Assembly: GCF_021049265.1 (NCBI RefSeq)
Contig: NZ_CP088018.1
Coordinates: forward strand, 1,240,001-1,304,000
DNA: 64,000 nucleotides
From: Ruania suaedae
GTDB lineage: Bacteria > Actinomycetota > Actinomycetes > Actinomycetales > Beutenbergiaceae
Direction of reading: 5' to 3'
The notes below the pieces were generated by a model that was given only the letters and a program-made list of their open reading frames with translations, ran no database searches and had not been told where the DNA came from. This document shows, piece after piece, positions 1 through 64,000 of the stretch. Each line of letters opens with the position of its first letter. The first letter of the stretch is position 1. Both the position numbers and the translations under genes were made by a program.

Positions 1-55
1 GTCGGTCAGGGCCCGCAGGGCTCCGACTCATCGACCCGAGAGAGTGGATCGCCTG

Positions 56-2923
56 ATGATGCCTCGCCCCCGAACCCTCGCGCGCGTCCGCACGGCCGTG
101 GCCGTGGCCGCTGTCGCGGCCCTCGCCGGCCTCGGAATCGTGGCCGCTGCGCCGAGCGCGTCCGCCGCGGGAGTCGTGGTGATCGACGACTTCGCCGGAA
201 CCACGCTGGGTGAGCGGACCGTCACCGCGTCCACGGCGATGGGTGGCACGCAGGCCTCGACATTCACCGAGTCGGGCGGTGTGGGCGTGTTCTCGATCGG
301 CGGGCAGGGGAACACCCAGGGCAGCGTGCGTCTCGACTATGCCTTCCCCGAGCCGACCGATCTCACGGAGGGGTGGACGAACACCCGCATCAGCTTCCCG
401 TTCGAGTCGATCCAGCGCGTACCGGAGGACAACCAGACGGCGCTGGTGTTCGCGCTGACGATCCGCGACTCGGACGGCAACAGCGACACGATCTCCTCCG
501 GGATCGCTTCCACCGGGCCCTTCGACGCCAGTTTCCCTCTCCTGTGCGAGGGCACGCTGTGCTTCGACGAGGTCGATCCGACGCGCGCGAGCTCGGTGAC
601 GCTCGAGCTCCTGGCGCCACGCAACTTCGACCGGGATCGCTCGGTCGACGTGCGGCTGCAGACGCTCCGGGCGGCACCACCGGTCGGGACGCCGGAAGGC
701 CCGCTGACGCCGACCGTGACGACCGCCTCGACGGATGTGGATGCGCAGAGCCCGCGGTCGATCGACTTCACCGTCTCCTTCGCCTCGGACGACATGCTCG
801 AGGGCACGACTCAGCTCCAACCGGGCGACCTGGACATCTCCGGGACCGCTGCCGGACTGGACAACGTGACCGTGACCGGCGGGCCGTCCGTCTGGCAGGT
901 CCGGGTGGGGCCGCTCACGAGTGACGGGACCGTCTCGGTCGGCGTCCCCGCCGGAATCGTGACCGGCCTCGCGAGCCGTCCCAACATCGCAAGCACCGGG
1001 GACCCGGTGGTGAACTTCGACCTCGCCGTCGCGCCGTCGATCGCCAGCGCGGATGCGGTGTCGTTCGCTGCGGACGAGGCCGGTGCCTTCACCATCGTCT
1101 CGTCCGGAGATCCGACGCCGGTCGTCGACCTCGACGGGGGCCTGCCGAGCGGGGTCACGTTCGAGGACTCCGGCGACGGAACCGGTTCGCTCAGCGGGAC
1201 CCCGCAGCCTGGTACCGGGGGGACGTACCCGCTGACCGTGACGGCGTCCAACGGGACCTCGCCCGACGCCGTCCAGAACCTGACGCTCACCGTGACCGAG
1301 GTCCCGGTGTTCGTCAGTGGTGATGCGGTGACGTTTACTGCGGGTTCGTTGGGTGAGTTCGTGGTGGAGGTGGGTGCGGGGTTCCCGGGGCCGGTTTCGA
1401 TTGGGAGTGAGTCGGTGGTGCCGGAGGGGTTGTCGTTGGTGGACAACGGTGATGGGACGGCGTTGTTGTCGGGTACTGCGGTTGCTGGTGGGGTGTCGGT
1501 GCTGGAATTGGTGGCGACTAATGGGGCGGGGTTGTCGGCGGAGCAGTCGTTGACGGTGACGGTGGAGGAGTCGCCGGTGTTCGTCAGTGGTGATGCGGTG
1601 ACGTTTACTGCGGGTTCGTTGGGTGAGTTCGTGGTGGAGGTGGGTGCGGGGTTCCCGGGGCCGGTTTCGATTGGGAGTGAGTCGGTGGTGCCGGAGGGGT
1701 TGTCGTTGGTGGACAACGGTGATGGGACGGCGTTGTTGTCGGGCACTGCGGTTGCTGGTGGGGTGTCGGTGTTGGAGTTGGTGGCGACAAATGGGGCGGG
1801 GTTGTCGGCGGAGCAGTCGTTGACGGTGACGGTGGAGGAGTCGCCGGTGTTCGTCAGTGGTGATGTGGTGACGTTTACTGCGGGTTTGTTGGGTGAGTTC
1901 GTGGTGGAGGTGGGTGCGGGGTTCCCGGGGCCGGTTTCGATTGGGAGTGAGTCGGTGGTGCCGGAGGGGTTGTCGTTGGTGGACAACGGTGATGGGACGG
2001 CGTCGTTGTCGGGCACTGCGGTTGCTGGTGGGGTGTCGGTGCTGGAGTTGGTGGCGACTAATGGGGCGGGGTTGTCGGCGGAGCAGTCGTTGACGGTCAC
2101 GGTCGTGCAGTCGCCGGCACTGGTCACCGAACCGTCGCTCGAGCTCATCGCCGGAGTGCCGGGGGAGCTGGTCCTGGAGACCGCGCCCGGATTCCCTGCG
2201 GACACGGCTTTGAGGCTCGCCGGTGACCTGCCTGCCGGCGTGACGTTCACTGACAACGGTGACGGGACGGCCACGATCTCGGGAAACGCTGGACCGGACG
2301 TCGTTGGGGAGTATCCGGTGACCGTCACGGCGAGCAACGAACTCGCACCGGACACGGTCCGGTCGGGCACCGTCACAGTCGCGCTGGCGCCGGCGGTCAT
2401 CCTCCCCGAGGACCAGCCCACCTCCGACGGTGCACTGACAGGCGTCCCCGCCGAGACCGTCGTCGGGCAGGAGATCACCGTGACCGGTACCGGTTTCGCC
2501 GCCGGGGCCCCGGTGACGCTCGGTCTGTACTCGGATCTCGTTCCGCTCGGGACCGCCACGGCCGACGCTGAGGGCGAATTCACCGCGACGCTAGTGATCC
2601 CGGATCGACCGGGTGAGCACCTCGTCGTGGCGGGGGGAGTCAGCGCCTCCGGAGAGGTCCAGTACCTGAGCGCTTCGACCACCATCTCGGCGCTGCAGGT
2701 TCCGGCCGACGGCAGCCCCACGGTCCCGGCCGATGGCAGCCCCACGGTCCCGGCCGATGGCAGCCCCGCGATCCCGGCCGATGGCAGCCCCGCGATCCCG
2801 GGCGATGACAGCCCCACGCTCCCGACCACCGGTACGGTCGTGGGCGGCGCCCTGGCATCGGCACTCGTGCTGGCGTTCGCCGGAGCGGTGCTCGTCCGCC
2901 GCTCGCGGAGCGTGCAGGCGTAG
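56..2923 (+). CDS. LPXTG-anchored surface protein with Ig-like repeats
   Basis: Secreted, wall-anchored protein of about 955 residues. The N-terminus has basic residues, then a hydrophobic stretch ending in an ASA-type cleavage site. Residues about 330-800 hold Ig-like modules carrying the DNGDGTxxLSGT signature typical of putative-Ig (He_PIG) domains; three of them are almost identical 90-residue copies. A proline-rich spacer of five VPADGSPT-type octapeptides follows, then LPTTG (2819-2833), a hydrophobic helix and an RRSR tail, the layout of a sortase substrate. An ATG at 56 or 59 is preferred over the GTG at 44, because the purine-rich GAGAGAG at 37-44 is then correctly spaced. Probably adhesion or cell-envelope function; the ligand is unknown. 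The nearby hairpin at 2937-2973 ends the transcript. Confidence 0.85.
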   Translation: MMPRPRTLARVRTAVAVAAVAALAGLGIVAAAPSASAAGVVVIDDFAGTTLGERTVTASTAMGGTQASTFTESGGVGVFSIGGQGNTQGSVRLDYAFPEPTDLTEGWTNTRISFPFESIQRVPEDNQTALVFALTIRDSDGNSDTISSGIASTGPFDASFPLLCEGTLCFDEVDPTRASSVTLELLAPRNFDRDRSVDVRLQTLRAAPPVGTPEGPLTPTVTTASTDVDAQSPRSIDFTVSFASDDMLEGTTQLQPGDLDISGTAAGLDNVTVTGGPSVWQVRVGPLTSDGTVSVGVPAGIVTGLASRPNIASTGDPVVNFDLAVAPSIASADAVSFAADEAGAFTIVSSGDPTPVVDLDGGLPSGVTFEDSGDGTGSLSGTPQPGTGGTYPLTVTASNGTSPDAVQNLTLTVTEVPVFVSGDAVTFTAGSLGEFVVEVGAGFPGPVSIGSESVVPEGLSLVDNGDGTALLSGTAVAGGVSVLELVATNGAGLSAEQSLTVTVEESPVFVSGDAVTFTAGSLGEFVVEVGAGFPGPVSIGSESVVPEGLSLVDNGDGTALLSGTAVAGGVSVLELVATNGAGLSAEQSLTVTVEESPVFVSGDVVTFTAGLLGEFVVEVGAGFPGPVSIGSESVVPEGLSLVDNGDGTASLSGTAVAGGVSVLELVATNGAGLSAEQSLTVTVVQSPALVTEPSLELIAGVPGELVLETAPGFPADTALRLAGDLPAGVTFTDNGDGTATISGNAGPDVVGEYPVTVTASNELAPDTVRSGTVTVALAPAVILPEDQPTSDGALTGVPAETVVGQEITVTGTGFAAGAPVTLGLYSDLVPLGTATADAEGEFTATLVIPDRPGEHLVVAGGVSASGEVQYLSASTTISALQVPADGSPTVPADGSPTVPADGSPAIPADGSPAIPGDDSPTLPTTGTVVGGALASALVLAFAGAVLVRRSRSVQA
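1304..2113 (+). repeat. three tandem 270-bp in-frame repeats
   Basis: Copies begin at 1304, 1574 and 1844 with CCGGTGTTCGTCAGTGG and differ at only a handful of positions (for example GGTACT/GGCACT, GATGCG/GATGTG, TCGTTG/TTGTTG). Each encodes one 90-residue Ig-like module. Third codon positions are unusually rich in G and T (gtg, ttg, ggg, ggt), whereas the flanking parts of the same gene prefer C-ending codons. Confidence 0.95.
2699..2818 (+). repeat. five tandem 24-bp repeats (wall-spanning octapeptides)
   Basis: Five consecutive 24-bp units encode VPADGSPT and close variants (IPADGSPA, IPGDDSPT) immediately before the LPTTG motif. Pro/Gly/Asp-rich repeats just before a sortase signal usually span the peptidoglycan. 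Confidence 0.93.
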
Positions 2924-2936
2924 GACAGGCCTATAC

Positions 2937-2973
2937 GCCGCAGACCCCTGGACCGCAGTGGTTCAGGGGTCTG
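2937..2973 (+). terminator. hairpin terminator after the surface-protein gene
   Basis: CAGACCCCTG at 2941-2950 pairs perfectly with CAGGGGTCTG at 2964-2973. GACC/GGTT extends the stem to 14 bp around a GCAGT loop. There is no U-tract, as is common in high-GC actinobacteria. It lies 18 bases after the stop codon. Confidence 0.75.
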
Positions 2974-2987
2974 TCGCTGTCCCCGTC

Positions 2988-3211
2988 GGTCGGGATGATT
3001 GGGGCCGTCGCTCGCCAGGGCGAGCTCCTCCCAAATCCTGCGAGCCGGATATCAGCAGCGCCGGCCACCCTCGTTCCTCGGGCGACCGCCACTTCTGATG
3101 GTCGGGATGACAGGAGCCGTCGCTCGCCAGGGCGAGCTCCTCCCAAATCCTGCGAGCCGGGTATCAGCAGCGCCGGCCACCCTCGTTCCTCGGGCGACCG
3201 CCACTTCTGAT
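2988..3211. repeat. two 112-bp tandem repeats beginning with tRNA-Pro tail sequence
   Basis: Unit 1 is 2988-3099 and unit 2 is 3100-3211; they differ mainly at the start (GATTGGGG against GACAGGAG) and at GGATATC/GGGTATC. Each begins with a copy of the tRNA-Pro 3' end. The TGGTCGGGATGACAGGA around 3099-3115 matches the tRNA for 17 bases; the copy in unit 1 is partly degraded. A third start at 3211 is where the intact tRNA stood before the insertion sequence entered. No coding potential is apparent. Confidence 0.85.
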
Positions 3212-3225
3212 GGTCGGGATGACAG
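3211..3225. repeat. left 15-bp target-site duplication
   Basis: TGGTCGGGATGACAG is identical to 4587-4601, which is the CCA-encoding 3' end of tRNA-Pro. It directly abuts the left inverted repeat of the IS481-type element. Fifteen bases lies within the 4-15 bp range known for this family. Confidence 0.88.
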
Positions 3226-3322
3226 TGTGCTGGTGCAGGACATCGGAATAGGGTGTCGCGGGTCATGGGAATAGGGGTGTCGCACGAGATCGGTATAGCC
3301 GCTGTGGCCAGGCTCGTGGTCT

Positions 3323-4533
3323 ATGGACAACAAGCGACGCCTGGTGGTGACCGCGGTGAACTCGGGCCAGTCTCAGTCCGCCATCGCTCGCCGCTACGGC
3401 GTATCCCAGAGTTGGATCTCCAAGTTGATGGCCCGCTATCGGCTCGAGGGCGAGGCCGCATTCGTCCCACGCTCGCGGCGCCCCCACACCACGCCGAGGG
3501 CCACCGATGCCGAGGTCGTGGAGCTGATCGTGGCCATCCGCGCCCGCCTGTCGCGTGCTGGCCTGGACTGCGGCGCCGAAACGATCGCCTGGCACCTGGG
3601 CCACACCCACCACATCGAGGTCCACCGGGCCACGATCCACCGGATCCTGACCCGCGCCGGGCTCATCACCGCCGAGCCGAAGAAGCGACCGAAGTCCTCC
3701 TACGTGCGTTTCGAAGCCGCGCAGCCGAACGAGTGCTGGCAATCGGACTTCACCCACTACCGCCTCACCCGCCCCAGCGGACGCGCCGGCGCCGACACCG
3801 AGATCATCACCTGGCTCGATGACCACTCCCGCGCCGTGCTGCACCTGAGCGCCCACAAAGCGATCACCTCCACCATCGTGGCCGCCACCTTCGCCCAGAC
3901 CGCCCGCGAACACGGCTACCCCGCCTCCACCCTGACCGACAACGGCCTGGTCTACACCGTGCGCCTGGCCAGCAAGAAGCGCCGCGGTGGACGCACCGCA
4001 CTGGAGACCGACCTGCACCGACGCGGCATCATCCAGAAGAACGGCAAGCCTGGCCACCCCACCACCCAGGGCAAAGTCGAGCGCTTCCAGCAGACCCTCA
4101 AGAAGTGGCTACGCGCCCGCCCCGACCAGCCACCACCATCACCGCCCTGCAAGCGCTGCTCGATGAGTTCACCACCGAGTACAACCACCGACGCCCCCAC
4201 CGGTCCCTACCCCACCGGGCAACCCCGGCCACCGCCTACACCACCCGCCCCAAGGCCACCCCCGCCACCACACCCGGCGAACCTCACCACCGCGTGCGCC
4301 ACGACCGCGTCGATACCGCCGGCAAAGTCACCCTCCGCCACGGCGGCACCCTCCACCACATCGGCATCGGACGAACCCACGCCCGAACCCCCGTGATCCT
4401 CCTCATCGCCGACCTCGACATCACCATCATCAATGCCGCCACCGGCGAGATCCTGCGCGAGCTCACCCTCGACCCCACCAAGCGCTACCAACCCACCGGA
4501 CGCCCCCCAGGACCAGCCCCCACAAAGAACTAG
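3323..4533 (+). pseudogene. IS481-family transposase, frameshifted
   Basis: The first frame begins at ATG 3323 with a helix-turn-helix region (SQSAIARRYGVSQSWISKLM) followed by an rve integrase core. Catalytic residues are visible as QSDFT (first Asp), LTDNG (second Asp) and GKVERF (Glu). After KKWLRARPDQ, near 4127-4131, the family-like sequence continues in the -1 frame as ATTITALQALLDEF and NHRRPHRSL, to a stop at 4531-4533. Joined, the protein would be about 403 residues, the normal length. The unshifted frame instead runs through proline-rich nonsense to 4396. A lost base is the simplest reading; programmed -1 frameshifting is less likely because this family normally uses one frame. Confidence 0.88.
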
Positions 4534-4563
4534 CCCGAACCCACAATCCGTGGGTTCGGGCTA
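4531..4563 (+). terminator. perfect hairpin at the IS right end
   Basis: TAGCCCGAACCCAC (4531-4544) pairs perfectly with 4550-4563 around an AATCC loop. The left arm contains the transposase stop codon and the right arm overlaps the right inverted repeat. It should end transposase transcription and block read-through towards the tRNA. Confidence 0.8.
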
Positions 4564-4586
4564 TTCCGATGTCCTGCGACATCACA

Positions 4587-4663
4587 TGGTCGGGATGACA
4601 GGATTTGAACCTGCGACCTTCCGCTCCCAAAGCGGACGCGCTACCAACCTGCGCCACATCCCG
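4587..4663 (-). tRNA. tRNA-Pro(TGG)
   Basis: On the minus strand the gene runs from CGGGATG to CATCCCG, with an A discriminator and encoded CCA. The anticodon loop is TTTGGGA between TCCGC and GCGGA, giving anticodon TGG. The T-arm contains GGTTCAAATCC. The 3' end coincides with the insertion-sequence boundary at 4586/4587, and the right target duplication (4587-4601) is its own 3' tail. Confidence 0.97.
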
Positions 4664-4759
4664 ATGCAACCCGCCGGGCTGCCGGGACGAGTGTACGGCC
4701 CCAGGGCTGCTGCGCTGGACGACCCATCGTCGTCGAGCAGGTAGGCTTGTCCTCGCCTT

Positions 4760-4833
4760 GCGGGTGTAGCTCAATGGTAGAGCCTCTGCCTTCCAAGCAG
4801 ATGGTGCGGGTTCGATTCCCGTCACCCGCTCCA
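4760..4833 (+). tRNA. tRNA-Gly(TCC)
   Basis: The acceptor stem GCGGGTG pairs with CACCCGC, followed by T and an encoded CCA. The anticodon stem TCTGC/GCAGA encloses CTTCCAA, giving anticodon TCC. The T-arm is GCGGGTTCGATTCCCGT. It is divergent from tRNA-Pro, 96 bases away, and precedes tig. Confidence 0.97.
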
Positions 4834-5014
4834 TAGCCCCTTCCGGGTGGCCTCCGAGCTCTGTCCTCGTCGACGCCGCCCGTGCCGTACGATGGGTGGC
4901 TGCGTCCGCTTCCGCATGCCTAGGCCCGGAAAGCCGGATGCAGCGACCACCGCCCGCAACTTCCCTCGCGCGGGCACAACCCCCTTTGATGCCGACCCGA
5001 GTGGAGAGCACGTA

Positions 5015-6451
5015 GTGAAGAGCGCCGTCGAGAACCTCGAGCCCACGCGGGCAAAGCTGACCGTGGAGGTGCCTCTGGCCGAGCTGCAGCCGAGCGTGGA
5101 CCACGCGTACTCCCACATCGCCTCCCAGGTGAACATTCCCGGCTTCCGTCGCGGCAAGGTTCCCCCTCGCATCATCGACCAGCGAGTCGGTAAGGGTGCG
5201 GTCATGGAGCACGCGATCAACGAGGCGCTCCCCGGCCTGTACCGCAAGGCCGTCACCGAGACCGAACTCAAGCCGCTCGGCCAGCCGGAGATCGAGGTCA
5301 CCGCGGTGCCCGGCCTCTCCGAGGACGCCGATGACCTCATCTTCACGGCCGAGCTCGACGTCCGGCCCGCGATCGACCTCCCTGACCTGGAGGGTCTGAC
5401 GGTCACCGTCGACTCCTCCGAGGTCACCGACGATGACATCGACGAGCGCCTGACGGCGCTGCGCGAGCAGCACGCCACGCTCGTCGGGGTCGACCGCCCC
5501 GCTCAGGACGGCGACTACGTCACCATCGACCTGAAGGCGACCATCGGCGAGGAGGAGATCGACTCGGTCTCCGGCGTCTCCTACCAGATCGGCTCGGGCA
5601 ACATGCTCGAAGGCATGGACGACGCCCTCACGGGACTGTCCGCCGACGAGACCGCGACCTTCACGGCGCCGCTCGCCGGAGGCGACCGCGCCGGTCAGGA
5701 GGCCGAGGTCACGGTCACCCCGACCGCGGTCAAGGTGCAGGAGCTGCCCGAGGTCGACGACGAGTTCGCCCAGACCGCCTCGGAGTTCGACACCGTGGAC
5801 GAGCTGCGGGAGAGCCTGCGCACGCAGGTCGCCGAGGCCAAGGAGAACAACCGCGCCGTCGCCGCCCGCGACCAGTTGCTCGAGCAGCTCGTCGAGGCCA
5901 CGGACTTCCCGCTCCCCGCGAAGGTCATCGAGGCCGAGGTTCACCAGCACCTCGAGAACGAGGGCCGGCTCGAGGACGAGGAGCACCGCGCCGAGGTCAC
6001 CGAGGAGACCACGTCGGTGCTCAAGCGGCAGCTGCTGCTGGACACCCTCGCGGAGAAGGTGTCCGTCTCGGTCGGTCAGAACGAGCTGCTGGAGTTCCTG
6101 CTGCGCACCGCTCAGCAGTACCAGCAGGAGCCGAGCGAGTTCATCCGGCAGGCCGACGAGAACGGCCAGATCCCGCTCTTCGTGGCCGAGTTGACCCGCA
6201 ACAAGTCGCTCGCCGTCGCCCTGCGGCAGGTCAAGGTGGTGGACGAGGCCGGGGAGGCTGTCGATCTGTCCGCCTACATCGGCTCCGACGAGGAGGACGC
6301 GGCAGAGGCTGCCGCCGCCGAAGCCGCCGCCGAGGACAGCGGCGACGACGCCACCGAGGACGTGGACGTGACCGCCGACGCCGAGGCCGAGTCCGAGGCC
6401 GCTGACGACGGCGACGACGAACCCGGGTCCGACGAGTCCGCCAAGGGCTGA
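5015..6451 (+). CDS. tig: trigger factor
   Basis: Ribosome-associated chaperone and peptidyl-prolyl isomerase of 478 residues. The N-terminal ribosome-binding domain has the signature loop GFRRGKVPP near residue 45. The FKBP-type PPIase domain lies at about 160-240 ([10 protein letters not shown]). The helical C-terminal domain ends in a very acidic Ala/Glu/Asp-rich tail of about 60 residues. GTG at 5015 is chosen because GGAGAG at 5003-5008 precedes it and the product then starts with the family-typical [14 protein letters not shown]. It heads the tig-clpP1-clpP2-clpX order usual in bacteria, but a strong hairpin separates it from clpP1. Confidence 0.97.
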
Positions 6452-6462
6452 TCCGGACCCCG

Positions 6463-6503
6463 CTGCCCCCGTGGTGCCAGAGAACCTGGCGCTGCGGGGG
6501 CAG
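6463..6503 (+). terminator. nested hairpin after tig
   Basis: CTGCCCCCG (6463-6471) pairs with CGGGGGCAG (6495-6503). An inner stem GCCAG/CTGGC (6476-6480 with 6486-6490) makes a long two-part hairpin 11 bases after the tig stop. Confidence 0.75.
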
Positions 6504-6620
6504 TTCGCGTCCGGGGCACATGCGTGCGCCGTCAGCGAAACCAGGGCGCCCGCGGGCAGGTCTGGGCCTCGGGCGGCGTTAGTGTCATCGCAGACATCAC
6601 CACGAACTAGGAGCATGCAC

Positions 6621-7229
6621 GTGAGCGACTTCCCGCAGGCTGCCGGCAGTGACACCCAGGGGTTGGCACTGGGCGACCACATCTACAACCGTCTCCTCCA
6701 GGAGCGCATCATCTGGCTCGGCTCGGAGGTCCGGGACGAGAACGCCAACCAGATCTGTGCGCAGATGCTGCTGCTCGCAGCGGAGGACCCCGACAAGGAC
6801 ATCTCGCTGTACATCAACTCCCCGGGCGGGTCGGTCACGGCCGGGATGGCGATCTACGACACCATGCAGTACGTCAAGCCGGACGTGGCCACCGTTGCCA
6901 TGGGAATGGCGGCCTCGATGGGGCAGTTCCTGCTCTCCTCCGGCGCGCAGGGCAAGCGCTACGCCACCCCGCATGCCCGGGTGATGATGCACCAGCCCTC
7001 CGGCGGAATCGGCGGTACGGCCTCCGACATCAAGATCAACGCCGAGCTGATCCTTCACATGAAGAAGGTGATGGCTGAGCTGACCGCCCAGCAGACCGGG
7101 CGCACCGCTGAGGAGATCAACCGCGACGCCGACCGCGACCGCTGGTTCACCGCGGACCAGGCCCGCGAGTACGGCTTCGTCGACCACGTGGTCTCCGACT
7201 CCGACGCCGTCATCGCCGCCCAGTCCTGA
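6621..7229 (+). CDS. clpP1: ATP-dependent Clp protease proteolytic subunit, paralogue 1
   Basis: Serine peptidase forming the ClpP1P2 barrel that degrades substrates unfolded by ClpX or ClpC. The nucleophile Ser is in MGMAASMGQ, the catalytic His in MMHQPSGG, and the Asp in the NRDADRDR helix region. At 202 residues it is normal for the family. GTG 6621 is preferred over ATG 6615 because AGGAG at 6609-6613 is 7 bases from the former and almost touches the latter. It is followed 34 bases later by clpP2, as in other actinobacteria, where both paralogues are needed for an active complex. Confidence 0.96.
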
Positions 7230-7263
7230 CGACCGGCCCACCACTTCCAAGGAGCGAGAAACT

Positions 7264-7935
7264 GTGAACCTTTCCCCCCAGGCATACGGTGGCCGGGCCC
7301 CGCAGGCGCCGACGTCGCGATACGTGCTCCCGCAGTTCGAGGAGCGCACCCCCTACGGGTTCAAGCGTCAGGATCCTTACACCAAGTTGTTCGAGGACCG
7401 GATCATCTTCCTCGGCGTGCAGGTGGATGACGCCTCGGCGGACGACATCATGGCTCAGCTGCTCGTGCTGGAGAGCCAGGATCCCGACCAGGACATCACC
7501 CTCTACATCAACTCGCCGGGCGGCTCGTTCACGGCGATGACGGCCATCTACGACACGATGCAGTACATCCGGCCGCAGATCCAGACTGTCTGCCTCGGTC
7601 AGGCTGCTTCGGCCGCGGCCGTCCTGCTGGCGGCAGGTACCCCTGGCAAGCGCCTGGCCCTGCCCAACGCGCGGGTGCTCATCCACCAGCCCTCGCTCGA
7701 GGGTGGCTTCGGACAGGCCTCGGACATCGAGATCCATGCCAATGAGGTGATGCGGATGAGGGAGTGGCTCGAGACCACGCTCGCCCGTCACACCGGCACC
7801 GAGTTGGCCAAGGTCCGCCATGACATCGAGCGCGACAAGATCCTCTCCGCCAGCCAGGCGCTCGAGTACGGGATGGTCGATCAGGTGCTCGACAGCCGCA
7901 AGGCGCCGGCCCTGACCGCCGGCAACGAGTCCTGA
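7264..7935 (+). CDS. clpP2: ATP-dependent Clp protease proteolytic subunit, paralogue 2
   Basis: Second ClpP paralogue, 223 residues, with an N-terminal extension of about 30 residues before the conserved core. The catalytic Ser is in [13 protein letters not shown] and the His in [11 protein letters not shown] 7264 follows AAGGAG at 7249-7254. It partners ClpP1 in a mixed barrel. The gene ends at a strong hairpin, so clpX probably has its own promoter in the 192-base gap. Confidence 0.96.
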
Positions 7936-7950
7936 GCCGACCCGCTCCTG

Positions 7951-7993
7951 CCGGACGGGCCACCGCGCGAACGACACGCGGTGGCCCGTCCGG
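7951..7993 (+). terminator. 17-bp perfect hairpin between clpP2 and clpX
   Basis: CCGGACGGGCCACCGCG (7951-7967) pairs with 7977-7993 without mismatch around a 9-base loop. It starts 15 bases after clpP2 and implies that clpX is transcribed separately. Confidence 0.85.
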
Positions 7994-8127
7994 CGTTCGT
8001 CGGCCGGGGCACGTATCGTGGGTGCTGGCCAGCGCGTGGCTGAGTATCGGCTGGTCCGCCGGCCGCCCTTGACGCACAATGATCACGACGAGTGCCTCGG
8101 CCCCCGATGGCAGGAAAGCGAGGAGAG

Positions 8128-9411
8128 ATGGCGCGAGTAGGTGAAGGCGCCGATCTGCTCAAGTGCTCGTTCTGCGGGAAGAGCCAGAAGCAGGTCGTCA
8201 AGCTCATCGCGGGCCCCGGTGTGTACATCTGCGATGAGTGCATCGACCTGTGCAACGAGATCATCGAGGAGGAGCTGGCCGAGGCGAATGAGCTCGGGCT
8301 CGTCGACCTTCCCAAGCCGCGTGAGATCTTCGACTTCCTCGAGGAGTACATCATCGGCCAGGAGGACGCCAAGAAGTCCTTGGCCGTCGCGGTCTACAAC
8401 CACTACAAGCGGGTGCAGAGCGGCTCCACCGGCGCCTCGGCCACGGGCGAGAAGGACGACGTCGAGCTGGCCAAGTCGAACATCCTGCTCATCGGGCCGA
8501 CCGGCTGTGGGAAGACCTACCTCGCCCAGACGCTCGCCCGCATGCTCAACGTCCCCTTCGCCCTGGCCGATGCCACGGCGCTGACGGAGGCAGGGTATGT
8601 CGGCGAGGACGTCGAGAACATCCTCCTCAAGCTCATCCAGGCGGCCGACTTCGACGTCAAGAAGGCCGAGACCGGGATCATCTACATCGACGAGATCGAC
8701 AAGATCGCCCGCAAGAGCGAGAACCCGTCGATCACCAGGGATGTCTCCGGCGAGGGCGTGCAGCAGGCGCTGCTGAAGATCCTCGAGGGCACGCAGGCCT
8801 CGGTCCCTCCCCAGGGCGGACGCAAGCACCCGCACCAGGAGTTCATCACGATCGACACCTCGAACGTGCTGTTCATCGTCGCCGGGGCGTTCGCGGGCCT
8901 GGACGAGATCATCTCCAGCCGTGCGGGGCGGCGCGGCATCGGTTTCGGTGCTCCGTTGCGCGAGGCCGACCAGCCCGACGTCATGGGCGACGTCATGCCG
9001 GAAGACCTGCTCAAGTTCGGGCTCATCCCGGAGTTCATCGGGCGTCTGCCGGTGCTGACCACGGTCACCCCACTGGACGCCCCCGCGCTCACGCGCATCC
9101 TGACCGAGCCCAAGAACGCGCTCATCAAGCAGTATGAGCGCATGTTCGAGATCGACGGCGTGGAGCTGGAGTTCACCGACGACGCCATCGCAGCGGTCGC
9201 CGACCAGGCGATCCTGCGCGGGACCGGCGCACGTGGCCTGCGGGCGATCATGGAGGAGGTGCTCCAGCCGGTGATGTTCGACGTCCCCAGCCGTGAGGAC
9301 ATCGCCCGCGTGGTCATCACCCGCGAGGTGGTGCTCGAGAACGTCAACCCCACCCTTGTCCCGCGGGAGACCCCGCGGTCGAAGCGCACCCCGCGCGAGA
9401 AGAGCGCCTGA
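8128..9411 (+). CDS. clpX: ATP-dependent Clp protease ATP-binding subunit ClpX
   Basis: AAA+ unfoldase that feeds substrates to ClpP1P2, 427 residues. The N-terminal zinc domain has C-x2-C (CSFC) and a second C-x2-C (CDEC). Walker A is GPTGCGKT and Walker B is IIYIDEID. The pore loop region contains GYVGEDV, the sensor-type RGTGARGL lies near the C-terminus, and the ClpP-binding IGF-type loop reads GIGFGA. ATG 8128 gives the family-typical [19 protein letters not shown] start; purine-rich sequence lies just upstream. Confidence 0.97.
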
Positions 9412-9423
9412 ACGCCAGGCGCT
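9403..9423 (+). terminator. short hairpin over the clpX stop codon
   Basis: AGCGCCTG (9403-9410) pairs with CAGGCGCT (9416-9423) around AACGC. The stop codon lies in the left arm. It is weaker than the clpP2 hairpin. Confidence 0.5.
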
Positions 9424-9499
9424 GCTGAGGTCGCGCGATCGGCCGGAAGAAGGCAGGGTGGACAGGACCAGCATCCGATCGGAAGCGAGGTCTGAAGCC

Positions 9500-10738
9500 G
9501 TGAACCTTCCCGCACTGACACTGCCCGCCGACGTGCCCGTCCTGACCGTCCTGATCGACTCCACCCGGTCCGACGACGGACGCAACGGCGTAGTCCTGGA
9601 CCGGTGGGCGGATCTGCAACGCGCCCTCGTCCTCGACGGCGTCGAGGAGGCCCCGCAGGACGACATCGACGCCGTCACCAGCGCCCTGGACCGCGCCACC
9701 TGGGTGCACGGTCCGCACGGGCGCATCCTGGTGGCGGCCGGCGGCCAGGTCCTGCTCGACAGCATCCTTCCCGAGCCGGTGACCACCGGTGAGGCAGTCG
9801 TCTCGGACCGTCCGCACGCCCTCGCCCTCGGCTACGCGGCCGATGCCGCGGCCCTGTATCTGGTGGTCGAGTCCGACCGGGCCGGCGCCCACCTCACCCT
9901 CCACGAGGCATCGGCTGCCGTGGGTAGCAAGACCTTGGAGGATCGCGACGTCGATGGCGACCACGACGTGCTCACCAAGGTCCGCCCCAGCCGTGAACTG
10001 CCGCGCGATCGCGTGAACAACCGGGCCGAGGACTCCTGGGAGCGCAATGCCGAGACGGTGGCCGCAGAGGTCGACCAGGTGATGGCCCGGGACAAGCCCG
10101 ATCTGGTTCTGCTGACCGGCGACGTGCGCTCGACCGCCTACGTGGAGCAGGCCCTCGGCACCCACGCCCGCGAGGCGCTGGTGGACGTCCCTGGCGGTGC
10201 TCGCGCCGAAGGAGTGAACTCCCGTGCGTTCGCTGCAGCGGTGGACGAGGTGATCACCGACTTCCGGATGCGCCGCCGGCAGCAGGTCCTGGACCGTTTC
10301 CAGCAGGAGAGCGGCAGGGATGGCGCAGCGGTGAGCGGCCTGGACGACGTCGTGGCGGTGTTGCGACGCGGCCAGGTGTCCGAGCTCGTCCTGGATGCGG
10401 GCGCCTTCAGCACCCCGCATCTTCGATTGTCCGAGCACCAGCTCTGGATCGGGGACGGCCCGCTCCAGCTGGGCGCCTCACAGGAGGATCTCAGTGACCT
10501 CGGGGTCGCCGAGCCGCGGCGCGTCCGTGCCGATCTCGCCCTGAGCCGGGCGGTTCTGGACCAGTCCGCCGGTATCACCCTGGCCGAGGAACTGGACGTG
10601 CCGGACGGCGTCGCTGCGGTGCTGCGTTGGGACGATGCCGGCACCCCCGCGGAGAGTGCGTACACGCTCAGTGGGGACAGCGGCCGGGCGCAGCCGGCGG
10701 CTCAGGAGGCTGCCCAGGAGGAGCCACCGAGCCTCTAG
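9500..10738 (+). CDS. Rv2629-like / baeRF-type (Vms1-eRF1 superfamily) protein
   Basis: Cytoplasmic protein of 412 residues resembling Mycobacterium tuberculosis Rv2629 and the bacterial release-factor-like baeRF families. Recognisable landmarks are an N-terminal [10 protein letters not shown] strand, a central [20 protein letters not shown] region, [12 protein letters not shown], the [12 protein letters not shown] strand, and a C-terminal AAVLRW. Related proteins have been linked to ribosome rescue or hibernation; the exact role here is inferred. GTG 9500 has GAGG about 10 bases upstream; an upstream GTG at 9459 is an alternative. It lies 10 bases before the chorismate mutase gene. Confidence 0.72.
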
Positions 10739-10748
10739 GATGAGGCCC

Positions 10749-11084
10749 ATGAGCGACGCACCGGACAGCACCCCAGAGTCGACCGGTGCGCTGGTGCCGG
10801 AGCGCCTGGCGGGACTGCGCGGGAGCATCGACAACATCGACGCCGCCCTGGTGCACCTGCTCGCCGAGCGGTTCAAGTGCACCCAGGCGGTCGGTCGCCT
10901 GAAGGCCGAGCGTGGGCTCCCGCCGTCGGACCCGGCTCGCGAAGAGATCCAGATCGCCCGGCTGCGTTCCCTCGCGGAAGCAGCCGGGCTCGATCCTGTC
11001 TTCGCCGAGAAGTTCCTGGCGTTCATCATCGCCGAGGTGATCCGCCACCACGAGGACATCGCCGCGGAGCGCCCCTGCATCTGA
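10749..11084 (+). CDS. chorismate mutase, AroQ type
   Basis: Converts chorismate to prephenate for Phe/Tyr synthesis. The 111-residue all-helical protein has the AroQ pattern: LRGSIDNIDAALVHLLAERF, then GRLKAERGLPPSDPAREE, then a last helix with FIIAEVIRHHE. The N-terminal 20 residues are disordered and Ser/Pro/Ala-rich. ATG 10749 has GGATGAGG just upstream. In actinobacteria such small mutases may work in complex with DAHP synthase; no other aromatic pathway gene is nearby. Confidence 0.88.
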   Translation: MSDAPDSTPESTGALVPERLAGLRGSIDNIDAALVHLLAERFKCTQAVGRLKAERGLPPSDPAREEIQIARLRSLAEAAGLDPVFAEKFLAFIIAEVIRHHEDIAAERPCI

Positions 11085-11127
11085 GGCGGCTTCTCACAGC
11101 CTGCCGTTGACGCGCTGTGCGAACTTC

Positions 11128-11182
11128 CTTACGGCAGCGAAACTGCTGACGAGGCGGACCGAAACACGGCCTCCCTAGCGTC
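11128..11182 (+). promoter_or_regulatory. GlnR-box-like promoter of narK
   Basis: Half-sites CTTAC (11128), GAAAC (11139), CGAGG (11150) and GAAAC (11161) are each separated by exactly 6 bases. This is the gTnAc-n6-GaAAc double-box layout known for GlnR in Streptomyces. Ten bases later comes TAGCGTC (11176-11182), a TANNNT -10 element. The same arrangement recurs before nirB and the sirohydrochlorin chelatase. Regulator identity is inferred from the motif. Confidence 0.72.
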
Positions 11183-11216
11183 GTACCCACCCGCCGGTAC
11201 GACACCTGGAGCCGTG

Positions 11217-12581
11217 ATGTCTGCACCTTCCTCGCAGCGACTCGCCGAACCCACCACCGCTGGGGCCCCCGCGCCACCGGCCCTTCGCCGCCGCACCGGC
11301 CGGTGGATCGAGCAGTGGGACCCCGAGGACGCCGCCTTCTGGGACGGGCCCGGCCGCCGGGTCGCTCGCCGGAACCTGTGGATCTCCATCTTCGCCGAGT
11401 TCCTCGGCTTCGGCGTGTGGGCGCTGTGGTCGATCGTCGTCCCGCAACTGCCCGCCGCCGGCTTCGCGCTCACCGTCGACCAGCAGTTCTGGCTGATCGC
11501 CGTCCCGAGCCTCGTCGGCGCGACCCTACGCATCCCCTATACCTTCGCGGTGCCACTGTTCGGCGGCCGCAACTGGACCATCGTCTCGGCACTGCTCCTG
11601 CTGCTGCCGACGACGGCGCTCGTCCTCGCGGTCCAACGGCCCGACCTGCCGTTCGCGGTGCTGCTGGCGGTGGCCGCGCTCGCCGGCGTCGGCGGTGGCA
11701 ACTTCGCCTCCTCGATGGCCAACATCTCCTTCTTCTACCCCGAGCGGGAGAAGGGGCGAGCGCTGGGGATGAACGCCGCCGGCGGCAACGTGGGCACCGC
11801 CGCCGTCCAGCTCGCCGTCCCGCTGGTGATCGTCGCCGGCGCCGGCCTGGCGCTCGAGCGCGCCGGGCTGATGTTCATTCCGCTCGCGATCCTCGCCGCG
11901 TTCCTCGCCTGGCGCTTCATGGACAACCTCGGCACCGCGAAGGCGGATCCACGGTCTTTCGCCGTGGCCACCCGCACCAGACACACGTGGATCATCTCCT
12001 TCCTCTACATCGGCACGTTCGGCTCCTTCATCGGCTACTCAGGGGCCTTCCCGATGCTGATGCGGAACGAGTTCAGCGAGATCACGCTCTCGATCGCGTT
12101 CGTCGGCGCGCTCGTCGGCTCGGTCTCCCGCCCGCTCGGTGGCATCATCGCCGACCGGGTCGGCGGCGCCTGGGTCACGATCGTGGCCTACGGCGTGATG
12201 GCAGCAGGAGCCATCGGCGTCATCGCGGCACTCGGTCAGCACCACTTCGGGCTCTTCTTCACCTCGTTCATGGTCCTGTTCATCGCCAGTGGCGTCGGCA
12301 ACGGCTCCCTCTACCGCATGATCCCGGCGGTGTTCCGTGCCGGCGCACGCACCCCCGAGCAGGCGTCGGCCGCACGCCGGGCCGCCGCCGGCTGTATCGG
12401 GATCGCGGGCGCCACCGGCGCCTTCGGCGGCTTCCTCATCCCCCGTGGCTTCGCCGTGTCCACCGACCTGTCGGGCTCGCTCGTCCCGGCACTGTGGCTG
12501 TTCATCGGGTGCTACGCCGTGATGGCGGTGGTCACCTGGGCGGCCTACGCCCGCCGTGACAGCACCATGGCACGGATCTGA
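11217..12581 (+). CDS. narK: nitrate/nitrite MFS transporter
   Basis: Major-facilitator protein of 454 residues with about 12 membrane helices, importing nitrate and probably exporting or importing nitrite. NarK/NasA-family signatures are present: GGGNFASSMANISFFYP followed by EREKGRALGMNAAGGN, and a second Gly-rich segment GVGNGSLYRM. An N-terminal cytoplasmic stretch carries WDPEDAAFWD, common to actinobacterial NarK. The stop codon overlaps the nitrate reductase start (TGATG), so the two are translationally coupled. ATG 11217 follows a GTG at 11214; either could start. It heads the nitrate assimilation locus. Confidence 0.93.
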   Translation: MSAPSSQRLAEPTTAGAPAPPALRRRTGRWIEQWDPEDAAFWDGPGRRVARRNLWISIFAEFLGFGVWALWSIVVPQLPAAGFALTVDQQFWLIAVPSLVGATLRIPYTFAVPLFGGRNWTIVSALLLLLPTTALVLAVQRPDLPFAVLLAVAALAGVGGGNFASSMANISFFYPEREKGRALGMNAAGGNVGTAAVQLAVPLVIVAGAGLALERAGLMFIPLAILAAFLAWRFMDNLGTAKADPRSFAVATRTRHTWIISFLYIGTFGSFIGYSGAFPMLMRNEFSEITLSIAFVGALVGSVSRPLGGIIADRVGGAWVTIVAYGVMAAGAIGVIAALGQHHFGLFFTSFMVLFIASGVGNGSLYRMIPAVFRAGARTPEQASAARRAAAGCIGIAGATGAFGGFLIPRGFAVSTDLSGSLVPALWLFIGCYAVMAVVTWAAYARRDSTMARI

Positions 12582-14773
12582 TGAGGTCCACGACGGCGCA
12601 GGAACCGGTGGCCGCTCCGGTCACCACGGCCGCCACGCACTGCCCGTACTGCGCTCTGCAGTGCGCCATGGCCCTGGCTACGTCCGAGCCAGGGGCACCC
12701 GCTCCGGTCTCGGTCCGCCCGCGGCCGTTCCCGACGAGCGCCGGGGGGTTGTGCCAGAAGGGCTGGACCAGCGCCGAGTTGCTGCAGACCCCGGACCGGA
12801 TCACCACCCCGCTGGTGCGCGGTGGTGACGGGCAGCTGCACCCGGCGAGCTGGGACGAGGCGCTCACCCTCATCACCGACCGGGTGTCCCGGGTGCAGGC
12901 CGAGCACGGCCGGGAGGCCGTCGCCGTCTTCGGTGGCGGCGGCCTGACCAACGAGAAGGCGTACACGCTCGGCAAGTTCGCCCGCACGGTGCTGCGCACG
13001 CCCCACATCGACTACAACGGCCGGTTCTGCATGTCGAGCGCTGCGGCGGCCACCAACCGGGCCCTCGGCCTGGACCGTGGCATGCCGTTCCCGCTGACCG
13101 ACCTGGCCGGTGCGGACGCGGTGATGCTGCTCGGTTCCAACCCGGCCGAGACGATGCCACCGTCGGTGCAGCATCTTGCCCCCGTCCGGGCCCGCGGCGG
13201 GCTGGTGGTGATGGACCCCCGCCGAAGTCGCACCGCGGTTCTCACCGCCGACGGGCAGGGTCAGCACCTGCAGCCGGTTCCCGGAACGGACCTGGTGGTT
13301 CTGCTGGCCCTGACACACATCGTGATCGCGGAGAACCTCACCGACCCGGCCTACCTGGACGAGCGCACCTCCGGCTTCGAGGACGTGCGCAGATCGGTGG
13401 CCGCCTGGTGGCCCGAACGCGCCGAAACGGTCTGCGGCGTGCCGGCCGCGCAGCTGCGCCGGGTGGCCCGCCTCCTCGCGGCCGCCTCCCCGGCCGGCGG
13501 AGGGCGCGGTGCCTATCTGCTCACCGGACGCGGGGTTGAGCAGTCCAGCCAGGGCACCGCCACCGTGACCGCGACGATCAACCTGGCGCTGGCGCTCGGC
13601 CTCCCGGGACGGATCGGCAGCGGCTACGGCGCCATCACCGGTCAGGGCAACGGGCAGGGGGGCCGGGAGCACGGGCAGAAGGCCGACCAGCTACCCGGCT
13701 ACCGATCCATCACCGATCCTGCCAGCCGCGAGCACGTCGCCGGCGTCTGGGGCGTGGCGCCGGAGACCATCCCGGGCCCGGGCAAGCCCGCCGTCGAACT
13801 GCTCACCTCGCTCGGGCAGGCTGCGACCCCCGGCCGGCCGGCGGGCCCCCGCGCCCTGTTCGTGCACGGAGCGAACGTGCTCGTCAGCGCTCCGAACGCC
13901 GGTCGGGTCGCCGAGGCTCTCGAGCGGCTGGACATGCTCGTGGTGTGCGACTTCGTGCTGTCGGAGACCGCCTCATGCGCCGATGTCGTCCTGCCCGTGA
14001 CCCAGTGGGCCGAGGAGGAGGGCACGATGACCTCGCTCGAGGGCAGGGTCATCCGCCGCCGTCGGGCGCTGCCGCCGCTGGGGCAGACACGCTCGGAGCT
14101 GTGGATCCTCGCCGAGCTCGCCCATCGGCTGGGCTCGGATGTCACCTTCGCCACCGACCCGGCCGTCGTCTTCGACGAGCTCGCCCGCGCCTCGGCCGGC
14201 GGCGTCGCCGACTACGCCGGCCTCAGCCACGCCCGCCTCGACGCCGATGAGGCCGCCGACGGCCCCGGCTACTACTGGCCGGTGCCCGGCCCCGGGCACC
14301 CGGGGACGCCCCGGGTGTTCCTCGACCGGTTCGCCACACCGGACGGGCGGGCCCGCATGATCGCCGTCGACCACCACGGACCGGCCGACGACGTCCGCTC
14401 CGGCGCCCCGGTCTACCTCGTCACCGGGCGCGTGCTGCAACACTACCAATCGGGTGCGCAGACGCGCCGGGTCGCGGATCTGAACCGCGTCGTCTCCGAG
14501 GCGGTGGTCGAGCTGCACCCGTTGCTGGCGACCCGGCTCGGTATCGACGACGGCGTGATGGTGCGGTTGCGTTCGGCCCGAGGCGAGGCGATCGCCCGGG
14601 CCCGGTGGTCCGACGACATCCGACCCGACACCGTCTTCATGCCCTTCCACTTCGCCGGCAGCGGCAGCGTCAACCTGCTGACCAGTGACGCCACCGACCC
14701 GATCTCCGGCATGCCGGAGTTCAAGGTGTGCGCCGTCGATCTGACTCCAGGCGCCGAAGGAGGCTCGCGATGA
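12581..14773 (+). CDS. nasC: assimilatory nitrate reductase catalytic subunit (molybdopterin)
   Basis: Mo-bis-MGD enzyme reducing nitrate to nitrite in the cytoplasm, 730 residues. The N-terminal [4Fe-4S] ligands are CPYCALQC and a fourth Cys in GGLCQKGW. The molybdenum-ligand Cys is likely that in YNGRFCMSS. Cofactor-binding segments include LLGSNPAETMPP, TGRGVEQ and the C-terminal VTGRVLQHYQSGAQTRR. No fused flavin or BFD domain is present; the next gene supplies it. There is no Tat signal, consistent with assimilatory use. Its end overlaps the next start by 4 bases (14770-14773). The symbol is by analogy with Bacillus/Klebsiella Nas proteins. Confidence 0.93.
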   Translation: MRSTTAQEPVAAPVTTAATHCPYCALQCAMALATSEPGAPAPVSVRPRPFPTSAGGLCQKGWTSAELLQTPDRITTPLVRGGDGQLHPASWDEALTLITDRVSRVQAEHGREAVAVFGGGGLTNEKAYTLGKFARTVLRTPHIDYNGRFCMSSAAAATNRALGLDRGMPFPLTDLAGADAVMLLGSNPAETMPPSVQHLAPVRARGGLVVMDPRRSRTAVLTADGQGQHLQPVPGTDLVVLLALTHIVIAENLTDPAYLDERTSGFEDVRRSVAAWWPERAETVCGVPAAQLRRVARLLAAASPAGGGRGAYLLTGRGVEQSSQGTATVTATINLALALGLPGRIGSGYGAITGQGNGQGGREHGQKADQLPGYRSITDPASREHVAGVWGVAPETIPGPGKPAVELLTSLGQAATPGRPAGPRALFVHGANVLVSAPNAGRVAEALERLDMLVVCDFVLSETASCADVVLPVTQWAEEEGTMTSLEGRVIRRRRALPPLGQTRSELWILAELAHRLGSDVTFATDPAVVFDELARASAGGVADYAGLSHARLDADEAADGPGYYWPVPGPGHPGTPRVFLDRFATPDGRARMIAVDHHGPADDVRSGAPVYLVTGRVLQHYQSGAQTRRVADLNRVVSEAVVELHPLLATRLGIDDGVMVRLRSARGEAIARARWSDDIRPDTVFMPFHFAGSGSVNLLTSDATDPISGMPEFKVCAVDLTPGAEGGSR

Positions 14774-16413
14774 TCACTCCAGCGAAGATCGTCGTCGTCG
14801 GCCATGGCATGGTCGGCGCCCGCTTCGTCGAGGACCTGCTCGCCCGCGTCGAACCCGCCACGGTGGACATCGAGGTTCTCGGCGCCGAGGAGTACCAGCC
14901 CTACAACCGGGTGCTGCTCAGCGACGTGGTGGCCGGGCGCACCGACCTGAGCGCGCTCACGCTCCCGGTCCTCCAGTCCGGGGCCGTCACCGTCACCCGA
15001 GGGGCGGCTGCCGCGGCGATCGATCGCGCCGGCCGGTGCGTGCGCACCCGGCACGGCCGCCACCCCTACGACCACCTCGTCCTGGCCACCGGCGCGAAGG
15101 CACGCATCCCCACCATCGAGGGACTGCAGCCCACCCTCTCGGCCGGCGTCCACACGCTGCGCACCCTCGACGACGCCCGCGAGATCATCGCCGCGACCGC
15201 CAACGCCCGGCGCGCCACCGTCGTCGGGGCCGGGGTGCTCGGACTCGAGGTGGCGTGTGGGCTCGTCCAACGTGGACTGGACGTCACCGTGCTCCACACC
15301 GGCCACGGCCCGATGGACCGCCAGCTCGACCATGCCTCCTCGGCCGTCGTGACCGCCGAGCTGGAGCGTCTCGGCGCGCGGGTGTGGACGCGAGCCCGCA
15401 CGACGGCGGTGCGCACCCGTGGCGGCCGGCTCACCCACGTCCTCGCCACTGTCGACCGCACCGAGCACGCCGTGCCGACGGACCTGCTCGTCCTGGCGTG
15501 CGGGACCGAACCGGAGGCCGGGCTCGCCCGGCAGGCAGGCCTACCCGTCGGCCGCGGAATCACGGTGGGGGCGGACCTGGCCAGCCCGGCCGACCCGCGC
15601 GTGTACGCGATCGGAGACTGCGCCGAGCCCGTCGAAGGCGCCACGGGCCTCATCGCCCAGGGATGGGAGCAGGCCCGCCGCCTGGCAGACCGGCTCGCGG
15701 GGGTGGCGGCCGGCCACGACCGTGCCACCGCACCGGGGGCCTCCGAACGGCCCAGCATGGCGCTGCGGCTGGCGCTCGCGGCCGGGACGCGACCGGTCTC
15801 CTCCCACCCGGTCGGCGCGGCCGAACCGGAGCGGGCGCCGGCGGGGACCGACGTCGTCCGTCTGAAGGCCGTCGGCCTCGACGTCGTCACCATGGGGAGT
15901 GCGCCCGGTGAGTCGCGGGCGCGAACCGTCACCCTCAGCGATCCGGCGGCAGGTCGACATCTCTCGGCCACCGTGGCCGAGGGCCGGATCGTCGCCGCCG
16001 TCTGTGTCGGTGCCCCGGACGTCGGCGCCGACCTGGTCGCCGCCTACACGCGGCGCCTGCCCGTCCCGGCCGATCCGGCACACCTGTTGCTGCGCCCTCT
16101 CACCCAGGCGCCGACACCGGCCGCCGACCCCTCCCGTATGCCCGGCGGCACCACCGTCTGTACCTGCAATGGCGTGACCAAGGCCGACATCACCGACTCC
16201 TGGGCGCGCGGGGCCCGCAGCACCGAAGACATCGCCCGCGCCACTCGCGCCACCACCGGGTGCGGCGGATGCACCGACGCCGTGTGTGGTCTGACCCAAT
16301 GGCTCTCCCGGACCGGCTCGGCCTCGGCCTCTCACGAGGAGGCAATCGACGGTGAGGAAACCGTGACGGAGGCGCAACGCAGGGCGCACACGCGTGAAAT
16401 CGCCGCCTCGTAG
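14770..16413 (+). CDS. nasB: nitrate reductase electron-transfer subunit (FAD, BFD [2Fe-2S])
   Basis: NAD(P)H-FAD oxidoreductase of 547 residues passing electrons to the nitrate reductase. The N-terminal Rossmann FAD site is IVVVGHGMVGARF; the second nucleotide site is VVGAGVLGLEVA. The third segment includes YAIGDCAE. A C-terminal BFD-like [2Fe-2S] module has CTCNGV and CGGCTDAVC. It resembles the N-terminal half of NirB but lacks siroheme ligands. The last codons also carry a regulatory site: the GlnR-box-like promoter for nirB lies at 16363-16417 and its -10 TAGCGT overlaps this gene's stop codon. Confidence 0.88.
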   Translation: MITPAKIVVVGHGMVGARFVEDLLARVEPATVDIEVLGAEEYQPYNRVLLSDVVAGRTDLSALTLPVLQSGAVTVTRGAAAAAIDRAGRCVRTRHGRHPYDHLVLATGAKARIPTIEGLQPTLSAGVHTLRTLDDAREIIAATANARRATVVGAGVLGLEVACGLVQRGLDVTVLHTGHGPMDRQLDHASSAVVTAELERLGARVWTRARTTAVRTRGGRLTHVLATVDRTEHAVPTDLLVLACGTEPEAGLARQAGLPVGRGITVGADLASPADPRVYAIGDCAEPVEGATGLIAQGWEQARRLADRLAGVAAGHDRATAPGASERPSMALRLALAAGTRPVSSHPVGAAEPERAPAGTDVVRLKAVGLDVVTMGSAPGESRARTVTLSDPAAGRHLSATVAEGRIVAAVCVGAPDVGADLVAAYTRRLPVPADPAHLLLRPLTQAPTPAADPSRMPGGTTVCTCNGVTKADITDSWARGARSTEDIARATRATTGCGGCTDAVCGLTQWLSRTGSASASHEEAIDGEETVTEAQRRAHTREIAAS

Positions 16414-16417
16414 CGTC
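16363..16417 (+). promoter_or_regulatory. GlnR-box-like promoter of nirB inside the end of nasB
   Basis: Half-sites GTGAC (16363), GCAAC (16374), CGCAC (16385) and GAAAT (16396) have exact 6-base spacers. Then come 10 bases and TAGCGTC (16411-16417). The site lies within the last 17 codons of nasB, and the TAG of the -10 element is the nasB stop codon. It would let nirBD-cysG-nnaR be transcribed independently of narK-nasCB. Confidence 0.7.
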
Positions 16418-16461
16418 GTCGGCAGCACAGCACGACCCCTTCCCGCCGCAAGGAGCACACC

Positions 16462-19107
16462 ATGACCGCAGCCGACCGGCAGCGCCGGCACCTCGTCGTC
16501 ATCGGCGGTGGGATGGCCGCTCAGCGACTCGTCGAGGCCCTGGTGGCCCGCGACGGTGAGGACTCGTGGCAGATCTCGGTGTTCGCCGAGGAGCCGCTCA
16601 AGCCCTATGACCGGGTCGCCCTGACCTCCTACTTCTCCGCCCGCGACGTCGACGAGCTGACTCTCGGGGACCCGGCACTGTGGGACCACCCGCGCGTCAC
16701 GCTGCACCGTGACCGCAAGATCGAGTCGATCGACCGCGCCTCCCGGCAGGTGCAGGACCGGCTCGGTGAGACCTGGACCTACGACGAGCTGGTGCTGGCC
16801 ACCGGCTCCAGCGCGGCGATGCCCCCGATCCCCGGCAACGACCTGCCGGGGGTCTTCGTCTACCGCACGATCGATGACGTCGCCGCCCTGCGAGGCTGGG
16901 TCGAGGCCAAGCGGGAGGAAGGCAGAGGTTCACGCTCCGAGCGTCCGGTGCGGGGCGCCGTCATCGGCGGTGGCCTGCTGGGTCTGGAGGCAGCCGGCGC
17001 GCTGCGAGCGCTCGGCGCCCAAGCCACCGTCATCCAGTTCGGAACCCACCTGATGGACGCCCAGATCGACCTCGGCGGCGGCCAGGCGCTCACCCGCCTC
17101 ATCAACGACAAGTCCATCGCCGTCCGCACCGGCACGGTGACCGAGCAGATGCGCCCCTCTCGGCGCACCGGTCACATCGGGCGCCTCGACTTCGGCGACG
17201 GCGGGCGCCTGGACGTGGATGTGGTCGTGGTGGCGACCGGGGTGCGGCCGCGGGACGAGCTCGCGCGCCAGGCGGGCCTGACGATCGGCGAGCGCGGCGG
17301 GGCCGTGGTCGATCTGAGCTGCCACACCGAGGACCCGCATATCTGGGCCATCGGCGAGGTCGCCTGCATCGAGGGCCGGTGCATCGGCCTGGTCGCCCCG
17401 GGGTATGCGATGGCCGAGGTCGTCGCCGACCGGCTGCTCGGGGGAGAGGCGACCTTCCCGGGTGCCGACACCGCGACGAAGCTGAAGCTGCAGGGCGTGG
17501 ACGTGGCGAGCTTCGGTGACGCCTTCGCCCGCACCGCGGGCGCCATGGAGATCGTCTACGCCGACCCTGTGGCCGGGATCTACAAGAAACTGGTGATGTC
17601 CGACGACGCCGCGACGTTGCTCGGGGGAGTGTTCGTCGGTGATGTGAGCGCCTACGCGAGCCTGCGCCCGCTGCTGGGATCGGCGCTGCCGGGCGACCCC
17701 TCCTCCTTCATCACCCCGGCCGGATCCGGTGACGGACTGGCTGGGCTGGAGTTGCCTGAGGACGCAGCCGTGTGCTCGTGCAACAACGTCTCGGCGGGCA
17801 CCATCCGGGCAGCCGTGACCGAGCACGGGTGCACGGACCTGGCGGGCGTGAAGGCGTGCACGAAGGCCGGCACGAGCTGCGGGTCCTGTCTGCCGCTGGT
17901 CAAGAAGATCACGACCACCGAGCTGGAGAAGGCGGGCGTGGAGGTCTCCCACGCGCTGTGTGAGCACTTCGACCTCTCCCGCGCCCAGCTCTTCGACGCC
18001 GTCCGGGTAGCGGATCTGCACACCTTCTCCGACATCATCGGCCGGTTCGGCCATGTGCCTGACGGCGCCACTGATGCCGGCCGTGGCTGCGACATCTGCA
18101 AGCCGGTGGTGGCCTCGATCCTCGCCTCCCTCGGCAACGGGCACATCCTCGACGGCGAGCAGGAGACCCTGCAGGACACCAACGACCATGTGATGGCCAA
18201 CATGCAGAAGGATGGGACCTACTCGGTGGTCCCGCGGATCCCGGGCGGGGAGATCACCCCGGACGGACTGCTGGTGATCGGGCAGGTGGCCAAGGACTTC
18301 GGCCTGTACACCAAGATCACCGGTGGCCAGCGCATCGATATGTTCGGGGCGCGGATCGAACAGCTGCCACAGATCTGGCGGCGGCTGGTCGAGCACGGCT
18401 TCGAGTCCGGGCACGCCTACGGCAAGTCGCTGCGGACCGTGAAGTCGTGTGTGGGCTCCACCTGGTGCCGGTACGGGGTGCAGGACTCCGTCGCCATGGC
18501 GGTCGAGCTGGAGCTGCGCTACCGCGGGCTCCGTTCCCCGCACAAGCTCAAGCTGGGCGTTTCCGGGTGCGCGCGCGAGTGCGCCGAGGCTCGCGGCAAG
18601 GACGTCGGCGTCATCGCCACCGACAAGGGCTGGAACGTCTACGTCGGCGGCAACGGCGGGTTCACCCCGCGGCACGCGAGGCTGCTCGCCGAGGATCTGA
18701 CGTCCGAGGAGCTGCTGCGCACGATCGACCGGTTCCTCATGTACTACATCCGCACCGCGGACCGGCTCCAGCGCACGGCGGCGTGGATCGAGGACGTCGA
18801 GGGCGGCCTGGAGGGCGTCCGCGAGGTGATCATGGACGACAGTCTCGGGATCGCCGCCGACCTGGACGAGGCCATGAGCCGGCACGTAGGGGCCTATCGG
18901 GACGAGTGGCAGGCGGTGCTGGAGGATCCGGTCAAGCTGAGCCGCTTCTCCTCCTTCGTCAACGCCCCCACCACTCCCGACCCGGACCTGGCCTACGCCA
19001 CCGATCGTGGTCAGATCCGGCCCGCCACCGTGCAGGAGCGGGCGAGCGGTGAGGACCTGGCCGGCCCGGTCGTCATCGCCGGTGCGACGCTGCAGGTGCG
19101 CGCATGA
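16462..19107 (+). CDS. nirB: nitrite reductase (NADH) large subunit
   Basis: Siroheme/[4Fe-4S] enzyme reducing nitrite to ammonium, 881 residues. Order of domains: FAD/NAD oxidoreductase (VVIGGGMAAQR; VIGGGLLGLEAAG), BFD [2Fe-2S] (CSCNNV and CGSCLP), a second Cys-rich stretch (GCDICKP), then the nitrite/sulfite reductase halves. The siroheme-cluster ligands are CVGSTWC and GCARECAEA. ATG 16462 follows AAGGAG at 16450-16455. The stop overlaps the nirD start by 4 bases. Its own GlnR-box-like promoter lies 45 bases upstream. Confidence 0.96.
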   Translation: MTAADRQRRHLVVIGGGMAAQRLVEALVARDGEDSWQISVFAEEPLKPYDRVALTSYFSARDVDELTLGDPALWDHPRVTLHRDRKIESIDRASRQVQDRLGETWTYDELVLATGSSAAMPPIPGNDLPGVFVYRTIDDVAALRGWVEAKREEGRGSRSERPVRGAVIGGGLLGLEAAGALRALGAQATVIQFGTHLMDAQIDLGGGQALTRLINDKSIAVRTGTVTEQMRPSRRTGHIGRLDFGDGGRLDVDVVVVATGVRPRDELARQAGLTIGERGGAVVDLSCHTEDPHIWAIGEVACIEGRCIGLVAPGYAMAEVVADRLLGGEATFPGADTATKLKLQGVDVASFGDAFARTAGAMEIVYADPVAGIYKKLVMSDDAATLLGGVFVGDVSAYASLRPLLGSALPGDPSSFITPAGSGDGLAGLELPEDAAVCSCNNVSAGTIRAAVTEHGCTDLAGVKACTKAGTSCGSCLPLVKKITTTELEKAGVEVSHALCEHFDLSRAQLFDAVRVADLHTFSDIIGRFGHVPDGATDAGRGCDICKPVVASILASLGNGHILDGEQETLQDTNDHVMANMQKDGTYSVVPRIPGGEITPDGLLVIGQVAKDFGLYTKITGGQRIDMFGARIEQLPQIWRRLVEHGFESGHAYGKSLRTVKSCVGSTWCRYGVQDSVAMAVELELRYRGLRSPHKLKLGVSGCARECAEARGKDVGVIATDKGWNVYVGGNGGFTPRHARLLAEDLTSEELLRTIDRFLMYYIRTADRLQRTAAWIEDVEGGLEGVREVIMDDSLGIAADLDEAMSRHVGAYRDEWQAVLEDPVKLSRFSSFVNAPTTPDPDLAYATDRGQIRPATVQERASGEDLAGPVVIAGATLQVRA

Positions 19108-19514
19108 CGGCGCCCAGCGAGCAGGTGCGCGACTCCACCGCGGCGTGGGTGGCGGTGTGCCGGCTCGCCGAGCTGGGCGTGGAACGGGGGATCGCCGCTC
19201 TCGTGAACGGACAGCAGATGGCTCTGTTCCGTCTCCGGGAAGACGAGGTGCGCGCGGTGCAGCAGCGCGATCCGTTCAGCGGGGCGAACGTGATGTCCCG
19301 CGGCATCGTGGGCACCCGGCAAGGGGAGCCGACTGTGGCGGGACCGATGTACAAGCAGGTCTTCTCGTTGCGCACCGGCGGCTGCCTCGAGCGAGCGGGC
19401 TATGAGCCGGTCGACGAGCGCGACGACCTCACCGTCTGGGACGTCCAGGTGCTGGACGGTGTGGTGCACGTTCGTGGACCTCACAGTCCGTCGGTGGAGG
19501 ATGTGAAGTCATGA
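19104..19514 (+). CDS. nirD: nitrite reductase (NADH) small subunit
   Basis: Rieske-fold partner of NirB, 136 residues. It has the NirD fold pattern (CRLAEL, VNGQQMALFRL, RDPFSGANVMSRGIVG, PMYKQVFSL) but not the Cys-x-His pairs of true Rieske proteins, which is normal for NirD. Both start and stop overlap neighbouring genes by 4 bases (19104-19107 and 19511-19514), so translation is coupled with nirB and the siroheme gene. Confidence 0.94.
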   Translation: MTAPSEQVRDSTAAWVAVCRLAELGVERGIAALVNGQQMALFRLREDEVRAVQQRDPFSGANVMSRGIVGTRQGEPTVAGPMYKQVFSLRTGGCLERAGYEPVDERDDLTVWDVQVLDGVVHVRGPHSPSVEDVKS

Positions 19515-20731
19515 CGAGCTTGTTCGGCCTTGATCTGGCCGACCGCACCGTGCTGATCGCCGGTGGCGGTCCGGTCGCGGCTCGTCGTGCCCAGGCGCTC
19601 GCGGATGAGGGTGCGCTGCTTCGGGTCGTGGCCCCCTACGTGTGCGAGGACCTGGCCGAGCTGCTGGGCCTGATGCCGGACCGGGCCGAGTGGCTCGAGC
19701 GGGACGTGCGGGAGCCGGACCTGGAGGGTGTGTGGCTTGTCCTTGCCGCCACCGACTCGAAGGTCGCCAACGCCGAGGTGGCGGCCTGGGCTGAGCAGCG
19801 GCGGGTGTTCTGCGTCAACGCCGGAGCCGCGGACGAGGGCAGCGCCCGGACCCCGGCGACCACCCGCTCGGGCGATCTGCTCGTCGGGGTGGTCACGGAC
19901 ATCTCGCGCACCCCGGACGGGGCGGGGGCGGATCCGCGGCGGGTGGCGGCGGTCCGGGACCAGATCGGCGACCTGCTGCGGGCGGGCCTCGACCAGCGCC
20001 GCCAGCGCCCGGCGACGGGTCAGGTGACCCTCGTAGGCGGGGGACCGGGCGCCGTCGACCTGTTGACCGTGCGCGGCCGGCAGGCCCTCGCGGCCGCGGA
20101 CGTGGTGGTCACCGACCGCCTGGGACCGGTGGACGTGCTCGCGGACCTCGTGGGGGTCGAGGTCATCAACGTCGGCAAGACACCCGGGCACCACCCGGTG
20201 CCCCAGCACGAGATCAACGCGATCCTCGTGGAGCAGGCACAGCGGGGCAGGCAGGTGGTCCGACTCAAGGGCGGGGACCCGTTCGTCTTCGGGCGCGGTG
20301 GCGAGGAGGTGATCGCCTGCCGGGAGGCCGGCGTGGCGGTGCAGGTGGTCCCGGGCATCAGCAGTGCGCTCTCGGTGCCGGCGCTGGCCGGTATCCCGCT
20401 CACGCACCGGGGCACATCCACCTCGTTCCATGTCACCACCGGGCACGCCGGCCTCGACCGGGCGGCTGCGGTGGCGGTGGCCGAGGGCGCGACGCTGGTG
20501 GTGCTGATGGGCGTCTCGAAGCTCGCGGCGATCGCGACGCAGGCGCAGCAGGCGGGTGCCGGTGCGGATACCCCGGTCGCGGTCGTCGAGCGTGGTTCCA
20601 CCCCGACCGAGCGTGTCACCCGCAGTACTCTCGACCGGGTGGCCGAGGAGGCCGGCCGGGTGGGGGTGCAGGCGCCGGCGATCATCGTGATCGGCGACGT
20701 GGCCGACGAGCACAGGCTCGTAGCCACGTGA
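19511..20731 (+). CDS. cysG: uroporphyrinogen-III methyltransferase/precorrin-2 dehydrogenase fusion
   Basis: Makes sirohydrochlorin for the NirB siroheme. Residues 1-165 form an NAD-binding precorrin-2 dehydrogenase-type domain (VLIAGGGPVAARRA; CVNAGAADEGSARTPA). Residues about 170-400 are the SAM-dependent methyltransferase (VTLVGGGPGAVDLLTVR, VRLKGGDPFVFGRGGEE, VPGISSALSVPALAGIPLTH). The first domain is shorter than in enterobacterial CysG and appears to lack the helical dimerisation/chelatase part, so iron insertion probably falls to the separate chelatase at 25186. Overlaps of 4 bases occur at both ends. Confidence 0.92.
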   Translation: MTSLFGLDLADRTVLIAGGGPVAARRAQALADEGALLRVVAPYVCEDLAELLGLMPDRAEWLERDVREPDLEGVWLVLAATDSKVANAEVAAWAEQRRVFCVNAGAADEGSARTPATTRSGDLLVGVVTDISRTPDGAGADPRRVAAVRDQIGDLLRAGLDQRRQRPATGQVTLVGGGPGAVDLLTVRGRQALAAADVVVTDRLGPVDVLADLVGVEVINVGKTPGHHPVPQHEINAILVEQAQRGRQVVRLKGGDPFVFGRGGEEVIACREAGVAVQVVPGISSALSVPALAGIPLTHRGTSTSFHVTTGHAGLDRAAAVAVAEGATLVVLMGVSKLAAIATQAQQAGAGADTPVAVVERGSTPTERVTRSTLDRVAEEAGRVGVQAPAIIVIGDVADEHRLVAT

Positions 20732-21864
20732 GCGAAGGCGGGCAGGCACGTCCGCACCTGCACCAGGTGATGGCCGGGTGTACCGTGCTGCTCACCGCCG
20801 ACCGGCGCAAAGGCGAGCTGGCGGCGGCCCTGCAACGCCGTGGTGCGCAGGTGCGTCACGCACCGGCGCTGAGCATCACCTCGCACGTCGACGATGAGTT
20901 GCTGATGGCCGACACGCGCCGGCTGATCGAGCAGCCGCCGGATGTGGTGGTCGTGACCACCGGCATCGGTTTCCGCGGGTGGGTGGAGGCCGCGGACGCA
21001 CACGGCATCGCCGAGCCGTTCCTGGCGGTGCTGGAGCGGTCCAGGATCGTCGCGCGGGGCCCGAAGGCGCGCGGCGCCATCCAGGCGGCTGGTCTGACCG
21101 CGGACTGGGTGGCCGAGTCGGAGACGTCGGCCGAGATCGCCGATGTGCTGCTGGGTGAAGGCGTCGCCGGGCTGCGGGTGGCCGTCCAGCACCATGGCGC
21201 AGGCGCCGATGGTCTGGACGTGGTCTTCGCCGAGGCCGGGGCGCAGGTGTGCAGTCTCGTGGTCTACCGCTGGGGCCCGCCGCCGGACCCGCAAGCGCTG
21301 CGGGACTCGGTGCATGCAGCGGCCGACGGGGAGATCGACGCCGTGGTGTTCACCTCGGCGCCCGGTGCCGAGGCGTGGCTGAAAGCCGCCGAGGAGGAGG
21401 GCGTGGGGGAGGGCGTGCTGGCGCGCTTGCGTGACTGGTCGATGGTGCCCGCTGCGGTGGGTCCGGTGACGGCGAAGCCGCTGGAGCACCGCGGTGTCGC
21501 GCCGCTCCAGCCCGAGCGTGGCCGTCTGGGTGCGTTGGTGCGTGCGTTGGTGGCGCACTACGAGCACGCCGAGACCGTGGCTCTGTGCACGCCTGTCGGT
21601 GCCCTGCAGATTCGTTCACGCGTGGCAGTGCTGGACGGGCAGGTTCTGCCGCTCTCGCCCAGTGGGATCGCCGTGCTGCGGCTGCTCGCAGCATCGGCGG
21701 GTGCCGTGGTCTCCCGAGCAGAGGTGCTCGCTGCCCTCCCGGGGGAGTCGACGGACCCGCACGCGGCCGAGGTGGCGATCGGCCGGCTGCGTGAGGCAGC
21801 CGGCAAGGAGCTGATCAAGACCGTCGTCAAGCGCGGCTACCGGCTCGAGGTGGCGCCTGGCTGA
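20728..21864 (+). CDS. nnaR: NnaR-like regulator: HemD-type domain fused to a winged helix
   Basis: 378 residues. About residues 15-265 match uroporphyrinogen-III synthase (VLLTADRRKGELAAALQRRGAQV, VTTGIGFRGW, VVFTSAPGAEAWL). The last 100 residues are an OmpR-type winged-helix DNA-binding domain (PLSPSGIAVLRLLAASAGAVVSRAEVL; IGRLREAAGKELIKTVVKRGYRL). Streptomyces and mycobacterial NnaR proteins share this fusion and co-activate nitrate/nitrite genes with GlnR. GTG 20728 overlaps the cysG stop by 4 bases. Whether the HemD part is enzymatic or senses a tetrapyrrole is unknown. Confidence 0.88.
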   Translation: MSEGGQARPHLHQVMAGCTVLLTADRRKGELAAALQRRGAQVRHAPALSITSHVDDELLMADTRRLIEQPPDVVVVTTGIGFRGWVEAADAHGIAEPFLAVLERSRIVARGPKARGAIQAAGLTADWVAESETSAEIADVLLGEGVAGLRVAVQHHGAGADGLDVVFAEAGAQVCSLVVYRWGPPPDPQALRDSVHAAADGEIDAVVFTSAPGAEAWLKAAEEEGVGEGVLARLRDWSMVPAAVGPVTAKPLEHRGVAPLQPERGRLGALVRALVAHYEHAETVALCTPVGALQIRSRVAVLDGQVLPLSPSGIAVLRLLAASAGAVVSRAEVLAALPGESTDPHAAEVAIGRLREAAGKELIKTVVKRGYRLEVAPG

Positions 21865-21876
21865 GGGCGCCGCCCG

Positions 21877-22147
21877 TCACTGCGGTGGTGCCGGCTCCCT
21901 CGCGCGCCGTGCGGCAACTGCGGCTGACCCGATGGTGGCGCTCACACCGAACGCCAGCAGCGCCCCGCTCAGCAGGTCCTCACACGGCGAGACGTAGGTA
22001 CCGGTGGCCACCTGTTCGCTGTCGATCCACCACGTGCACGCGAGTGATCGTGGCGCCGAGGATTCCGAGCGCGATCAGCACAGCGCCCACCGCACGAACC
22101 ACGCGAGTGCCCGAGAGTCGCTGCCCGTTGTCGCTCAGTACTCCCAC
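21877..22147 (-). pseudogene. small two-helix membrane protein, frame-broken
   Basis: From GTG 22147 the minus strand encodes VGVLSDNGQRLSGTR followed by a hydrophobic helix (RAVGAVLIALGILGATIT), then shifts out of frame and stops at 21980. In another frame the sequence resumes from about 22050 as WWIDSEQVATGTYVSPCED, then a second hydrophobic helix (LLSGALLAFGVSATIGSA) and a basic tail ending at TGA 21877-21879. The two halves together look like one small membrane protein with a single-base error near 22050. A real mutation or a sequencing error would both fit. Confidence 0.5.
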
Positions 22148-22265
22148 GTGCCACCGCCCCCCGAAACGGTTGTGATCGTGCGAGTCTGATGGAGCTCTCC
22201 CATGACGACTCACACCCGAGATTCACGTCCAGGCTACGACCCCTCGACGACCGACGTGCCTGTGG

Positions 22266-22290
22266 CCCCGCTGAGCGTTGCTCGGCGGGG
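22266..22290 (-). terminator. GC-rich hairpin downstream of the HNH gene
   Basis: An 11-bp stem (22266-22276 with 22280-22290, one wobble pair) encloses a 3-base loop. It lies 16 bases beyond the stop of the minus-strand HNH gene. Confidence 0.6.
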
Positions 22291-22305
22291 TTCGGGGCGG
22301 GGTAC

Positions 22306-23898
22306 TCAGAAGGGTGGGGGGTCGAGGCCGGGGTCGTCTGGCCGGTTCTTCGGTGGGGTCGGTGCGGGCGCCCGCGATCGGCGGGGTTGATCAGGTGTTG
22401 GTCTTTCGGGTGGGCCGGGCCGGTCCCGGTGGGCGGCGTGCCCGCAGGGATGCGGTGACGGTGATGGTGCGTGGCGCGGGGGGTGTCCGGGGGCCGCGCC
22501 TGGGGAGGGGACGGGGAAGGTGCCGCGCCCGTCCACGAGCACCAACTCCCCGCTGGGGGAGGTCCACAGGTAGGTCCCGGGTGTGATCATGACGTAGGAC
22601 CAGGCCCCGTGCGTCTTCGCCCTGTGGTGCCGGCGGCACAGCGGCGCGAGGTTGCACCCACACGTGGGGCCACCCTGCTCGAACGGGACGATGTGGTCGA
22701 GGTCGCACGCCCGGGCGCGGCGGGTGCAGGAAGGGAACACACACTGCGGGTCGCGTGTGGTGACCTGGTGACGAAGGCGGCCCGCGATCTCATAGCTCTC
22801 GGTCGGGTAGTGACCGGACAGGTCCACCACCGGGCGCACCAGCACCCTCGTGCCGGGCGTGGCGCACCATGACCTGATCTGCTCGGCCGAGACCGGCGAG
22901 CGGGTGTTCTCACACCGCCCCACCACCCCCGAGCCTGGCCGGCCATCACACGAGGGGTCGAGGGCGTCAGCGCTCAGATGCAGGATCAGCTCGATCCGAC
23001 GCCCGGGATCGGTGGACGGCTGCGTGGGAGGCGGTTCGGCGCTGTCTTGATCACCCGCCGCCCTCTCGACCGGTGGGATCGCCAGCATGAGCTCCCGGCG
23101 GGCGATCTCACCGACCGCCCGGGCCCGGCGGGCATCCAGACTCTCGGCGGACCCGAACGCCCGCAACTGGGCCGCCGTCGCGGACACCGCCGCATCCAGA
23201 TCGAGCGCATCAGCCAGATCGAGGACCCCGTCCACCTCGACCGTGCCGCCCGCACCGACCACCTCCGGGCCGCCGGGCTCGTCCAACACGATGTCGAAGT
23301 GGCGGCCCTCATCCGCCTCCCGCCGCCGGGCCTCGGCCGCCTCAGGATCGAACCGATCCAACGCCGCAGCGACCGCCCGTCGCACCTGGGCCCCCGAGCA
23401 GGACCCGATCACCGGCGCCAGCTGCGCATCGACCCAGGCAGCGCCCTCAGCAGACAGGACCCTGGTGGAGCGGGCCACCTCCCGTGCCCGCCACAGCCGC
23501 ACCTGCCCGCACACCACCCGCTCCCACAGACGCGGCAGACGGAAGGCCAACTCGGCGATCTCCCCGACGTAGCCGCGCGCAGCATCGGGCGACATCCACA
23601 ACGTGGCGGCCAGCTCGCAGAACTCCAGATCCGCCACCCACGGCGCACCCGGGCCCGCCAGGCGCATCGGAGCCTCCAACCCCGCCAGCACCGCCCCCTC
23701 GACCGGCTCGTCCGGCCCGATCACCCGTTCGCGGGCCTCCGCACCGGCGTCGGCGACAGCGTGCTCACCCACCCACGCCACCACCAACCGCGCCGTCTCC
23801 ACCTCCCACGCCGACGCCGCCGCACGAGCCTCACGCAACGACGACAGCACACCCCGCCGCGGATCCACCACGGAACCAGAAGGAGGTGTCGTCGTCAT
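22306..23898 (-). CDS. DUF222 / 13E12-repeat family HNH endonuclease-like protein
   Basis: Protein of 530 residues with an N-terminal DUF222 helical domain ([36 protein letters not shown]) and a C-terminal HNH nuclease motif: CVFPSC, then [15 protein letters not shown] and [15 protein letters not shown]. The final 60 residues are Pro/Arg-rich and low-complexity. Such genes occur in many dispersed copies in actinobacterial genomes and may behave as mobile or selfish genes; the function is not established. ATG 23898 gives MTTTPPSG; a GTG at 23907 is an alternative. It sits alone on the minus strand between nitrate and F420 genes. Confidence 0.88.
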
Positions 23899-24044
23899 GG
23901 ATCCCACTCAACCACCGACCACTGACACTGATGATGTGTGCACCTCCCGGGTGGTGGGCGGCCTTCCCGATCGGCGGCGCGCTCGGGAAGGCGAGGGCCG
24001 CCGTCGGGGTTAGATTCGACGTACCCCACGAAAGGACGCACGCG

Positions 24045-25067
24045 ATGCTGCCCCTCACCCTCGGCTACAAGGCCTCCGCCGAACAGTTCGGACCCCGCGA
24101 GCTCGTCGAGCTCGGCGTCGCTGCCGAGGCCCACGGGATGGACTCGGTGGCAATCAGCGACCACTTCCAGCCGTGGCGGCACGAGGGTGGTCACGCCCCG
24201 TTCTCACTGACCTGGATGGCGGCAGTCGGCGAGCGCACCGAGCGCATCCGCATCGGTACCTCGGTCATGACGCCCACCTTCCGCTACAACCCCGCGGTCC
24301 TCGCCCAGGCGTTCGCCACGATGGGCATGCTCTATCCGGACCGGGTGATGCTCGGCGTCGGCACGGGGGAAGCCCTCAATGAGATCGCCACCGGCTTCCA
24401 GGGCGCCGGGGAGCAGCAGTGGCCGGAGTTCAAGGAGCGCTTCGCCCGCCTGCGGGAGGCCGTCCGGCTCATGCGGGCGCTGTGGGCCGGCGAACGGGTG
24501 GACTTCGACGGCGAGTACTACTCCACCCACGGCGCCAGCATCTACGACAAGCCCGAGGGCGGCATCCCCGTCTACATCGCCGCCGGTGGGCCGGTGGTCG
24601 CCCGCTACGCAGGGCGCGCCGGCGACGGCTTCATCTGCACCTCCGGCAAGGGCATGGAGCTCTACACGGACAAGCTCCTGCCCGCCGTGGCCGAAGGCGC
24701 CGGCAAAGCCGAACGGGACGCGGAGCAGATCGATCGGATGATCGAGATCAAGATCTCCTACGACACCGACCCGGACCTGGCGCTGGAGAACACCCGTTTC
24801 TGGTCCCCGCTCTCCCTCAGTCCGGAGCAGAAGCATTCCATCGACGACCCCGTCGAGATGGAGCGCGCCGCTGACGAGCTCCCGATCGAGCAGATCGCCA
24901 AGCGCTGGATCGTCGCCTCCGACCCCGACGACGCCGTGGAGCAGGTGCTCGACTACCGCCGCGCCGGGTTCAACCACCTCGTCTTCCACGCTCCCGGCCA
25001 CGATCAGCGACGCTTCCTCGAGCTGTTCGAACGTGATCTCGCGCCCCGGTTGCACGCCGCGGGGTGA
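24045..25067 (+). CDS. fgd: F420-dependent glucose-6-phosphate dehydrogenase
   Basis: Oxidises glucose-6-phosphate to 6-phosphogluconolactone while reducing coenzyme F420; it is the main F420H2 source in mycobacteria. The 340-residue protein follows mycobacterial Fgd1 closely: [98 protein letters not shown] and [17 protein letters not shown] near the end. The segments around residues 40 (DHFQPW), 75 and 107 include the F420/G6P site seen in Fgd1. ATG 24045 has AAAGGA 9 bases upstream. No other pentose-pathway gene is adjacent. Confidence 0.96.
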
Positions 25068-25085
25068 TCGGCCTGCGAGACGCCG

Positions 25086-25140
25086 GTGACGTGGTGGCAA
25101 CCGAGGAAGCCATCCATGGAAACCTGGACGCTCTAGCGTC
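25086..25140 (+). promoter_or_regulatory. GlnR-box-like promoter of the chelatase gene
   Basis: Half-sites GTGAC (25086), GCAAC (25097), AGCCA (25108, weak) and GAAAC (25119) have exact 6-base spacers. Then come 10 bases and TAGCGTC (25134-25140). The geometry is identical to that of narK and nirB. A start at about 25146 would exclude the ATG/GTG at 25144 as start codon and supports ATG 25186. Confidence 0.68.
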
Positions 25141-25185
25141 ACCATGGTGACGACCACCGCCTGGGCCCCGACCGAGGAGCCGACC

Positions 25186-25902
25186 ATGTCCCGGACGTCC
25201 ACCGACCCGGCTCCGCCGGTGCTGCTCGCCTGCTCGCACGGCACCTCCTCCCCGGCCGGCCAGCGGGCGATCGCCGCACTGGTGGACGCGGTGGCCGCCG
25301 GCCGACCCGAGATCCCGGTCTCCTCAGCCTTCGTCGACGTGCAGGAGCCCGACGTCCCCACCATCCTCGACGAGCTCGGCGAGACCGAGGTGCGGGTGGT
25401 GCCGCTGCTGATCTCGGCTGGGTACCACGTGCACGTGGACCTGGCCGAGGCGGTCGACGGGCGCGCCGGCGCCCACGTGACAGGTGCGCTCGGCCCCGAC
25501 CCCCGGTTGATCGCTCTGCTCACGCGCCGGCTGCACGAGGCAGGGCTGCACGCGGGGGACGCGGTGGTGCTGGCAGCGGCCGGATCCTCCAACGCCGGCG
25601 CCGTGGCCGACTGCCGGCAGGTGGGGGAGGAGCTGGCGGCCGCGTTGGGCCGCCCGGTCACCACGGCGTTCCTGTCCGCGGCGCAGCCGCGCCTTCCCGA
25701 CGCCGTAGCCGAGGCCCGCGGCCGTCTCACCGCTCCCGGTGCCCGGGTGGCGGTGGCCACCTACCTCCTCGCGCCGGGCTACTTCGCCGACCTCGCGGCC
25801 CGTTCGGGGGCCGAGCTGGTCACCCCGCCGCTGCTCACCGACGACGAGCCCCCCGCGACCGAGCTGGTCGAGATCGTGCTCGACCGCTACCAGGAACGCT
25901 GA
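25186..25902 (+). CDS. sirohydrochlorin chelatase (CbiX/SirB family)
   Basis: Inserts Fe2+ into sirohydrochlorin to finish siroheme. The 238-residue protein has two similar halves of the chelatase fold: LLACSHGTSSPAGQRAI with the metal-binding His, and VVLAAAGSSNAGAVAD. VVPLLISAGYHVHVDLAE supplies the second metal-site His. The SirB/CbiX pattern argues for iron over cobalt because the only user visible is NirB. ATG 25186 follows GAGGAG at 25174-25179. Its promoter carries the same box as narK and nirB, tying it to nitrate assimilation despite 3.3 kb of separation from nnaR. Confidence 0.88.
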   Translation: MSRTSTDPAPPVLLACSHGTSSPAGQRAIAALVDAVAAGRPEIPVSSAFVDVQEPDVPTILDELGETEVRVVPLLISAGYHVHVDLAEAVDGRAGAHVTGALGPDPRLIALLTRRLHEAGLHAGDAVVLAAAGSSNAGAVADCRQVGEELAAALGRPVTTAFLSAAQPRLPDAVAEARGRLTAPGARVAVATYLLAPGYFADLAARSGAELVTPPLLTDDEPPATELVEIVLDRYQER

Positions 25903-25903
25903 G

Positions 25904-26824
25904 TCACCCGACTCGCAGCACGACCTTGCCGGTCGTGGTCCCCGACTCCACCGCCTCGTGCGCCGCGGCGGCCTCGGTCCACGGCAGCACCCGGTCGATG
26001 ATCACCTCGAACCGGCCCTCGGTGAGCAGATCCGCGACCTCTCCGAGCGCATGCCAGGCGCGACCCTCGGACCCGTCGGTGACGATCGCCGCCGTCTCGC
26101 CGGAGAAGTCGGCGATCGTGGCCACCCGGGCAGCGTCACCGGTGAGCTCGATCAGCTCCGACGCCGCGCCCTTCCCGGCCAGATCGGCCGAGACGAGCTC
26201 CGCTGCCGCGAGTCCGGCTTCGGCGAGCACGCCCCGGACCCGATCGGCCAGCCCCGGGCCGTAGGTCGTCACCAGCCCACCGAGGCGCCGCACGAGGTCA
26301 TGCTTGCTCTCCGAGGCGGTGCCCACCACGTGCACTCCGCGGGCTCTCGCGAGCTGGACCAACGCCGTCCCGACCCCGCCGGAGGCACCGTCGACGACGA
26401 GCACCTGCCCGCCCTCGGCGTGCACCGCCTCCAGGATCCGTACGGCCGTCTCGGCAGCGGTCACCACCGCGGCGCTCTCCTCGCTGCCCACGTCCTCGGG
26501 CGTCGACCAGAACGCCGTCAGGGTGGCGAACTCGGCCGTGACGGAACTGCCCGCGCCGAAGACACGCTGGCCGACCTCGTATCCCCGCACACCCTCGCCG
26601 ATCTCGTCCACGACGCCGGCGGCGTCGGAGCCCGGAACGCGTGGGGCACGCAGCACGCGCCCAGGCTTGGCCATGGCGCCGGACCGCAGCGTGGCGTCGA
26701 TCGGGTTCACGGCCACCGCCTCGACGGCGATCCGCACCTCGCCGGGGCCGGCGTGCGGCTCCTCGGTCTCACCGAGGGTGAGGACGTCGGGTCCGCCATA
26801 GGAGTGGTACTGGAGTGCGCGCAC
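25904..26824 (-). CDS. zinc-free MDR oxidoreductase (quinone oxidoreductase-like)
   Basis: NADPH-dependent medium-chain reductase, 306 residues. The GroES-like N-terminal domain (RALQYHSYGGPDVL; AVNPIDATLRSG; PGSDAAGVV) is followed by a Rossmann domain with VDGASGGVGTALVQLA. No structural or catalytic zinc Cys cluster is seen, as in quinone reductases. The C-terminal end GTTTGKVVLRV is typical. The GTG start is 26824. Its stop is one base from the converging chelatase gene, with no room for a separate terminator. Confidence 0.88.
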   Translation of the reverse strand: MRALQYHSYGGPDVLTLGETEEPHAGPGEVRIAVEAVAVNPIDATLRSGAMAKPGRVLRAPRVPGSDAAGVVDEIGEGVRGYEVGQRVFGAGSSVTAEFATLTAFWSTPEDVGSEESAAVVTAAETAVRILEAVHAEGGQVLVVDGASGGVGTALVQLARARGVHVVGTASESKHDLVRRLGGLVTTYGPGLADRVRGVLAEAGLAAAELVSADLAGKGAASELIELTGDAARVATIADFSGETAAIVTDGSEGRAWHALGEVADLLTEGRFEVIIDRVLPWTEAAAAHEAVESGTTTGKVVLRVG

Positions 26825-26841
26825 GAGGGGCTCCGATCGGG

Positions 26842-29496
26842 CTACTGGGGCTGCTTGGGTTCGGGGGGCAGCAGCTCCCCGGTCACCGCGATTCCGGTGG
26901 CGTCGGTGGATTCGGTGACGGTCAGCTCACCCGTCACCCGGCCGGCGGCCCGCAGGTCACCGGCCACGGCCTCCACCAGAGCCCGCTGCCCGGCCGGCAC
27001 GGTCAGGGACGCGGAGACGAAGGAGGTGCGCTGGGAGACCTTGGCCTCCGACTTCACCTTCCGCATCGCGGCCAGGGCCGCACCGGCGGCCGGCAGCAGA
27101 GCGGGGTCGCCGTCCCCGGCGGCCTGGCGCAGCAGGTCCGGCGTCGGCCAGGCGGCCCGGTGCACCGAGCCCTCCCGCCACCAGGACCAGACCTCCTCGG
27201 TGGCGAACGGCAGGAACGGGGCGAACAGCCGCAGCAGCGTGTCGAGGGAGAGCCACAGCGCCGCACGAGCGCTGGCGGTCGCCTCGGCCGTCACCGCAGC
27301 GGCCTCGCCGCCGTAGGCACGATCCTTGACCAGCTCGAGGTAGTCGTCGGTGAAGGTCCAGAAATAGGACTCGGCCAGCTCCAGTGCCCGGGCGTGGTCG
27401 AACCCCTCGAACGCCGCACTCGCCCTCTCCACCACACCGGCCAGCTCGGCGAGCGCCGCGCGGTCGATCGGCTCGGTCACGGCCGCCGGGTCCAGGGTCA
27501 GGGAGTCGGCACCGAAGGACAGGGCGAACTTGCTGGCATTGAGCAGCTTGATCGCCAATCGCCGGCCGATCTTCATCTGCCCCTCGTCGAAGGCGGTGTC
27601 GGCGCCCAGACGGGCCGAGGCGGACCAGTAGCGGACGGCGTCGGAGCCGTGCTGTTCCAGCAGACCCAGCGGGGTGACCACGTTGCCCTTGGACTTGGAC
27701 ATCTTCTTGCGGTCCGGGTCGAGGATCCAGCCGGAGATGGCGGCCCTGTGCCAGGGCAGGCTGTCGTGCTCCGCGTTCGCCCGCACCACGGTGGAGAACA
27801 ACCAGGTGCGGATGATGTCGTGCCCCTGCGGGCGCATGTCATAGGGGAAGACGGTCTCGAAGAACTCCGGGTCGCGCTCCCAGCGGCCCGCCAGCTGCGG
27901 GGTCAGCGAGGAGGTGGCCCAGGTGTCGAGCACGTCCGGGTCGCCCACGAAGCCGCCCGGCTCGCCACGCTGCTCGGCGGTGTAGCCCTCGGGCACGTCG
28001 GTGGCGGGGTCGATCGGCAGCTGGTCCTCGCTGGGCACCAGCGGGTTGTCGTAGACGATCTCGCCGGCGTCATCCAGCCGGTACCAGACCGGGAAGGGCA
28101 CACCGAAGAATCGCTGGCGGGAGAGCAGCCAGTCACCGGTGAGTCCGTCCACCCAGTTCTCGTACCGGGACTCCATGTGCCCCGGGTACCAGGTGATCTC
28201 CTTGCCGCGCTTGACCAGCGCCTCGCGGAGGTCGGCGTCGCGTCCGCCGTTGCGCACGTACCACTGCCGGGAGGAGACGATCTCCAGCGGCTTGTCGCCC
28301 TTCTCGAAGAACTTCACCGGGTGGGAGATCGTGCGCGGTTCGCCGTGCAGGTCACCGGACTCGGTGAGCAGCTCCACCATCGTCTTCTGCGCGGAGAAGA
28401 CCGTCATGCCCACCAGCCGCTCGTAGGCGGCCAGCCCCTCGGGCGAGGTGATCGCCGTCGGGGGCTCGGCGAGGATGCGCCCGTCGCGGCCGATGATGGT
28501 GCGGGTGGGCAGGTTCAGCTCGCGCCACCAGGTGACGTCGGTGGTGTCACCGAAGGTGCAGATCATCGCGATCCCGGCGCCCTTGTCCGGGTCGGCGAGC
28601 GGGTGGGCGAGCACCGGCACCTCGACCCCGAACACCGGGGAGGTGACGCTCGAGCCGAACAGCGGCTGGTAGCGCTCGTCGTCGGGGTGGGCCACCAGTG
28701 CCACGCACGCGGCGAGCAGCTCCGGCCGGGTGGTCTCGATGACCACTGGTCCGTCCGGGCCATGGAAGGAGATCCGGTGATAGGCCCCCTCCCGGTCCCG
28801 GTCCTCCAGCTCGGCCTGGGCGACGGCGGTCTGGAAGGTGACGTCCCACAGCGTCGGGGCCTCGATCTGGTAGGCCTCGCCACGGGCGAGCTGACGCAGG
28901 AACGCGCGCTGCGACGTCTGCTGGGCCGCCGGACCGATGGTCTGGTAGGTCTGCGCCCAGTCCACGCTCAGGCCCAGGTAACGGAAGACCTGCTCGAAGC
29001 TCTTCTCGTCCTCGGCGGCCAGTCCCAGGCACAGCTCGACGAAGTTCTGCCGGGAGATCGGGGTGGGCCGGTGCTTCTTCGGCACGTCACCGGCATACGG
29101 CGGGGTGAAGTCCGCCTCGTAGGGCAGCGAGGTGTCCACCTGCACGCCGTAGTAGTTCTGCACCCGCCGCTCGGTGGGCAGGCCGTTATCGTCCCAGCCC
29201 ATCGGGTAGAACACCTCGCGGCCGCGCATCCGCTGGTAGCGGGCCATGCAGTCGGTGTGGGTGTAGGAGAAGACGTGCCCGATGTGCAGCGAGCCGGACG
29301 CCGTCGGGGGAGGTGTGTCGATCGAGAACACCTGCGCACGCGGGCGGGTGCGGTCGAAGGCGTAGGTGCCCTTCTCACCCCACGCCTGCGCCCAGCGGTT
29401 CTCCAGACCGTCGAGCGAGGGCTTGTCCGGTACCTGCGCGACCGGGCGGAGGGGCTCGATCGGGGCGGTGGCAGGGTGCGGGGTGTGCTCGCTCAT
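26842..29496 (-). CDS. valS: valyl-tRNA synthetase
   Basis: Class I synthetase of 884 residues charging tRNA-Val. The HIGH motif is in SGSLHIGHVFSYTHTD (about residue 75) and KMSKS in KKMSKSKGNV (about 590). The editing (CP1) domain contains FHGPDGPVVIETTRPEL, and the anticodon-binding helical domain lies after 640 (YFWTFTDDYLELVK). It is on the minus strand, although the usual folC partner is on plus 23 kb away. A short C-terminal segment replaces the long coiled-coil arm seen in many bacterial ValRS. Confidence 0.96.
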   Translation of the reverse strand: MSEHTPHPATAPIEPLRPVAQVPDKPSLDGLENRWAQAWGEKGTYAFDRTRPRAQVFSIDTPPPTASGSLHIGHVFSYTHTDCMARYQRMRGREVFYPMGWDDNGLPTERRVQNYYGVQVDTSLPYEADFTPPYAGDVPKKHRPTPISRQNFVELCLGLAAEDEKSFEQVFRYLGLSVDWAQTYQTIGPAAQQTSQRAFLRQLARGEAYQIEAPTLWDVTFQTAVAQAELEDRDREGAYHRISFHGPDGPVVIETTRPELLAACVALVAHPDDERYQPLFGSSVTSPVFGVEVPVLAHPLADPDKGAGIAMICTFGDTTDVTWWRELNLPTRTIIGRDGRILAEPPTAITSPEGLAAYERLVGMTVFSAQKTMVELLTESGDLHGEPRTISHPVKFFEKGDKPLEIVSSRQWYVRNGGRDADLREALVKRGKEITWYPGHMESRYENWVDGLTGDWLLSRQRFFGVPFPVWYRLDDAGEIVYDNPLVPSEDQLPIDPATDVPEGYTAEQRGEPGGFVGDPDVLDTWATSSLTPQLAGRWERDPEFFETVFPYDMRPQGHDIIRTWLFSTVVRANAEHDSLPWHRAAISGWILDPDRKKMSKSKGNVVTPLGLLEQHGSDAVRYWSASARLGADTAFDEGQMKIGRRLAIKLLNASKFALSFGADSLTLDPAAVTEPIDRAALAELAGVVERASAAFEGFDHARALELAESYFWTFTDDYLELVKDRAYGGEAAAVTAEATASARAALWLSLDTLLRLFAPFLPFATEEVWSWWREGSVHRAAWPTPDLLRQAAGDGDPALLPAAGAALAAMRKVKSEAKVSQRTSFVSASLTVPAGQRALVEAVAGDLRAAGRVTGELTVTESTDATGIAVTGELLPPEPKQPQ

Positions 29497-29556
29497 GGTG
29501 CCCGATCATCCCAGATCCGGACACAGCCGTGCTAATCGCCCGTTCGCCGCCTCCGG

Positions 29557-30672
29557 TCAGGATCGTGCGGTCGGGGGTCCCACGTCCGGTGAGGCGAGGT
29601 CGGCGTCGGAGAACCGGGCGATGGTGGCCTCTGCGCGCCGCACCCGCCGGGTGGTGACCCCGGCGAGGCAGTCGGGGAGGAAGGAGTAGGCGTCAGCGGT
29701 CTCGCGGGCGTCGTCGTCCCCGGAATCGGCCCGGTGGCGCACCTGACGCCACCAGTCGGCGATGTCGCCCCACCCGGGAGCGGCCAGGGACCCGCCGAAC
29801 TGCTGCACGGCGAGCGAGGAGCACAGGGCGGCGAACCGCAGGCGCTTGGTCAGCGGCCACTCCCGCACCGTGCCGAGCACCAGCGCGGCGGCGAAGACGT
29901 CCCCGGCGCCGGTGGGGTCGATCGCCTCCACCTCCAGGGCGGGCACCTCGGCCTCCTCCCCGGTGGCCGAGTCGATGGCGATCACCCCCTGGTGACCGCG
30001 GGTGATGACCGCCAGCGGCACATGGTCGGCCAGGGCGTGCAGAGCGGCTCGGGGCGAGTCGGTGCGCGTGTAGCCCATCGCCTCCTGCTCGTTCGGGGTG
30101 AATGCGTAGCAGTCGGCCAGGTCGGTGAGGATCCGCTGGTCCCACTCCTGCTCGGGGTCCCAGCCGGCGTCGGCGAACACCAGCGCCCCGTCGGTTGCCG
30201 CGGTGCGCCACCAGCCGGCCTCGCGCACCGCCGGATCGCCCAGATCGGCGAGCACGGCCCGGGTGCGCGGTGGCGGGTCGAGCAACGCGGCCACCGGTTC
30301 CGGCGGTGGGTGGCCGTGGGTCACCATCGACCGGTCGGCCGCCATCGCCAGCGACACCGTGACCGGGGTGTGCCAGGCGTGGAATCGGCGTGACCTGCTC
30401 AGGTCCACCCGTTCCTGGTCGCGCAGCACCTGCCACATCCAGTCCCCGTAGAGGTCATCGCCGAAGCCGGCCGCCAGCCCCGTGCACAGACCCAGCCTGG
30501 AAGTGGCCACGGCGAGGTTCGCGATGCCACCGGGGGAGGAACCCATCCCGGTGGTCCATACCTCAGTGCCCGGCGCCGGCGGGTGCGGGAAGCCGGTGAA
30601 GACGACGTCGAAGAAGACCGTGCCGGCGAGCAGCACGTCGAAGGAGTCGGCGGCCTCGGCGCTGGTGGACAT
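29557..30672 (-). CDS. PfkB-family carbohydrate kinase
   Basis: ATP-dependent sugar or nucleoside kinase of 371 residues. The N-terminal substrate region reads GTEVWTTGMGSSPGGIANLAVATSRLG; the ATP/anion-hole signature with catalytic Asp is DPTGAGDVFAAAL. The intermediate AFTPNEQEAMGY and ITRGHQGV are family-typical. The C-terminal 60 residues extend beyond the usual fold. It is divergent from a GH4 6-phospho-glycosidase with only 56 bases between starts, which suggests a phosphosugar pathway; the true substrate is unknown. Confidence 0.85.
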   Translation of the reverse strand: MSTSAEAADSFDVLLAGTVFFDVVFTGFPHPPAPGTEVWTTGMGSSPGGIANLAVATSRLGLCTGLAAGFGDDLYGDWMWQVLRDQERVDLSRSRRFHAWHTPVTVSLAMAADRSMVTHGHPPPEPVAALLDPPPRTRAVLADLGDPAVREAGWWRTAATDGALVFADAGWDPEQEWDQRILTDLADCYAFTPNEQEAMGYTRTDSPRAALHALADHVPLAVITRGHQGVIAIDSATGEEAEVPALEVEAIDPTGAGDVFAAALVLGTVREWPLTKRLRFAALCSSLAVQQFGGSLAAPGWGDIADWWRQVRHRADSGDDDARETADAYSFLPDCLAGVTTRRVRRAEATIARFSDADLASPDVGPPTARS

Positions 30673-30728
30673 GATGGGCCCGAGTCTGCCACGGCTCCTG
30701 CCGCGGAGGGTGGGATACGTTGAGGACC

Positions 30729-32111
30729 ATGAAGCTGGTGATTCTCGGCGGCGGTGGTTTCCGCGTGCCGCTGGTGTTCTCGGCCGTGCTGGCCGCCCGG
30801 CACCGGGCCCCCATCACCGAGGTGGTCCTGCAGGATGCCGACGCCTCCCGCCTGAGCATCATGCACCGCGTGCTCACCGAGCAGGCGGACCAGCCCACCC
30901 CCGACGGCGCAGCTCACCCGGGCCAGGAGGCCGGCCCCGGCGTGCGCGTGCTGGCCACGACCGACCTGGACGAGGCGGTGACCGGAGCCGACGTCGTCTT
31001 CGCCGCCATCCGGGTGGGCGGGACCCGCGGCCGGGTGCTCGACGAGAAGGTCGCGCTCGAACGAGGTCTGCTCGGCCAGGAGACGATCGGCGCCGGCGGT
31101 CTGGCCTACGCGCTGCGGACGCTGCCGATGATGGAGCATGTGGCGGCCCGGATCGCCGAGCTCGCGCCGCAGGCCTGGACGATCAACTTCACCAACCCGG
31201 CCGGGCTGATCACCGAGGCGATGCGCACGCATCTGGGGGAGCGGGTGGTCGGCATCTGCGACACCCCGATCGGGCTGGTGCGGCGAGTGGCGCGAGCCCT
31301 CGGCGTGGACGTGAGCGCCGAAGGGGTCGAGGTGGACTACCTCGGCCTGAACCACCTGGGTTTCCTGCACGGGCTGCACGTCGACGGCGTCGATCGGCTG
31401 CCGGAGCTCCTCGCCGACGACGCGATGCTGAGCCGGATCGAGGAGGCCCGTACCCTCGGCCTGGAGTGGGTGCGCGCCCGCGGGGCGATCCCCAACGAGT
31501 ACCTCTACTACTACGACTACCCGCGGGAGGCGGCTGCGGCGATCCGCGCCGCCGACCAGACCCGCGGGCAGTTCCTGGACGCCCAGCAGGCCCAGTTCTA
31601 CCTGGACGCCGCCCGCGCCGACGACCCCAGGGCGGTATGGGCAGCCACGCTGGCCGAGCGCGAGTCCACCTACATGGCCGAGACGCGGGGCGCCGAGGCG
31701 CAGCGGGAAGAGGCGGACCAGGGCGGCGGCTACCACGAGGTCGCCGTCGATCTGATGGCGGCACTCCTGGCGGGGGAGCGGCACCGGATGATCCTGGACA
31801 TCGCCAACCACGGGATCATCCCCGCGCTGCCCGAGGACGCGGTGATCGAGGCGCCCTGCACCGTCGCCGGTGGCCAGATCCGGGCCGAGACGCCGGCCAC
31901 ACCGCTCGCCCTCGACGAACTCGCCCTGGTCACCGCGGTGAAGGCGGCCGAGCGCGGCATCATCGCCGCCGCCCGGTCGGGTTCGCGGGAGCAGGCGTGG
32001 CGCGCGTTCGCGGTGCACCCGCTCGTCGACTCCGCGGCCGTGGCCCGCGACCTGGTCGAGGCCTACATCGGAGCCCACCCGACGATCGCCGCGGTGCTGG
32101 ACCAGCCCTAG
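30729..32111 (+). CDS. GH4-family 6-phospho-beta-glucosidase-like enzyme
   Basis: NAD+- and Mn2+-dependent glycoside hydrolase of 460 residues. The Rossmann start is KLVILGGGGFRVPLVF. NFTNPAG precedes the metal-ligand Cys in GICDTPIGLV; the metal-ligand His is in LGLNHLGFLHG. The catalytic Tyr is probably in NEYLYYYDYP. The family cleaves 6-phospho-beta-glucosides by an oxidation-elimination mechanism, normally after PTS uptake. No PTS permease is next to it; the divergent PfkB kinase could supply the phosphate. ATG 30729 is used rather than TTG 30720. Confidence 0.87.
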   Translation: MKLVILGGGGFRVPLVFSAVLAARHRAPITEVVLQDADASRLSIMHRVLTEQADQPTPDGAAHPGQEAGPGVRVLATTDLDEAVTGADVVFAAIRVGGTRGRVLDEKVALERGLLGQETIGAGGLAYALRTLPMMEHVAARIAELAPQAWTINFTNPAGLITEAMRTHLGERVVGICDTPIGLVRRVARALGVDVSAEGVEVDYLGLNHLGFLHGLHVDGVDRLPELLADDAMLSRIEEARTLGLEWVRARGAIPNEYLYYYDYPREAAAAIRAADQTRGQFLDAQQAQFYLDAARADDPRAVWAATLAERESTYMAETRGAEAQREEADQGGGYHEVAVDLMAALLAGERHRMILDIANHGIIPALPEDAVIEAPCTVAGGQIRAETPATPLALDELALVTAVKAAERGIIAAARSGSREQAWRAFAVHPLVDSAAVARDLVEAYIGAHPTIAAVLDQP

Positions 32112-32126
32112 CAGTGCCTGCAGCCC

Positions 32127-32142
32127 CCGCGCGGTCGCGCGG
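32127..32142 (+). terminator. small GC hairpin between the GH4 and LLM genes
   Basis: CCGCGCG (32127-32133) pairs with CGCGCGG (32136-32142), just after the GH4 stop. The loop is tight and the effect uncertain. Confidence 0.35.
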
Positions 32143-32166
32143 TCGCCGTCGGATATCGTGCGCACC

Positions 32167-33162
32167 ATGGCGAGCATCGGCTACGCGGCTGCCCTCGAGC
32201 AGCTGCACCCACGCGACGCCGTCGACCTCGCCCAGCGCGCCGAGGAGCAGGGACTGAGCGGCACGATGGCCACCGACGTGATGCAGCCCTGGGTCCCCGC
32301 GCAGGGCCAGGCGAGCTTCGTGTGGAACGTGCTCACCGCCGTCGCCGAACGGACGCGCGGTGACCTCGGCCCCGGGGTGAGCGTGCCGGCCTTCCGCTGG
32401 CACCCGGCCGTGCTGGCCCAGGCCAGTGCGACCCTGGCGGCGATGTATCCGGGCCGGCACTGGCTCGGCATCGGCTCCGGGGAGGCGATCAACGAGCATG
32501 CGGTGGGCCGGTACTGGCCGGAGGCACCCGAGCGCATCAACCGGATGTTCGAGGCGATCGACCTCATCTCCAAGCTGTTCACCGCCTCCCTCGCCGGCAA
32601 GGACCACAAGCACTCCGGGGAGTTCTTCCGGATGGAGTCCACCCGGTTGTGGACCATGCCCGAGGCGGCGCCGCCTATCCTGGTGGCCACCGCAGGGCCG
32701 GTCACCGCCCGCCGGGCCGGGCGCCTCGCCGACGGGCTGATCACCATGGGAGGGCCGAGCGAGAAGGTCGCGCGCCTGTTCGAGCGGTTCGCCGCTGGGG
32801 CCCGTGACGCCGGCAAGGACGCGGCCGCCATGCCCCGGGTGATCCGACTGCACCTGTCCTGGGCGCCCACCCAGGCCGAGGCCGTCCGCCATGCCCTCAC
32901 CGAGTGGCCCAACGGCGCGATGAAATTCTCCAAGGCCGACCTGCGCTCGCCCTTCGAGGTCGCCCAGATCGCCCGGATGGTGCGGCCCGAGGACTTCGCC
33001 GGTGCGATGGTGGTCTCCGCCGACCCGGCCGACCACCTCGCCGAGATCCAGCGGTACGTGAACCTCGGTGCCACCCGCCTCTACCTGCACAACGTGGGCC
33101 GCAACCAGTCCGAATGGCTGGACGTGCTCGGCTCCGAGATCCTTCCGAAGGTGGTTCATTGA
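32167..33162 (+). CDS. LLM-class F420-dependent oxidoreductase related to Fgd
   Basis: TIM-barrel luciferase-like protein of 331 residues. Motifs parallel Fgd: [89 protein letters not shown]. It lacks the Fgd HFQPWRH segment, so its substrate differs. F420 rather than FMN is inferred from this similarity and from the next gene, which finishes F420. ATG 32167 is the start. Its stop overlaps the cofE start (TGATG at 33160-33164), showing a two-gene coupled operon. Confidence 0.85.
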
Positions 33163-33896
33163 TGCTGCTCGCCCAGGCGCCCGAGGGGATACCCGAGGTC
33201 ACTTCCTCCACCGACCTCGCCGCCGCCCTCACCCCGGTACTCGGTGCGTTGACCTGGCCCGACGGGTCCACCGGTCTGGCGGAGGGAGACATCGTGGTCG
33301 TCGCGTCCAAGGTGGTGGCCAAGGCGGAGGGACGGCTGCGCAAGGCTGCCGACCGTGACGCCGTCATCGATGCCGAGACGGTGCGTACCGTGGCTCGGCG
33401 TGACTACCCCGACGGCTCCAGCCTGAAGATCGTGGAGAACCGGCAGGGCCTGGTGATGGCCGCCGCCGGGGTGGACTCCTCGAACGTGCTCCCCGGCACG
33501 GTGCTGCTGCTGCCCGAGGACCCGGACGAGTCCGCGCGCGGCCTGCGCCGTGGCCTGAACGCCCGGCTCGGGCTACGCCCCGGGGTGCTCGTCACCGACA
33601 CCGTCGGTCGCCCCTGGCGGCGTGGGATCGCCGACATCAGCATCGGGGCGGCCGGGATCGATGTGCTGCAGGACCTGCGGGGCGAGCGGGACGCGCAGGG
33701 CCGCGAGCTACGCGCGACCGTGATCGCCGTGGCCGATGAGATCGCGGCCGCCGCCGACCTGGTGCGGGGCAAGACCGGCGGGCGACCGGTGGCCGTGGTG
33801 CGCGGGCTGAGCCACCTGGTCACCACCGAGGACGGAGCCGGTGCCCAGGCGGCCATCCGGCCGGCCGAGGAGGACATGTTCCGCACCGGCTCCTGA
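33162..33896 (+). CDS. cofE: coenzyme F420-0:L-glutamate ligase
   Basis: GTP-dependent enzyme adding glutamates to F420-0. The 244-residue protein shows the CofE pattern: [89 protein letters not shown] and [16 protein letters not shown]. Mycobacterial FbiB is about 450 residues because it carries a C-terminal FMN reductase domain; here that domain is absent and the protein stops at the CofE module. Start overlap with the LLM gene indicates co-translation. It is 5 kb from a candidate F420-0 ABC transporter. Confidence 0.93.
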
Positions 33897-33905
33897 GGGG
33901 TGCGG

Positions 33906-33977
33906 CACCGAACTGACGGGCCCCAGCGATACCGTGCCGTATCCGGCACACCTGCGCTGAGGGCCGTCAGTTCGGTG
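33906..33977. terminator. long imperfect inverted repeat between convergent genes
   Basis: Arms of 23 bases (33906-33928 and 33955-33977, both starting CACCGAACTGACGG on their own strand) match at 21 positions. A nested stem GTGCCG/CGGCAC (33934-33939, 33944-33949) sits at the tip. It lies 10 bases after cofE and 4 bases before the converging MMPL stop, so it can serve as a bidirectional terminator; a small palindromic mobile repeat is also possible. Confidence 0.65.
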
Positions 33978-33980
33978 CTG

Positions 33981-36314
33981 TTAGTTCCTGACGTCGGCGC
34001 GGTGTTTGGCCGCCTCGCCGGAGCCCTCTTCCGCTGCGGCGAGCGAGCGCACCAGCTTGTCGCCCTCGACGTCCAGGTTCGGCAGGATCCTGTCCAGCCA
34101 GCGCGGCAGCCACCACGCCTTCTCCCCGGCGATCGCCATCACCGCCGGGATGAGCGTCATCCGGACGATGAAGGCATCGAAGAGGATGCCGATGGCGAGG
34201 GCGAAGCCGATCTGCTTGATCATCGCGTCGTGGGCGAAGATGAAGCCCGCGAACACCGACACCATGATCACCGCGGCGGCGAGCACCACCCGGGCGGCGA
34301 GCTGGTAGCCGTGCCGCACCCCGCGCACCCCCGGGTGGCCGTGCACGTGCGACTCGCGCATCGAGGAGACCAGGAACACCTGGTAGTCCATCGCCAGCCC
34401 GTACAGGATCCCGGTGATGATGATCGGCAGGAAGCTCAGCAGCGGGCCGGGGGTGTCGAAACCGAACAGCTCCTTCGCCCAGCCCCACTGGAACACCGCA
34501 GTGGTGGCCCCGAGCGTGGCGAGGATGCTGAGGACGAACCCGAGGGTCGCCGTCACCGGCACGAAGAGCGAACGGAACACCAGCAGCAGAATGAGCAGCG
34601 AGAGGGCCACGATCACCGCGAGGTAGGGCACGAGGGCGTCGGAGAGCACCTGCGACATGTCGATGTTGATCGCCGTCACCCCGGTCACGCCCAGCTCGGT
34701 CGCGCCCAGGTCACCGGTGCCGTCCAGGTCACGCAGCTCGGTGACCAGATCGGCGGTGGCCTCGTCGTTCGGGCCGGCGTCAGGCACCACGGTCAACGTC
34801 AGCAGTGTGCCGTCCTCGGACTGCCCGGAGGGCATCACGGCGCTCGCACCGGGCACCTCGAGCAACTCCTCCTTCAGCGTGGTGACATCCTCGGGGGTGT
34901 AGGCCTGCGCGGACTCGGCCACCACCAGCAGGGGCGCGTTGAAACCCTCGCCGAAGCCCTCGGTCACGGCGTCATAGCTCTGCCGCTCCACCGTGTCCTC
35001 GTTCGCCGTGGCGGCCGAGGGAAGATTCAGCTGCATGCTCGCGAAAGGCACCGCGATCACGCCCAGTGCCAGCACGACGGCGACCGTCACCAGCGCCTTG
35101 CGGCGCACCAGGCCGGTGACCCAGCGGGTGGCCGGGGCCGGCGTGTCCAGCTCGTCGGTGTCGGCCTCGGCGGCCCGGGCGCGCTGCTTGGGCGTGACGA
35201 GGCGCTCACCGACCAGGCCCAGGATCGCCGGGAGCAGGGTGAGGGCCACGGCGACCGCGATCGCGACCGTGCCCGCAGCGATGAGGGCCATGATCGTCAG
35301 GAACTCCACCCCGACGACCGACAGCCCACTGAGGGCGACGATCACGGTGAGTCCGGCGAAGAAGACCGCGCTGCCGGCGGTGCCGACCGCGCGTGCGGTG
35401 GCCTCCCGGGCACTCAGGCCCTGGTCGAGCACGAACCGACGCGCGCGGTTGACCAGGAAGAGCGCGTAGTCGATGCCGACGGCCAGGCCGATCATCAGTG
35501 CCAGCACAGGCGTCACCGACGTCATCGGGATGATGCTGGAGAGCGCATAGGCGGTCCCCACGCCGATACCCACGCCGATCAGCGCGGTGATCAGCGGCAG
35601 CCCGGCCACGACCAGCGAGCCCAGGGTCAGCACCAGCACGATGGCGGCCACGACCAGGCCGACGATCTCGTTGGAGCCGATCGGCGATTCGAACGTCTGG
35701 GTGAGGCTCTCGGACGGGAGCACGCTCAGCCCAGCCGACTCGGCGCTCTCGGCGGCCTCGATGAGCTCGTCCGCGGCACCCTCGGGCAGGTTGAGCACCT
35801 GGTCGGTGAGCTGGATGTTCAACATGGCGATGGAGCCGTCGGAGGAGGTGATCACGCCCGGAACCGGGGTCTCGCCGTCCAGCAGGGGGTTCAGTTCGAG
35901 GTCGCCGCCAGGAGCGAACGCCTCGGCAGCAGCCTGCGCGGCTGCCGCCTCCTCCTCGCTCATGGTGGCCGGGTCGGTCTGCTCGGTCTCTTGGGCCACC
36001 ACGATGTCGCTCGTGGTGATCTCGCTGACGGCGCTCGCGATCGCCGAGGCCGCCTCCGCGTCGTCGACCCGCTCGCCCTCGGGTGCGGTGAAGACGATGC
36101 TGGCCTGGGCACCGGCGGCGCTGGGCATCTCCTCGTCCAGGGTGTCCAGGACCTGCTGGGCGGGCGTGCCGTCGATGCGGAACTCGGTGGACAGCTGCGG
36201 CGGGTTGAGCGCCAGCGCCCCGCCCACCAGCGCGAGGAGGAGGACCCAGACGGCGATGACCCGCCCGCGCGTGCGGTAGGCGAGCGCGCCGAGGCGGTAC
36301 AGGAGAGTGGACAA
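33981..36314 (-). CDS. MMPL-family RND transporter
   Basis: Inner-membrane exporter of 777 residues, 12 predicted helices in two sets of six, each preceded by an extracytoplasmic loop. First loop: about residues 40-215. The proton-relay region is MIGLAVGIDYALFLVNR; the second-half counterpart is GILYGLAMDYQVFLVSSMRE. Such pumps export lipids or drugs. The TTG start at 36314 has AAAGGGAA about 8 bases upstream. It lies 50 bases downstream of tetR on the same strand, so is likely its regulated target. A cytoplasmic charged tail ends the protein. Confidence 0.92.
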   Translation of the reverse strand: MSTLLYRLGALAYRTRGRVIAVWVLLLALVGGALALNPPQLSTEFRIDGTPAQQVLDTLDEEMPSAAGAQASIVFTAPEGERVDDAEAASAIASAVSEITTSDIVVAQETEQTDPATMSEEEAAAAQAAAEAFAPGGDLELNPLLDGETPVPGVITSSDGSIAMLNIQLTDQVLNLPEGAADELIEAAESAESAGLSVLPSESLTQTFESPIGSNEIVGLVVAAIVLVLTLGSLVVAGLPLITALIGVGIGVGTAYALSSIIPMTSVTPVLALMIGLAVGIDYALFLVNRARRFVLDQGLSAREATARAVGTAGSAVFFAGLTVIVALSGLSVVGVEFLTIMALIAAGTVAIAVAVALTLLPAILGLVGERLVTPKQRARAAEADTDELDTPAPATRWVTGLVRRKALVTVAVVLALGVIAVPFASMQLNLPSAATANEDTVERQSYDAVTEGFGEGFNAPLLVVAESAQAYTPEDVTTLKEELLEVPGASAVMPSGQSEDGTLLTLTVVPDAGPNDEATADLVTELRDLDGTGDLGATELGVTGVTAINIDMSQVLSDALVPYLAVIVALSLLILLLVFRSLFVPVTATLGFVLSILATLGATTAVFQWGWAKELFGFDTPGPLLSFLPIIITGILYGLAMDYQVFLVSSMRESHVHGHPGVRGVRHGYQLAARVVLAAAVIMVSVFAGFIFAHDAMIKQIGFALAIGILFDAFIVRMTLIPAVMAIAGEKAWWLPRWLDRILPNLDVEGDKLVRSLAAAEEGSGEAAKHRADVRN

Positions 36315-36364
36315 GGCAGGTTCCCTTTCGGTGTGCCGTGGGGGATCGGGATCTGGGGTAGGGA

Positions 36365-37060
36365 TCAGGAGGCGGGGCCGGGGGGTGCCGGGGCGCCGAT
36401 CCCGGTGGTGAGGAACGTCACGAGCCGGGCGACCAACTCCTCGGTGGTCAGCGCGGTCGGAGAGGAGCCGTCGATCTCACGGACCTGTGTCTCGCGCAGG
36501 ATCACCGAGGACAGTGCGGAGACGACGACGCCGGGCACCAGCCGCGCCACGAACGGGTCGAGCGCGCCGAAGGAGGGGTTGGCGAGCAGCCGCGCCGCGT
36601 CCTCGCGGGCCTGGGCCTCGACCTGACGCACGTGGGGCAGCAACGAGGGGTGCTGCTCGGCGAGGTCGGCGAACTGCCGGAAGAGTGTGACGAGCCCCGG
36701 GTCGAGCAGGGCCCGCGTCACGTGGGCGATGGTCTCGAGCAGGTCGGTGCGGCTGAACGCGTCGATGACGGCGCACTCGTCCATCTCCGCGGTTGCGCCA
36801 GGGTGGACGAGATCCGCGAGCGAGGTGTGCACCGACATGGCGACCACGTGACTGATCGCCTCCTCCTTGCCGGAGAAGTGGTTGAAGAAGGTGCGGCGGG
36901 AGACCCCGGTCGTCTCCGCGACCTCGTCGATGGTGAAGCCGTCGACGCCGCGCTCGCGGGCGAGGGTGAAGGCGGCCCGGGCGAGCTCCGAGCGGGTCTG
37001 AGCCCGCTTGCGCTCGCGCAGGCCGGCGGCGGAACGCGTCGGTCCGGGTGGGGTGGTCAC
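36365..37060 (-). CDS. TetR-family transcriptional regulator
   Basis: Repressor of 231 residues with an N-terminal helix-turn-helix at about 25-65 (FTIDEVAETTGVSRRTFFNHFSGKEEAI). The ligand-binding C-terminal half is not recognisable by name. GTG 37060 (TTPPGPTRS) is chosen; a TTG at 37096 would place the start inside the operator. It precedes the MMPL exporter, giving the usual regulator-pump operon. A near-perfect palindrome at 37083-37112 is its likely operator. Confidence 0.92.
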   Translation of the reverse strand: MTTPPGPTRSAAGLRERKRAQTRSELARAAFTLARERGVDGFTIDEVAETTGVSRRTFFNHFSGKEEAISHVVAMSVHTSLADLVHPGATAEMDECAVIDAFSRTDLLETIAHVTRALLDPGLVTLFRQFADLAEQHPSLLPHVRQVEAQAREDAARLLANPSFGALDPFVARLVPGVVVSALSSVILRETQVREIDGSSPTALTTEELVARLVTFLTTGIGAPAPPGPAS

Positions 37061-37082
37061 CCTTCGACGGTCACACGATAGG

Positions 37083-37112
37083 TGCACAGAGTGCAATTCT
37101 GCACTGTGTGCA
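37083..37112. promoter_or_regulatory. palindromic operator for the TetR/MMPL operon
   Basis: TGCACAGAGTGCA (37083-37095) and TGCACTGTGTGCA (37100-37112) are inverted repeats with one mismatch around ATTC. The palindrome is 22 bases before the tetR start and 45 bases before the divergent gene at 37158, so it could control both. Confidence 0.75.
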
Positions 37113-37157
37113 TTCCGTCACATGTGCGCGAGTCGCCGGAGGCGGGACAATGGGGGG

Positions 37158-37919
37158 ATGAGCATGATTCCTCCGGTCGGTGCGGGCGGTATGGCAGACC
37201 CCGACGAACCCAGCAGATTGAGCTACGCGGGCCTCTACGCCGCCGCCGACCGTGAGCGCCTTCTCACGACGCTCGGTGAGCTCGGTTTCACCGGCTGGGT
37301 GGGTCCGCAGGAGGGGCGCTGGGTGCTGGCGATCGCCGTCAACGCCCGCGGTGCCGTCGCCTCCCGGCGACGCATGATCGACATGGTGGCGCGGGAGTGC
37401 GCCGAGGACCTGGGGGTGGCCGTGCTGGCTGCCGAGGTCGCGCGGGAGGAGCGGCTGCAGCTGGTCGGTTTCGACGGCGAGGGTGAACAGGTGCGCTACG
37501 ACAGCAACCCTCCCGAGGAGGAGTCCCACCACGCCGAGATGGTGCTGGACGAGTTCGGCGAACCGGTGATGGCCGAGGGCGCCTTCGATGAGCCCGACGG
37601 CGAGGAGGTGGCCCGGCGGCTGCTCGCCCTGTGCGGCGTGCAGGCCCAGGACAGCGAGGCGGACTCGCTCGCCGAGCTGCTGGAGGAGGAGCTCGGGGAG
37701 TCGACGAACGAGTCCGAACGGATCAAGGCCGTCGCCCGGGCCCTGCACCTACCGACCTGGATCGTCGCCTCCTCGTCGCTGCCCCGGCGGGTGCCCGGCG
37801 GCCCGGAGCGCCATGAGGTGACCTATCTCGGCCGGGGAAGGCAGGGTGCCTCCGGCCGGTTCGCCGCCGCGTGGAGCAACCGGGTCCGCAAGAAGGCCAA
37901 GGACCCCGAGCGTCGGTGA
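37158..37919 (+). CDS. hypothetical actinobacterial protein
   Basis: Cytoplasmic protein of 253 residues without signal or membrane segment. I do not recognise the family. An alpha/beta-looking N-terminal half (YAGLYAAADRERLLTTLGELGFTGWVG; RWVLAIAVNARGAVASRRRMIDMV) is followed by a strongly acidic middle (DSEADSLAELLEEELGES) and a basic C-terminus (RFAAAWSNRVRKKAKDPERR). ATG 37158 follows a G-run; ATG 37164 is an alternative. It is divergent from tetR across a shared palindrome, and 3 bases from the converging phospholipase-D-type gene. Confidence 0.7.
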   Translation: MSMIPPVGAGGMADPDEPSRLSYAGLYAAADRERLLTTLGELGFTGWVGPQEGRWVLAIAVNARGAVASRRRMIDMVARECAEDLGVAVLAAEVAREERLQLVGFDGEGEQVRYDSNPPEEESHHAEMVLDEFGEPVMAEGAFDEPDGEEVARRLLALCGVQAQDSEADSLAELLEEELGESTNESERIKAVARALHLPTWIVASSSLPRRVPGGPERHEVTYLGRGRQGASGRFAAAWSNRVRKKAKDPERR

Positions 37920-37922
37920 GGG

Positions 37923-39179
37923 CTAGAGCAGCGGGCCGAACGGTTTGATCAGCTGCTCGAGCACGCGGGTCACCGGCCCGCGCTGACTCCACTCCTCCAG
38001 CGTCAGCTGCCGGGCGTTGGTCAGATCGGTGGCGAAGACCTGCTCCATGTGGCGGGCGAGTTCGTCGTCGAAGATCTCGAGGTTCACCTCGAAGTTCCCG
38101 GTCATCGACATCCGGTCGATGTTCGCGGTGCCGATCGTCGACCAGCGCCCGTCCACGGTCATGGTCTTGGCGTGCACCATGGCCCCGGTGAAGAGCCAGA
38201 GCGTGACTCCCGCCTCCAGCAGGGTCCGGTAGAAGGTGCGTGCGGCCCAGTCGGCGATGACGTGATTGGAGACCTCCGGCACGAGCACCCGGACGTCCAC
38301 ACCCCGGTCGGCGGCGGCGATGAGGGCGTGCAGGATCTCCCGGTCCGGGATGAAGTAGCCCTGGGTGATGTAGACGTGGGACTCGGCCCGGTCGATCGCC
38401 TCGAGATAGAGCCCGCGGACGGGGAACAGCAGCCGGCTCGGGGTGTTCTCGGCGGCGCGGATACGCGGCTCCCACCGCTGGGCGCCGGTGTCGGGGAGCT
38501 CGGGCTGGCCGGCTGCGCGGTGCTCGTTCCAGAAGTCGGTGAAGGCGTCCTGCAGCTCCCACACCGAAGGCCCTTCCAGCCGCACGTGCGTGTCGCGCCA
38601 CTGGGTGGCGTACAGGGATCCGATGTTGTAGCCGCCGACGTACCCGACCTCGTCGTCGACGACCAGCAGCTTGCGATGGTCGCGGCCGGTCTTGCGCATG
38701 TTCATCGTGAGCAGGCCGGGCCGGAAGAAGGGGAACCACAGCACGTGCAGCGTCGGCAGGTCGGGCAGCTTCTTGAAGCGCGGGTCCACCACGAGGTTGC
38801 CCCAGCTGTCGACGATGACGTAGACCTCCACACCTCGCCGGGCGGCCGCGATCAGCTCGTCCTTGAACTGCTGGCCGACGTCGTCGGACTTCCAGATGAA
38901 GGTCTCGAAGTAGACCCTGCGTTCGGCGCCACGGATCGATTCCAGCATGGCGTCGTAGACGTGCTGGCCGTAGGTGTAGACGGTGACGTCGGTGCTGGAG
39001 ACGGTCAGGGTCTGCGGGGGAGTGCGCGGGAACTCGCCCCCAGGAGGGTCACGGCGCTTGCGTAACCGATCGACCGCCACGACGACGGCGATCGCCGTGC
39101 CGTGTGCCACGGCGGCGATCGCCATCCACCAACTGAGCATGCGCCGTCCCCGGCGGAACATCAGGGACACCCTCGACAT
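37923..39179 (-). CDS. cardiolipin synthase-like phospholipase D protein
   Basis: Membrane-associated PLD-superfamily enzyme of 418 residues. One N-terminal helix (WWMAIAAVAHGTAIAVVVAV) is followed by two HKD motifs: GRDHRKLLVVDDEVGYVGG and VHAKTMTVDGRWSTIGTANID. It probably joins phosphatidylglycerol or a related lipid into cardiolipin; a general PLD role is possible. ATG 39179 was chosen since the preceding in-frame sequence is hydrophilic and unlike the family. Seven bases of G-rich sequence (GGTGGGG) lie upstream of it. Confidence 0.88.
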   Translation of the reverse strand: MSRVSLMFRRGRRMLSWWMAIAAVAHGTAIAVVVAVDRLRKRRDPPGGEFPRTPPQTLTVSSTDVTVYTYGQHVYDAMLESIRGAERRVYFETFIWKSDDVGQQFKDELIAAARRGVEVYVIVDSWGNLVVDPRFKKLPDLPTLHVLWFPFFRPGLLTMNMRKTGRDHRKLLVVDDEVGYVGGYNIGSLYATQWRDTHVRLEGPSVWELQDAFTDFWNEHRAAGQPELPDTGAQRWEPRIRAAENTPSRLLFPVRGLYLEAIDRAESHVYITQGYFIPDREILHALIAAADRGVDVRVLVPEVSNHVIADWAARTFYRTLLEAGVTLWLFTGAMVHAKTMTVDGRWSTIGTANIDRMSMTGNFEVNLEIFDDELARHMEQVFATDLTNARQLTLEEWSQRGPVTRVLEQLIKPFGPLL

Positions 39180-39226
39180 GACCCCACCGTACCCGTCCGG
39201 GAGATCGCGGCCGGGGCCGTCCCAGG

Positions 39227-40021
39227 TCAGAGGGTGGTGAAGACCAATGTCCGTCCGGTGCGGCCGGTCACCCACTCGGCCCGGACGCCGTACACCCGCG
39301 CAATGAGGTCAGGCGTGAGGACGTCCTCGGGACTGCCGACGGCCGCCACCGCACCCCGGTCCAGCACCAGCACCTGATCACAGGCCTGGGCGGCGTGCGC
39401 CAGGTCGTGCAGCGCCATCAGCACCCCGGTACCGCCACCGGCGACCTCCCGCACGAGCGCGAGCATCGCCAGCTGCGCGGCGACGTCGAGGTGGTTGGTC
39501 GGCTCGTCCAGCAGCAGCAGTCGCGGCTGCTGGGCGAGCGCGCGGGCGAGCTGGACGCGCTGACGCTCGCCACCGGAGAGAGTGGCGAAGTCCCGGTCGG
39601 CCAGGTCGGCTGCGCCCGCCCGGGCCAGGCACTCCTGCGCGAGCGCACGATCCGCCGGTGAGTCACCCCCGAACGGCCCGCGATGGGGGATCCGGCCCAG
39701 CAGCACCACCTCGCGGGCGGTGAGGGCGATCTCGGTATGGGCCTCCTGTTCCACGAACGCCATGGTCCGGGCCCGGGTGCGGCGGCTCAGCTCGCGCGCG
39801 TCGGTGCCGCCCAGTCGCAGCAGGCCGGCGCTCGCGGGCAGGGCGCCGACCAGCACCCGCAGCAGGGTCGACTTCCCGGAGCCGTTCGGGCCGAGGACCC
39901 CGGTCACCTCCCCGGCGCGCAGGCTGAGCGAGACCTCCCGCAGCAGCTCGGCCGACTCCACCCGGTAGCCGAGCCCCTCGGCGCTCAGGTCCGCGACGCG
40001 CAGCTCGGTCCCGGCGCTCAC
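39227..40021 (-). CDS. ABC transporter ATP-binding protein, FecE-type (proposed F420-0 uptake)
   Basis: ATPase of 264 residues for a vitamin/siderophore-type importer. Walker A is GPNGSGKST, the signature LSGGERQRVQLARAL, Walker B LLLLDEPTNHLD, and the H-loop ALHDLAHA. GTG 40021 overlaps the permease stop by 4 bases. Sequence alone would also allow iron or B12 import. The F420-0 assignment rests on the three-gene cassette type reported in actinobacteria with F420 enzymes, and on fgd, the LLM gene and cofE nearby. Confidence 0.88.
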   Translation of the reverse strand: MSAGTELRVADLSAEGLGYRVESAELLREVSLSLRAGEVTGVLGPNGSGKSTLLRVLVGALPASAGLLRLGGTDARELSRRTRARTMAFVEQEAHTEIALTAREVVLLGRIPHRGPFGGDSPADRALAQECLARAGAADLADRDFATLSGGERQRVQLARALAQQPRLLLLDEPTNHLDVAAQLAMLALVREVAGGGTGVLMALHDLAHAAQACDQVLVLDRGAVAAVGSPEDVLTPDLIARVYGVRAEWVTGRTGRTLVFTTL

Positions 40022-41160
40022 GAGGCGCCCCGGTGGCGCAGCAGCAACCAGGCGAAGACGGGTGCCCCGATCGCGGCGGTGAGGATGCCCACCGGGACCT
40101 CCGAGGGCTCGAAGATCGTGCGGGCGCCGGTGTCGGCCCACACCAGGAACACCGCCCCGCCCAGCGCCGCCAGCGGCAGCAACCGCACGTGCCGGGAGCC
40201 GATCAGGAGGCGCACCACGTGCGGGATGACCAGGCCGACGAACCCGATCGAGCCGCTGACGCTGACCAGCGCGCCGGTGAGCAATGCCGTCAGGGTCAGC
40301 AGCAGCCACCGGGTGCGGGGCACGTGTACGCCGAGCGAGGCGGCCGCGGTGTCGCCGAAGGCGAACGCGTCCAGGCTGCGCCCGCGGGCGAGCACGAGCG
40401 CCCCGATGATCACGACGGCGCCCCCTGCGATGGCCACGGACGTCCAGGTGGCCGCGGCCAGGGACCCCATCAGCCAGTTGATGATCTCCCGGTAGGAGTC
40501 GCCCTGGGCGGTGGAGAAGATCACGAAGGAGACCAGCGCCGAACAGCCCTGGGCCACCGCGATGCCGGCCAGGATGGTCCGCGCGGGCGTGAGCCGCCCG
40601 CCGAGCCCGGCCAGGGCGAGCGTGGCGCCGAGGGCGAGGAGGGCGCCGGCGAAGGCGGCGATCGGCAGGGCGATCGCGACGCCCAGCAGCAGCACCGCGA
40701 CCGCGCCCAGTGCGGCGCCGGAGGAGACCCCGAGCAGGTAGGGGTCGGCCAGGGGGTTACGGGTGATGGCCTGCATCACGGCACCGCACAGCGCCAGACC
40801 GGCGCCGACGCAGGCCGCCGTCAGCAACCGGGGGGCGCGACCCTGCCAGACGATCGCGTCCCGGATGGTGGTCAGGGGATTGTCCGCCGGCGTGATCGGC
40901 AGGCCGCGATCGGCCAGCCAGGTGAGGCCGTGGTGCCAGGCGCTGCCGACTACGTCGGCGGGGGTGATCGCGGCCGGGCCGAGGGTGAGCGCGAGCAGCA
41001 GCGAACCGAGCAGGAGGCCGAGTCCGGCCGGGAGCCAGGCAGCCATCCCGCCGCGGACCACGGAGCGTCTCTCGGTCGGCGGAGCCGGCGTGGCTCCGCC
41101 CGCGGGTTCCTCCCGGCCGGCGGCTCGCCGGTCGGTACTGGTGGCGCCCGGTCTGCTCAC
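40018..41160 (-). CDS. ABC transporter permease, FecCD-type (proposed F420-0 uptake)
   Basis: Permease of 380 residues with about nine or ten helices and a disordered N-terminus of about 35 residues (RRAAGREEPAGGATPAPPTE). FecCD signatures are ITRNPLADPYLLGVSSGAAL, GSIGFVGLVIPHVVRLL and GVLT-like ends (EVPVGILTAAIGAPVFAWLLL). GTG 41160 overlaps the binding-protein stop; its own stop overlaps the ATPase. It thus forms a tightly coupled three-gene operon. Substrate assignment is as for the ATPase, by context. Confidence 0.9.
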   Translation of the reverse strand: MSRPGATSTDRRAAGREEPAGGATPAPPTERRSVVRGGMAAWLPAGLGLLLGSLLLALTLGPAAITPADVVGSAWHHGLTWLADRGLPITPADNPLTTIRDAIVWQGRAPRLLTAACVGAGLALCGAVMQAITRNPLADPYLLGVSSGAALGAVAVLLLGVAIALPIAAFAGALLALGATLALAGLGGRLTPARTILAGIAVAQGCSALVSFVIFSTAQGDSYREIINWLMGSLAAATWTSVAIAGGAVVIIGALVLARGRSLDAFAFGDTAAASLGVHVPRTRWLLLTLTALLTGALVSVSGSIGFVGLVIPHVVRLLIGSRHVRLLPLAALGGAVFLVWADTGARTIFEPSEVPVGILTAAIGAPVFAWLLLRHRGAS

Positions 41161-42173
41161 CCGGCCGCCGTCGTGGACTCCAGCTCGTCGAGCTGGGTGG
41201 CGAGATCGGCCGCGGCGTCCACGCTACGCACGCCGGCCTCGCTGGCCGGGAAGGGCACGATCAGGTAGCGCTCCTCCTGCACGGCGGGCAGGACGGCGGT
41301 GGTCGGGGTGGACTCGAGCACCTCGATCTTGTGCTCGGCGGTGTTCCAGGCGGAGTCGACGAGCACGATCACGTCGGGGTTCTCCTCGGCGATCGCCTCC
41401 CACGAGGCCGAGGCCCACGTCTCCTCGGTGCCGGCCATGATGTTGCTCAGGCCGGCGGTCTCCATCAGCAACTGAGGCGCGCCGATCCCGCCGCCGACGA
41501 ACGGGGTGTCGGAGCCGGAGGAGTACCACAGGGCTGTGAGCCCGGAGCCGGAGGCCTCGATACCCTCGAGCCGCTGCTGCTGGTCGGCCACCAGCTCGGC
41601 GGCGGCGTCGGGGGCGCCGAGCAGATCCCCGGCCTCGGTGATCGAGGCGAAGACGTCGTCGAAGGTGAGGGGGTCGGGCTGGTACTCCGGGGCCTGGCAG
41701 GCGGCGGGGGAGACGTAGGTGGTGATACCGAGCTGCTGCAGGTCGGCGCGCACACCGGCACCGTCGGCGGAGAAGTTCGACTCCCAGCCGGCGAACACGA
41801 GATCCGGCTCAGTCTCCAGCACCACCTCCTCCGACGGCGCGCGCTCGGCCAGCACCGGGGCATCGGCGCCGGTCCCGGCGAGGTCGCCCGGGAGTGGGCC
41901 GTCGGAGAACGCGGTGCCCACGAGCCGGTCTCCCAGTCCGAGGGCGAGCACCATCTCGGTGGAGGTGGACTTGATCGTCACGATCCGCTCCGGCGCCTCG
42001 GCCACGGTCACCTCGGTGCCGCAGTTGTCCACGGTGACGGGGTAGGTGCCCGAGGCGGCCGAGGGCGCGCCGGCGGACGCGCTGGGATCCGGATCGGCGG
42101 AGGCGCCGCCGGAGCAGCCGGCGAGGCCGAGAACGAGGGCGACGGACGCGAGTGTGGAACGGGTCGACGGCAC
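41157..42173 (-). CDS. ABC transporter substrate-binding lipoprotein (proposed F420-0 binding)
   Basis: Secreted lipoprotein of 338 residues with lipobox LGLAGCSGG at about 15-23. The BtuF/FepB-type fold has the N-lobe VTVDNCGTEVTVAEAPERIVTI and IKSTSTEMVLALGLGDRLVG, then a central helix and the C-lobe WASASWEAIAEENPDVIVLVD. Residues such as TEMVLALGLGDRL and FVGGGIGAPQLLMETAG resemble the binding proteins of cassettes proposed to import F420-0. GTG 42173 follows AGGAGT at 8 bases. Upstream (42174-42302) I see no riboswitch core. Confidence 0.85.
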   Translation of the reverse strand: MPSTRSTLASVALVLGLAGCSGGASADPDPSASAGAPSAASGTYPVTVDNCGTEVTVAEAPERIVTIKSTSTEMVLALGLGDRLVGTAFSDGPLPGDLAGTGADAPVLAERAPSEEVVLETEPDLVFAGWESNFSADGAGVRADLQQLGITTYVSPAACQAPEYQPDPLTFDDVFASITEAGDLLGAPDAAAELVADQQQRLEGIEASGSGLTALWYSSGSDTPFVGGGIGAPQLLMETAGLSNIMAGTEETWASASWEAIAEENPDVIVLVDSAWNTAEHKIEVLESTPTTAVLPAVQEERYLIVPFPASEAGVRSVDAAADLATQLDELESTTAAG

Positions 42174-42302
42174 GGCAGGGACTCCTGAGCAGGCAGAGGT
42201 CAGATGGTGCGCGGGACCCTCCGGCCAGATCGGGCCGGTCGACCCGGGGCAAGTCAGTCCCGGGGTGTCCGTGCGGCCAGTCTAGCGCCGGAGCGCTCGA
42301 CC

Positions 42303-43118
42303 TCAGCCGCCGGGGCGCTCGATCGTGACCTCGCGCTCCTCGCCGTCGTCGGTGGTGACCGTGGCGGTCTCGGTCAGCTCGACGGCGTCCGGGAACCACA
42401 CCAGGAACCAGCCTTCGTTCACTGTCGCTTCGGCGAAGCTGCCGTTCTCGGTCCGGATCTCGAGCTCGCTCACGTCTTCGCCGACGGTCCCGACGACCAT
42501 CGTCATCGCCCCGTGGTCGGGCGAGGGGTTCCATGGCTCGCCCGCACTGAGCGAGTACACGCCGTCCGGCGCAGAGGGCATGACCTGGCTCGAACCACCC
42601 GGGAGGTAGCCATCGATGTGTGGCCGGTACCCGAGATCTGAGTCCTCGTCCGGCAACAGCATGCAGAACTGATAGGCACCGCTCTCGGCAGCTGAGAGCA
42701 GGACCTGGTAGTCACCTCGCTGCTCGGCGAGAATCGGGGTGATCGCAGGCGGGTCGACGTCGGCGGGCGCGACGAGCATCGTGTCCGGACACACCTGCGT
42801 GATCTCGTCGATCTCTGCGGGTCGCAGCTCGGTGGGCACGGGCGTCCAGTCGGCATACGCCATCGGCGGGTCCTGGTTGCCGAGGGTGATCGCCCCGACG
42901 GCGATCAGGCCGGCCGCTGCGGCCCCGGCGAGGATACGGCGCGTGGTCGCCGGCGGTGGTTGCGGGGCGAGTCGCCGCGCCTCCTCCAGCGGTGTGGCGC
43001 CGTCGGCGATCTGCGCGTTCACCCGCTCCAGCAGGGCGGTCGACTCGGCCTCGGAGACCTCGCGTTCGGCAGGCTTGAGGGCGGCGACCGCGCGCAGCAG
43101 GGTCGACTTCTCACTCAT
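42303..43118 (-). CDS. membrane-anchored partner of the ECF sigma factor
   Basis: Protein of 271 residues with a cytoplasmic N-terminus of about 65 residues (SEKSTLLRAVAALKPAEREVS), one membrane helix (RRILAGAAAAGLIAVGAITLG) and an extracytoplasmic domain of about 190 residues. The domain has a few Cys residues (CPDTML, FCMLL). No zinc-binding anti-sigma HxxxCxxC motif is present. Its start overlaps the sigma factor stop by 4 bases, so it is probably a sensor or antagonist of that sigma, but this is inference from position and topology. Confidence 0.72.
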   Translation of the reverse strand: MSEKSTLLRAVAALKPAEREVSEAESTALLERVNAQIADGATPLEEARRLAPQPPPATTRRILAGAAAAGLIAVGAITLGNQDPPMAYADWTPVPTELRPAEIDEITQVCPDTMLVAPADVDPPAITPILAEQRGDYQVLLSAAESGAYQFCMLLPDEDSDLGYRPHIDGYLPGGSSQVMPSAPDGVYSLSAGEPWNPSPDHGAMTMVVGTVGEDVSELEIRTENGSFAEATVNEGWFLVWFPDAVELTETATVTTDDGEEREVTIERPGG

Positions 43119-43621
43119 GCTGACCCTCCCTTCCCTGCGGTGCGGTCGAGCAGATGCAGCAACCGGCGTCTGGCGCGGAACAGCCGGACCGCGAACGTGG
43201 ACTTCGTGCAACCGAGCACGGTCGCGGCCTCGTCGTTGCTCAGCTCGTCCCAGGCCACGAGCGAAATGACCTCCTGCTCGGCCCCGGTGAGCCGGTTCCA
43301 GGCGGCGGCCAGATCCTGCCGGCCGGCGATCGCGGAGGCGAGGTCGGTCTGCGCCTCCTGCGGCTGTGCGTCGATGCGCACCTTCAGCAGCGTCTGGCGA
43401 TTCTGCGACCGCAGCTGGTTGCGCAGGACGTTGCGGGCGACGCCGAACAACCACGGGCGCGCGTTCTCCGGCACATCGTCGATGCGACGCCACGCCACCA
43501 CGAACGTTTCGGCCACGATGTCCTCGGCCTCCGCCTCTGTGCGGCGGCGGATGAAGGCCAGCAACTCACGGTGATGCTCCCAGTAGAGAGCTTCGAACCG
43601 CCCCTCCGGGCCGGCCTTCAT
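43115..43621 (-). CDS. ECF-type RNA polymerase sigma factor
   Basis: Sigma-70 family protein of 168 residues with only regions 2 and 4. Region 2: FEALYWEHHRELLAFIRRR and DIVAETFVVAWRRIDDVPENARPWLFGVARN. Region 4 HTH: LTGAEQEVISLVAWDELSNDEAATVLGCTKSTFAVRLFRARR. ATG 43621 has the GTAAGGGACGGGGAGGAGGCGG-like purine-rich leader upstream. It is co-translated with the membrane partner. A secreted-protein gene begins divergently 150 bases away and could be a target. Confidence 0.92.
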   Translation of the reverse strand: MKAGPEGRFEALYWEHHRELLAFIRRRTEAEAEDIVAETFVVAWRRIDDVPENARPWLFGVARNVLRNQLRSQNRQTLLKVRIDAQPQEAQTDLASAIAGRQDLAAAWNRLTGAEQEVISLVAWDELSNDEAATVLGCTKSTFAVRLFRARRRLLHLLDRTAGKGGSA

Positions 43622-43771
43622 CCGCCTCCTCCCCGTCCCTTACACCTGGATATGTCCGGCACCCGGGGGGTGATTACACATGAGTTCTGTGTCACGATCT
43701 GATCACGCTGGGAGGCGGCTGCAGGGTTGACCGAATCGCCCCCGTTGGATACGTGACCCGGAGGCATCCCC

Positions 43772-44479
43772 GTGCAGGTTTCAACCGTCCGCAGCACCCG
43801 TACCCTGACCGTCGCGATCGCCGGGCTGGCGCTCGCGGCCGGCTCGGTCCTCATGACCGGCTCGCCGGCGGCGGCCGGGCAGAGCGACCCAGCCGGCGAC
43901 GTCCGTGACACACCCGGCCAGGAGTCGACCGATGACGAATGGCGCGCGTGGGCAACTGCGCTCGAGGAGGAGGTCCGCATCACCGACTGGGCGGCGGACT
44001 CGGCCGCCCGCGGATGTGAGCTCGTCTCGATCGACATCACCGACACCACTGTGCCAGAGGACCAGGGGGCGCCCGCCGGGCTGACGATTCCGCTCGTCGA
44101 ACGGTCGGAGGACTGCACGACGGCGTCGTCCCTGTCGCAGCAGCGCGCCACCGGCTCGTTCTCGGCGCTGGCCTCAGCCTGCACCTCGACGTCCGGGCCG
44201 GGCACGATCTGCCTGAGCCGCTCGGGCAGTTACGTCACCTCGTCCTTCACCTACCGGGGCTCCTCCAGCCCGAACGGCTTCGTCCGGATCTACCAGCGCT
44301 CGTCCTCCTCCGGCTGTGGCACAGGGAGCACCATCGCCACGGGCGGGTCCTACACCTACTCCAACGGTGAGACCCACAGCGTCTCGGCGTACGCGGGCTA
44401 CGGCCACTACTCGGGCTCGTTCTGGCGCAAGACGACCTTCGGGCACACCAACTGGGGCACGGTCTGCGACAGCCTCTGA
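43772..44479 (+). CDS. secreted hypothetical protein
   Basis: Exported protein of 235 residues. The signal peptide (RTLTVAIAGLALAAGSVLMTGSPAAAG) ends near residue 36. An acidic segment follows (ESTDDEWRAWATALEEEV), then a Ser/Thr/Gly/Tyr-rich C-terminal half with paired Cys (ASACTST, TICLSR, SSGCGTGS, GTVCDSL). The C-terminal fold has beta-rich appearance (SVSAYAGYGHYSGSFWRKTTFGH). No family recognised. GTG 43772 has GGAGG 8 bases upstream. It is divergent from the ECF sigma operon. Confidence 0.78.
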   Translation: MQVSTVRSTRTLTVAIAGLALAAGSVLMTGSPAAAGQSDPAGDVRDTPGQESTDDEWRAWATALEEEVRITDWAADSAARGCELVSIDITDTTVPEDQGAPAGLTIPLVERSEDCTTASSLSQQRATGSFSALASACTSTSGPGTICLSRSGSYVTSSFTYRGSSSPNGFVRIYQRSSSSGCGTGSTIATGGSYTYSNGETHSVSAYAGYGHYSGSFWRKTTFGHTNWGTVCDSL

Positions 44480-44510
44480 GGTCGGCTTTGGGCCGTGCCA
44501 CCATGGGCAC

Positions 44511-45266
44511 ATGAGCACACAGCCGCGCGCCGTGGTGACCGGCGCCTCCACCGGGATCGGGGCCGCCACGGTGGCCGAGCTACAGGAGCGGGGCTACGCC
44601 GTCGTGGCGACGGCCCGCCGGGAGGAGCGGCTGCGGGCGCTCGCGGAGAAGACCGGATGCGAGTACGTGGTCGCCGATCTCACCGATGCCGACGACGTCG
44701 CCCGCCTGGCCGCGACCGTGGCCGAGGGCGGGCCCCTGACCGCCCTGGTGAACAACGCCGGGGGAGCGCGGGGTGCGGACCCGGTCGAGCACGGCGACGT
44801 GGCCGACTGGGAGGAGATGTACCGCATCAACGTGCTCTCCACGCTGCGGGTGACGCAGGCACTGCTGCCGTCTCTGCGGGCCGACGGCGGGGGAGACGTG
44901 CTCGTGCTGACCTCCACCGCGGCGCACGACACCTATCCCGGGGGCGGCGGCTACGTGGCCGCCAAGCACGCCGAGCGGATCATCGCCGACACCCTGCGGC
45001 TCGAGCTCAACGGGGAGCCGATCCGGGTGATCGAGATCGCGCCCGGCATGGTCAGGACCGAGGAGTTCTCCCTCAATCGCCTCGGGGACGCCGGTGCCGC
45101 CGACGCCGTCTACGACGGTGTGGAGAACCCGCTCACCGCCGAGGACATCGCCGACGCCATCGCCTGGACTCTCACCCGCCCCCGTCACGTCAACATCGAC
45201 TCGATGTCGATCCGCCCCGTGGCGCAGGCCTCGAACACGCAGGTCGCCCGGCACGCCGGGCTTTGA
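44511..45266 (+). CDS. short-chain dehydrogenase/reductase
   Basis: SDR of 251 residues. The cofactor motif is VTGASTGIGAATV, the NNAG motif ALVNNAGG, the catalytic Ser in LTSTAAHD and the Tyr-x3-Lys in GYVAAKHAE. The Arg-rich start of strand 2 (TARREERL) favours NADP(H). Substrate unknown. ATG 44511 begins MSTQPRAVV; an in-frame stretch further upstream lies over the previous gene and is not used. It converges on the GDPD gene with 4 bases between the stops. Confidence 0.92.
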   Translation: MSTQPRAVVTGASTGIGAATVAELQERGYAVVATARREERLRALAEKTGCEYVVADLTDADDVARLAATVAEGGPLTALVNNAGGARGADPVEHGDVADWEEMYRINVLSTLRVTQALLPSLRADGGGDVLVLTSTAAHDTYPGGGGYVAAKHAERIIADTLRLELNGEPIRVIEIAPGMVRTEEFSLNRLGDAGAADAVYDGVENPLTAEDIADAIAWTLTRPRHVNIDSMSIRPVAQASNTQVARHAGL

Positions 45267-45270
45267 GAGT

Positions 45271-46041
45271 TCAGCGAGCCAGCACCCGCAGCGCAGCCGC
45301 CGGATCGTCGGTGCACAGCGCGTCCGCCCCGAGGCCGGCGATCTCACGCATCCGCGCGGGGTCGTTCACCGTCCACACCCATGCCTCCAGCCCGCGGGAG
45401 CGGATCGCCTGCACGTCGCCGGCGGTGAGGTTCTTCTCCCACACCGACACCCCACCGGCTCCTGCGCCCAGGGCGAAGGTGACGGCCTCCTCCAGCGATC
45501 CGACCCTCTCCAGCATCTCGGTCACCGTGGTCTCCGCCTCCGGGTGGTGGGCCCGGACCTGGGCGAGCAGCGCGGCCTCGTTTCCCTCGTGCCCCAGGCT
45601 CAGTGGGTACGCCGCCAGCCCGGGCACCAGGTCCACCAGGCGCGCGAGTGCCCGCCAGTGCCCGCCCGAGGCGAACCAGCGCACCTGCGGGTGGTGCGAG
45701 GTCACGGTGGCCACGGCGTCGACCGCGGTCGGCTCCTTGATCTCGACGTTGATCACCGCTGCCTCGCCCACCAGGTCCAGCACTGCGGCCAGGGTGGGCA
45801 CGTGCTCCCCGCTGCCGGCATCCACCCGGGCGAGGTCGGCTGCGCTGCGCGCGCCCACCGGCCCGCTCGCCGAGGTGGTCCGATCGAGGGTGTCGTCGTG
45901 GATGACCACCGGCACGCCGTCCGCGCTCAGGTGCACGTCCAGTTCGATCCCCGCCACCCCCAGCTCGAGGGCTCGGGAGAACGCAGCGAGGGTGTTCTCC
46001 GGCTGCTCGGCGCTGGCACCCCGGTGGGCGTAGATCTTCAC
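45271..46041 (-). CDS. glycerophosphodiester phosphodiesterase
   Basis: GDPD-family TIM-barrel of 256 residues without signal peptide, likely cytoplasmic, hydrolysing glycerophosphodiesters. Catalytic His and metal ligands are seen in AHRGASAEQPENTLAAF, IELDVHLSADGVPVVIHDDTLDRTT and VINVEIKEP. The C-terminal VWTVNDPARMREIAGLGADALCTDDP is typical. GTG 46041 is the start. Confidence 0.93.
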   Translation of the reverse strand: MKIYAHRGASAEQPENTLAAFSRALELGVAGIELDVHLSADGVPVVIHDDTLDRTTSASGPVGARSAADLARVDAGSGEHVPTLAAVLDLVGEAAVINVEIKEPTAVDAVATVTSHHPQVRWFASGGHWRALARLVDLVPGLAAYPLSLGHEGNEAALLAQVRAHHPEAETTVTEMLERVGSLEEAVTFALGAGAGGVSVWEKNLTAGDVQAIRSRGLEAWVWTVNDPARMREIAGLGADALCTDDPAAALRVLAR

Positions 46042-46194
46042 GGCACGTCCTTCTCTCGTTGCGACCGGCGGGCCCCGGTCGCCCCCACGCTAGGGGCCGG
46101 CAGTGCCGGGAGGGTGAACGAGGGGGGAACCGCCGGCTCCCCGTCGAGTGAAGTCACGGTGCGGTACCGGCTCCCGGCACGCTAGCGTCATGCC

Positions 46195-46902
46195 ATGACG
46201 CTCGAGAACCGGCTGCGACTGTGGCCGCCGGCCGGGCTGCGGGTACGTGCCGCTGACCTGGAGCTGCGCTACCTCGACGACGAGTTGCTGCTCGACCTGG
46301 CCGCGTTGGCCTCGCGCGGCGTGCACCCGCCGGAGGCCATGCCGTTCATGGTGCCGTGGACTCGCGGAACCCCTGCGGAGGTGGCGCGCAGCGTGCTGCG
46401 CTACCAGTGGCAGGCACGGGCGTCGATGACGCCCGAGGCGTGGGGGTTGGAACTGGCGGTGCTGCACCGCGGTGCGCCCGTGGGCATCCAGGCGGTCGGT
46501 GGGAAGAATGTGCCGACCACACGCGTGGTCGGCACCGGATCCTGGCTGGGCCGCGAGCACCAGGGGCAGGGGATCGGCACCCGGATGCGCGCTCTCGTGC
46601 TGCACCTCGCCTTCGAGGGACTGGGCGCGCAGGTCGCACGCACCGAGGCGTGGGCGGACAACGCAGCCTCGAATGCGGTGTCCCGGCGCCTGGGGTACCG
46701 CGAGAACGGGTGCAGCCGCGAGGTCCGCGAGGGGGTCGCCGTCGAGCATCGCGCCTACCGGCTTGACCGGCAGGACTGGGAGGCGCACCGCGGCGCCCAC
46801 CCCGAGCTGCACCCGCGCGAGGTGGCCTACGAGGGCCTGGACGCCGTCCGGGAGTTCCTCCACCTCACCGCGCCAGGCGGAGGCCCGGCGGCGAGCACCT
46901 AG
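46195..46902 (+). CDS. GNAT-family N-acetyltransferase
   Basis: Acetyltransferase of 235 residues resembling RimJ/RimL-type enzymes. The acetyl-CoA motif is WLGREHQGQGIGTRMRALVL, followed by AWADNAASNAVSRRLGYRENG. Substrate unknown; a protein or small amine is possible. ATG 46195 lies just after TAGCGTC at 46183-46189, which suggests a very short leader, but no GlnR half-sites accompany it. Confidence 0.9.
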   Translation: MTLENRLRLWPPAGLRVRAADLELRYLDDELLLDLAALASRGVHPPEAMPFMVPWTRGTPAEVARSVLRYQWQARASMTPEAWGLELAVLHRGAPVGIQAVGGKNVPTTRVVGTGSWLGREHQGQGIGTRMRALVLHLAFEGLGAQVARTEAWADNAASNAVSRRLGYRENGCSREVREGVAVEHRAYRLDRQDWEAHRGAHPELHPREVAYEGLDAVREFLHLTAPGGGPAAST

Positions 46903-46911
46903 GCTGAGGGC

Positions 46912-48033
46912 ATGGATTCCGAAGAGCGCATGGCCGTCTTCCTCGACTACGAGAACCTCGCCCTGGGGGCGCGCGAGCACCTCGGCGGGATGGCGTTCGA
47001 CTTCGGCCCCATCGCCGACGCCCTCGCGATCCGTGGCCGCGTCGTGGTGCGCCGCGCCTACGCCGACTGGTCCTACTTCGACGAGGACCGGCGTTCGCTC
47101 ACCCGCCACCAGGTGGAACTGATCGAGATGCCGCAGCGGATGGGCGCCTCGCGGAAGAACGCCGCCGACATCAAGATGGTGGTCGATGCCATCGAGATGG
47201 CCTTCGAACGCGACTACATCTCCACCTTCGTGATGTGCACCGGGGACAGCGACTTCTCGCCGCTGGTGCACAAGCTGAGGGAGCTGAACAAGCGCGTCAT
47301 CGGCGTCGGGGTGGAGCAGTCCACCTCCCGCCTGCTCCCCGCGGCGTGCGACGAGTTCCTGTTCTACGACCGGCTCGAGGGCGTCGAGGTTCCGGAGGAG
47401 CCGACCGAGCGCCGCGGCCGTGGGCGGCGTACCGCCGCCAAGGACGCCGGGCCCGGGCCCACTACTCCGCAGGTGCCGGCCACGCCGCCGGTGGCTGCCG
47501 CGGCTGAGCCGTCCGTGAGCACGCCGGCCGGGGCCGCCGGCGAGGACGAGCCCGCCCCGCCCGACGACGGCGCCTCGCTCGAGGTGCTCGTGGCCCAGAC
47601 CCTGGCGGGCCTGCAGTCCTCCACGGGCGGAAGCGTGACCGCCTCGGTGCTCAAGCGCACCCTGCTGCGTAAGGACCCGACGTTCAGCGAGTCCGATCAC
47701 GGCTTCCGCACCTTCGGTGACGTGTTGCGCCACCTGGCCGAGCGCGGCGCCGTCGAGCTGGCCAGCGGCCCGGCGGCCGGTGACCCCGAGGTGTCGGTAC
47801 CCGCGCACGGCGAGCGGGAGGACGCGTTCGCGCTGCTGCGCACCGTCGTCGCCGAGTCCGACGGGCCGGTGGCACTGTCCAGCCTCAAGAACCGCCTGCG
47901 CAAGCGCCGGCCCGACTTCAGCGAGAAGGCCCTCGGCTACCGCAACTTCCTGCAGTTCTGCAAGGACGCCTCCGCCGGAGCGGTCGACCTGCGCTGGGAC
48001 GAGGACGCCGAAGATTATCTGCTCGGCACCTGA
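46912..48033 (+). CDS. NYN-domain protein with two OST-HTH/LOTUS-like domains
   Basis: 373 residues. The N-terminal 150 form a PIN-like NYN domain with acidic residues in VFLDYENLALG, ADIKMVVDAIE and MCTGDSDFSPLV, suggesting RNase activity. A low-complexity Ala/Pro linker (about 165-215) leads to two winged LOTUS-like repeats: SVLKRTLLRKDPTFSESDHGF and LSSLKNRLRKRRPDFSEKALGY, each followed by a phenylalanine-rich helix. This combination points to RNA binding and cleavage. Target RNA is unknown. It starts 10 bases after the GNAT gene. Confidence 0.88.
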   Translation: MDSEERMAVFLDYENLALGAREHLGGMAFDFGPIADALAIRGRVVVRRAYADWSYFDEDRRSLTRHQVELIEMPQRMGASRKNAADIKMVVDAIEMAFERDYISTFVMCTGDSDFSPLVHKLRELNKRVIGVGVEQSTSRLLPAACDEFLFYDRLEGVEVPEEPTERRGRGRRTAAKDAGPGPTTPQVPATPPVAAAAEPSVSTPAGAAGEDEPAPPDDGASLEVLVAQTLAGLQSSTGGSVTASVLKRTLLRKDPTFSESDHGFRTFGDVLRHLAERGAVELASGPAAGDPEVSVPAHGEREDAFALLRTVVAESDGPVALSSLKNRLRKRRPDFSEKALGYRNFLQFCKDASAGAVDLRWDEDAEDYLLGT

Positions 48034-48097
48034 GGGCAGCACCACCAGGACACCTGAGGGCTACCGGACGTTCGCCCGGCGCGAGTACGGTCGCTCC

Positions 48098-48988
48098 ATG
48101 ATCCAGGACGTGCGCGAGTACATCGATCGGCTGCAGATCGCCGGCCACACCCTGGGTGAGGATCACGACGACGACCCGGTGCTGATCGACCCCGCCGGGC
48201 GAGCCGTGGACACCTGGCGCGAGAACTACCCCTACACCGAACGCCTGGACCGCTCCGATTACGACCAGACCAAGTACCGGCTGCAGGTGGAGCTGCTGAA
48301 GTTCCAGCGCTGGAACTCCGACACCGGTGGCCGGCACGTGATCCTGTTCGAAGGTCGCGACGCGGCCGGTAAGGGCGGCACGATCAAGCGGTTCATGGAG
48401 CACCTCAACCCGCGCTACGCCCGCACCGTGGCACTGTCGAAGCCCTCCGACCGCGAGGCCGGCCAGTGGTACTTCCAGCGCTACCTCCAGCACCTGCCGA
48501 CGGCCGGTGAACTCGTGCTCTTCGACCGGTCCTGGTACAACCGCGCCGGGGTGGAGCGGGTGATGGGTTTCTGCTCGGACGAGCGGTACGAGGAGTTCTT
48601 CGCGCAGGCGCCGCTGGTGGAGAAGATGCTGGTGGAGTCGGGCATCTCGGTGACCAAGTACTGGTTCTCGGTGACCCAGGCCGAGCAACGCACGCGCTTC
48701 ATCATCCGTCAGGTGGACCCGGTGCGGCAGTGGAAGCTCTCCCCGATCGACCTGGAGTCCCTGGACAAGTGGGACGCCTACACCGAGGCCAAGGAAGCGA
48801 TGTTCCTGCGCACCGACACCGACTGGGCGCCGTGGACGACCATCAAGAGCAACGACAAGAAGCGTGCCCGGATCAACGCGATGCGCCACTTCCTGGCGCA
48901 GTTCGACTACGAGGGCAAGGATCACGAGGTGGTCAGCGGCCCCGATCCGGCGATCGTCAAGCGCGGTATCGACGCCGTCGGGGACTGA
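48098..48988 (+). CDS. ppk2: polyphosphate kinase 2
   Basis: PPK2 family, 296 residues, using polyphosphate to phosphorylate nucleotides (or the reverse). Walker A reads FEGRDAAGKGGTIKRF; Walker B is VLFDRSWYNRAGVERVMGF. The lid segment is RFIIRQVDPVRQWKLSP, and WTTIKSNDKKRARINAMR the C-terminal signature. The single-domain length fits a PPK2 class I-type enzyme. ATG 48098 gives IQDVREYIDRLQ. It may help NTP supply; no polyphosphate synthase gene is nearby. Confidence 0.93.
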   Translation: MIQDVREYIDRLQIAGHTLGEDHDDDPVLIDPAGRAVDTWRENYPYTERLDRSDYDQTKYRLQVELLKFQRWNSDTGGRHVILFEGRDAAGKGGTIKRFMEHLNPRYARTVALSKPSDREAGQWYFQRYLQHLPTAGELVLFDRSWYNRAGVERVMGFCSDERYEEFFAQAPLVEKMLVESGISVTKYWFSVTQAEQRTRFIIRQVDPVRQWKLSPIDLESLDKWDAYTEAKEAMFLRTDTDWAPWTTIKSNDKKRARINAMRHFLAQFDYEGKDHEVVSGPDPAIVKRGIDAVGD

Positions 48989-49024
48989 TCCCGGCCAACC
49001 GGCCCGGGGCTCGCCACCTCGGTT

Positions 49025-49247
49025 AGGATGGTGGGTACAGGCATCGATCCGGCCATCACCGGTGAGCCTCCGGAAGAATGGCTCCGCCCCGTGCAGAGCT
49101 CAGTAGAACCGGACGGGAAGGCCCGTTACAGCCGTCAACGGAGTGGTCGCGCCCCTGGGCGAGGCAACCGAGGTGGTACCGCGGGTCGCGCCCGTTCGGG
49201 TGCGGATCGTCCTCGACATCGAACGACTGAGTCGAAGGACAGCGCCG
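49025..49247 (+). promoter_or_regulatory. T-box riboswitch controlling ileS translation
   Basis: The leader has an ultrashort stem I with specifier codon ATC (Ile) at 49055-49057 in CCGGCCATCACCGG. It then has AGTAGAACCGG (49103-49113), which fits a T-box internal region, and the T-box motif TGGTACCGCGG (49174-49184). A hairpin of GTCCTCGAC (49209-49217) with GTCGAAGGAC (49231-49240, one bulged A) would hide the AAGGA ribosome site. This matches the actinobacterial translational type known from ileS of Mycobacterium and Nocardia. Confidence 0.93.
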
Positions 49248-52200
49248 ATGACCACCGATCGCACCGAGCCCACCGGCCGCGACCTGCACTTCCCGCGCCA
49301 CACCCAGGCCGACGGCGTGCAGCCCTCCCCGCGCTTCCCGGACCTCGAGGCCGAGGTCCTCGCTTTCTGGAAGAGCGACGACACCTTCCGCGCCTCGATC
49401 GAGAACCGGCCCCCGGGCGAGCACGGGGGGAATGAGTTCGTCTTCTACGACGGGCCCCCGTTCGCCAACGGGCTGCCGCACTACGGCCACCTGCTCACCG
49501 GGTACGTCAAGGACGTCGTGCCCCGGTTCCAGACCATGCTCGGCAAGCGGGTCGAGCGCCGCTTCGGCTGGGACACGCACGGCCTGCCCGCCGAGCTGGA
49601 GGCCGAGCGGATCCTCGGCATCACCGACAAGACCCAGATCGAGGAGATGGGGCTCGAGGCGTTCAACAAGGAATGCCGGGAGTCGGTGCTGCGCTACACC
49701 GCCGAGTGGGAGGAGTACGTCACCCGGCAGGCCCGGTGGGTGGACTTCGAGAACGACTACAAGACGCTCGACCTGACCTATATGGAGTCGGTGATCTGGG
49801 CGTTCAAGCAGCTCTACGACAAGGGCCTGGCGTACGAGGGCTACCGGGTGCTGCCGTACTGCTGGCGGGACGAGACCCCGCTGTCCAACCACGAGCTGCG
49901 GATGGACGACGACACCTACCGCATGCGTCAGGACCCCGCCATCACGGTCGGTTTCCGGCTGGATGTGATCGGCCCGGACGTCCCCGCCGAGGCCGCCGAG
50001 GCGCTGACCGGCGCCCACCTGCTCATCTGGACCACCACCCCGTGGACGGTGCCCTCGAACCTGGCCACCGCCGTCAACCCCGAGGTGACCTACGCCGTCG
50101 TGGCCGGCAGTGACGGCGGGCGCTACGTGCTCGCCGAGGCCCGCGTGGAGGCCTACGCCCGCGAACTGGGGACCGAGCCCGAGGTACTGGCCACGCTCAC
50201 CGGCGCCCAGCTGGCCGGCAGCCGCTACAGCCCGCCGTTCGGCTACTTCGCCGGACGCCAGAACGCCCACCAGGTGTTGCTGGCCGACTACGTCACCACC
50301 GACGACGGCACCGGCATCGTGCACATCGCTCCCGCCTACGGTGAGGAGGACAAGGTCGTCACCGACGCCGCCGGGATCGAGCCCGCGACCCCGGTGGACG
50401 CCGCCGGGAAGTTCGACTCGAGCGTGCCCGACTACGCCGGGGTGAACGTCTTCGACGCCAACGCCCCCATCATCAAGGACCTCAAAGCCGGCACCGGTGC
50501 GGCGCAGGGGCAGGGAGCGGTGCTGCTGCGGCACGAGACCTACGACCACTCCTACCCCCACTGCTGGCGGTGCAAGAACCCGCTCATCTACCGCGCGGTC
50601 TCCTCCTGGTTCGTCAAGGTCACCGAGTTCCGGGACCGGATGGTCGAGCTCAACGATGAGATCGCCTGGGTGCCCGAGCACATCAAGGACGGCCAGTTCG
50701 GCAAGTGGCTGGCCAACGCGCGCGACTGGTCGATCTCCCGCAACCGGTACTGGGGCACGCCCATCCCGGTGTGGATCAGCGACGACCCCGCCTACCCCCG
50801 CATCGACGTCTACGGCTCCCTGGCCGAGCTGGAGGCCGACTTCGGTGTGCAGGTCAGCGATCTGCACCGCCCGTTCATCGACGAGCTCACCCGGGCCAAT
50901 CCGGACGATCCCACCGGGCAGTCGACCATGCGCCGCATCCCGGACGTCTTCGACGTGTGGTTCGACTCCGGCTCGATGCCGTTCGCCCAGGTGCACTATC
51001 CCTTCGAGAACGCCGACTGGTTCGAGAACCACTACCCGGGTGACTTCATCGTGGAATACATCGGGCAGACCCGCGGCTGGTTCTACACCCTGCACGTGCT
51101 CGCCACCGCGCTGTTCGACCGGCCGGCGTTCCGCACCTGCGTCTCGCACGGCATCATCCTCGGCGACGACGGCCGCAAGGCCAGCAAGTCGCTGCGCAAC
51201 TTTCCCGACCCGATGGAGATGTTCCACTCCTACGGCTCGGACGCGGTGCGGCTGTCGCTGATGGGCTCACCGGTGCTGCGCGGCGGCAACCTGGTGGTGG
51301 CCGAGGAGTCCATCCGCGATCAGGTCCGTCAGGTGCTGCTGCCGCTGTGGAACACCTGGTACTTCTTCGGCCTGTACGCCAACACCTGCGACGACGGCGC
51401 CGGCATCGACGTGCGCGCTCCACGCCCGGCCGAGCTCGCCGAGCTGGAGGACATGGACCGGTACGTGCTCGCGCGGACCCGGTCGCTCGTCGAGGCCGTG
51501 CGAACCTCGATGGAGACCTATGAGATCGCCGAGGCGGTCGCCCGGGTGCGCGAGCACCTGGACCTGCTGACCAACTGGTACGTGCGCACCTCCCGGCAGC
51601 GGTTCTGGGACGAGGACGAGGCCGCCTACCAGACGCTGTACACGGCCCTGGAGGTGCTGCTGCGGGTGATGGCCCCGCTCGCGCCGATGGTCGCCGAGGA
51701 GGTCTGGCGCGGCCTGACCGGCGGACGCAGCGTGCACCTGACCGACTGGCCGGTGCCCGGCAACCCCGACGACCCGACCGCGGCCGCGCTGCTGGCGGAC
51801 GAGGAGCTGGTGACGGCGATGGACGCCGTCCGAGACGTCGTCTCGGTCACGCACGGGCTGCGCAAGGCGAACCAGCTGCGGGTCCGCCAGCCATTGCGCA
51901 GCGTCAAGGTGGTGGTGGACCGGCCGGACGCACTGACCCCGTTCACCGACCTCGTCGCCGATGAGGTGAACGTCAAGAGCGTCGAGATCCGTGATCTTGC
52001 CGATGGGGCCGCGCGGGAGTACGGCGTGTACACGAAGCTGACCGTGAATGCCCGGGCGGCGGGGCCCCGGCTGGGCAAGGACGTGCAGCGCGCGATCGCC
52101 GGCGCTCGCAGCGGCGCCTGGGAGACCGGCGCCGAGGGCCAGGTGGTCGTGGACGGGATCGCCCTGCAGGAGGGCGAGTTCACCCTCACCACCGAGATCG

Positions 52201-52535
52201 AGGACCGGTTCGGTGACTCGATCGCGGCCGGGGTGCTCCCCGGTGGCGGGTTCGTCGTGCTCGACCTGGAGCTGGACGACGAGCTCATCGGCGACGGCTA
52301 CGCCCGGGACGTGATCCGGCAGGTGCAGGACGCGCGCAAGGCGGCCGACCTGCACGTCTCGGACCGGATCACCCTCGCACTGGCCGTCCCGCGGCAGTGG
52401 GCGCAGGCGGTCATCGACCGCAAGGACCTCATCGCGGCGGAGACGCTCGCGGTGAGCGTGCGCGTCGACGTGATGCCGGTGGTGGGCGATGAGGAACCGC
52501 CGGCCGGTATCGACCTGGCTAAGGTGCCCTCATGA
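49248..52535 (+). CDS. ileS: isoleucyl-tRNA synthetase, eukaryal-like type
   Basis: Class I synthetase of 1095 residues charging tRNA-Ile. The HIGH motif is HYGH in [12 protein letters not shown] and the second signature is KASKS ([17 protein letters not shown]) rather than KMSKS. The CP1 editing domain contains [12 protein letters not shown] and [15 protein letters not shown]. The sequence around [14 protein letters not shown] and VLRGGNLVV places it in the type found in mycobacteria, often mupirocin-tolerant. ATG 49248 follows AAGGA at 49235-49239. The gene is under a T-box and its stop overlaps folC (ATGA 52532-52535). Confidence 0.95.
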
Positions 52536-53953
52536 GCGGCGAGGTGGAGGAGCAGGCGCAGCAGATCTACGCCGAGATCCTCTCCCGCGCGCCCGAGCAC
52601 CACATCTCCCCGACGCTCGACCGGGTGGCCGAGCTCGTCGATCTGCTCGGCCACCCCCAGCGCGCCTACCGCGCGATCCACCTGACCGGCACCAACGGCA
52701 AGACCTCCACCGCGCGGATGGTCGAGCGGTTGCTGCGGGAGATGGGGCTGCGCACCGGCCGGTTCACCTCCCCGCATCTGCACACCGTGCGGGAGCGGAT
52801 CGCGATCGACGGCGAGCCGATCTCGGCGACTGCCTTCGTGGACGTGTGGCGAGACATCGAGCCCTACGTCCGGATGGTCGACGCCTCGCTGGAGCAGCGG
52901 GGCCACCCGCGGCTGAACTTCTTCGAGGTGCTGGCCGCCTTCGCCTTCGCGGCCTTCGCGGACGCGCCGGTGGACGTGGCGATCGTCGAGGTGGGCCTGG
53001 GCGGGGAGTGGGACTCGACCAATGTGATCGACGGCGAGATCGCGGTGATGACCCCGATCGCCCGTGACCACGAGAAGTGGCTCGGCCACTCCCTCGAGGA
53101 GATCGCCCAGGTCAAGTCCGGCATCATCAAGCAGCTCGACCCGCCGGCTGTGGTGGTCACCGCGGAGCAGGATGAGGAGGTCGCGGCCGTCATCGCCCGG
53201 CGCGCGGTCGAGCGCGGGGCGCGCGTGGTGGCCCAGGGCTATGACGTGGAGGTCGCCGACCGTGCGGTCGCCGTCGGCGGGCAGCTGGTCAACCTGCGCG
53301 GGACCGGCGGGCTGTACACCGACATCTTCCTGCCGCTGCACGGAGCCCACCAGGCCCAGAACGCCCTGCTCGCGCTGACGGCGGTGGAGCAGTTCCTCGG
53401 CGGTGGCGCGCTGGGTGCGGAAGTCGTCGAGGCCGCCTTCGCGGACGCGACCTCGCCGGGCCGGCTGGAGCTGGTGCGCTCCAGCCCCGCCGTGCTGGTC
53501 GACGCCGCTCACAATCCGGCCGCGGCCGCGGTGCTGGTGCGAGCGCTGGAGGAGGCGTTCTCCTTCACCCGGCTCGTCGGCGTTCTCGGCGTCATGGCCG
53601 ACAAGGACGCCGAGGGCATCCTCTCGGTGCTCGAACCCGTGCTGGACGAGGTGGTGATCACCCAGTCGCGGTCCATGCGCTCGATGGACGTCGACGATCT
53701 CGCCGAGATCGCCCGCGACGTCTTCGACCCGGACCAGGTGCACGTCGAGGCGAGCCTGCCGAACGCGATCTCGCGCGCGGCCGACCTGGCCGAACAGGGC
53801 CAGCAGGACCAGATCGCCTCCGGCACCGGGGTGCTCGTGGCCGGCTCGGTCATCCTGGCGGCCGAGGCGCGGGCGGTCTTCGGCAAGGACAAGCCACCCC
53901 GACGGCCGGGTCAGGCTCGCGGCACCATCCCGGAGGCCGGCGCCTCCCAGTAG
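52532..53953 (+). CDS. folC: folylpolyglutamate/dihydrofolate synthase
   Basis: Mur-ligase-like ATP enzyme of 473 residues adding glutamate to (dihydro)pteroate or folate. P-loop: [14 protein letters not shown]. Signature segments: [42 protein letters not shown] and the C-terminal [21 protein letters not shown] 52532 overlaps the ileS stop by 4 bases, showing coupled translation. It is usually followed by the DUF4233 and ndk genes; here 9 kb of other genes intervenes. Confidence 0.95.
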
Positions 53954-53959
53954 GCTGGC

Positions 53960-54979
53960 GTGGTGAAGGCTCTCGTCACCGGTGGCGCCGGCTACCTCGG
54001 TTCGCTGACCGCGACGGCGCTGGAGGAGGCCGGGCACCAGGTCGTGGTGCTCGACTCCCTCGTCGGTGGCCGGCGCGAGTTCACCCACGGCCGGGCCTTC
54101 TATCGCGGGGACATCGCCGACCGCGACCTGCTGCGCCGGATCGTGACCGAGCACCCGGACGTGTCGGTGACCGTGCACATGGCGGCGCGGGCGAGCGTGC
54201 CCGACTCGGTGGCGGACCCGGTGACCTACTACCGGGAGAACGTCGCGAAGTCGCTCGAGCTGTTCGAGGGGCTCGTGGCGGCGGGCCGGCCGCAGGTGGT
54301 GTTCTCCTCCTCCGCTGCCGTCTACGGACCGTCCCCGACCTTCGAGGTCGATGAGTCCGCACCGGTCGAGCCCGCCTCGCCGTACGCCCGCACCAAGCTG
54401 ATGGTCGAGCAGATGATGACCGACATGGCAGGAGCCGGTCTGCTGCGCGGCCTGATCCTGCGCTATTTCAACCCGATCGGATCCGACCCGGGGCTGCGCA
54501 GCGGCATCTACGCCTCGGAACCCGCGCACGTGCTCGGCCAGCTGATCCGGACCGCACGTGGCGAGCAGCCTGAGTTCACCCTCACCGGGACCGACCTACC
54601 CACGCGCGATGGCACGGGTCTGCGCGACTACGTCCACGCCTGGGACCTCGCCCGTGCGCACGTGCGGGCGGTGGAGCGATTCGACGACGTCCTGGACGCC
54701 GTCGGTGAAGACACGGTGGTCCTGAACGTGGGGACCGGGGCGGGCGTGACGGTGCGCGAGCTGCACGCGGCCGTCGAACGCGTGACGGGCGGGCCCGTGC
54801 CGGTGCGCGAGGCCCCGGCACGCCCGGGGGACACGGTCGGTGCCTACGCGAACGTCGACCGCGCCCGCGCCCTGCTGGGGTGGCGATCCGAACTCACGCT
54901 CGACGAGGCGATCTCCTCGGCACTGGCCTGGGCCGAGCGCCGCGATGAGGTGCTCGGCCCCGCCGGCACGGGCCGATGA
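53960..54979 (+). CDS. galE: UDP-glucose 4-epimerase family protein
   Basis: Extended SDR of 339 residues interconverting UDP-hexoses. Rossmann motif: ALVTGGAGYLGSLTATAL. The catalytic Ser/Tyr is in FSSSAAVYGPS and YARTKLMVEQ. Sugar-binding NxxG-type residues are seen in LRYFNPIGSDP, RDGTGLRDYVHAWDLA and NVGTGAGVTVREL. GTG 53960 or 53963 starts the protein. It directly follows folC by 6 bases and its stop overlaps the start of a truncated gene. Gal-specific activity is likely but related nucleotide sugars are possible. Confidence 0.88.
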   Translation: MVKALVTGGAGYLGSLTATALEEAGHQVVVLDSLVGGRREFTHGRAFYRGDIADRDLLRRIVTEHPDVSVTVHMAARASVPDSVADPVTYYRENVAKSLELFEGLVAAGRPQVVFSSSAAVYGPSPTFEVDESAPVEPASPYARTKLMVEQMMTDMAGAGLLRGLILRYFNPIGSDPGLRSGIYASEPAHVLGQLIRTARGEQPEFTLTGTDLPTRDGTGLRDYVHAWDLARAHVRAVERFDDVLDAVGEDTVVLNVGTGAGVTVRELHAAVERVTGGPVPVREAPARPGDTVGAYANVDRARALLGWRSELTLDEAISSALAWAERRDEVLGPAGTGR

Positions 54980-55252
54980 TCCGGTTCGTCACCTCCACCG
55001 ACGTCGACGCGGCAGGCCCCGGTGACCTTCACCGATGAGCAGGTCCGCGGCCCGTTCGCGTGGTTCACGCACGTGCACCGCTTCGAGTCCCGGCCCGACG
55101 GCGGCACCCGGATGATCGACCAGGTCGCCTTCGCCGCACCGTTCGGACCGCTTGGGCGGCTGGCCGAGCGGCTCGTCCTGGCCCGCTACATGCGCACTCT
55201 GATCGAGACCCGGAACGAGTGGCTGCGCCGGCAGGTGCGAACGAGCCGCTGA
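54976..55252 (+). pseudogene. SRPBCC/cyclase-like gene with an internal deletion
   Basis: The start ATG 54976 overlaps the galE stop (ATGA) and encodes IRFVTSTDVDA, the usual N-terminus of SRPBCC ligand-binding proteins, before a stop in this frame at about 55036. In the next frame, from GTG 55022, comes the C-terminal half only: VTFTDEQVRGPFAWFTHVHRFES, then IDQVAFAAPFGPLGRLAERLVLARYM and RNEWLRRQV. About 80 middle codons are missing. The remaining 76-residue open frame could be translated but would lack half of the fold. Confidence 0.6.
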
Positions 55253-55255
55253 CGG

Positions 55256-55780
55256 TCAGCGGGCTGCGCCCTGCCGGGCGAGCACGCCGGCGATGAAGCC
55301 GATCTGACCCACGTGCTGCAGGTCCTCCGCGAGCACGCTGACCAGCCTCACGCCGAGCGTGACCGGCGGGTCCCACGCGTCGTCGACCACCCGATCCAGA
55401 TCGGACTCCTCGAGCCGGTCCAGGTAACTGAGCGTGGCCGTGTGGACGTCGTCGTGGTAGCCGAGCAGATCGTCGACGGGGATGTCACGGACCTGACCCA
55501 CCTGCTCGCTGCTGTGGCCGAAGCCGTGGTCGGCCTCCTCGAGCGGCAGTCCGAAGCGCTCGGACCACCCGCGCGCGGTCCATTGCTGGTCGAGCCCGGC
55601 CAGGTCGGCGACGTGGTCGTCCTGCACCCGGGTCAGATGCCAGGCCAGCCAGGCGATCGTGTTCGCCTCCGGGTCGAGCCGGGCCACCAGGTGGCTCGGC
55701 TCGACCCCCTCGAGGCTTGCGTGGAGCACCTCGCGTACCCGGGTGAACCCGTCGCTCAGGACGGTCGCGGTCGTGTGCAT
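55256..55780 (-). CDS. DinB/DUF664 family protein (mycothiol-dependent transferase-like)
   Basis: Four-helix-bundle metalloprotein-like enzyme of 174 residues. Potential metal His residues are in WLAWHLTRVQDDH and EDLQHVGQIGF, giving the usual His triad. The pattern LDPEANTIAWLAWHL is typical of actinobacterial DUF664 proteins, some of which use mycothiol. ATG 55780 (HTTATVL) with GGAG about 7 bases upstream is favoured over ATG 55786, which touches the GGAG. It lies alone on the minus strand. Confidence 0.85.
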   Translation of the reverse strand: MHTTATVLSDGFTRVREVLHASLEGVEPSHLVARLDPEANTIAWLAWHLTRVQDDHVADLAGLDQQWTARGWSERFGLPLEEADHGFGHSSEQVGQVRDIPVDDLLGYHDDVHTATLSYLDRLEESDLDRVVDDAWDPPVTLGVRLVSVLAEDLQHVGQIGFIAGVLARQGAAR

Positions 55781-55798
55781 AGCCATCTCCTCACTCGA

Positions 55799-56752
55799 TC
55801 ATGCGAGCCCGTTCTCGGCCAGCCACTCCGAGGCGATGGTCGCCGAGTCGAGCTGCTCTTCGACACTACGGGCATTCATGGTGATGAGGTCCTCGGTGGT
55901 GAGCACGGCGCTGATCGGGTCGAGCACCTCGGCGAGGTCCTCGGCCAGCTCGGCATCGAGCAGCGGGACGACGTTCTGGGCCAGGATCATGCTCTCCGGG
56001 TCCTCGAGGGTGACGAAGTCGCCGGAGGCGAGGTCCGGGTCGGCGGTGTAGATGTCGCCCATGGTGATGTCGCCGTTGCGGATCGCGTCCTTGGTGAGCG
56101 GGCCACCGCTGTCGCCGATCGCCACGAAGTCCACGTCGACGCCGTAGAACTCCGAGAGCCCGGGCGGGCCGTAGGGACGGCTCTCCAGCTCGGCGTTCCC
56201 GCCGAGGGTGATGGTGCCCTCGTAGCCGGACAGATCAGTCAGGCTGGTGATGCCGTTCTCCTCGGAGAACTCGGCGGTGACGTTGTAGGAGTCGGCATCC
56301 TGCGCCTCAGCCCGGTTCAGCACGGCCAGGCCGTCGGGCAGGGCGTCGGGCAGGGCGGAGGCGACGTCCTCCGGGCTGCGCGCCTCGGTCTCGGTCTCAT
56401 AGAACTGCAGCAGGTTGCCGGAGTACTCCGGGATGAGGTCGATCTCGTCGGCCTCCAGCGCCTCGAGATAGCGGTCGCGCTGCCCGATCTGGAACTGTCG
56501 CTCGACGTCCATTCCGGCCTCTTCGAGCGCCTGGGCGTAGATCTCGGCGATGATCTCGTTGGAGTAGTAGGCCTGGGAGCCGACCACGACGGCCGAGGAG
56601 TCGGATCCGCCGTCCTCCTCGCCCGAGGTGTCGAGCGGGTCGGAGTTCCCGCCGCACGCGGCGAGCAGGGCGGCTGCTGAGACGGTGGCGACACCGGTCA
56701 GCAACCGGGTGGCGGCAGGGCGGCGTCGCAGTGGCGAAGCGGAGGTGGTCAT
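55799..56752 (-). CDS. osmoprotectant ABC substrate-binding lipoprotein
   Basis: OpuAC/ProX-type binding protein of 317 residues for glycine betaine, choline or similar. Lipobox LLAACGGN near residue 30, then an Asp/Ser-rich linker (EEDGGSDSS). The fold begins VVVGSQAYYSNEIIAEIYAQ and includes LIPEYSGNLLQFY, SRPYGPPGLSEFYG and MGDIYTADPDLA. It is the last gene of a four-gene minus-strand operon; ATG 56752 overlaps the permease stop by 4 bases. Confidence 0.92.
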   Translation of the reverse strand: MTTSASPLRRRPAATRLLTGVATVSAAALLAACGGNSDPLDTSGEEDGGSDSSAVVVGSQAYYSNEIIAEIYAQALEEAGMDVERQFQIGQRDRYLEALEADEIDLIPEYSGNLLQFYETETEARSPEDVASALPDALPDGLAVLNRAEAQDADSYNVTAEFSEENGITSLTDLSGYEGTITLGGNAELESRPYGPPGLSEFYGVDVDFVAIGDSGGPLTKDAIRNGDITMGDIYTADPDLASGDFVTLEDPESMILAQNVVPLLDAELAEDLAEVLDPISAVLTTEDLITMNARSVEEQLDSATIASEWLAENGLA

Positions 56753-57477
56753 GGGGTTCCTTCCGTGGTGGCCGTCGGAGCAACGGCGGGTCGTACGGTT
56801 GCGTGGTGGCGTGACCGGCTGGCGGAGCGGCCGGCCAGCCAGGTGGCGAGGGAGAAGGCGATGTCGAGGGCGAGCGCGAGCGCCACGATGATCAGCGCGC
56901 CGCCGAGCATCTCCTCGTAGGTGTTCAGGCTGATACCGCGCTGGATGTAGATGCCGAGCCCGCCGAGGCCGACGTAGGACGCGAGCACAGCGGTCGAGAC
57001 GACCTGCAGGGTGGCGCTGCGCAGTCCGCCGATCAGCAGTGGCAGGCCGATGGGTGCCTCGACCCGGAGCAGGATCTGCCATTCGGTCATGCCCATCGCC
57101 CGGGCGGCGTCGACGACGCTTGCGTCCACCGCCTCGACCCCCGCGTACGCGCCGGCCAGGATGGCGGGGACGCCGAGCACGACGAAGACGATCGTGGCGG
57201 CCACCGGCGCCTGGGCGAACCCGACCAGCAGCGTCAGGATCGTGAGCAGTCCCAGCGAGGGGAGTGCGCGAGCGGCGCCCGAGAGGGCGACGGCGATCTG
57301 CTTGCCGCGGCCGGTGTGGCCGATCGCGTAGCCGATGGGGATCGCGATGGCCGCGCTGATCAGCATCGCGATCGCGGTGTAGAACAGGTGCTCGCCCAGC
57401 CGGGCGGAGATGGCATTGGCGCCCTCGTGCTTGGTCGGGTCGGCGAGCCAGGCGAGGGCTTCGGCGAAGAGGTTCAT
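56749..57477 (-). CDS. osmoprotectant ABC permease (second)
   Basis: OpuCB/CD-type permease of 242 residues with about six helices. The typical start MNLFAEALAWLADP is followed by HLFYTAIAMLISAAIAIPIG and the EAA loop MGMTEWQILLRVEAPIGLPLLIGG. The conserved SYVGLGGLGIYIQRGI segment is present. ATG 57477 overlaps the first permease stop. Confidence 0.92.
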   Translation of the reverse strand: MNLFAEALAWLADPTKHEGANAISARLGEHLFYTAIAMLISAAIAIPIGYAIGHTGRGKQIAVALSGAARALPSLGLLTILTLLVGFAQAPVAATIVFVVLGVPAILAGAYAGVEAVDASVVDAARAMGMTEWQILLRVEAPIGLPLLIGGLRSATLQVVSTAVLASYVGLGGLGIYIQRGISLNTYEEMLGGALIIVALALALDIAFSLATWLAGRSASRSRHHATVRPAVAPTATTEGTP

Positions 57478-58148
57478 GCGGCCGCCCCTCGCGCGCCGGC
57501 ACCGCGTCGGCTCGAGGTGGCCCGAGCCCACGGCATCAGAGCCCGGCCGGCGAGCACCAGGAGGGCGTCAAGCACGAGGGCGGTGACGGCGGTCATGACG
57601 ATCCCGGCCAAAATCTCCAGCGGGATGTTGCGCTGGAGCCCGTCCATGAACAGCGATCCGAGGGAGTCGATGCCGACCAGCACCCCGACCGTCACCAGGC
57701 TCACCGTGCTGACGGCCACCACCCGCAGCCCGGCCAGCAGCACCGGACCGGCGAGGGGGAGGTCCACCGCCCAGAAGCGGCGCCAGCCGTCGTAGCCCAT
57801 GGCCACCGCCGCCTGCCGGACATGCACCTCGACCGAGCTGAATGCGTCCGAGGCGAACCTGGTCATCAGCGCGACGGCGTAGATGGTGAGGGCGATGATC
57901 AGGTTCGCGCGGTCGAGGAACCCGATGCCCAGGATGGGCGGCAGCAGCACGAACAGCGCGAGCGAGGGGATCGTGTAGAGCAGCCCCACCAGCGACAGCA
58001 TCGGCCCTCGCAGCCACTGCTGGCGCCAGGCGAGCTGACCGAGCGGGACGGCGATGACGAAGCCGGCGACGATCGGGATCAGACTCAGCCACAGGTGCTG
58101 CAGCGTCAGGTCGAGCACCAGGTCGAGGTTGCCCGAGAGCCAGGTCAT
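57474..58148 (-). CDS. osmoprotectant ABC permease (first)
   Basis: Permease of 224 residues with about six helices. QHLWLSLIPIVAGFVIAVPLG near the start and the EAA loop MGYDGWRRFWAVDLPLAGPVLLAG identify the family. It overlaps both neighbours by 4 bases, so the operon is fully coupled: ATPase, permease, permease, binding protein. Confidence 0.92.
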   Translation of the reverse strand: MTWLSGNLDLVLDLTLQHLWLSLIPIVAGFVIAVPLGQLAWRQQWLRGPMLSLVGLLYTIPSLALFVLLPPILGIGFLDRANLIIALTIYAVALMTRFASDAFSSVEVHVRQAAVAMGYDGWRRFWAVDLPLAGPVLLAGLRVVAVSTVSLVTVGVLVGIDSLGSLFMDGLQRNIPLEILAGIVMTAVTALVLDALLVLAGRALMPWARATSSRRGAGARGAAA

Positions 58149-59014
58149 GACGGCGGGGCGGGGTCGGGCCGGTGCCCGGCCGCAGCCGGAGGCCGGCTCG
58201 CCTCGTCGGACAACACCCCGGCGGGCCGGCCGTTGCCGTCCACGACCACCGCGACGCCGTCCTGGTGCTGCACCCGCAGCGCCCGGCGGCCGCGGTCGGC
58301 GCCGACGAAGTCGGCGACGAACTCGCTCGCCGGGGAGGCGAGGATCTCGGTGGGCGTCCCGCGCTGGGCGATGACACCCCCGGTCTCCAGGATGACCACC
58401 TGGTCACCGAGCAGGAACGCCTCCTCGATGTCGTGGGTGACGAACACGACGGTCTTGCCCAGACTGCCCTGCAGGCGCAGCAGCTCCTTCTGCAGGTCCG
58501 CCCGCACGATTGGGTCGACGGCGCCGAACGGCTCGTCCATGAGCAGGATGTTCGGATCCACCGCGAGGCCCCGCGCCACACCCACGCGCTGCTGCTGCCC
58601 TCCCGAGAGCTGACTGGGGTAGCGACCCGCCAAATCCCGGTCCAGGCCCACGGTGTCCATGAGGGAGAGCCCGAGCTCGCTCGCCTCGGCCCGCCCCATG
58701 CCGTTCAGCCGCGGCACCGTGACGATGTTCTCCAGCACCCGGCGGTGCGGCAGCAGCCCCGCGCTCTGCATGACGTAGCCGATCCGCCGGCGCAGGGCCA
58801 CCGGGTCGAGCCCGGCCACATCCTCACCGTCGATGCTGACGGTGCCGGAGGTCGGCTCGACCATCCGGTTGACCATGCGCAGCAGGGTGGTCTTCCCACA
58901 GCCGGAGGAGCCCACGAAGACGGTGACCTGGTGGGAGGGGATCACCAGGTCGATGCCGCGCACGGCCAGCGTGCCGTCGTCGAACTGCTTGGTGACGGCC
59001 TCGAACTCGATCAT
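58145..59014 (-). CDS. osmoprotectant ABC ATP-binding protein
   Basis: OpuCA/ProV-type ATPase of 289 residues. Walker A: FVGSSGCGKTTLL. Signature: LSGGQQQRVGVARGL. Walker B: ILLMDEPFGAVDP. The C-terminal tail after 240 is short and contains only a vestige of the CBS pair found in many OpuA/OpuC ATPases (VAVVVDGNGRPAGVLS). ATG 59014 starts the four-gene operon, divergent from the flavoprotein gene across 122 bases. Confidence 0.93.
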   Translation of the reverse strand: MIEFEAVTKQFDDGTLAVRGIDLVIPSHQVTVFVGSSGCGKTTLLRMVNRMVEPTSGTVSIDGEDVAGLDPVALRRRIGYVMQSAGLLPHRRVLENIVTVPRLNGMGRAEASELGLSLMDTVGLDRDLAGRYPSQLSGGQQQRVGVARGLAVDPNILLMDEPFGAVDPIVRADLQKELLRLQGSLGKTVVFVTHDIEEAFLLGDQVVILETGGVIAQRGTPTEILASPASEFVADFVGADRGRRALRVQHQDGVAVVVDGNGRPAGVLSDEASRPPAAAGHRPDPAPPS

Positions 59015-59136
59015 GATGCCGTGCGCGGAACCGGCAGCGGATGGATACTCGTGTGTGCAGACATGACAGTGAGCGTAATGTGCGGCGCAGACATCGGCCC
59101 CACCGGGGCGGGCGTGTCCACGGCGAGGAGGTAGGC

Positions 59137-60558
59137 ATGCAGACCTGGGACGTGATCGTCATCGGGGCGGGCCCGCCGGGGGAGAACGCGGCCGGCCGGG
59201 TGGTCGCCGGCGGTTTGAGTGCGGTGGTCGTCGAGTCCGAGCTGGTCGGTGGGGAGTGCTCGTACTGGGCGTGCATGCCCTCCAAGGCGCTGTTGCGGCC
59301 AGGGAGTGCGCAACGCGCCGCCGCTCGTGTCCCGGGCACCGGCGTGGATTCCTCCCGCGGTGACCGACCCGTGCTCGAGGCCTCGGAGGTCCTGGTGCGC
59401 CGCACGGCCTTCACCAGCGGGTGGGACGACTCCAGCCAGGTGGAGTGGCTGGACGGCGCCGGAATCGATCTGGTGCGCGGCCACGCGCGCCTCATCGCCG
59501 AGCGCACGGTGGAGGTGACCTCCTCCGAGGGCACGCGGCAGCTGCAGGCACGCCACGCCGTCGTGATCGCCACCGGGAGCGAGGCGATGGTGCCGCCCGA
59601 GCTCGCCGAGGTCAGCCCGTGGACCGCGCGGGAGGCCACCAGTGCCGAACAGGTCCCCCAGCACCTAGCCATCGTGGGCGGCGGGGTCGTCGCGATGGAG
59701 ATGGCGTGCGCCTACCGCGATCTGGGCGCCGCCGTCACCGTCCTCGTCCGCGGCGAGGTGCTGTCCGGGATGGAGCCCTTCGCCGGGGAGCTGGTCACCG
59801 AGGCACTGACCGCCCGGGGTGTGGACGTGCGCACCGGGACCACGGTGGTCTCGGCCTCCCGCGACGGCGGTCCCTCCGCGCCCGTGCGCCTCACCTGTAG
59901 CGACGGTCGGGTGGTGGAGGCCGACGAGGTGCTCGTCGCGACCGGCCGGAGCCCCCGCACCGATGACCTCGGGCTGTCCGTCGTGGGCCGCAGCGACGGC
60001 GACTGGGTGGAGGTCGAGGAGACCCTGCGCGTGCCCGGCACGGACTGGCTCTACGCCATCGGGGACGTCAACCACCGGGCGCTGCTGACACACCAGGGCA
60101 AGTACCAGGCCCGAGCGGCGGGGGACGCGATCGTGGCTCGGGCCGGCGGAGCCGAGGTGGCGGACCGGCCCTGGCAGCGCCATGTCGCCACCGCCGACGG
60201 CGAGGCCGTCCCGCAGGTGGTCTTCACCGATCCGGAGGTGGCCAGCGTGGGGCTCACGGCTGCTGCCGCCGAGGAGGCCGGGTACCCGGTCCGGGTGGTC
60301 GACCACGACCTCGGCGCGGTCGCCGGGGCTGCGCTGCACGCCGACGGCTATCAGGGCAGGGCGCGGATGGTGGTCGACACCGACCGGGAGATCGTGCTCG
60401 GGGCAACCCTGGTCGGCCCCGACGTCGCGGAGCTGCTGCACGCCGCGACCGTGGCGGTGGTCGGACAGGTCCCGATCGAGCGGCTCTGGCACGCGGTCCC
60501 GTCCTACCCGACGATCAGCGAGATCTGGCTGCGGCTGCTGGAGGGCTACGGCCGCTGA
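59137..60558 (+). CDS. pyridine nucleotide-disulfide oxidoreductase (LPD/mercuric reductase-like)
   Basis: FAD enzyme of 473 residues. FAD motif: VIVIGAGPPGENAA. The redox disulfide is GGECSYWACMPSKALLRP (C-x4-C). NAD motif: LAIVGGGVVAMEMA. The C-terminal catalytic segment is HAVPSYPTISEIW, with the His of HPT-type enzymes replaced by a variant pattern (YPTISE). It is not next to 2-oxo-acid dehydrogenase genes, so it is unlikely to be the housekeeping lipoamide dehydrogenase. ATG 59137 has GAGGAGG upstream. Confidence 0.88.
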   Translation: MQTWDVIVIGAGPPGENAAGRVVAGGLSAVVVESELVGGECSYWACMPSKALLRPGSAQRAAARVPGTGVDSSRGDRPVLEASEVLVRRTAFTSGWDDSSQVEWLDGAGIDLVRGHARLIAERTVEVTSSEGTRQLQARHAVVIATGSEAMVPPELAEVSPWTAREATSAEQVPQHLAIVGGGVVAMEMACAYRDLGAAVTVLVRGEVLSGMEPFAGELVTEALTARGVDVRTGTTVVSASRDGGPSAPVRLTCSDGRVVEADEVLVATGRSPRTDDLGLSVVGRSDGDWVEVEETLRVPGTDWLYAIGDVNHRALLTHQGKYQARAAGDAIVARAGGAEVADRPWQRHVATADGEAVPQVVFTDPEVASVGLTAAAAEEAGYPVRVVDHDLGAVAGAALHADGYQGRARMVVDTDREIVLGATLVGPDVAELLHAATVAVVGQVPIERLWHAVPSYPTISEIWLRLLEGYGR

Positions 60559-60676
60559 CGGCGGCCGAACGCGAGGGGCCCGGCACTAGGCAAGCACACC
60601 CGGCACGGTCCACAGTGGTGCCATGGGCCCCGGGCCCGTTCTCCCGACCCCACGCGCGGCACTCGAAGGAGCAGAC

Positions 60677-61684
<1,008 letters not shown>

Positions 61685-61685
61685 G

Positions 61686-62333
61686 GTGGGCGATCTCGGA
61701 GCGGACTGGGCGCTCGCCTGGGTGCGCGAGAGTGCCGCCGTCGTAGGCCGGAACCGGATGGCGCTGATCGACCTCGATCGGGCGATCGGCGACGGCGACC
61801 ACGGCGAGAACCTCGATCGAGGGTTCACGGCGGTCCTCGGCAAGCTCGAGACCACCGGGACCGAGACGGTCGCCGACGTGCTGGCCCTGGTGGCCAAGAC
61901 GCTGATGTCGACGGTCGGCGGGGCCGCGGGGCCGTTGTACGGCACCGCCTACCTGCGAGCCGCCAAGGCGGTGGGGGAGAACCTCGACGCGGCTGGGGTC
62001 GCTGACCTGTTCGAGGCCGCGCTGGCCGGGATCGTGGCCCGGGGCAAGGCCGAGCCGGGGGACAAGACGATGGTCGACGCCTGGGCCCCGGCAGCCGACG
62101 CGGCCCGTGCGGTCGCCACCTCCGGCGGAACGGCGCAGGCGGCGCTGCAGGCGGCGGCCGAGGCGGCTCAGGCCGGGGCCGAGGCCACCGAGCCGTGGGT
62201 GGCGCGCAAGGGACGCGCCAGCTACCTCGGCGCGCGTGCGGCCGGTCACCGGGACCCGGGTGCGCAGTCGAGCGCGCTGCTGCTGCGAGCGGCCGCCGAG
62301 GTGGCCGGTGCGAGTGGTGCGGCCGATGAGTGA
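61686..62333 (+). CDS. dhaL: dihydroxyacetone kinase subunit DhaL
   Basis: ADP-binding subunit, 215 residues. The Asp-rich nucleotide/Mg site is DLDRAIGDGDHGENLDRG; LMSTVGGAAGPLYGTAYLRAA and the C-terminal RKGRASYLGARAAGHRDPGA complete the family pattern. ADP here stays bound and is recharged by DhaM. The GTG start at 61686 is one base after dhaK. The stop overlaps the dhaM start. Confidence 0.95.
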   Translation: MGDLGADWALAWVRESAAVVGRNRMALIDLDRAIGDGDHGENLDRGFTAVLGKLETTGTETVADVLALVAKTLMSTVGGAAGPLYGTAYLRAAKAVGENLDAAGVADLFEAALAGIVARGKAEPGDKTMVDAWAPAADAARAVATSGGTAQAALQAAAEAAQAGAEATEPWVARKGRASYLGARAAGHRDPGAQSSALLLRAAAEVAGASGAADE

Positions 62334-63039
62334 GCCCACGACGGCGCTCGTGCTCGTCTCCCACTCGGCCGCCCTGGCCGCCGGTGTCGCCGAGGTCGCC
62401 GCGCAGATGGCGCCGCAGGTGTCACTGCGGCCGGCCGGCGGTACCGAGGACGGGCGCATCGGCACCAGCTACGACCTCGTGGAAGGGGCCGTGACCGACC
62501 TGCTCGACGGCGGCGCCCGCAGTGTGGTCATCCTCACCGATCTCGGCTCCGCCGCCTTCACGGCCGAGTCCGTGGTGGAGATGCTCGACGACGAGCGCGT
62601 GCTCCAGGCCGACGCGCCCTTCGTCGAGGGCGCCGTGGCGGCCGCGGTCACGGCGCAGGGGGGAGGGGACGGGCCGGCCGTCCTGGCCGCCGCGCATGAG
62701 GCCGGTGCCGGCTTCGGGTCCGTGACGACCGCCGGCGCGCCGGCAGACACCGGCGATGCGCGCGACGCACCTGATCGGGGCGAGGTTCTCTCCCGCACGC
62801 TGGTGCTGCGCAACAGGCTCGGCCTGCACGCGCGACCGGCCGCGCTGCTCGCCCGTCGGGTGGGGACGTTCGACGCCGAGGTCAGCCTCAACGGGGTCGA
62901 TGCCGCGAGCGTCCTGGCGATCATGGGCCTCGGGCTCACCGGCGGTGACGAGCTCGCGCTCCAGGCCAGCGGCCGGGAAGCGGCGCAGGCGCTGGACGCC
63001 GTCCAGGCCGAGGTCGACGCCGGCTTCGGCGAGGAGTAG
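62326..63039 (+). CDS. dhaM: DhaM: PTS EIIA-type phosphocarrier fused to HPr
   Basis: 237 residues. The N-terminal domain (LVLVSHSAALAAG with the phosphorylated His) is the DhaM/EIIA-Man fold. After a linker rich in Ala/Gly/Asp, residues about 150-237 form an HPr domain: LRNRLGLHARPAALLARRV with the active His, plus ASVLAIMGLGL. An EI-like domain present in some DhaM proteins is missing, so enzyme I must come from elsewhere. ATG 62326 overlaps dhaL by 8 bases. Confidence 0.93.
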   Translation: MSEPTTALVLVSHSAALAAGVAEVAAQMAPQVSLRPAGGTEDGRIGTSYDLVEGAVTDLLDGGARSVVILTDLGSAAFTAESVVEMLDDERVLQADAPFVEGAVAAAVTAQGGGDGPAVLAAAHEAGAGFGSVTTAGAPADTGDARDAPDRGEVLSRTLVLRNRLGLHARPAALLARRVGTFDAEVSLNGVDAASVLAIMGLGLTGGDELALQASGREAAQALDAVQAEVDAGFGEE

Positions 63040-63064
63040 AGCGGGCCCGCACTAGCCTGGAGCG

Positions 63065-63475
63065 GTGACCACGAGCTCGACGAGTCCGAACGGGGCGGCT
63101 GCCAAGCCACCTCGCCCGGCACGTCCCCTGTTCTGCACCAGCGTCCTGTGGTTGGAGGTGCTGCTGGTCTTCTTCGCCGTGCTCGCGGCGTACGGCCTCC
63201 GGGTGGCGCAACCGTGGGCGATCGCCACTGTCGGTGCCGTCCTGATCCTCTGGTGCGCGATGGCCGCGCGGCTGCAGCGCACCCGCCGGCTCGGCCTGGT
63301 GCTCGGCTCCCTCGTGCAGGTGCTGATCGTGCTCGGGGGGCTGGTGATCCCCGCGCTGTGGTTCCTGGGCGGGGTCTTCGTGGTGGTCTGGGTCACCGCC
63401 GTCTGGCTCGGCTCGAAGATCGACCGCGAGCGCGCCGAGCGCATCGCCGCGGCCGGATCCGAGGGGTCGGCCTAG
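63065..63475 (+). CDS. DUF4233 membrane protein
   Basis: 136 residues with about four membrane helices ([75 protein letters not shown]). Genes of this type commonly sit between folC and ndk in actinobacteria; here ndk is still adjacent but folC is 9 kb away. Function unknown. GTG 63065 is the start. Confidence 0.88.
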
Positions 63476-63503
63476 ACCTGCTGGGGCCGATACGCTCGCG
63501 GGT

Positions 63504-63932
63504 ATGAGCGAGAACATCGAACGCACCCTGGTCCTCATCAAGCCGGACGGCGTCAGCCGTGGACTGACCGGTGAGATCCTGCGCCGGATCGAGGCCAAGG
63601 GGTACACGCTGGCCGCCCTCGCCCTGCGGACCGCACCGGAGGACCTGCTGGCGGCGCACTACGCCGAGCACGAGGGCAAGCCGTTCTACGGTCCCCTCGT
63701 CGACTTCATGCGCTCCGGCCCGGTCGTGGCCGCCGTGGTAGAGGGGCACCGGGTCATCGAGGGGTTCCGGACCCTCGCGGGCGCGACCGACCCGACCGGC
63801 GCCCTTCCCGGCACCATCCGGGGGGACCTGGGCCGGGACTGGGGCCTGAAGGTCCAGCAGAATCTCGTCCACGGATCCGACTCGGCCGAGAGCGCCGCGC
63901 GCGAGATCGCGCTGTGGTTCCCCACTGACTGA
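63504..63932 (+). CDS. ndk: nucleoside-diphosphate kinase
   Basis: 142 residues. Transfers gamma-phosphates among nucleotides. The phosphorylated His is in [16 protein letters not shown] binding residues are in [17 protein letters not shown] and [18 protein letters not shown]. Full length for the family. It starts 28 bases after the DUF4233 gene. Confidence 0.97.
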
Positions 63933-64000
63933 CACCAGGCCGCCGGCCCTGAACCGAGCGGATGTGTCCTGACCAATGACCTAGTTCTACCCCCGTATGT

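Follow-up and report, generated by a model that had tools for sequence, protein, structure and literature searches.

The Ruania genome described here probably belongs to a host that cannot make the cofactor F420 itself, and that imports a nearly finished precursor to which it adds the last piece. The window (the whole 64-kb stretch of DNA that was analysed) is best read as encoding uptake of F420-0 – FO plus phospholactate, with no glutamate – and its subsequent glutamylation, a reading that we consider fairly likely on the strength of gene content. A lipoprotein would capture F420-0 shed by neighbouring F420 producers; the permease and ATPase of a type II ABC importer resembling BtuCDF/FecBCDE, encoded at 39227–42173, would carry it into the cell; CofE, encoded at 33162–33896, would attach the gamma-glutamate tail; and the finished cofactor would be used by Fgd and LLM enzymes, for example the LLM enzyme coupled to cofE. 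We infer all three underlying points, namely that F420-0 is the substrate, that uptake occurs and that the source is extracellular. Such a route, which the preliminary description of this DNA had suggested, finds support in the family scores of the importer proteins, the missing cofC, cofD, cofG and cofH, the presence of cofE and fgd, the conserved linkage that ties the importer to cofE and the LLM gene, and residues that the binding protein shares with those of most other cofE-only hosts.

The importer genes

The tightly overlapped ABC trio noted earlier at 39227–42173 is indeed present, on the reverse strand: a substrate-binding lipoprotein of 338 residues (41157–42173), a FecCD-type permease (40018–41160) and an ATPase (39227–40021, with a GTG start at 40021). 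The permease start overlaps the binding-protein stop and the ATPase start overlaps the permease stop, each by 4 bp (GTGA), and the lipoprotein shows, by eye, the lipobox LAGC with Cys20. When the three proteins were compared with the F420-0 transporter models, the binding protein (TIGR03868, 454.3 bits, curated cut-off 392.4) and the permease (TIGR03869, 482.4 bits, curated cut-off 437.35) scored above the cut-offs, and TIGR03873 was the best family for the ATPase (330–331 bits), albeit below its cut-off of 372.4. No heme, B12 or siderophore carrier matched the binding protein better, the next family being a siderophore model at 117 bits against 454; the permease prefers TIGR03869 to BtuC (482 versus 254, a margin of 228 bits), and the ATPase prefers TIGR03873 to a heme model (330 versus 240, a margin of 89 bits) and to BtuD (144). 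The TIGR03873 cut-off seems narrow for cassette ATPases, as only 8 of 50 – sampled from 103 and scored as aligned stretches – pass E 1e-111, roughly equivalent to that cut-off, and 47 of 50 pass E 1e-75.

A cassette of these three families is said to have been proposed by Selengut and Haft in 2010 (J Bacteriol) as a putative F420-0 ABC transporter; of the five genomes on which the models were based, four reportedly had cofE alone. The host pattern given for it is one in which F420 synthesis genes other than cofE are missing and F420-dependent enzymes are present. The three families and their gene order recur at the Ruania locus, whose host is an actinobacterium with fgd and, of the synthesis genes, cofE alone. 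It differs in layout, the importer operon and cofE being transcribed towards each other and separated by a cardiolipin-synthase-like gene and an MMPL/TetR pair, and the broader picture differs in that many surveyed hosts also keep cofD and cofC. In the literature searched, most subscription papers lying outside it, we found no experimental test of the predicted importer; in the passages of PMC8498797 that were consulted, a possible exporter is the sole ABC transporter mentioned.

CofE and the F420-using enzymes

The stand-alone cofE (F420-0:gamma-glutamyl ligase) starts at ATG 33162 on the forward strand (33162–33896) and scores 215 bits against TIGR01916, with a cut-off of 181. As previously described, the protein has 244 residues and lacks the reductase domain of FbiB, since only positions 19–246 of 449 in the FbiB-like model NF009810 are matched. 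Its start codon overlaps the stop of the upstream gene, an F420-type LLM oxidoreductase (forward strand, 32158–33162) that matches TIGR03557 at 259 bits (cut-off 210) and also TIGR03885 at 274 bits, under the cut-off of 399; the start given before, ATG 32167, has GTG 32158 as its alternative. This LLM gene is found at 34 of 43 cofE-only cassette loci and at 32 of 56 that bear cofD without cofH, so that the pairing is kept among relatives. The fgd gene recorded at 24045 (24045–25067, forward strand) stands firmly, with 677 bits against TIGR03554 and a cut-off of 420, and the genome holds 14 luciferase-like matches. Of 60 cassette hosts sampled, 22 have Fgd above cut-off, this genome included, as against 0 of 20 genomes without cofE; its absence from the other 38 hosts weighs against the proposed reading.

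The missing biosynthesis genes

The genome is a complete one (3.56 Mb, 1 contig, 99.98% complete), and in it none of the genes for the earlier steps was matched: cofD (TIGR01819, E ≤ 1e-3), cofH (TIGR03551, E ≤ 1e-20), cofC (TIGR03552, E ≤ 1e-5) and cofG (TIGR03550, E ≤ 1e-5). The full set that would have spoken against precursor uptake is not found, and the combination observed – cofC, cofD, cofG and cofH unmatched, cofE present, Fgd above cut-off – is the host pattern given above for the proposed F420-0 transporter. A hidden cofD was considered and rejected, the sole match to PF01933 (the CofD superfamily) being YvcK, between rapZ and whiA. Compared with the FbiA/B/C/D pathway, CofE is the counterpart of FbiB's N-terminal half; the differences are that the reductase half is lacking and that FbiA-, FbiC- and FbiD-type matches are absent from the genome. 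The FbiB C-terminal model TIGR03553 was uninformative, as it was above cut-off in 0 of 80 genomes, full-pathway controls included.

Cassette hosts across genomes

A survey of 396 genomes comprised 105 cassette hosts and 291 others. At the loose threshold of E ≤ 1e-20, which 236 genomes pass (185 of them above the model cut-off), cofE is present in 104 of the 105 hosts – the exception being a 69% complete genome – versus 132 of the 291 others; two hosts, G062 and G277, have weaker cofE matches only (E 3e-49 and 6e-48, below cut-off level). Forty-three hosts, this genome among them, have cofE only; 56 have cofE and cofD but no FO synthase, with cofC present in 31 of the 31 tested; and five have everything, FO synthase included. 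All eight surveyed Ruania genomes, our own included, carry the cassette and cofE and lack cofD. Among the 141 genomes with cofD, the cassette and cofH are for the most part mutually exclusive: five have both, 56 the cassette only, 55 cofH only and 25 neither (Fisher 7e-14).

In the 43 cofE-only hosts, permease and ATPase come after the binding-protein gene without exception. Within the stretches fetched around the cassette (9 kb either side, shorter at contig ends), cofE lies on the strand opposite to the importer in 36 of the 43, and downstream and convergent in 35; because gene order and convergent cofE recur in this way, the arrangement is not a matter of chance. In cofD-bearing hosts without FO synthase, cofD is often the fourth gene of the importer operon, which implies FO import in those hosts.

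As a separate observation, 25 genomes have cofE and cofD but neither FO synthase nor the cassette; cofC was tested in one of them and is present. No cassette was seen at seven cofD loci from these 25, read beside the full-pathway locus G385.

The binding protein

The AF2 model of the binding protein has a pLDDT of 94.4 and resembles 4mlz, a solved periplasmic binding protein from Jonesia denitrificans (released 2013), with 51% identity and a TM score of 0.91. The letters of 4mlz equal, by eye, those of the cofE-only survey host G320, and the entry title names neither function nor ligand. We know of no liganded structure of this family. Fold class and transporter type are shared with BtuCDF, the E. 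coli B12 importer, and the BtuF contact residues Trp85, Glu72, Trp196 and Glu202 align with W130, E116, W253 and E259, each conserved in 103 to 105 of the 105 rows; identity to BtuF is nonetheless 23–25% in the profile alignment.

The Ruania protein carries R111, S274 and H281 (numbering of this ORF). A basic residue at 111, Ser274 and a basic residue at 281 occur together in 32 of the 43 cofE-only hosts versus 0 of 61 with cofD; 11 of the 43 lack the full set, and in one of these hosts, G117, all three sites carry the residues seen in the other class. At loci outside the survey, the signature was found in 10 of 14 versus 0 of 23. On one tree the residues track changes of class more closely than simulated labels do (P 0.008), and on another the result is borderline (0.06); permease and ATPase show no such tracking. 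Position 285 is a top column by divergence, yet weak on independent changes, and overall net charge shows no useful class difference (means −31, −34 and −37; sd 3–9). As to the direction of class change, rooting with 10 paralogues puts mostly cofE-only rows at the base, in a part of the tree where long branches come together.

What the cassette may import

Taken together, gene content inclines us, by a modest degree, to regard the TIGR03868 cassettes as a deazaflavin-importer family with two tunings, FO or F420-0. Hosts with cofC and cofD but no FO synthase, in which cofD is often the fourth operon gene, would import FO, and cofE-only hosts such as Ruania would import F420-0; basic residues at 111 and 281 together with Ser274 would lie beside the ligand cleft in the F420-0 class; and many class changes would have occurred, with cofD–cofC gained or lost each time at the same position within a single conserved locus. 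The F420-0 part is reportedly an earlier prediction by Selengut and Haft (2010); the FO/F420-0 class split is what we propose here. The notion that the cassette serves F420-0 throughout may need dividing: it would hold for our genome, judged from sequence, and in many relatives the survey suggests that the cassette supplies FO.

That FO is also imported in Ruania, unrelated enzymes standing in for CofC and CofD, strikes us as distinctly improbable. The same cassette does occur in relatives with cofC and cofD and no FO synthase, cofD often adjoining, and FO is reported to occur as a free extracellular compound in PMC11917521 and PMC11104420, the former giving micromolar FO in producer supernatants; no report of free extracellular F420-0 was found in the literature searched. 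However, both cofC and cofD would need replacement in 43 cofE-only hosts, and three positions set the cofE-only binding protein apart; the positive charge at two of these is what a phosphorylated, carboxylated ligand would lead one to expect. Our genome does not fit the proposed FO-importer class, which has cofC and cofD but no cofG or cofH and a binding protein lacking the signature: here cofC and cofD are unmatched and R111, S274 and H281 are present.

Import of short-tailed F420 would yield an identical gene pattern. An importer of tailed F420 (F420-n), with CofE merely lengthening or repairing the tail, is nevertheless unlikely in our judgement: import of complete F420 should lead to occasional loss of cofE, and at E ≤ 1e-20 it is absent only from the single, 69% complete genome. 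Intact F420 could plausibly be freed by lysed producers, and cofE retention in 104 of 105 hosts is silent on the glutamate number of the imported form. Another cargo altogether – cobalamin, heme or a siderophore, the linkage to F420 genes being incidental – is highly improbable. Importers of such compounds belong to the same superfamily, and heme and siderophore binding proteins are numerous below the top Foldseek hits; yet the F420-0 models are favoured by 89 to 337 bits, the window has no cobalamin riboswitch (its Rfam gathering matches are two tRNAs), and the close link to cofE and the exclusion of cofH would go unexplained.

Wider meaning

F420 powers unusual reductions, both in making antibiotics and in degrading pollutants. 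Should borrowing of its precursors be common among actinobacteria, the cofactor would be a resource that communities share, and gene surveys restricted to full pathways would undercount its users. The class split would sharpen the earlier prediction by indicating which precursor each binding protein prefers, with three residues marking the preference.

Neighbouring genes

The span 24045–42173 was considered as a single operon and rejected, as unrelated genes lie in between, among them a class I tRNA synthetase, a PfkB kinase, a GH4 glycosidase, an MMPL protein, a TetR regulator and a cardiolipin-synthase-like gene. The last of these (37923–39275, reverse strand), immediately 3' of the ATPase gene, has TIGR04265 as its best model (261 bits, under the cut-off of 290). 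This neighbour, for which we claim no F420 role, is retained in part of the cassette family: it occurs at 9 of 43 cofE-only loci versus 4 of 56 that bear cofD without cofH.

The cassette and its host

NCBIfam scans of the window bore out the genes called in the preliminary description, namely Fgd, an LLM gene, a stand-alone CofE and an ABC trio (39227–42173, minus strand), the last comprising a binding protein, a permease and an ATPase whose best families are TIGR03868, TIGR03869 and TIGR03873 – hereafter the cassette. The ATPase gene starts at a GTG (40021) that overlaps the permease stop, the permease and binding-protein genes overlap by four bases, and cofE begins at an ATG (33162) within the stop of the LLM gene. 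The binding protein shares 84% identity with its counterpart in Ruania rhizosphaerae. The 14 luciferase-like matches in the genome include Fgd and the LLM gene.

The genome of this member of the Ruaniaceae (Actinomycetota) is a single contig of 3,557,440 bases, 99.98% complete, of which the window is positions 1240001–1304000 (G000:C1). The preliminary description had suggested searching it for cofC, cofD, cofG and cofH, and the complete genome gave no match to any (E≤1e-5 for cofC and cofG, 1e-3 for cofD and 1e-20 for cofH). With PF01933, a broad model of the CofD superfamily, a single protein is detected, of 340 residues and flanked by rapZ and whiA; going by sequence and context, from which we also name the neighbours, we take it to be YvcK, which rules it out as a hidden cofD. 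The cassette is a good member of the predicted importer family, and its host fits the original prediction.

Distribution of the cassette

The binding protein, cofD, cofH and cofE were searched for in 396 evenly drawn genomes of the same order, R. suaedae included, with cofD scored by its cut-off and cofE and cofH by E≤1e-20. The TIGR03868 cut-off was passed by 97 genomes; eight others at 294–382 bits (one in two pieces) were counted as hosts because no further genome scored above 232 bits. The resulting 105 hosts comprise 56 with cofE and cofD (cofD-bearing), 43 with cofE (cofE-only; 38 of them at least 95% complete), five with all four genes (full-pathway) and one, 69% complete, with the cassette alone. 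Outside the hosts, 54 genomes carry cofE, cofD and cofH, 53 only cofE, 25 cofE and cofD, two only cofH, one cofD and cofH, and 156 none of the four.

Among the 141 genomes with cofD, cassette and cofH are largely mutually exclusive: five have both, 56 only the cassette, 55 only cofH and 25 neither (Fisher 7e-14). Two further genes were each tested in 80 genomes. All 31 cofD-bearing hosts that were tested have cofC (30 over cut-off), and none of the 43 cofE-only hosts has it over cut-off, three weak matches (27–39 bits) being seen; cofG is present in 15/15 tested genomes with cofH and absent from 65/65 without it.

In a cofE-only host, we know of no route from FO to F420, and F420-0 would be needed. 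Keeping cofC and cofD without an FO synthase makes sense if FO is supplied from outside. FO is reported to be usual in the supernatants of producers (PMC11917521), and yeast equipped with the downstream enzymes is reported to convert supplied FO to F420, its import being suspected to be low (PMC10949242). The literature searched, which mostly leaves out subscription papers, yielded no experimental test of the importer prediction.

Gene order in the two classes

For the 105 genomes, the cassette and its surroundings, at most 19 kb in all and less at contig ends, were fetched and mapped. Permease and ATPase accompany the binding protein in all 43 cofE-only loci; cofE lies on the opposite strand in 36 (downstream in 35), an LLM gene is found in 34, and neither cofC nor cofD occurs in the fetched stretches. 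The commonest map (24/43) is SBP> PERM> ATP> <cofE <LLM, where SBP, PERM and ATP denote binding protein, permease and ATPase. Of the 56 loci of cofD-bearing hosts, 31 include cofD (28 of them with cofD reading in the direction of the cassette), 32 cofC, 33 cofE and 32 an LLM gene, the most common map being SBP> PERM> ATP> cofD> <cofC <cofE <LLM (16/56). In 24 loci cofD follows the cassette on the same strand, and in 23 of these it starts no more than 150 bases from where the aligned ATPase ends. Both maps were again the commonest in 80 named loci (17 of the cofE-only type, 15 of the cofD type).

Binding-protein residues and host class

Mapped onto the binding-protein tree, host class requires 11–15 changes (10 when presence of cofD alone is scored), against about 33–38 for shuffled labels; class is therefore clustered, yet has changed many times. 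Three residues of the binding-protein ORF follow it. Basic 111 occurs in 39/43 cofE-only, 17/56 cofD-bearing and 1/5 full-pathway hosts, Ser274 in 38/43, 8/56 and 0/5, and basic 281 in 36/43, 3/56 and 0/5; the three occur jointly in 32/43, 0/56 and 0/5. Contrary cases are G117, a genome without cofC and cofD that nonetheless has G111, A274 and D281, and the four genomes of one genus, probably Occultella, with a distant cofD, in which Ser274 is retained alongside Y281 and Q111.

Independent lineage pairs with and against the cofE-only state number 5.0 and 0.0 for basic 111 on the binding-protein tree (5.8 and 0.0 on the permease+ATPase tree), 4.2 and 0.0 for Ser274 (6.4 and 0.1), and 5.2 and 0.5 for basic 281 (6.4 and 1.0). 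Taken one column at a time, none reaches significance in a sign test (median p 0.06–0.125, binding-protein tree). A difference of 4 is reached on the permease+ATPase tree by ten binding-protein columns, against two each in permease and ATPase. Because the columns had been chosen as best, label histories with a similar number of changes were simulated, 250 per tree. The best binding-protein column stands out on the permease+ATPase tree (P 0.008), but only at P 0.06 on the binding-protein tree, and the second-best basic column does so on both (P 0.004); permease (P 0.29, 0.45) and ATPase (P 0.46, 0.42) carry no class signal over the simulations.

The residues were also examined outside the survey. 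Of the 80 named loci, 60 entered an alignment; 12 with neither gene and 11 already surveyed were set aside, leaving 37 that share no identical stretch with the survey sequences. Of these, 23 show cofD and 14 cofE without cofD – a local absence that need not hold genome-wide. Basic 111 occurs in 14/14 cofE loci without cofD versus 12/23 cofD loci (Fisher 0.002), Ser274 in 11/14 versus 0/23 (4e-7) and basic 281 in 13/14 versus 3/23 (2e-6), kinship being ignored in each test; all three are found in 10/14 versus 0/23.

In an AlphaFold model of the binding protein (pLDDT 94.4, pTM 0.90; model numbering is ORF number minus 34), whose best structural match is 4mlz of Jonesia denitrificans (TM 0.91, 51% identity), residue 111 lies in the loop preceding the helix that bears E116, residue 274 directly follows a strand and 281 is near the start of the next helix. 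In a profile alignment with Escherichia coli BtuF, E116 and E259 match Glu72 and Glu202, W130 and W253 match Trp85 and Trp196, and residue 111 adjoins the position of Trp66. In BtuF, these residues serve in docking to the permease or in contact with the ligand. We infer that 111 and 274–281 lie at the cleft. The importer family is probably split into members tuned to FO and to F420-0, with residue-level marks – a point new at family level.

Separate cofD genes, divergent cofH and other window genes

The 25 genomes with cofE and cofD have neither FO synthase nor cassette. Seven of their cofD loci (L239–L242, L244–L246) showed no cassette, L243 being a full-pathway locus; L244 groups LLM, cofE, cofC and cofD as cassette loci do. 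Separate cofD genes (L262–L267) mostly have cofC beside them and, in some genomes, a small nitroreductase-like gene nearby. Their identity is 59–86% across Occultella, Pseudactinotalea terrae and other genomes, and their surroundings vary from group to group; the module may be mobile or re-acquired. A divergent cofH domain within a long frame (G069, G083, G167, G197, G302, G329, G352 and other genomes) scores about 190–300 bits, against 465–537 for the usual FbiC, and is possibly a second FbiC type; cofG exceeded its cut-off in all five such genomes tested.

In the window, a 396-residue frame upstream of the importer (42303–43493; third-position GC lower, at 0.76), which matched nothing in Pfam and NCBIfam scans, is perhaps not a gene. 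An NYN-domain protein (46912–48033) whose C-terminal domain is of the OST-HTH/LOTUS type adjoins a GNAT acetyltransferase, and a winged-helix regulator domain fused to a uroporphyrinogen-III synthase domain (20728–21864) lies near a CbiX-like chelatase gene (25144–25902). An MMPL-family transporter and a TetR regulator (33981–37096) lie between cofE and a cardiolipin-synthase-like gene; the ATPase-to-cofE gap is about 1.4 kb, rather than about 5.4 kb, in three of eight Ruania genomes.
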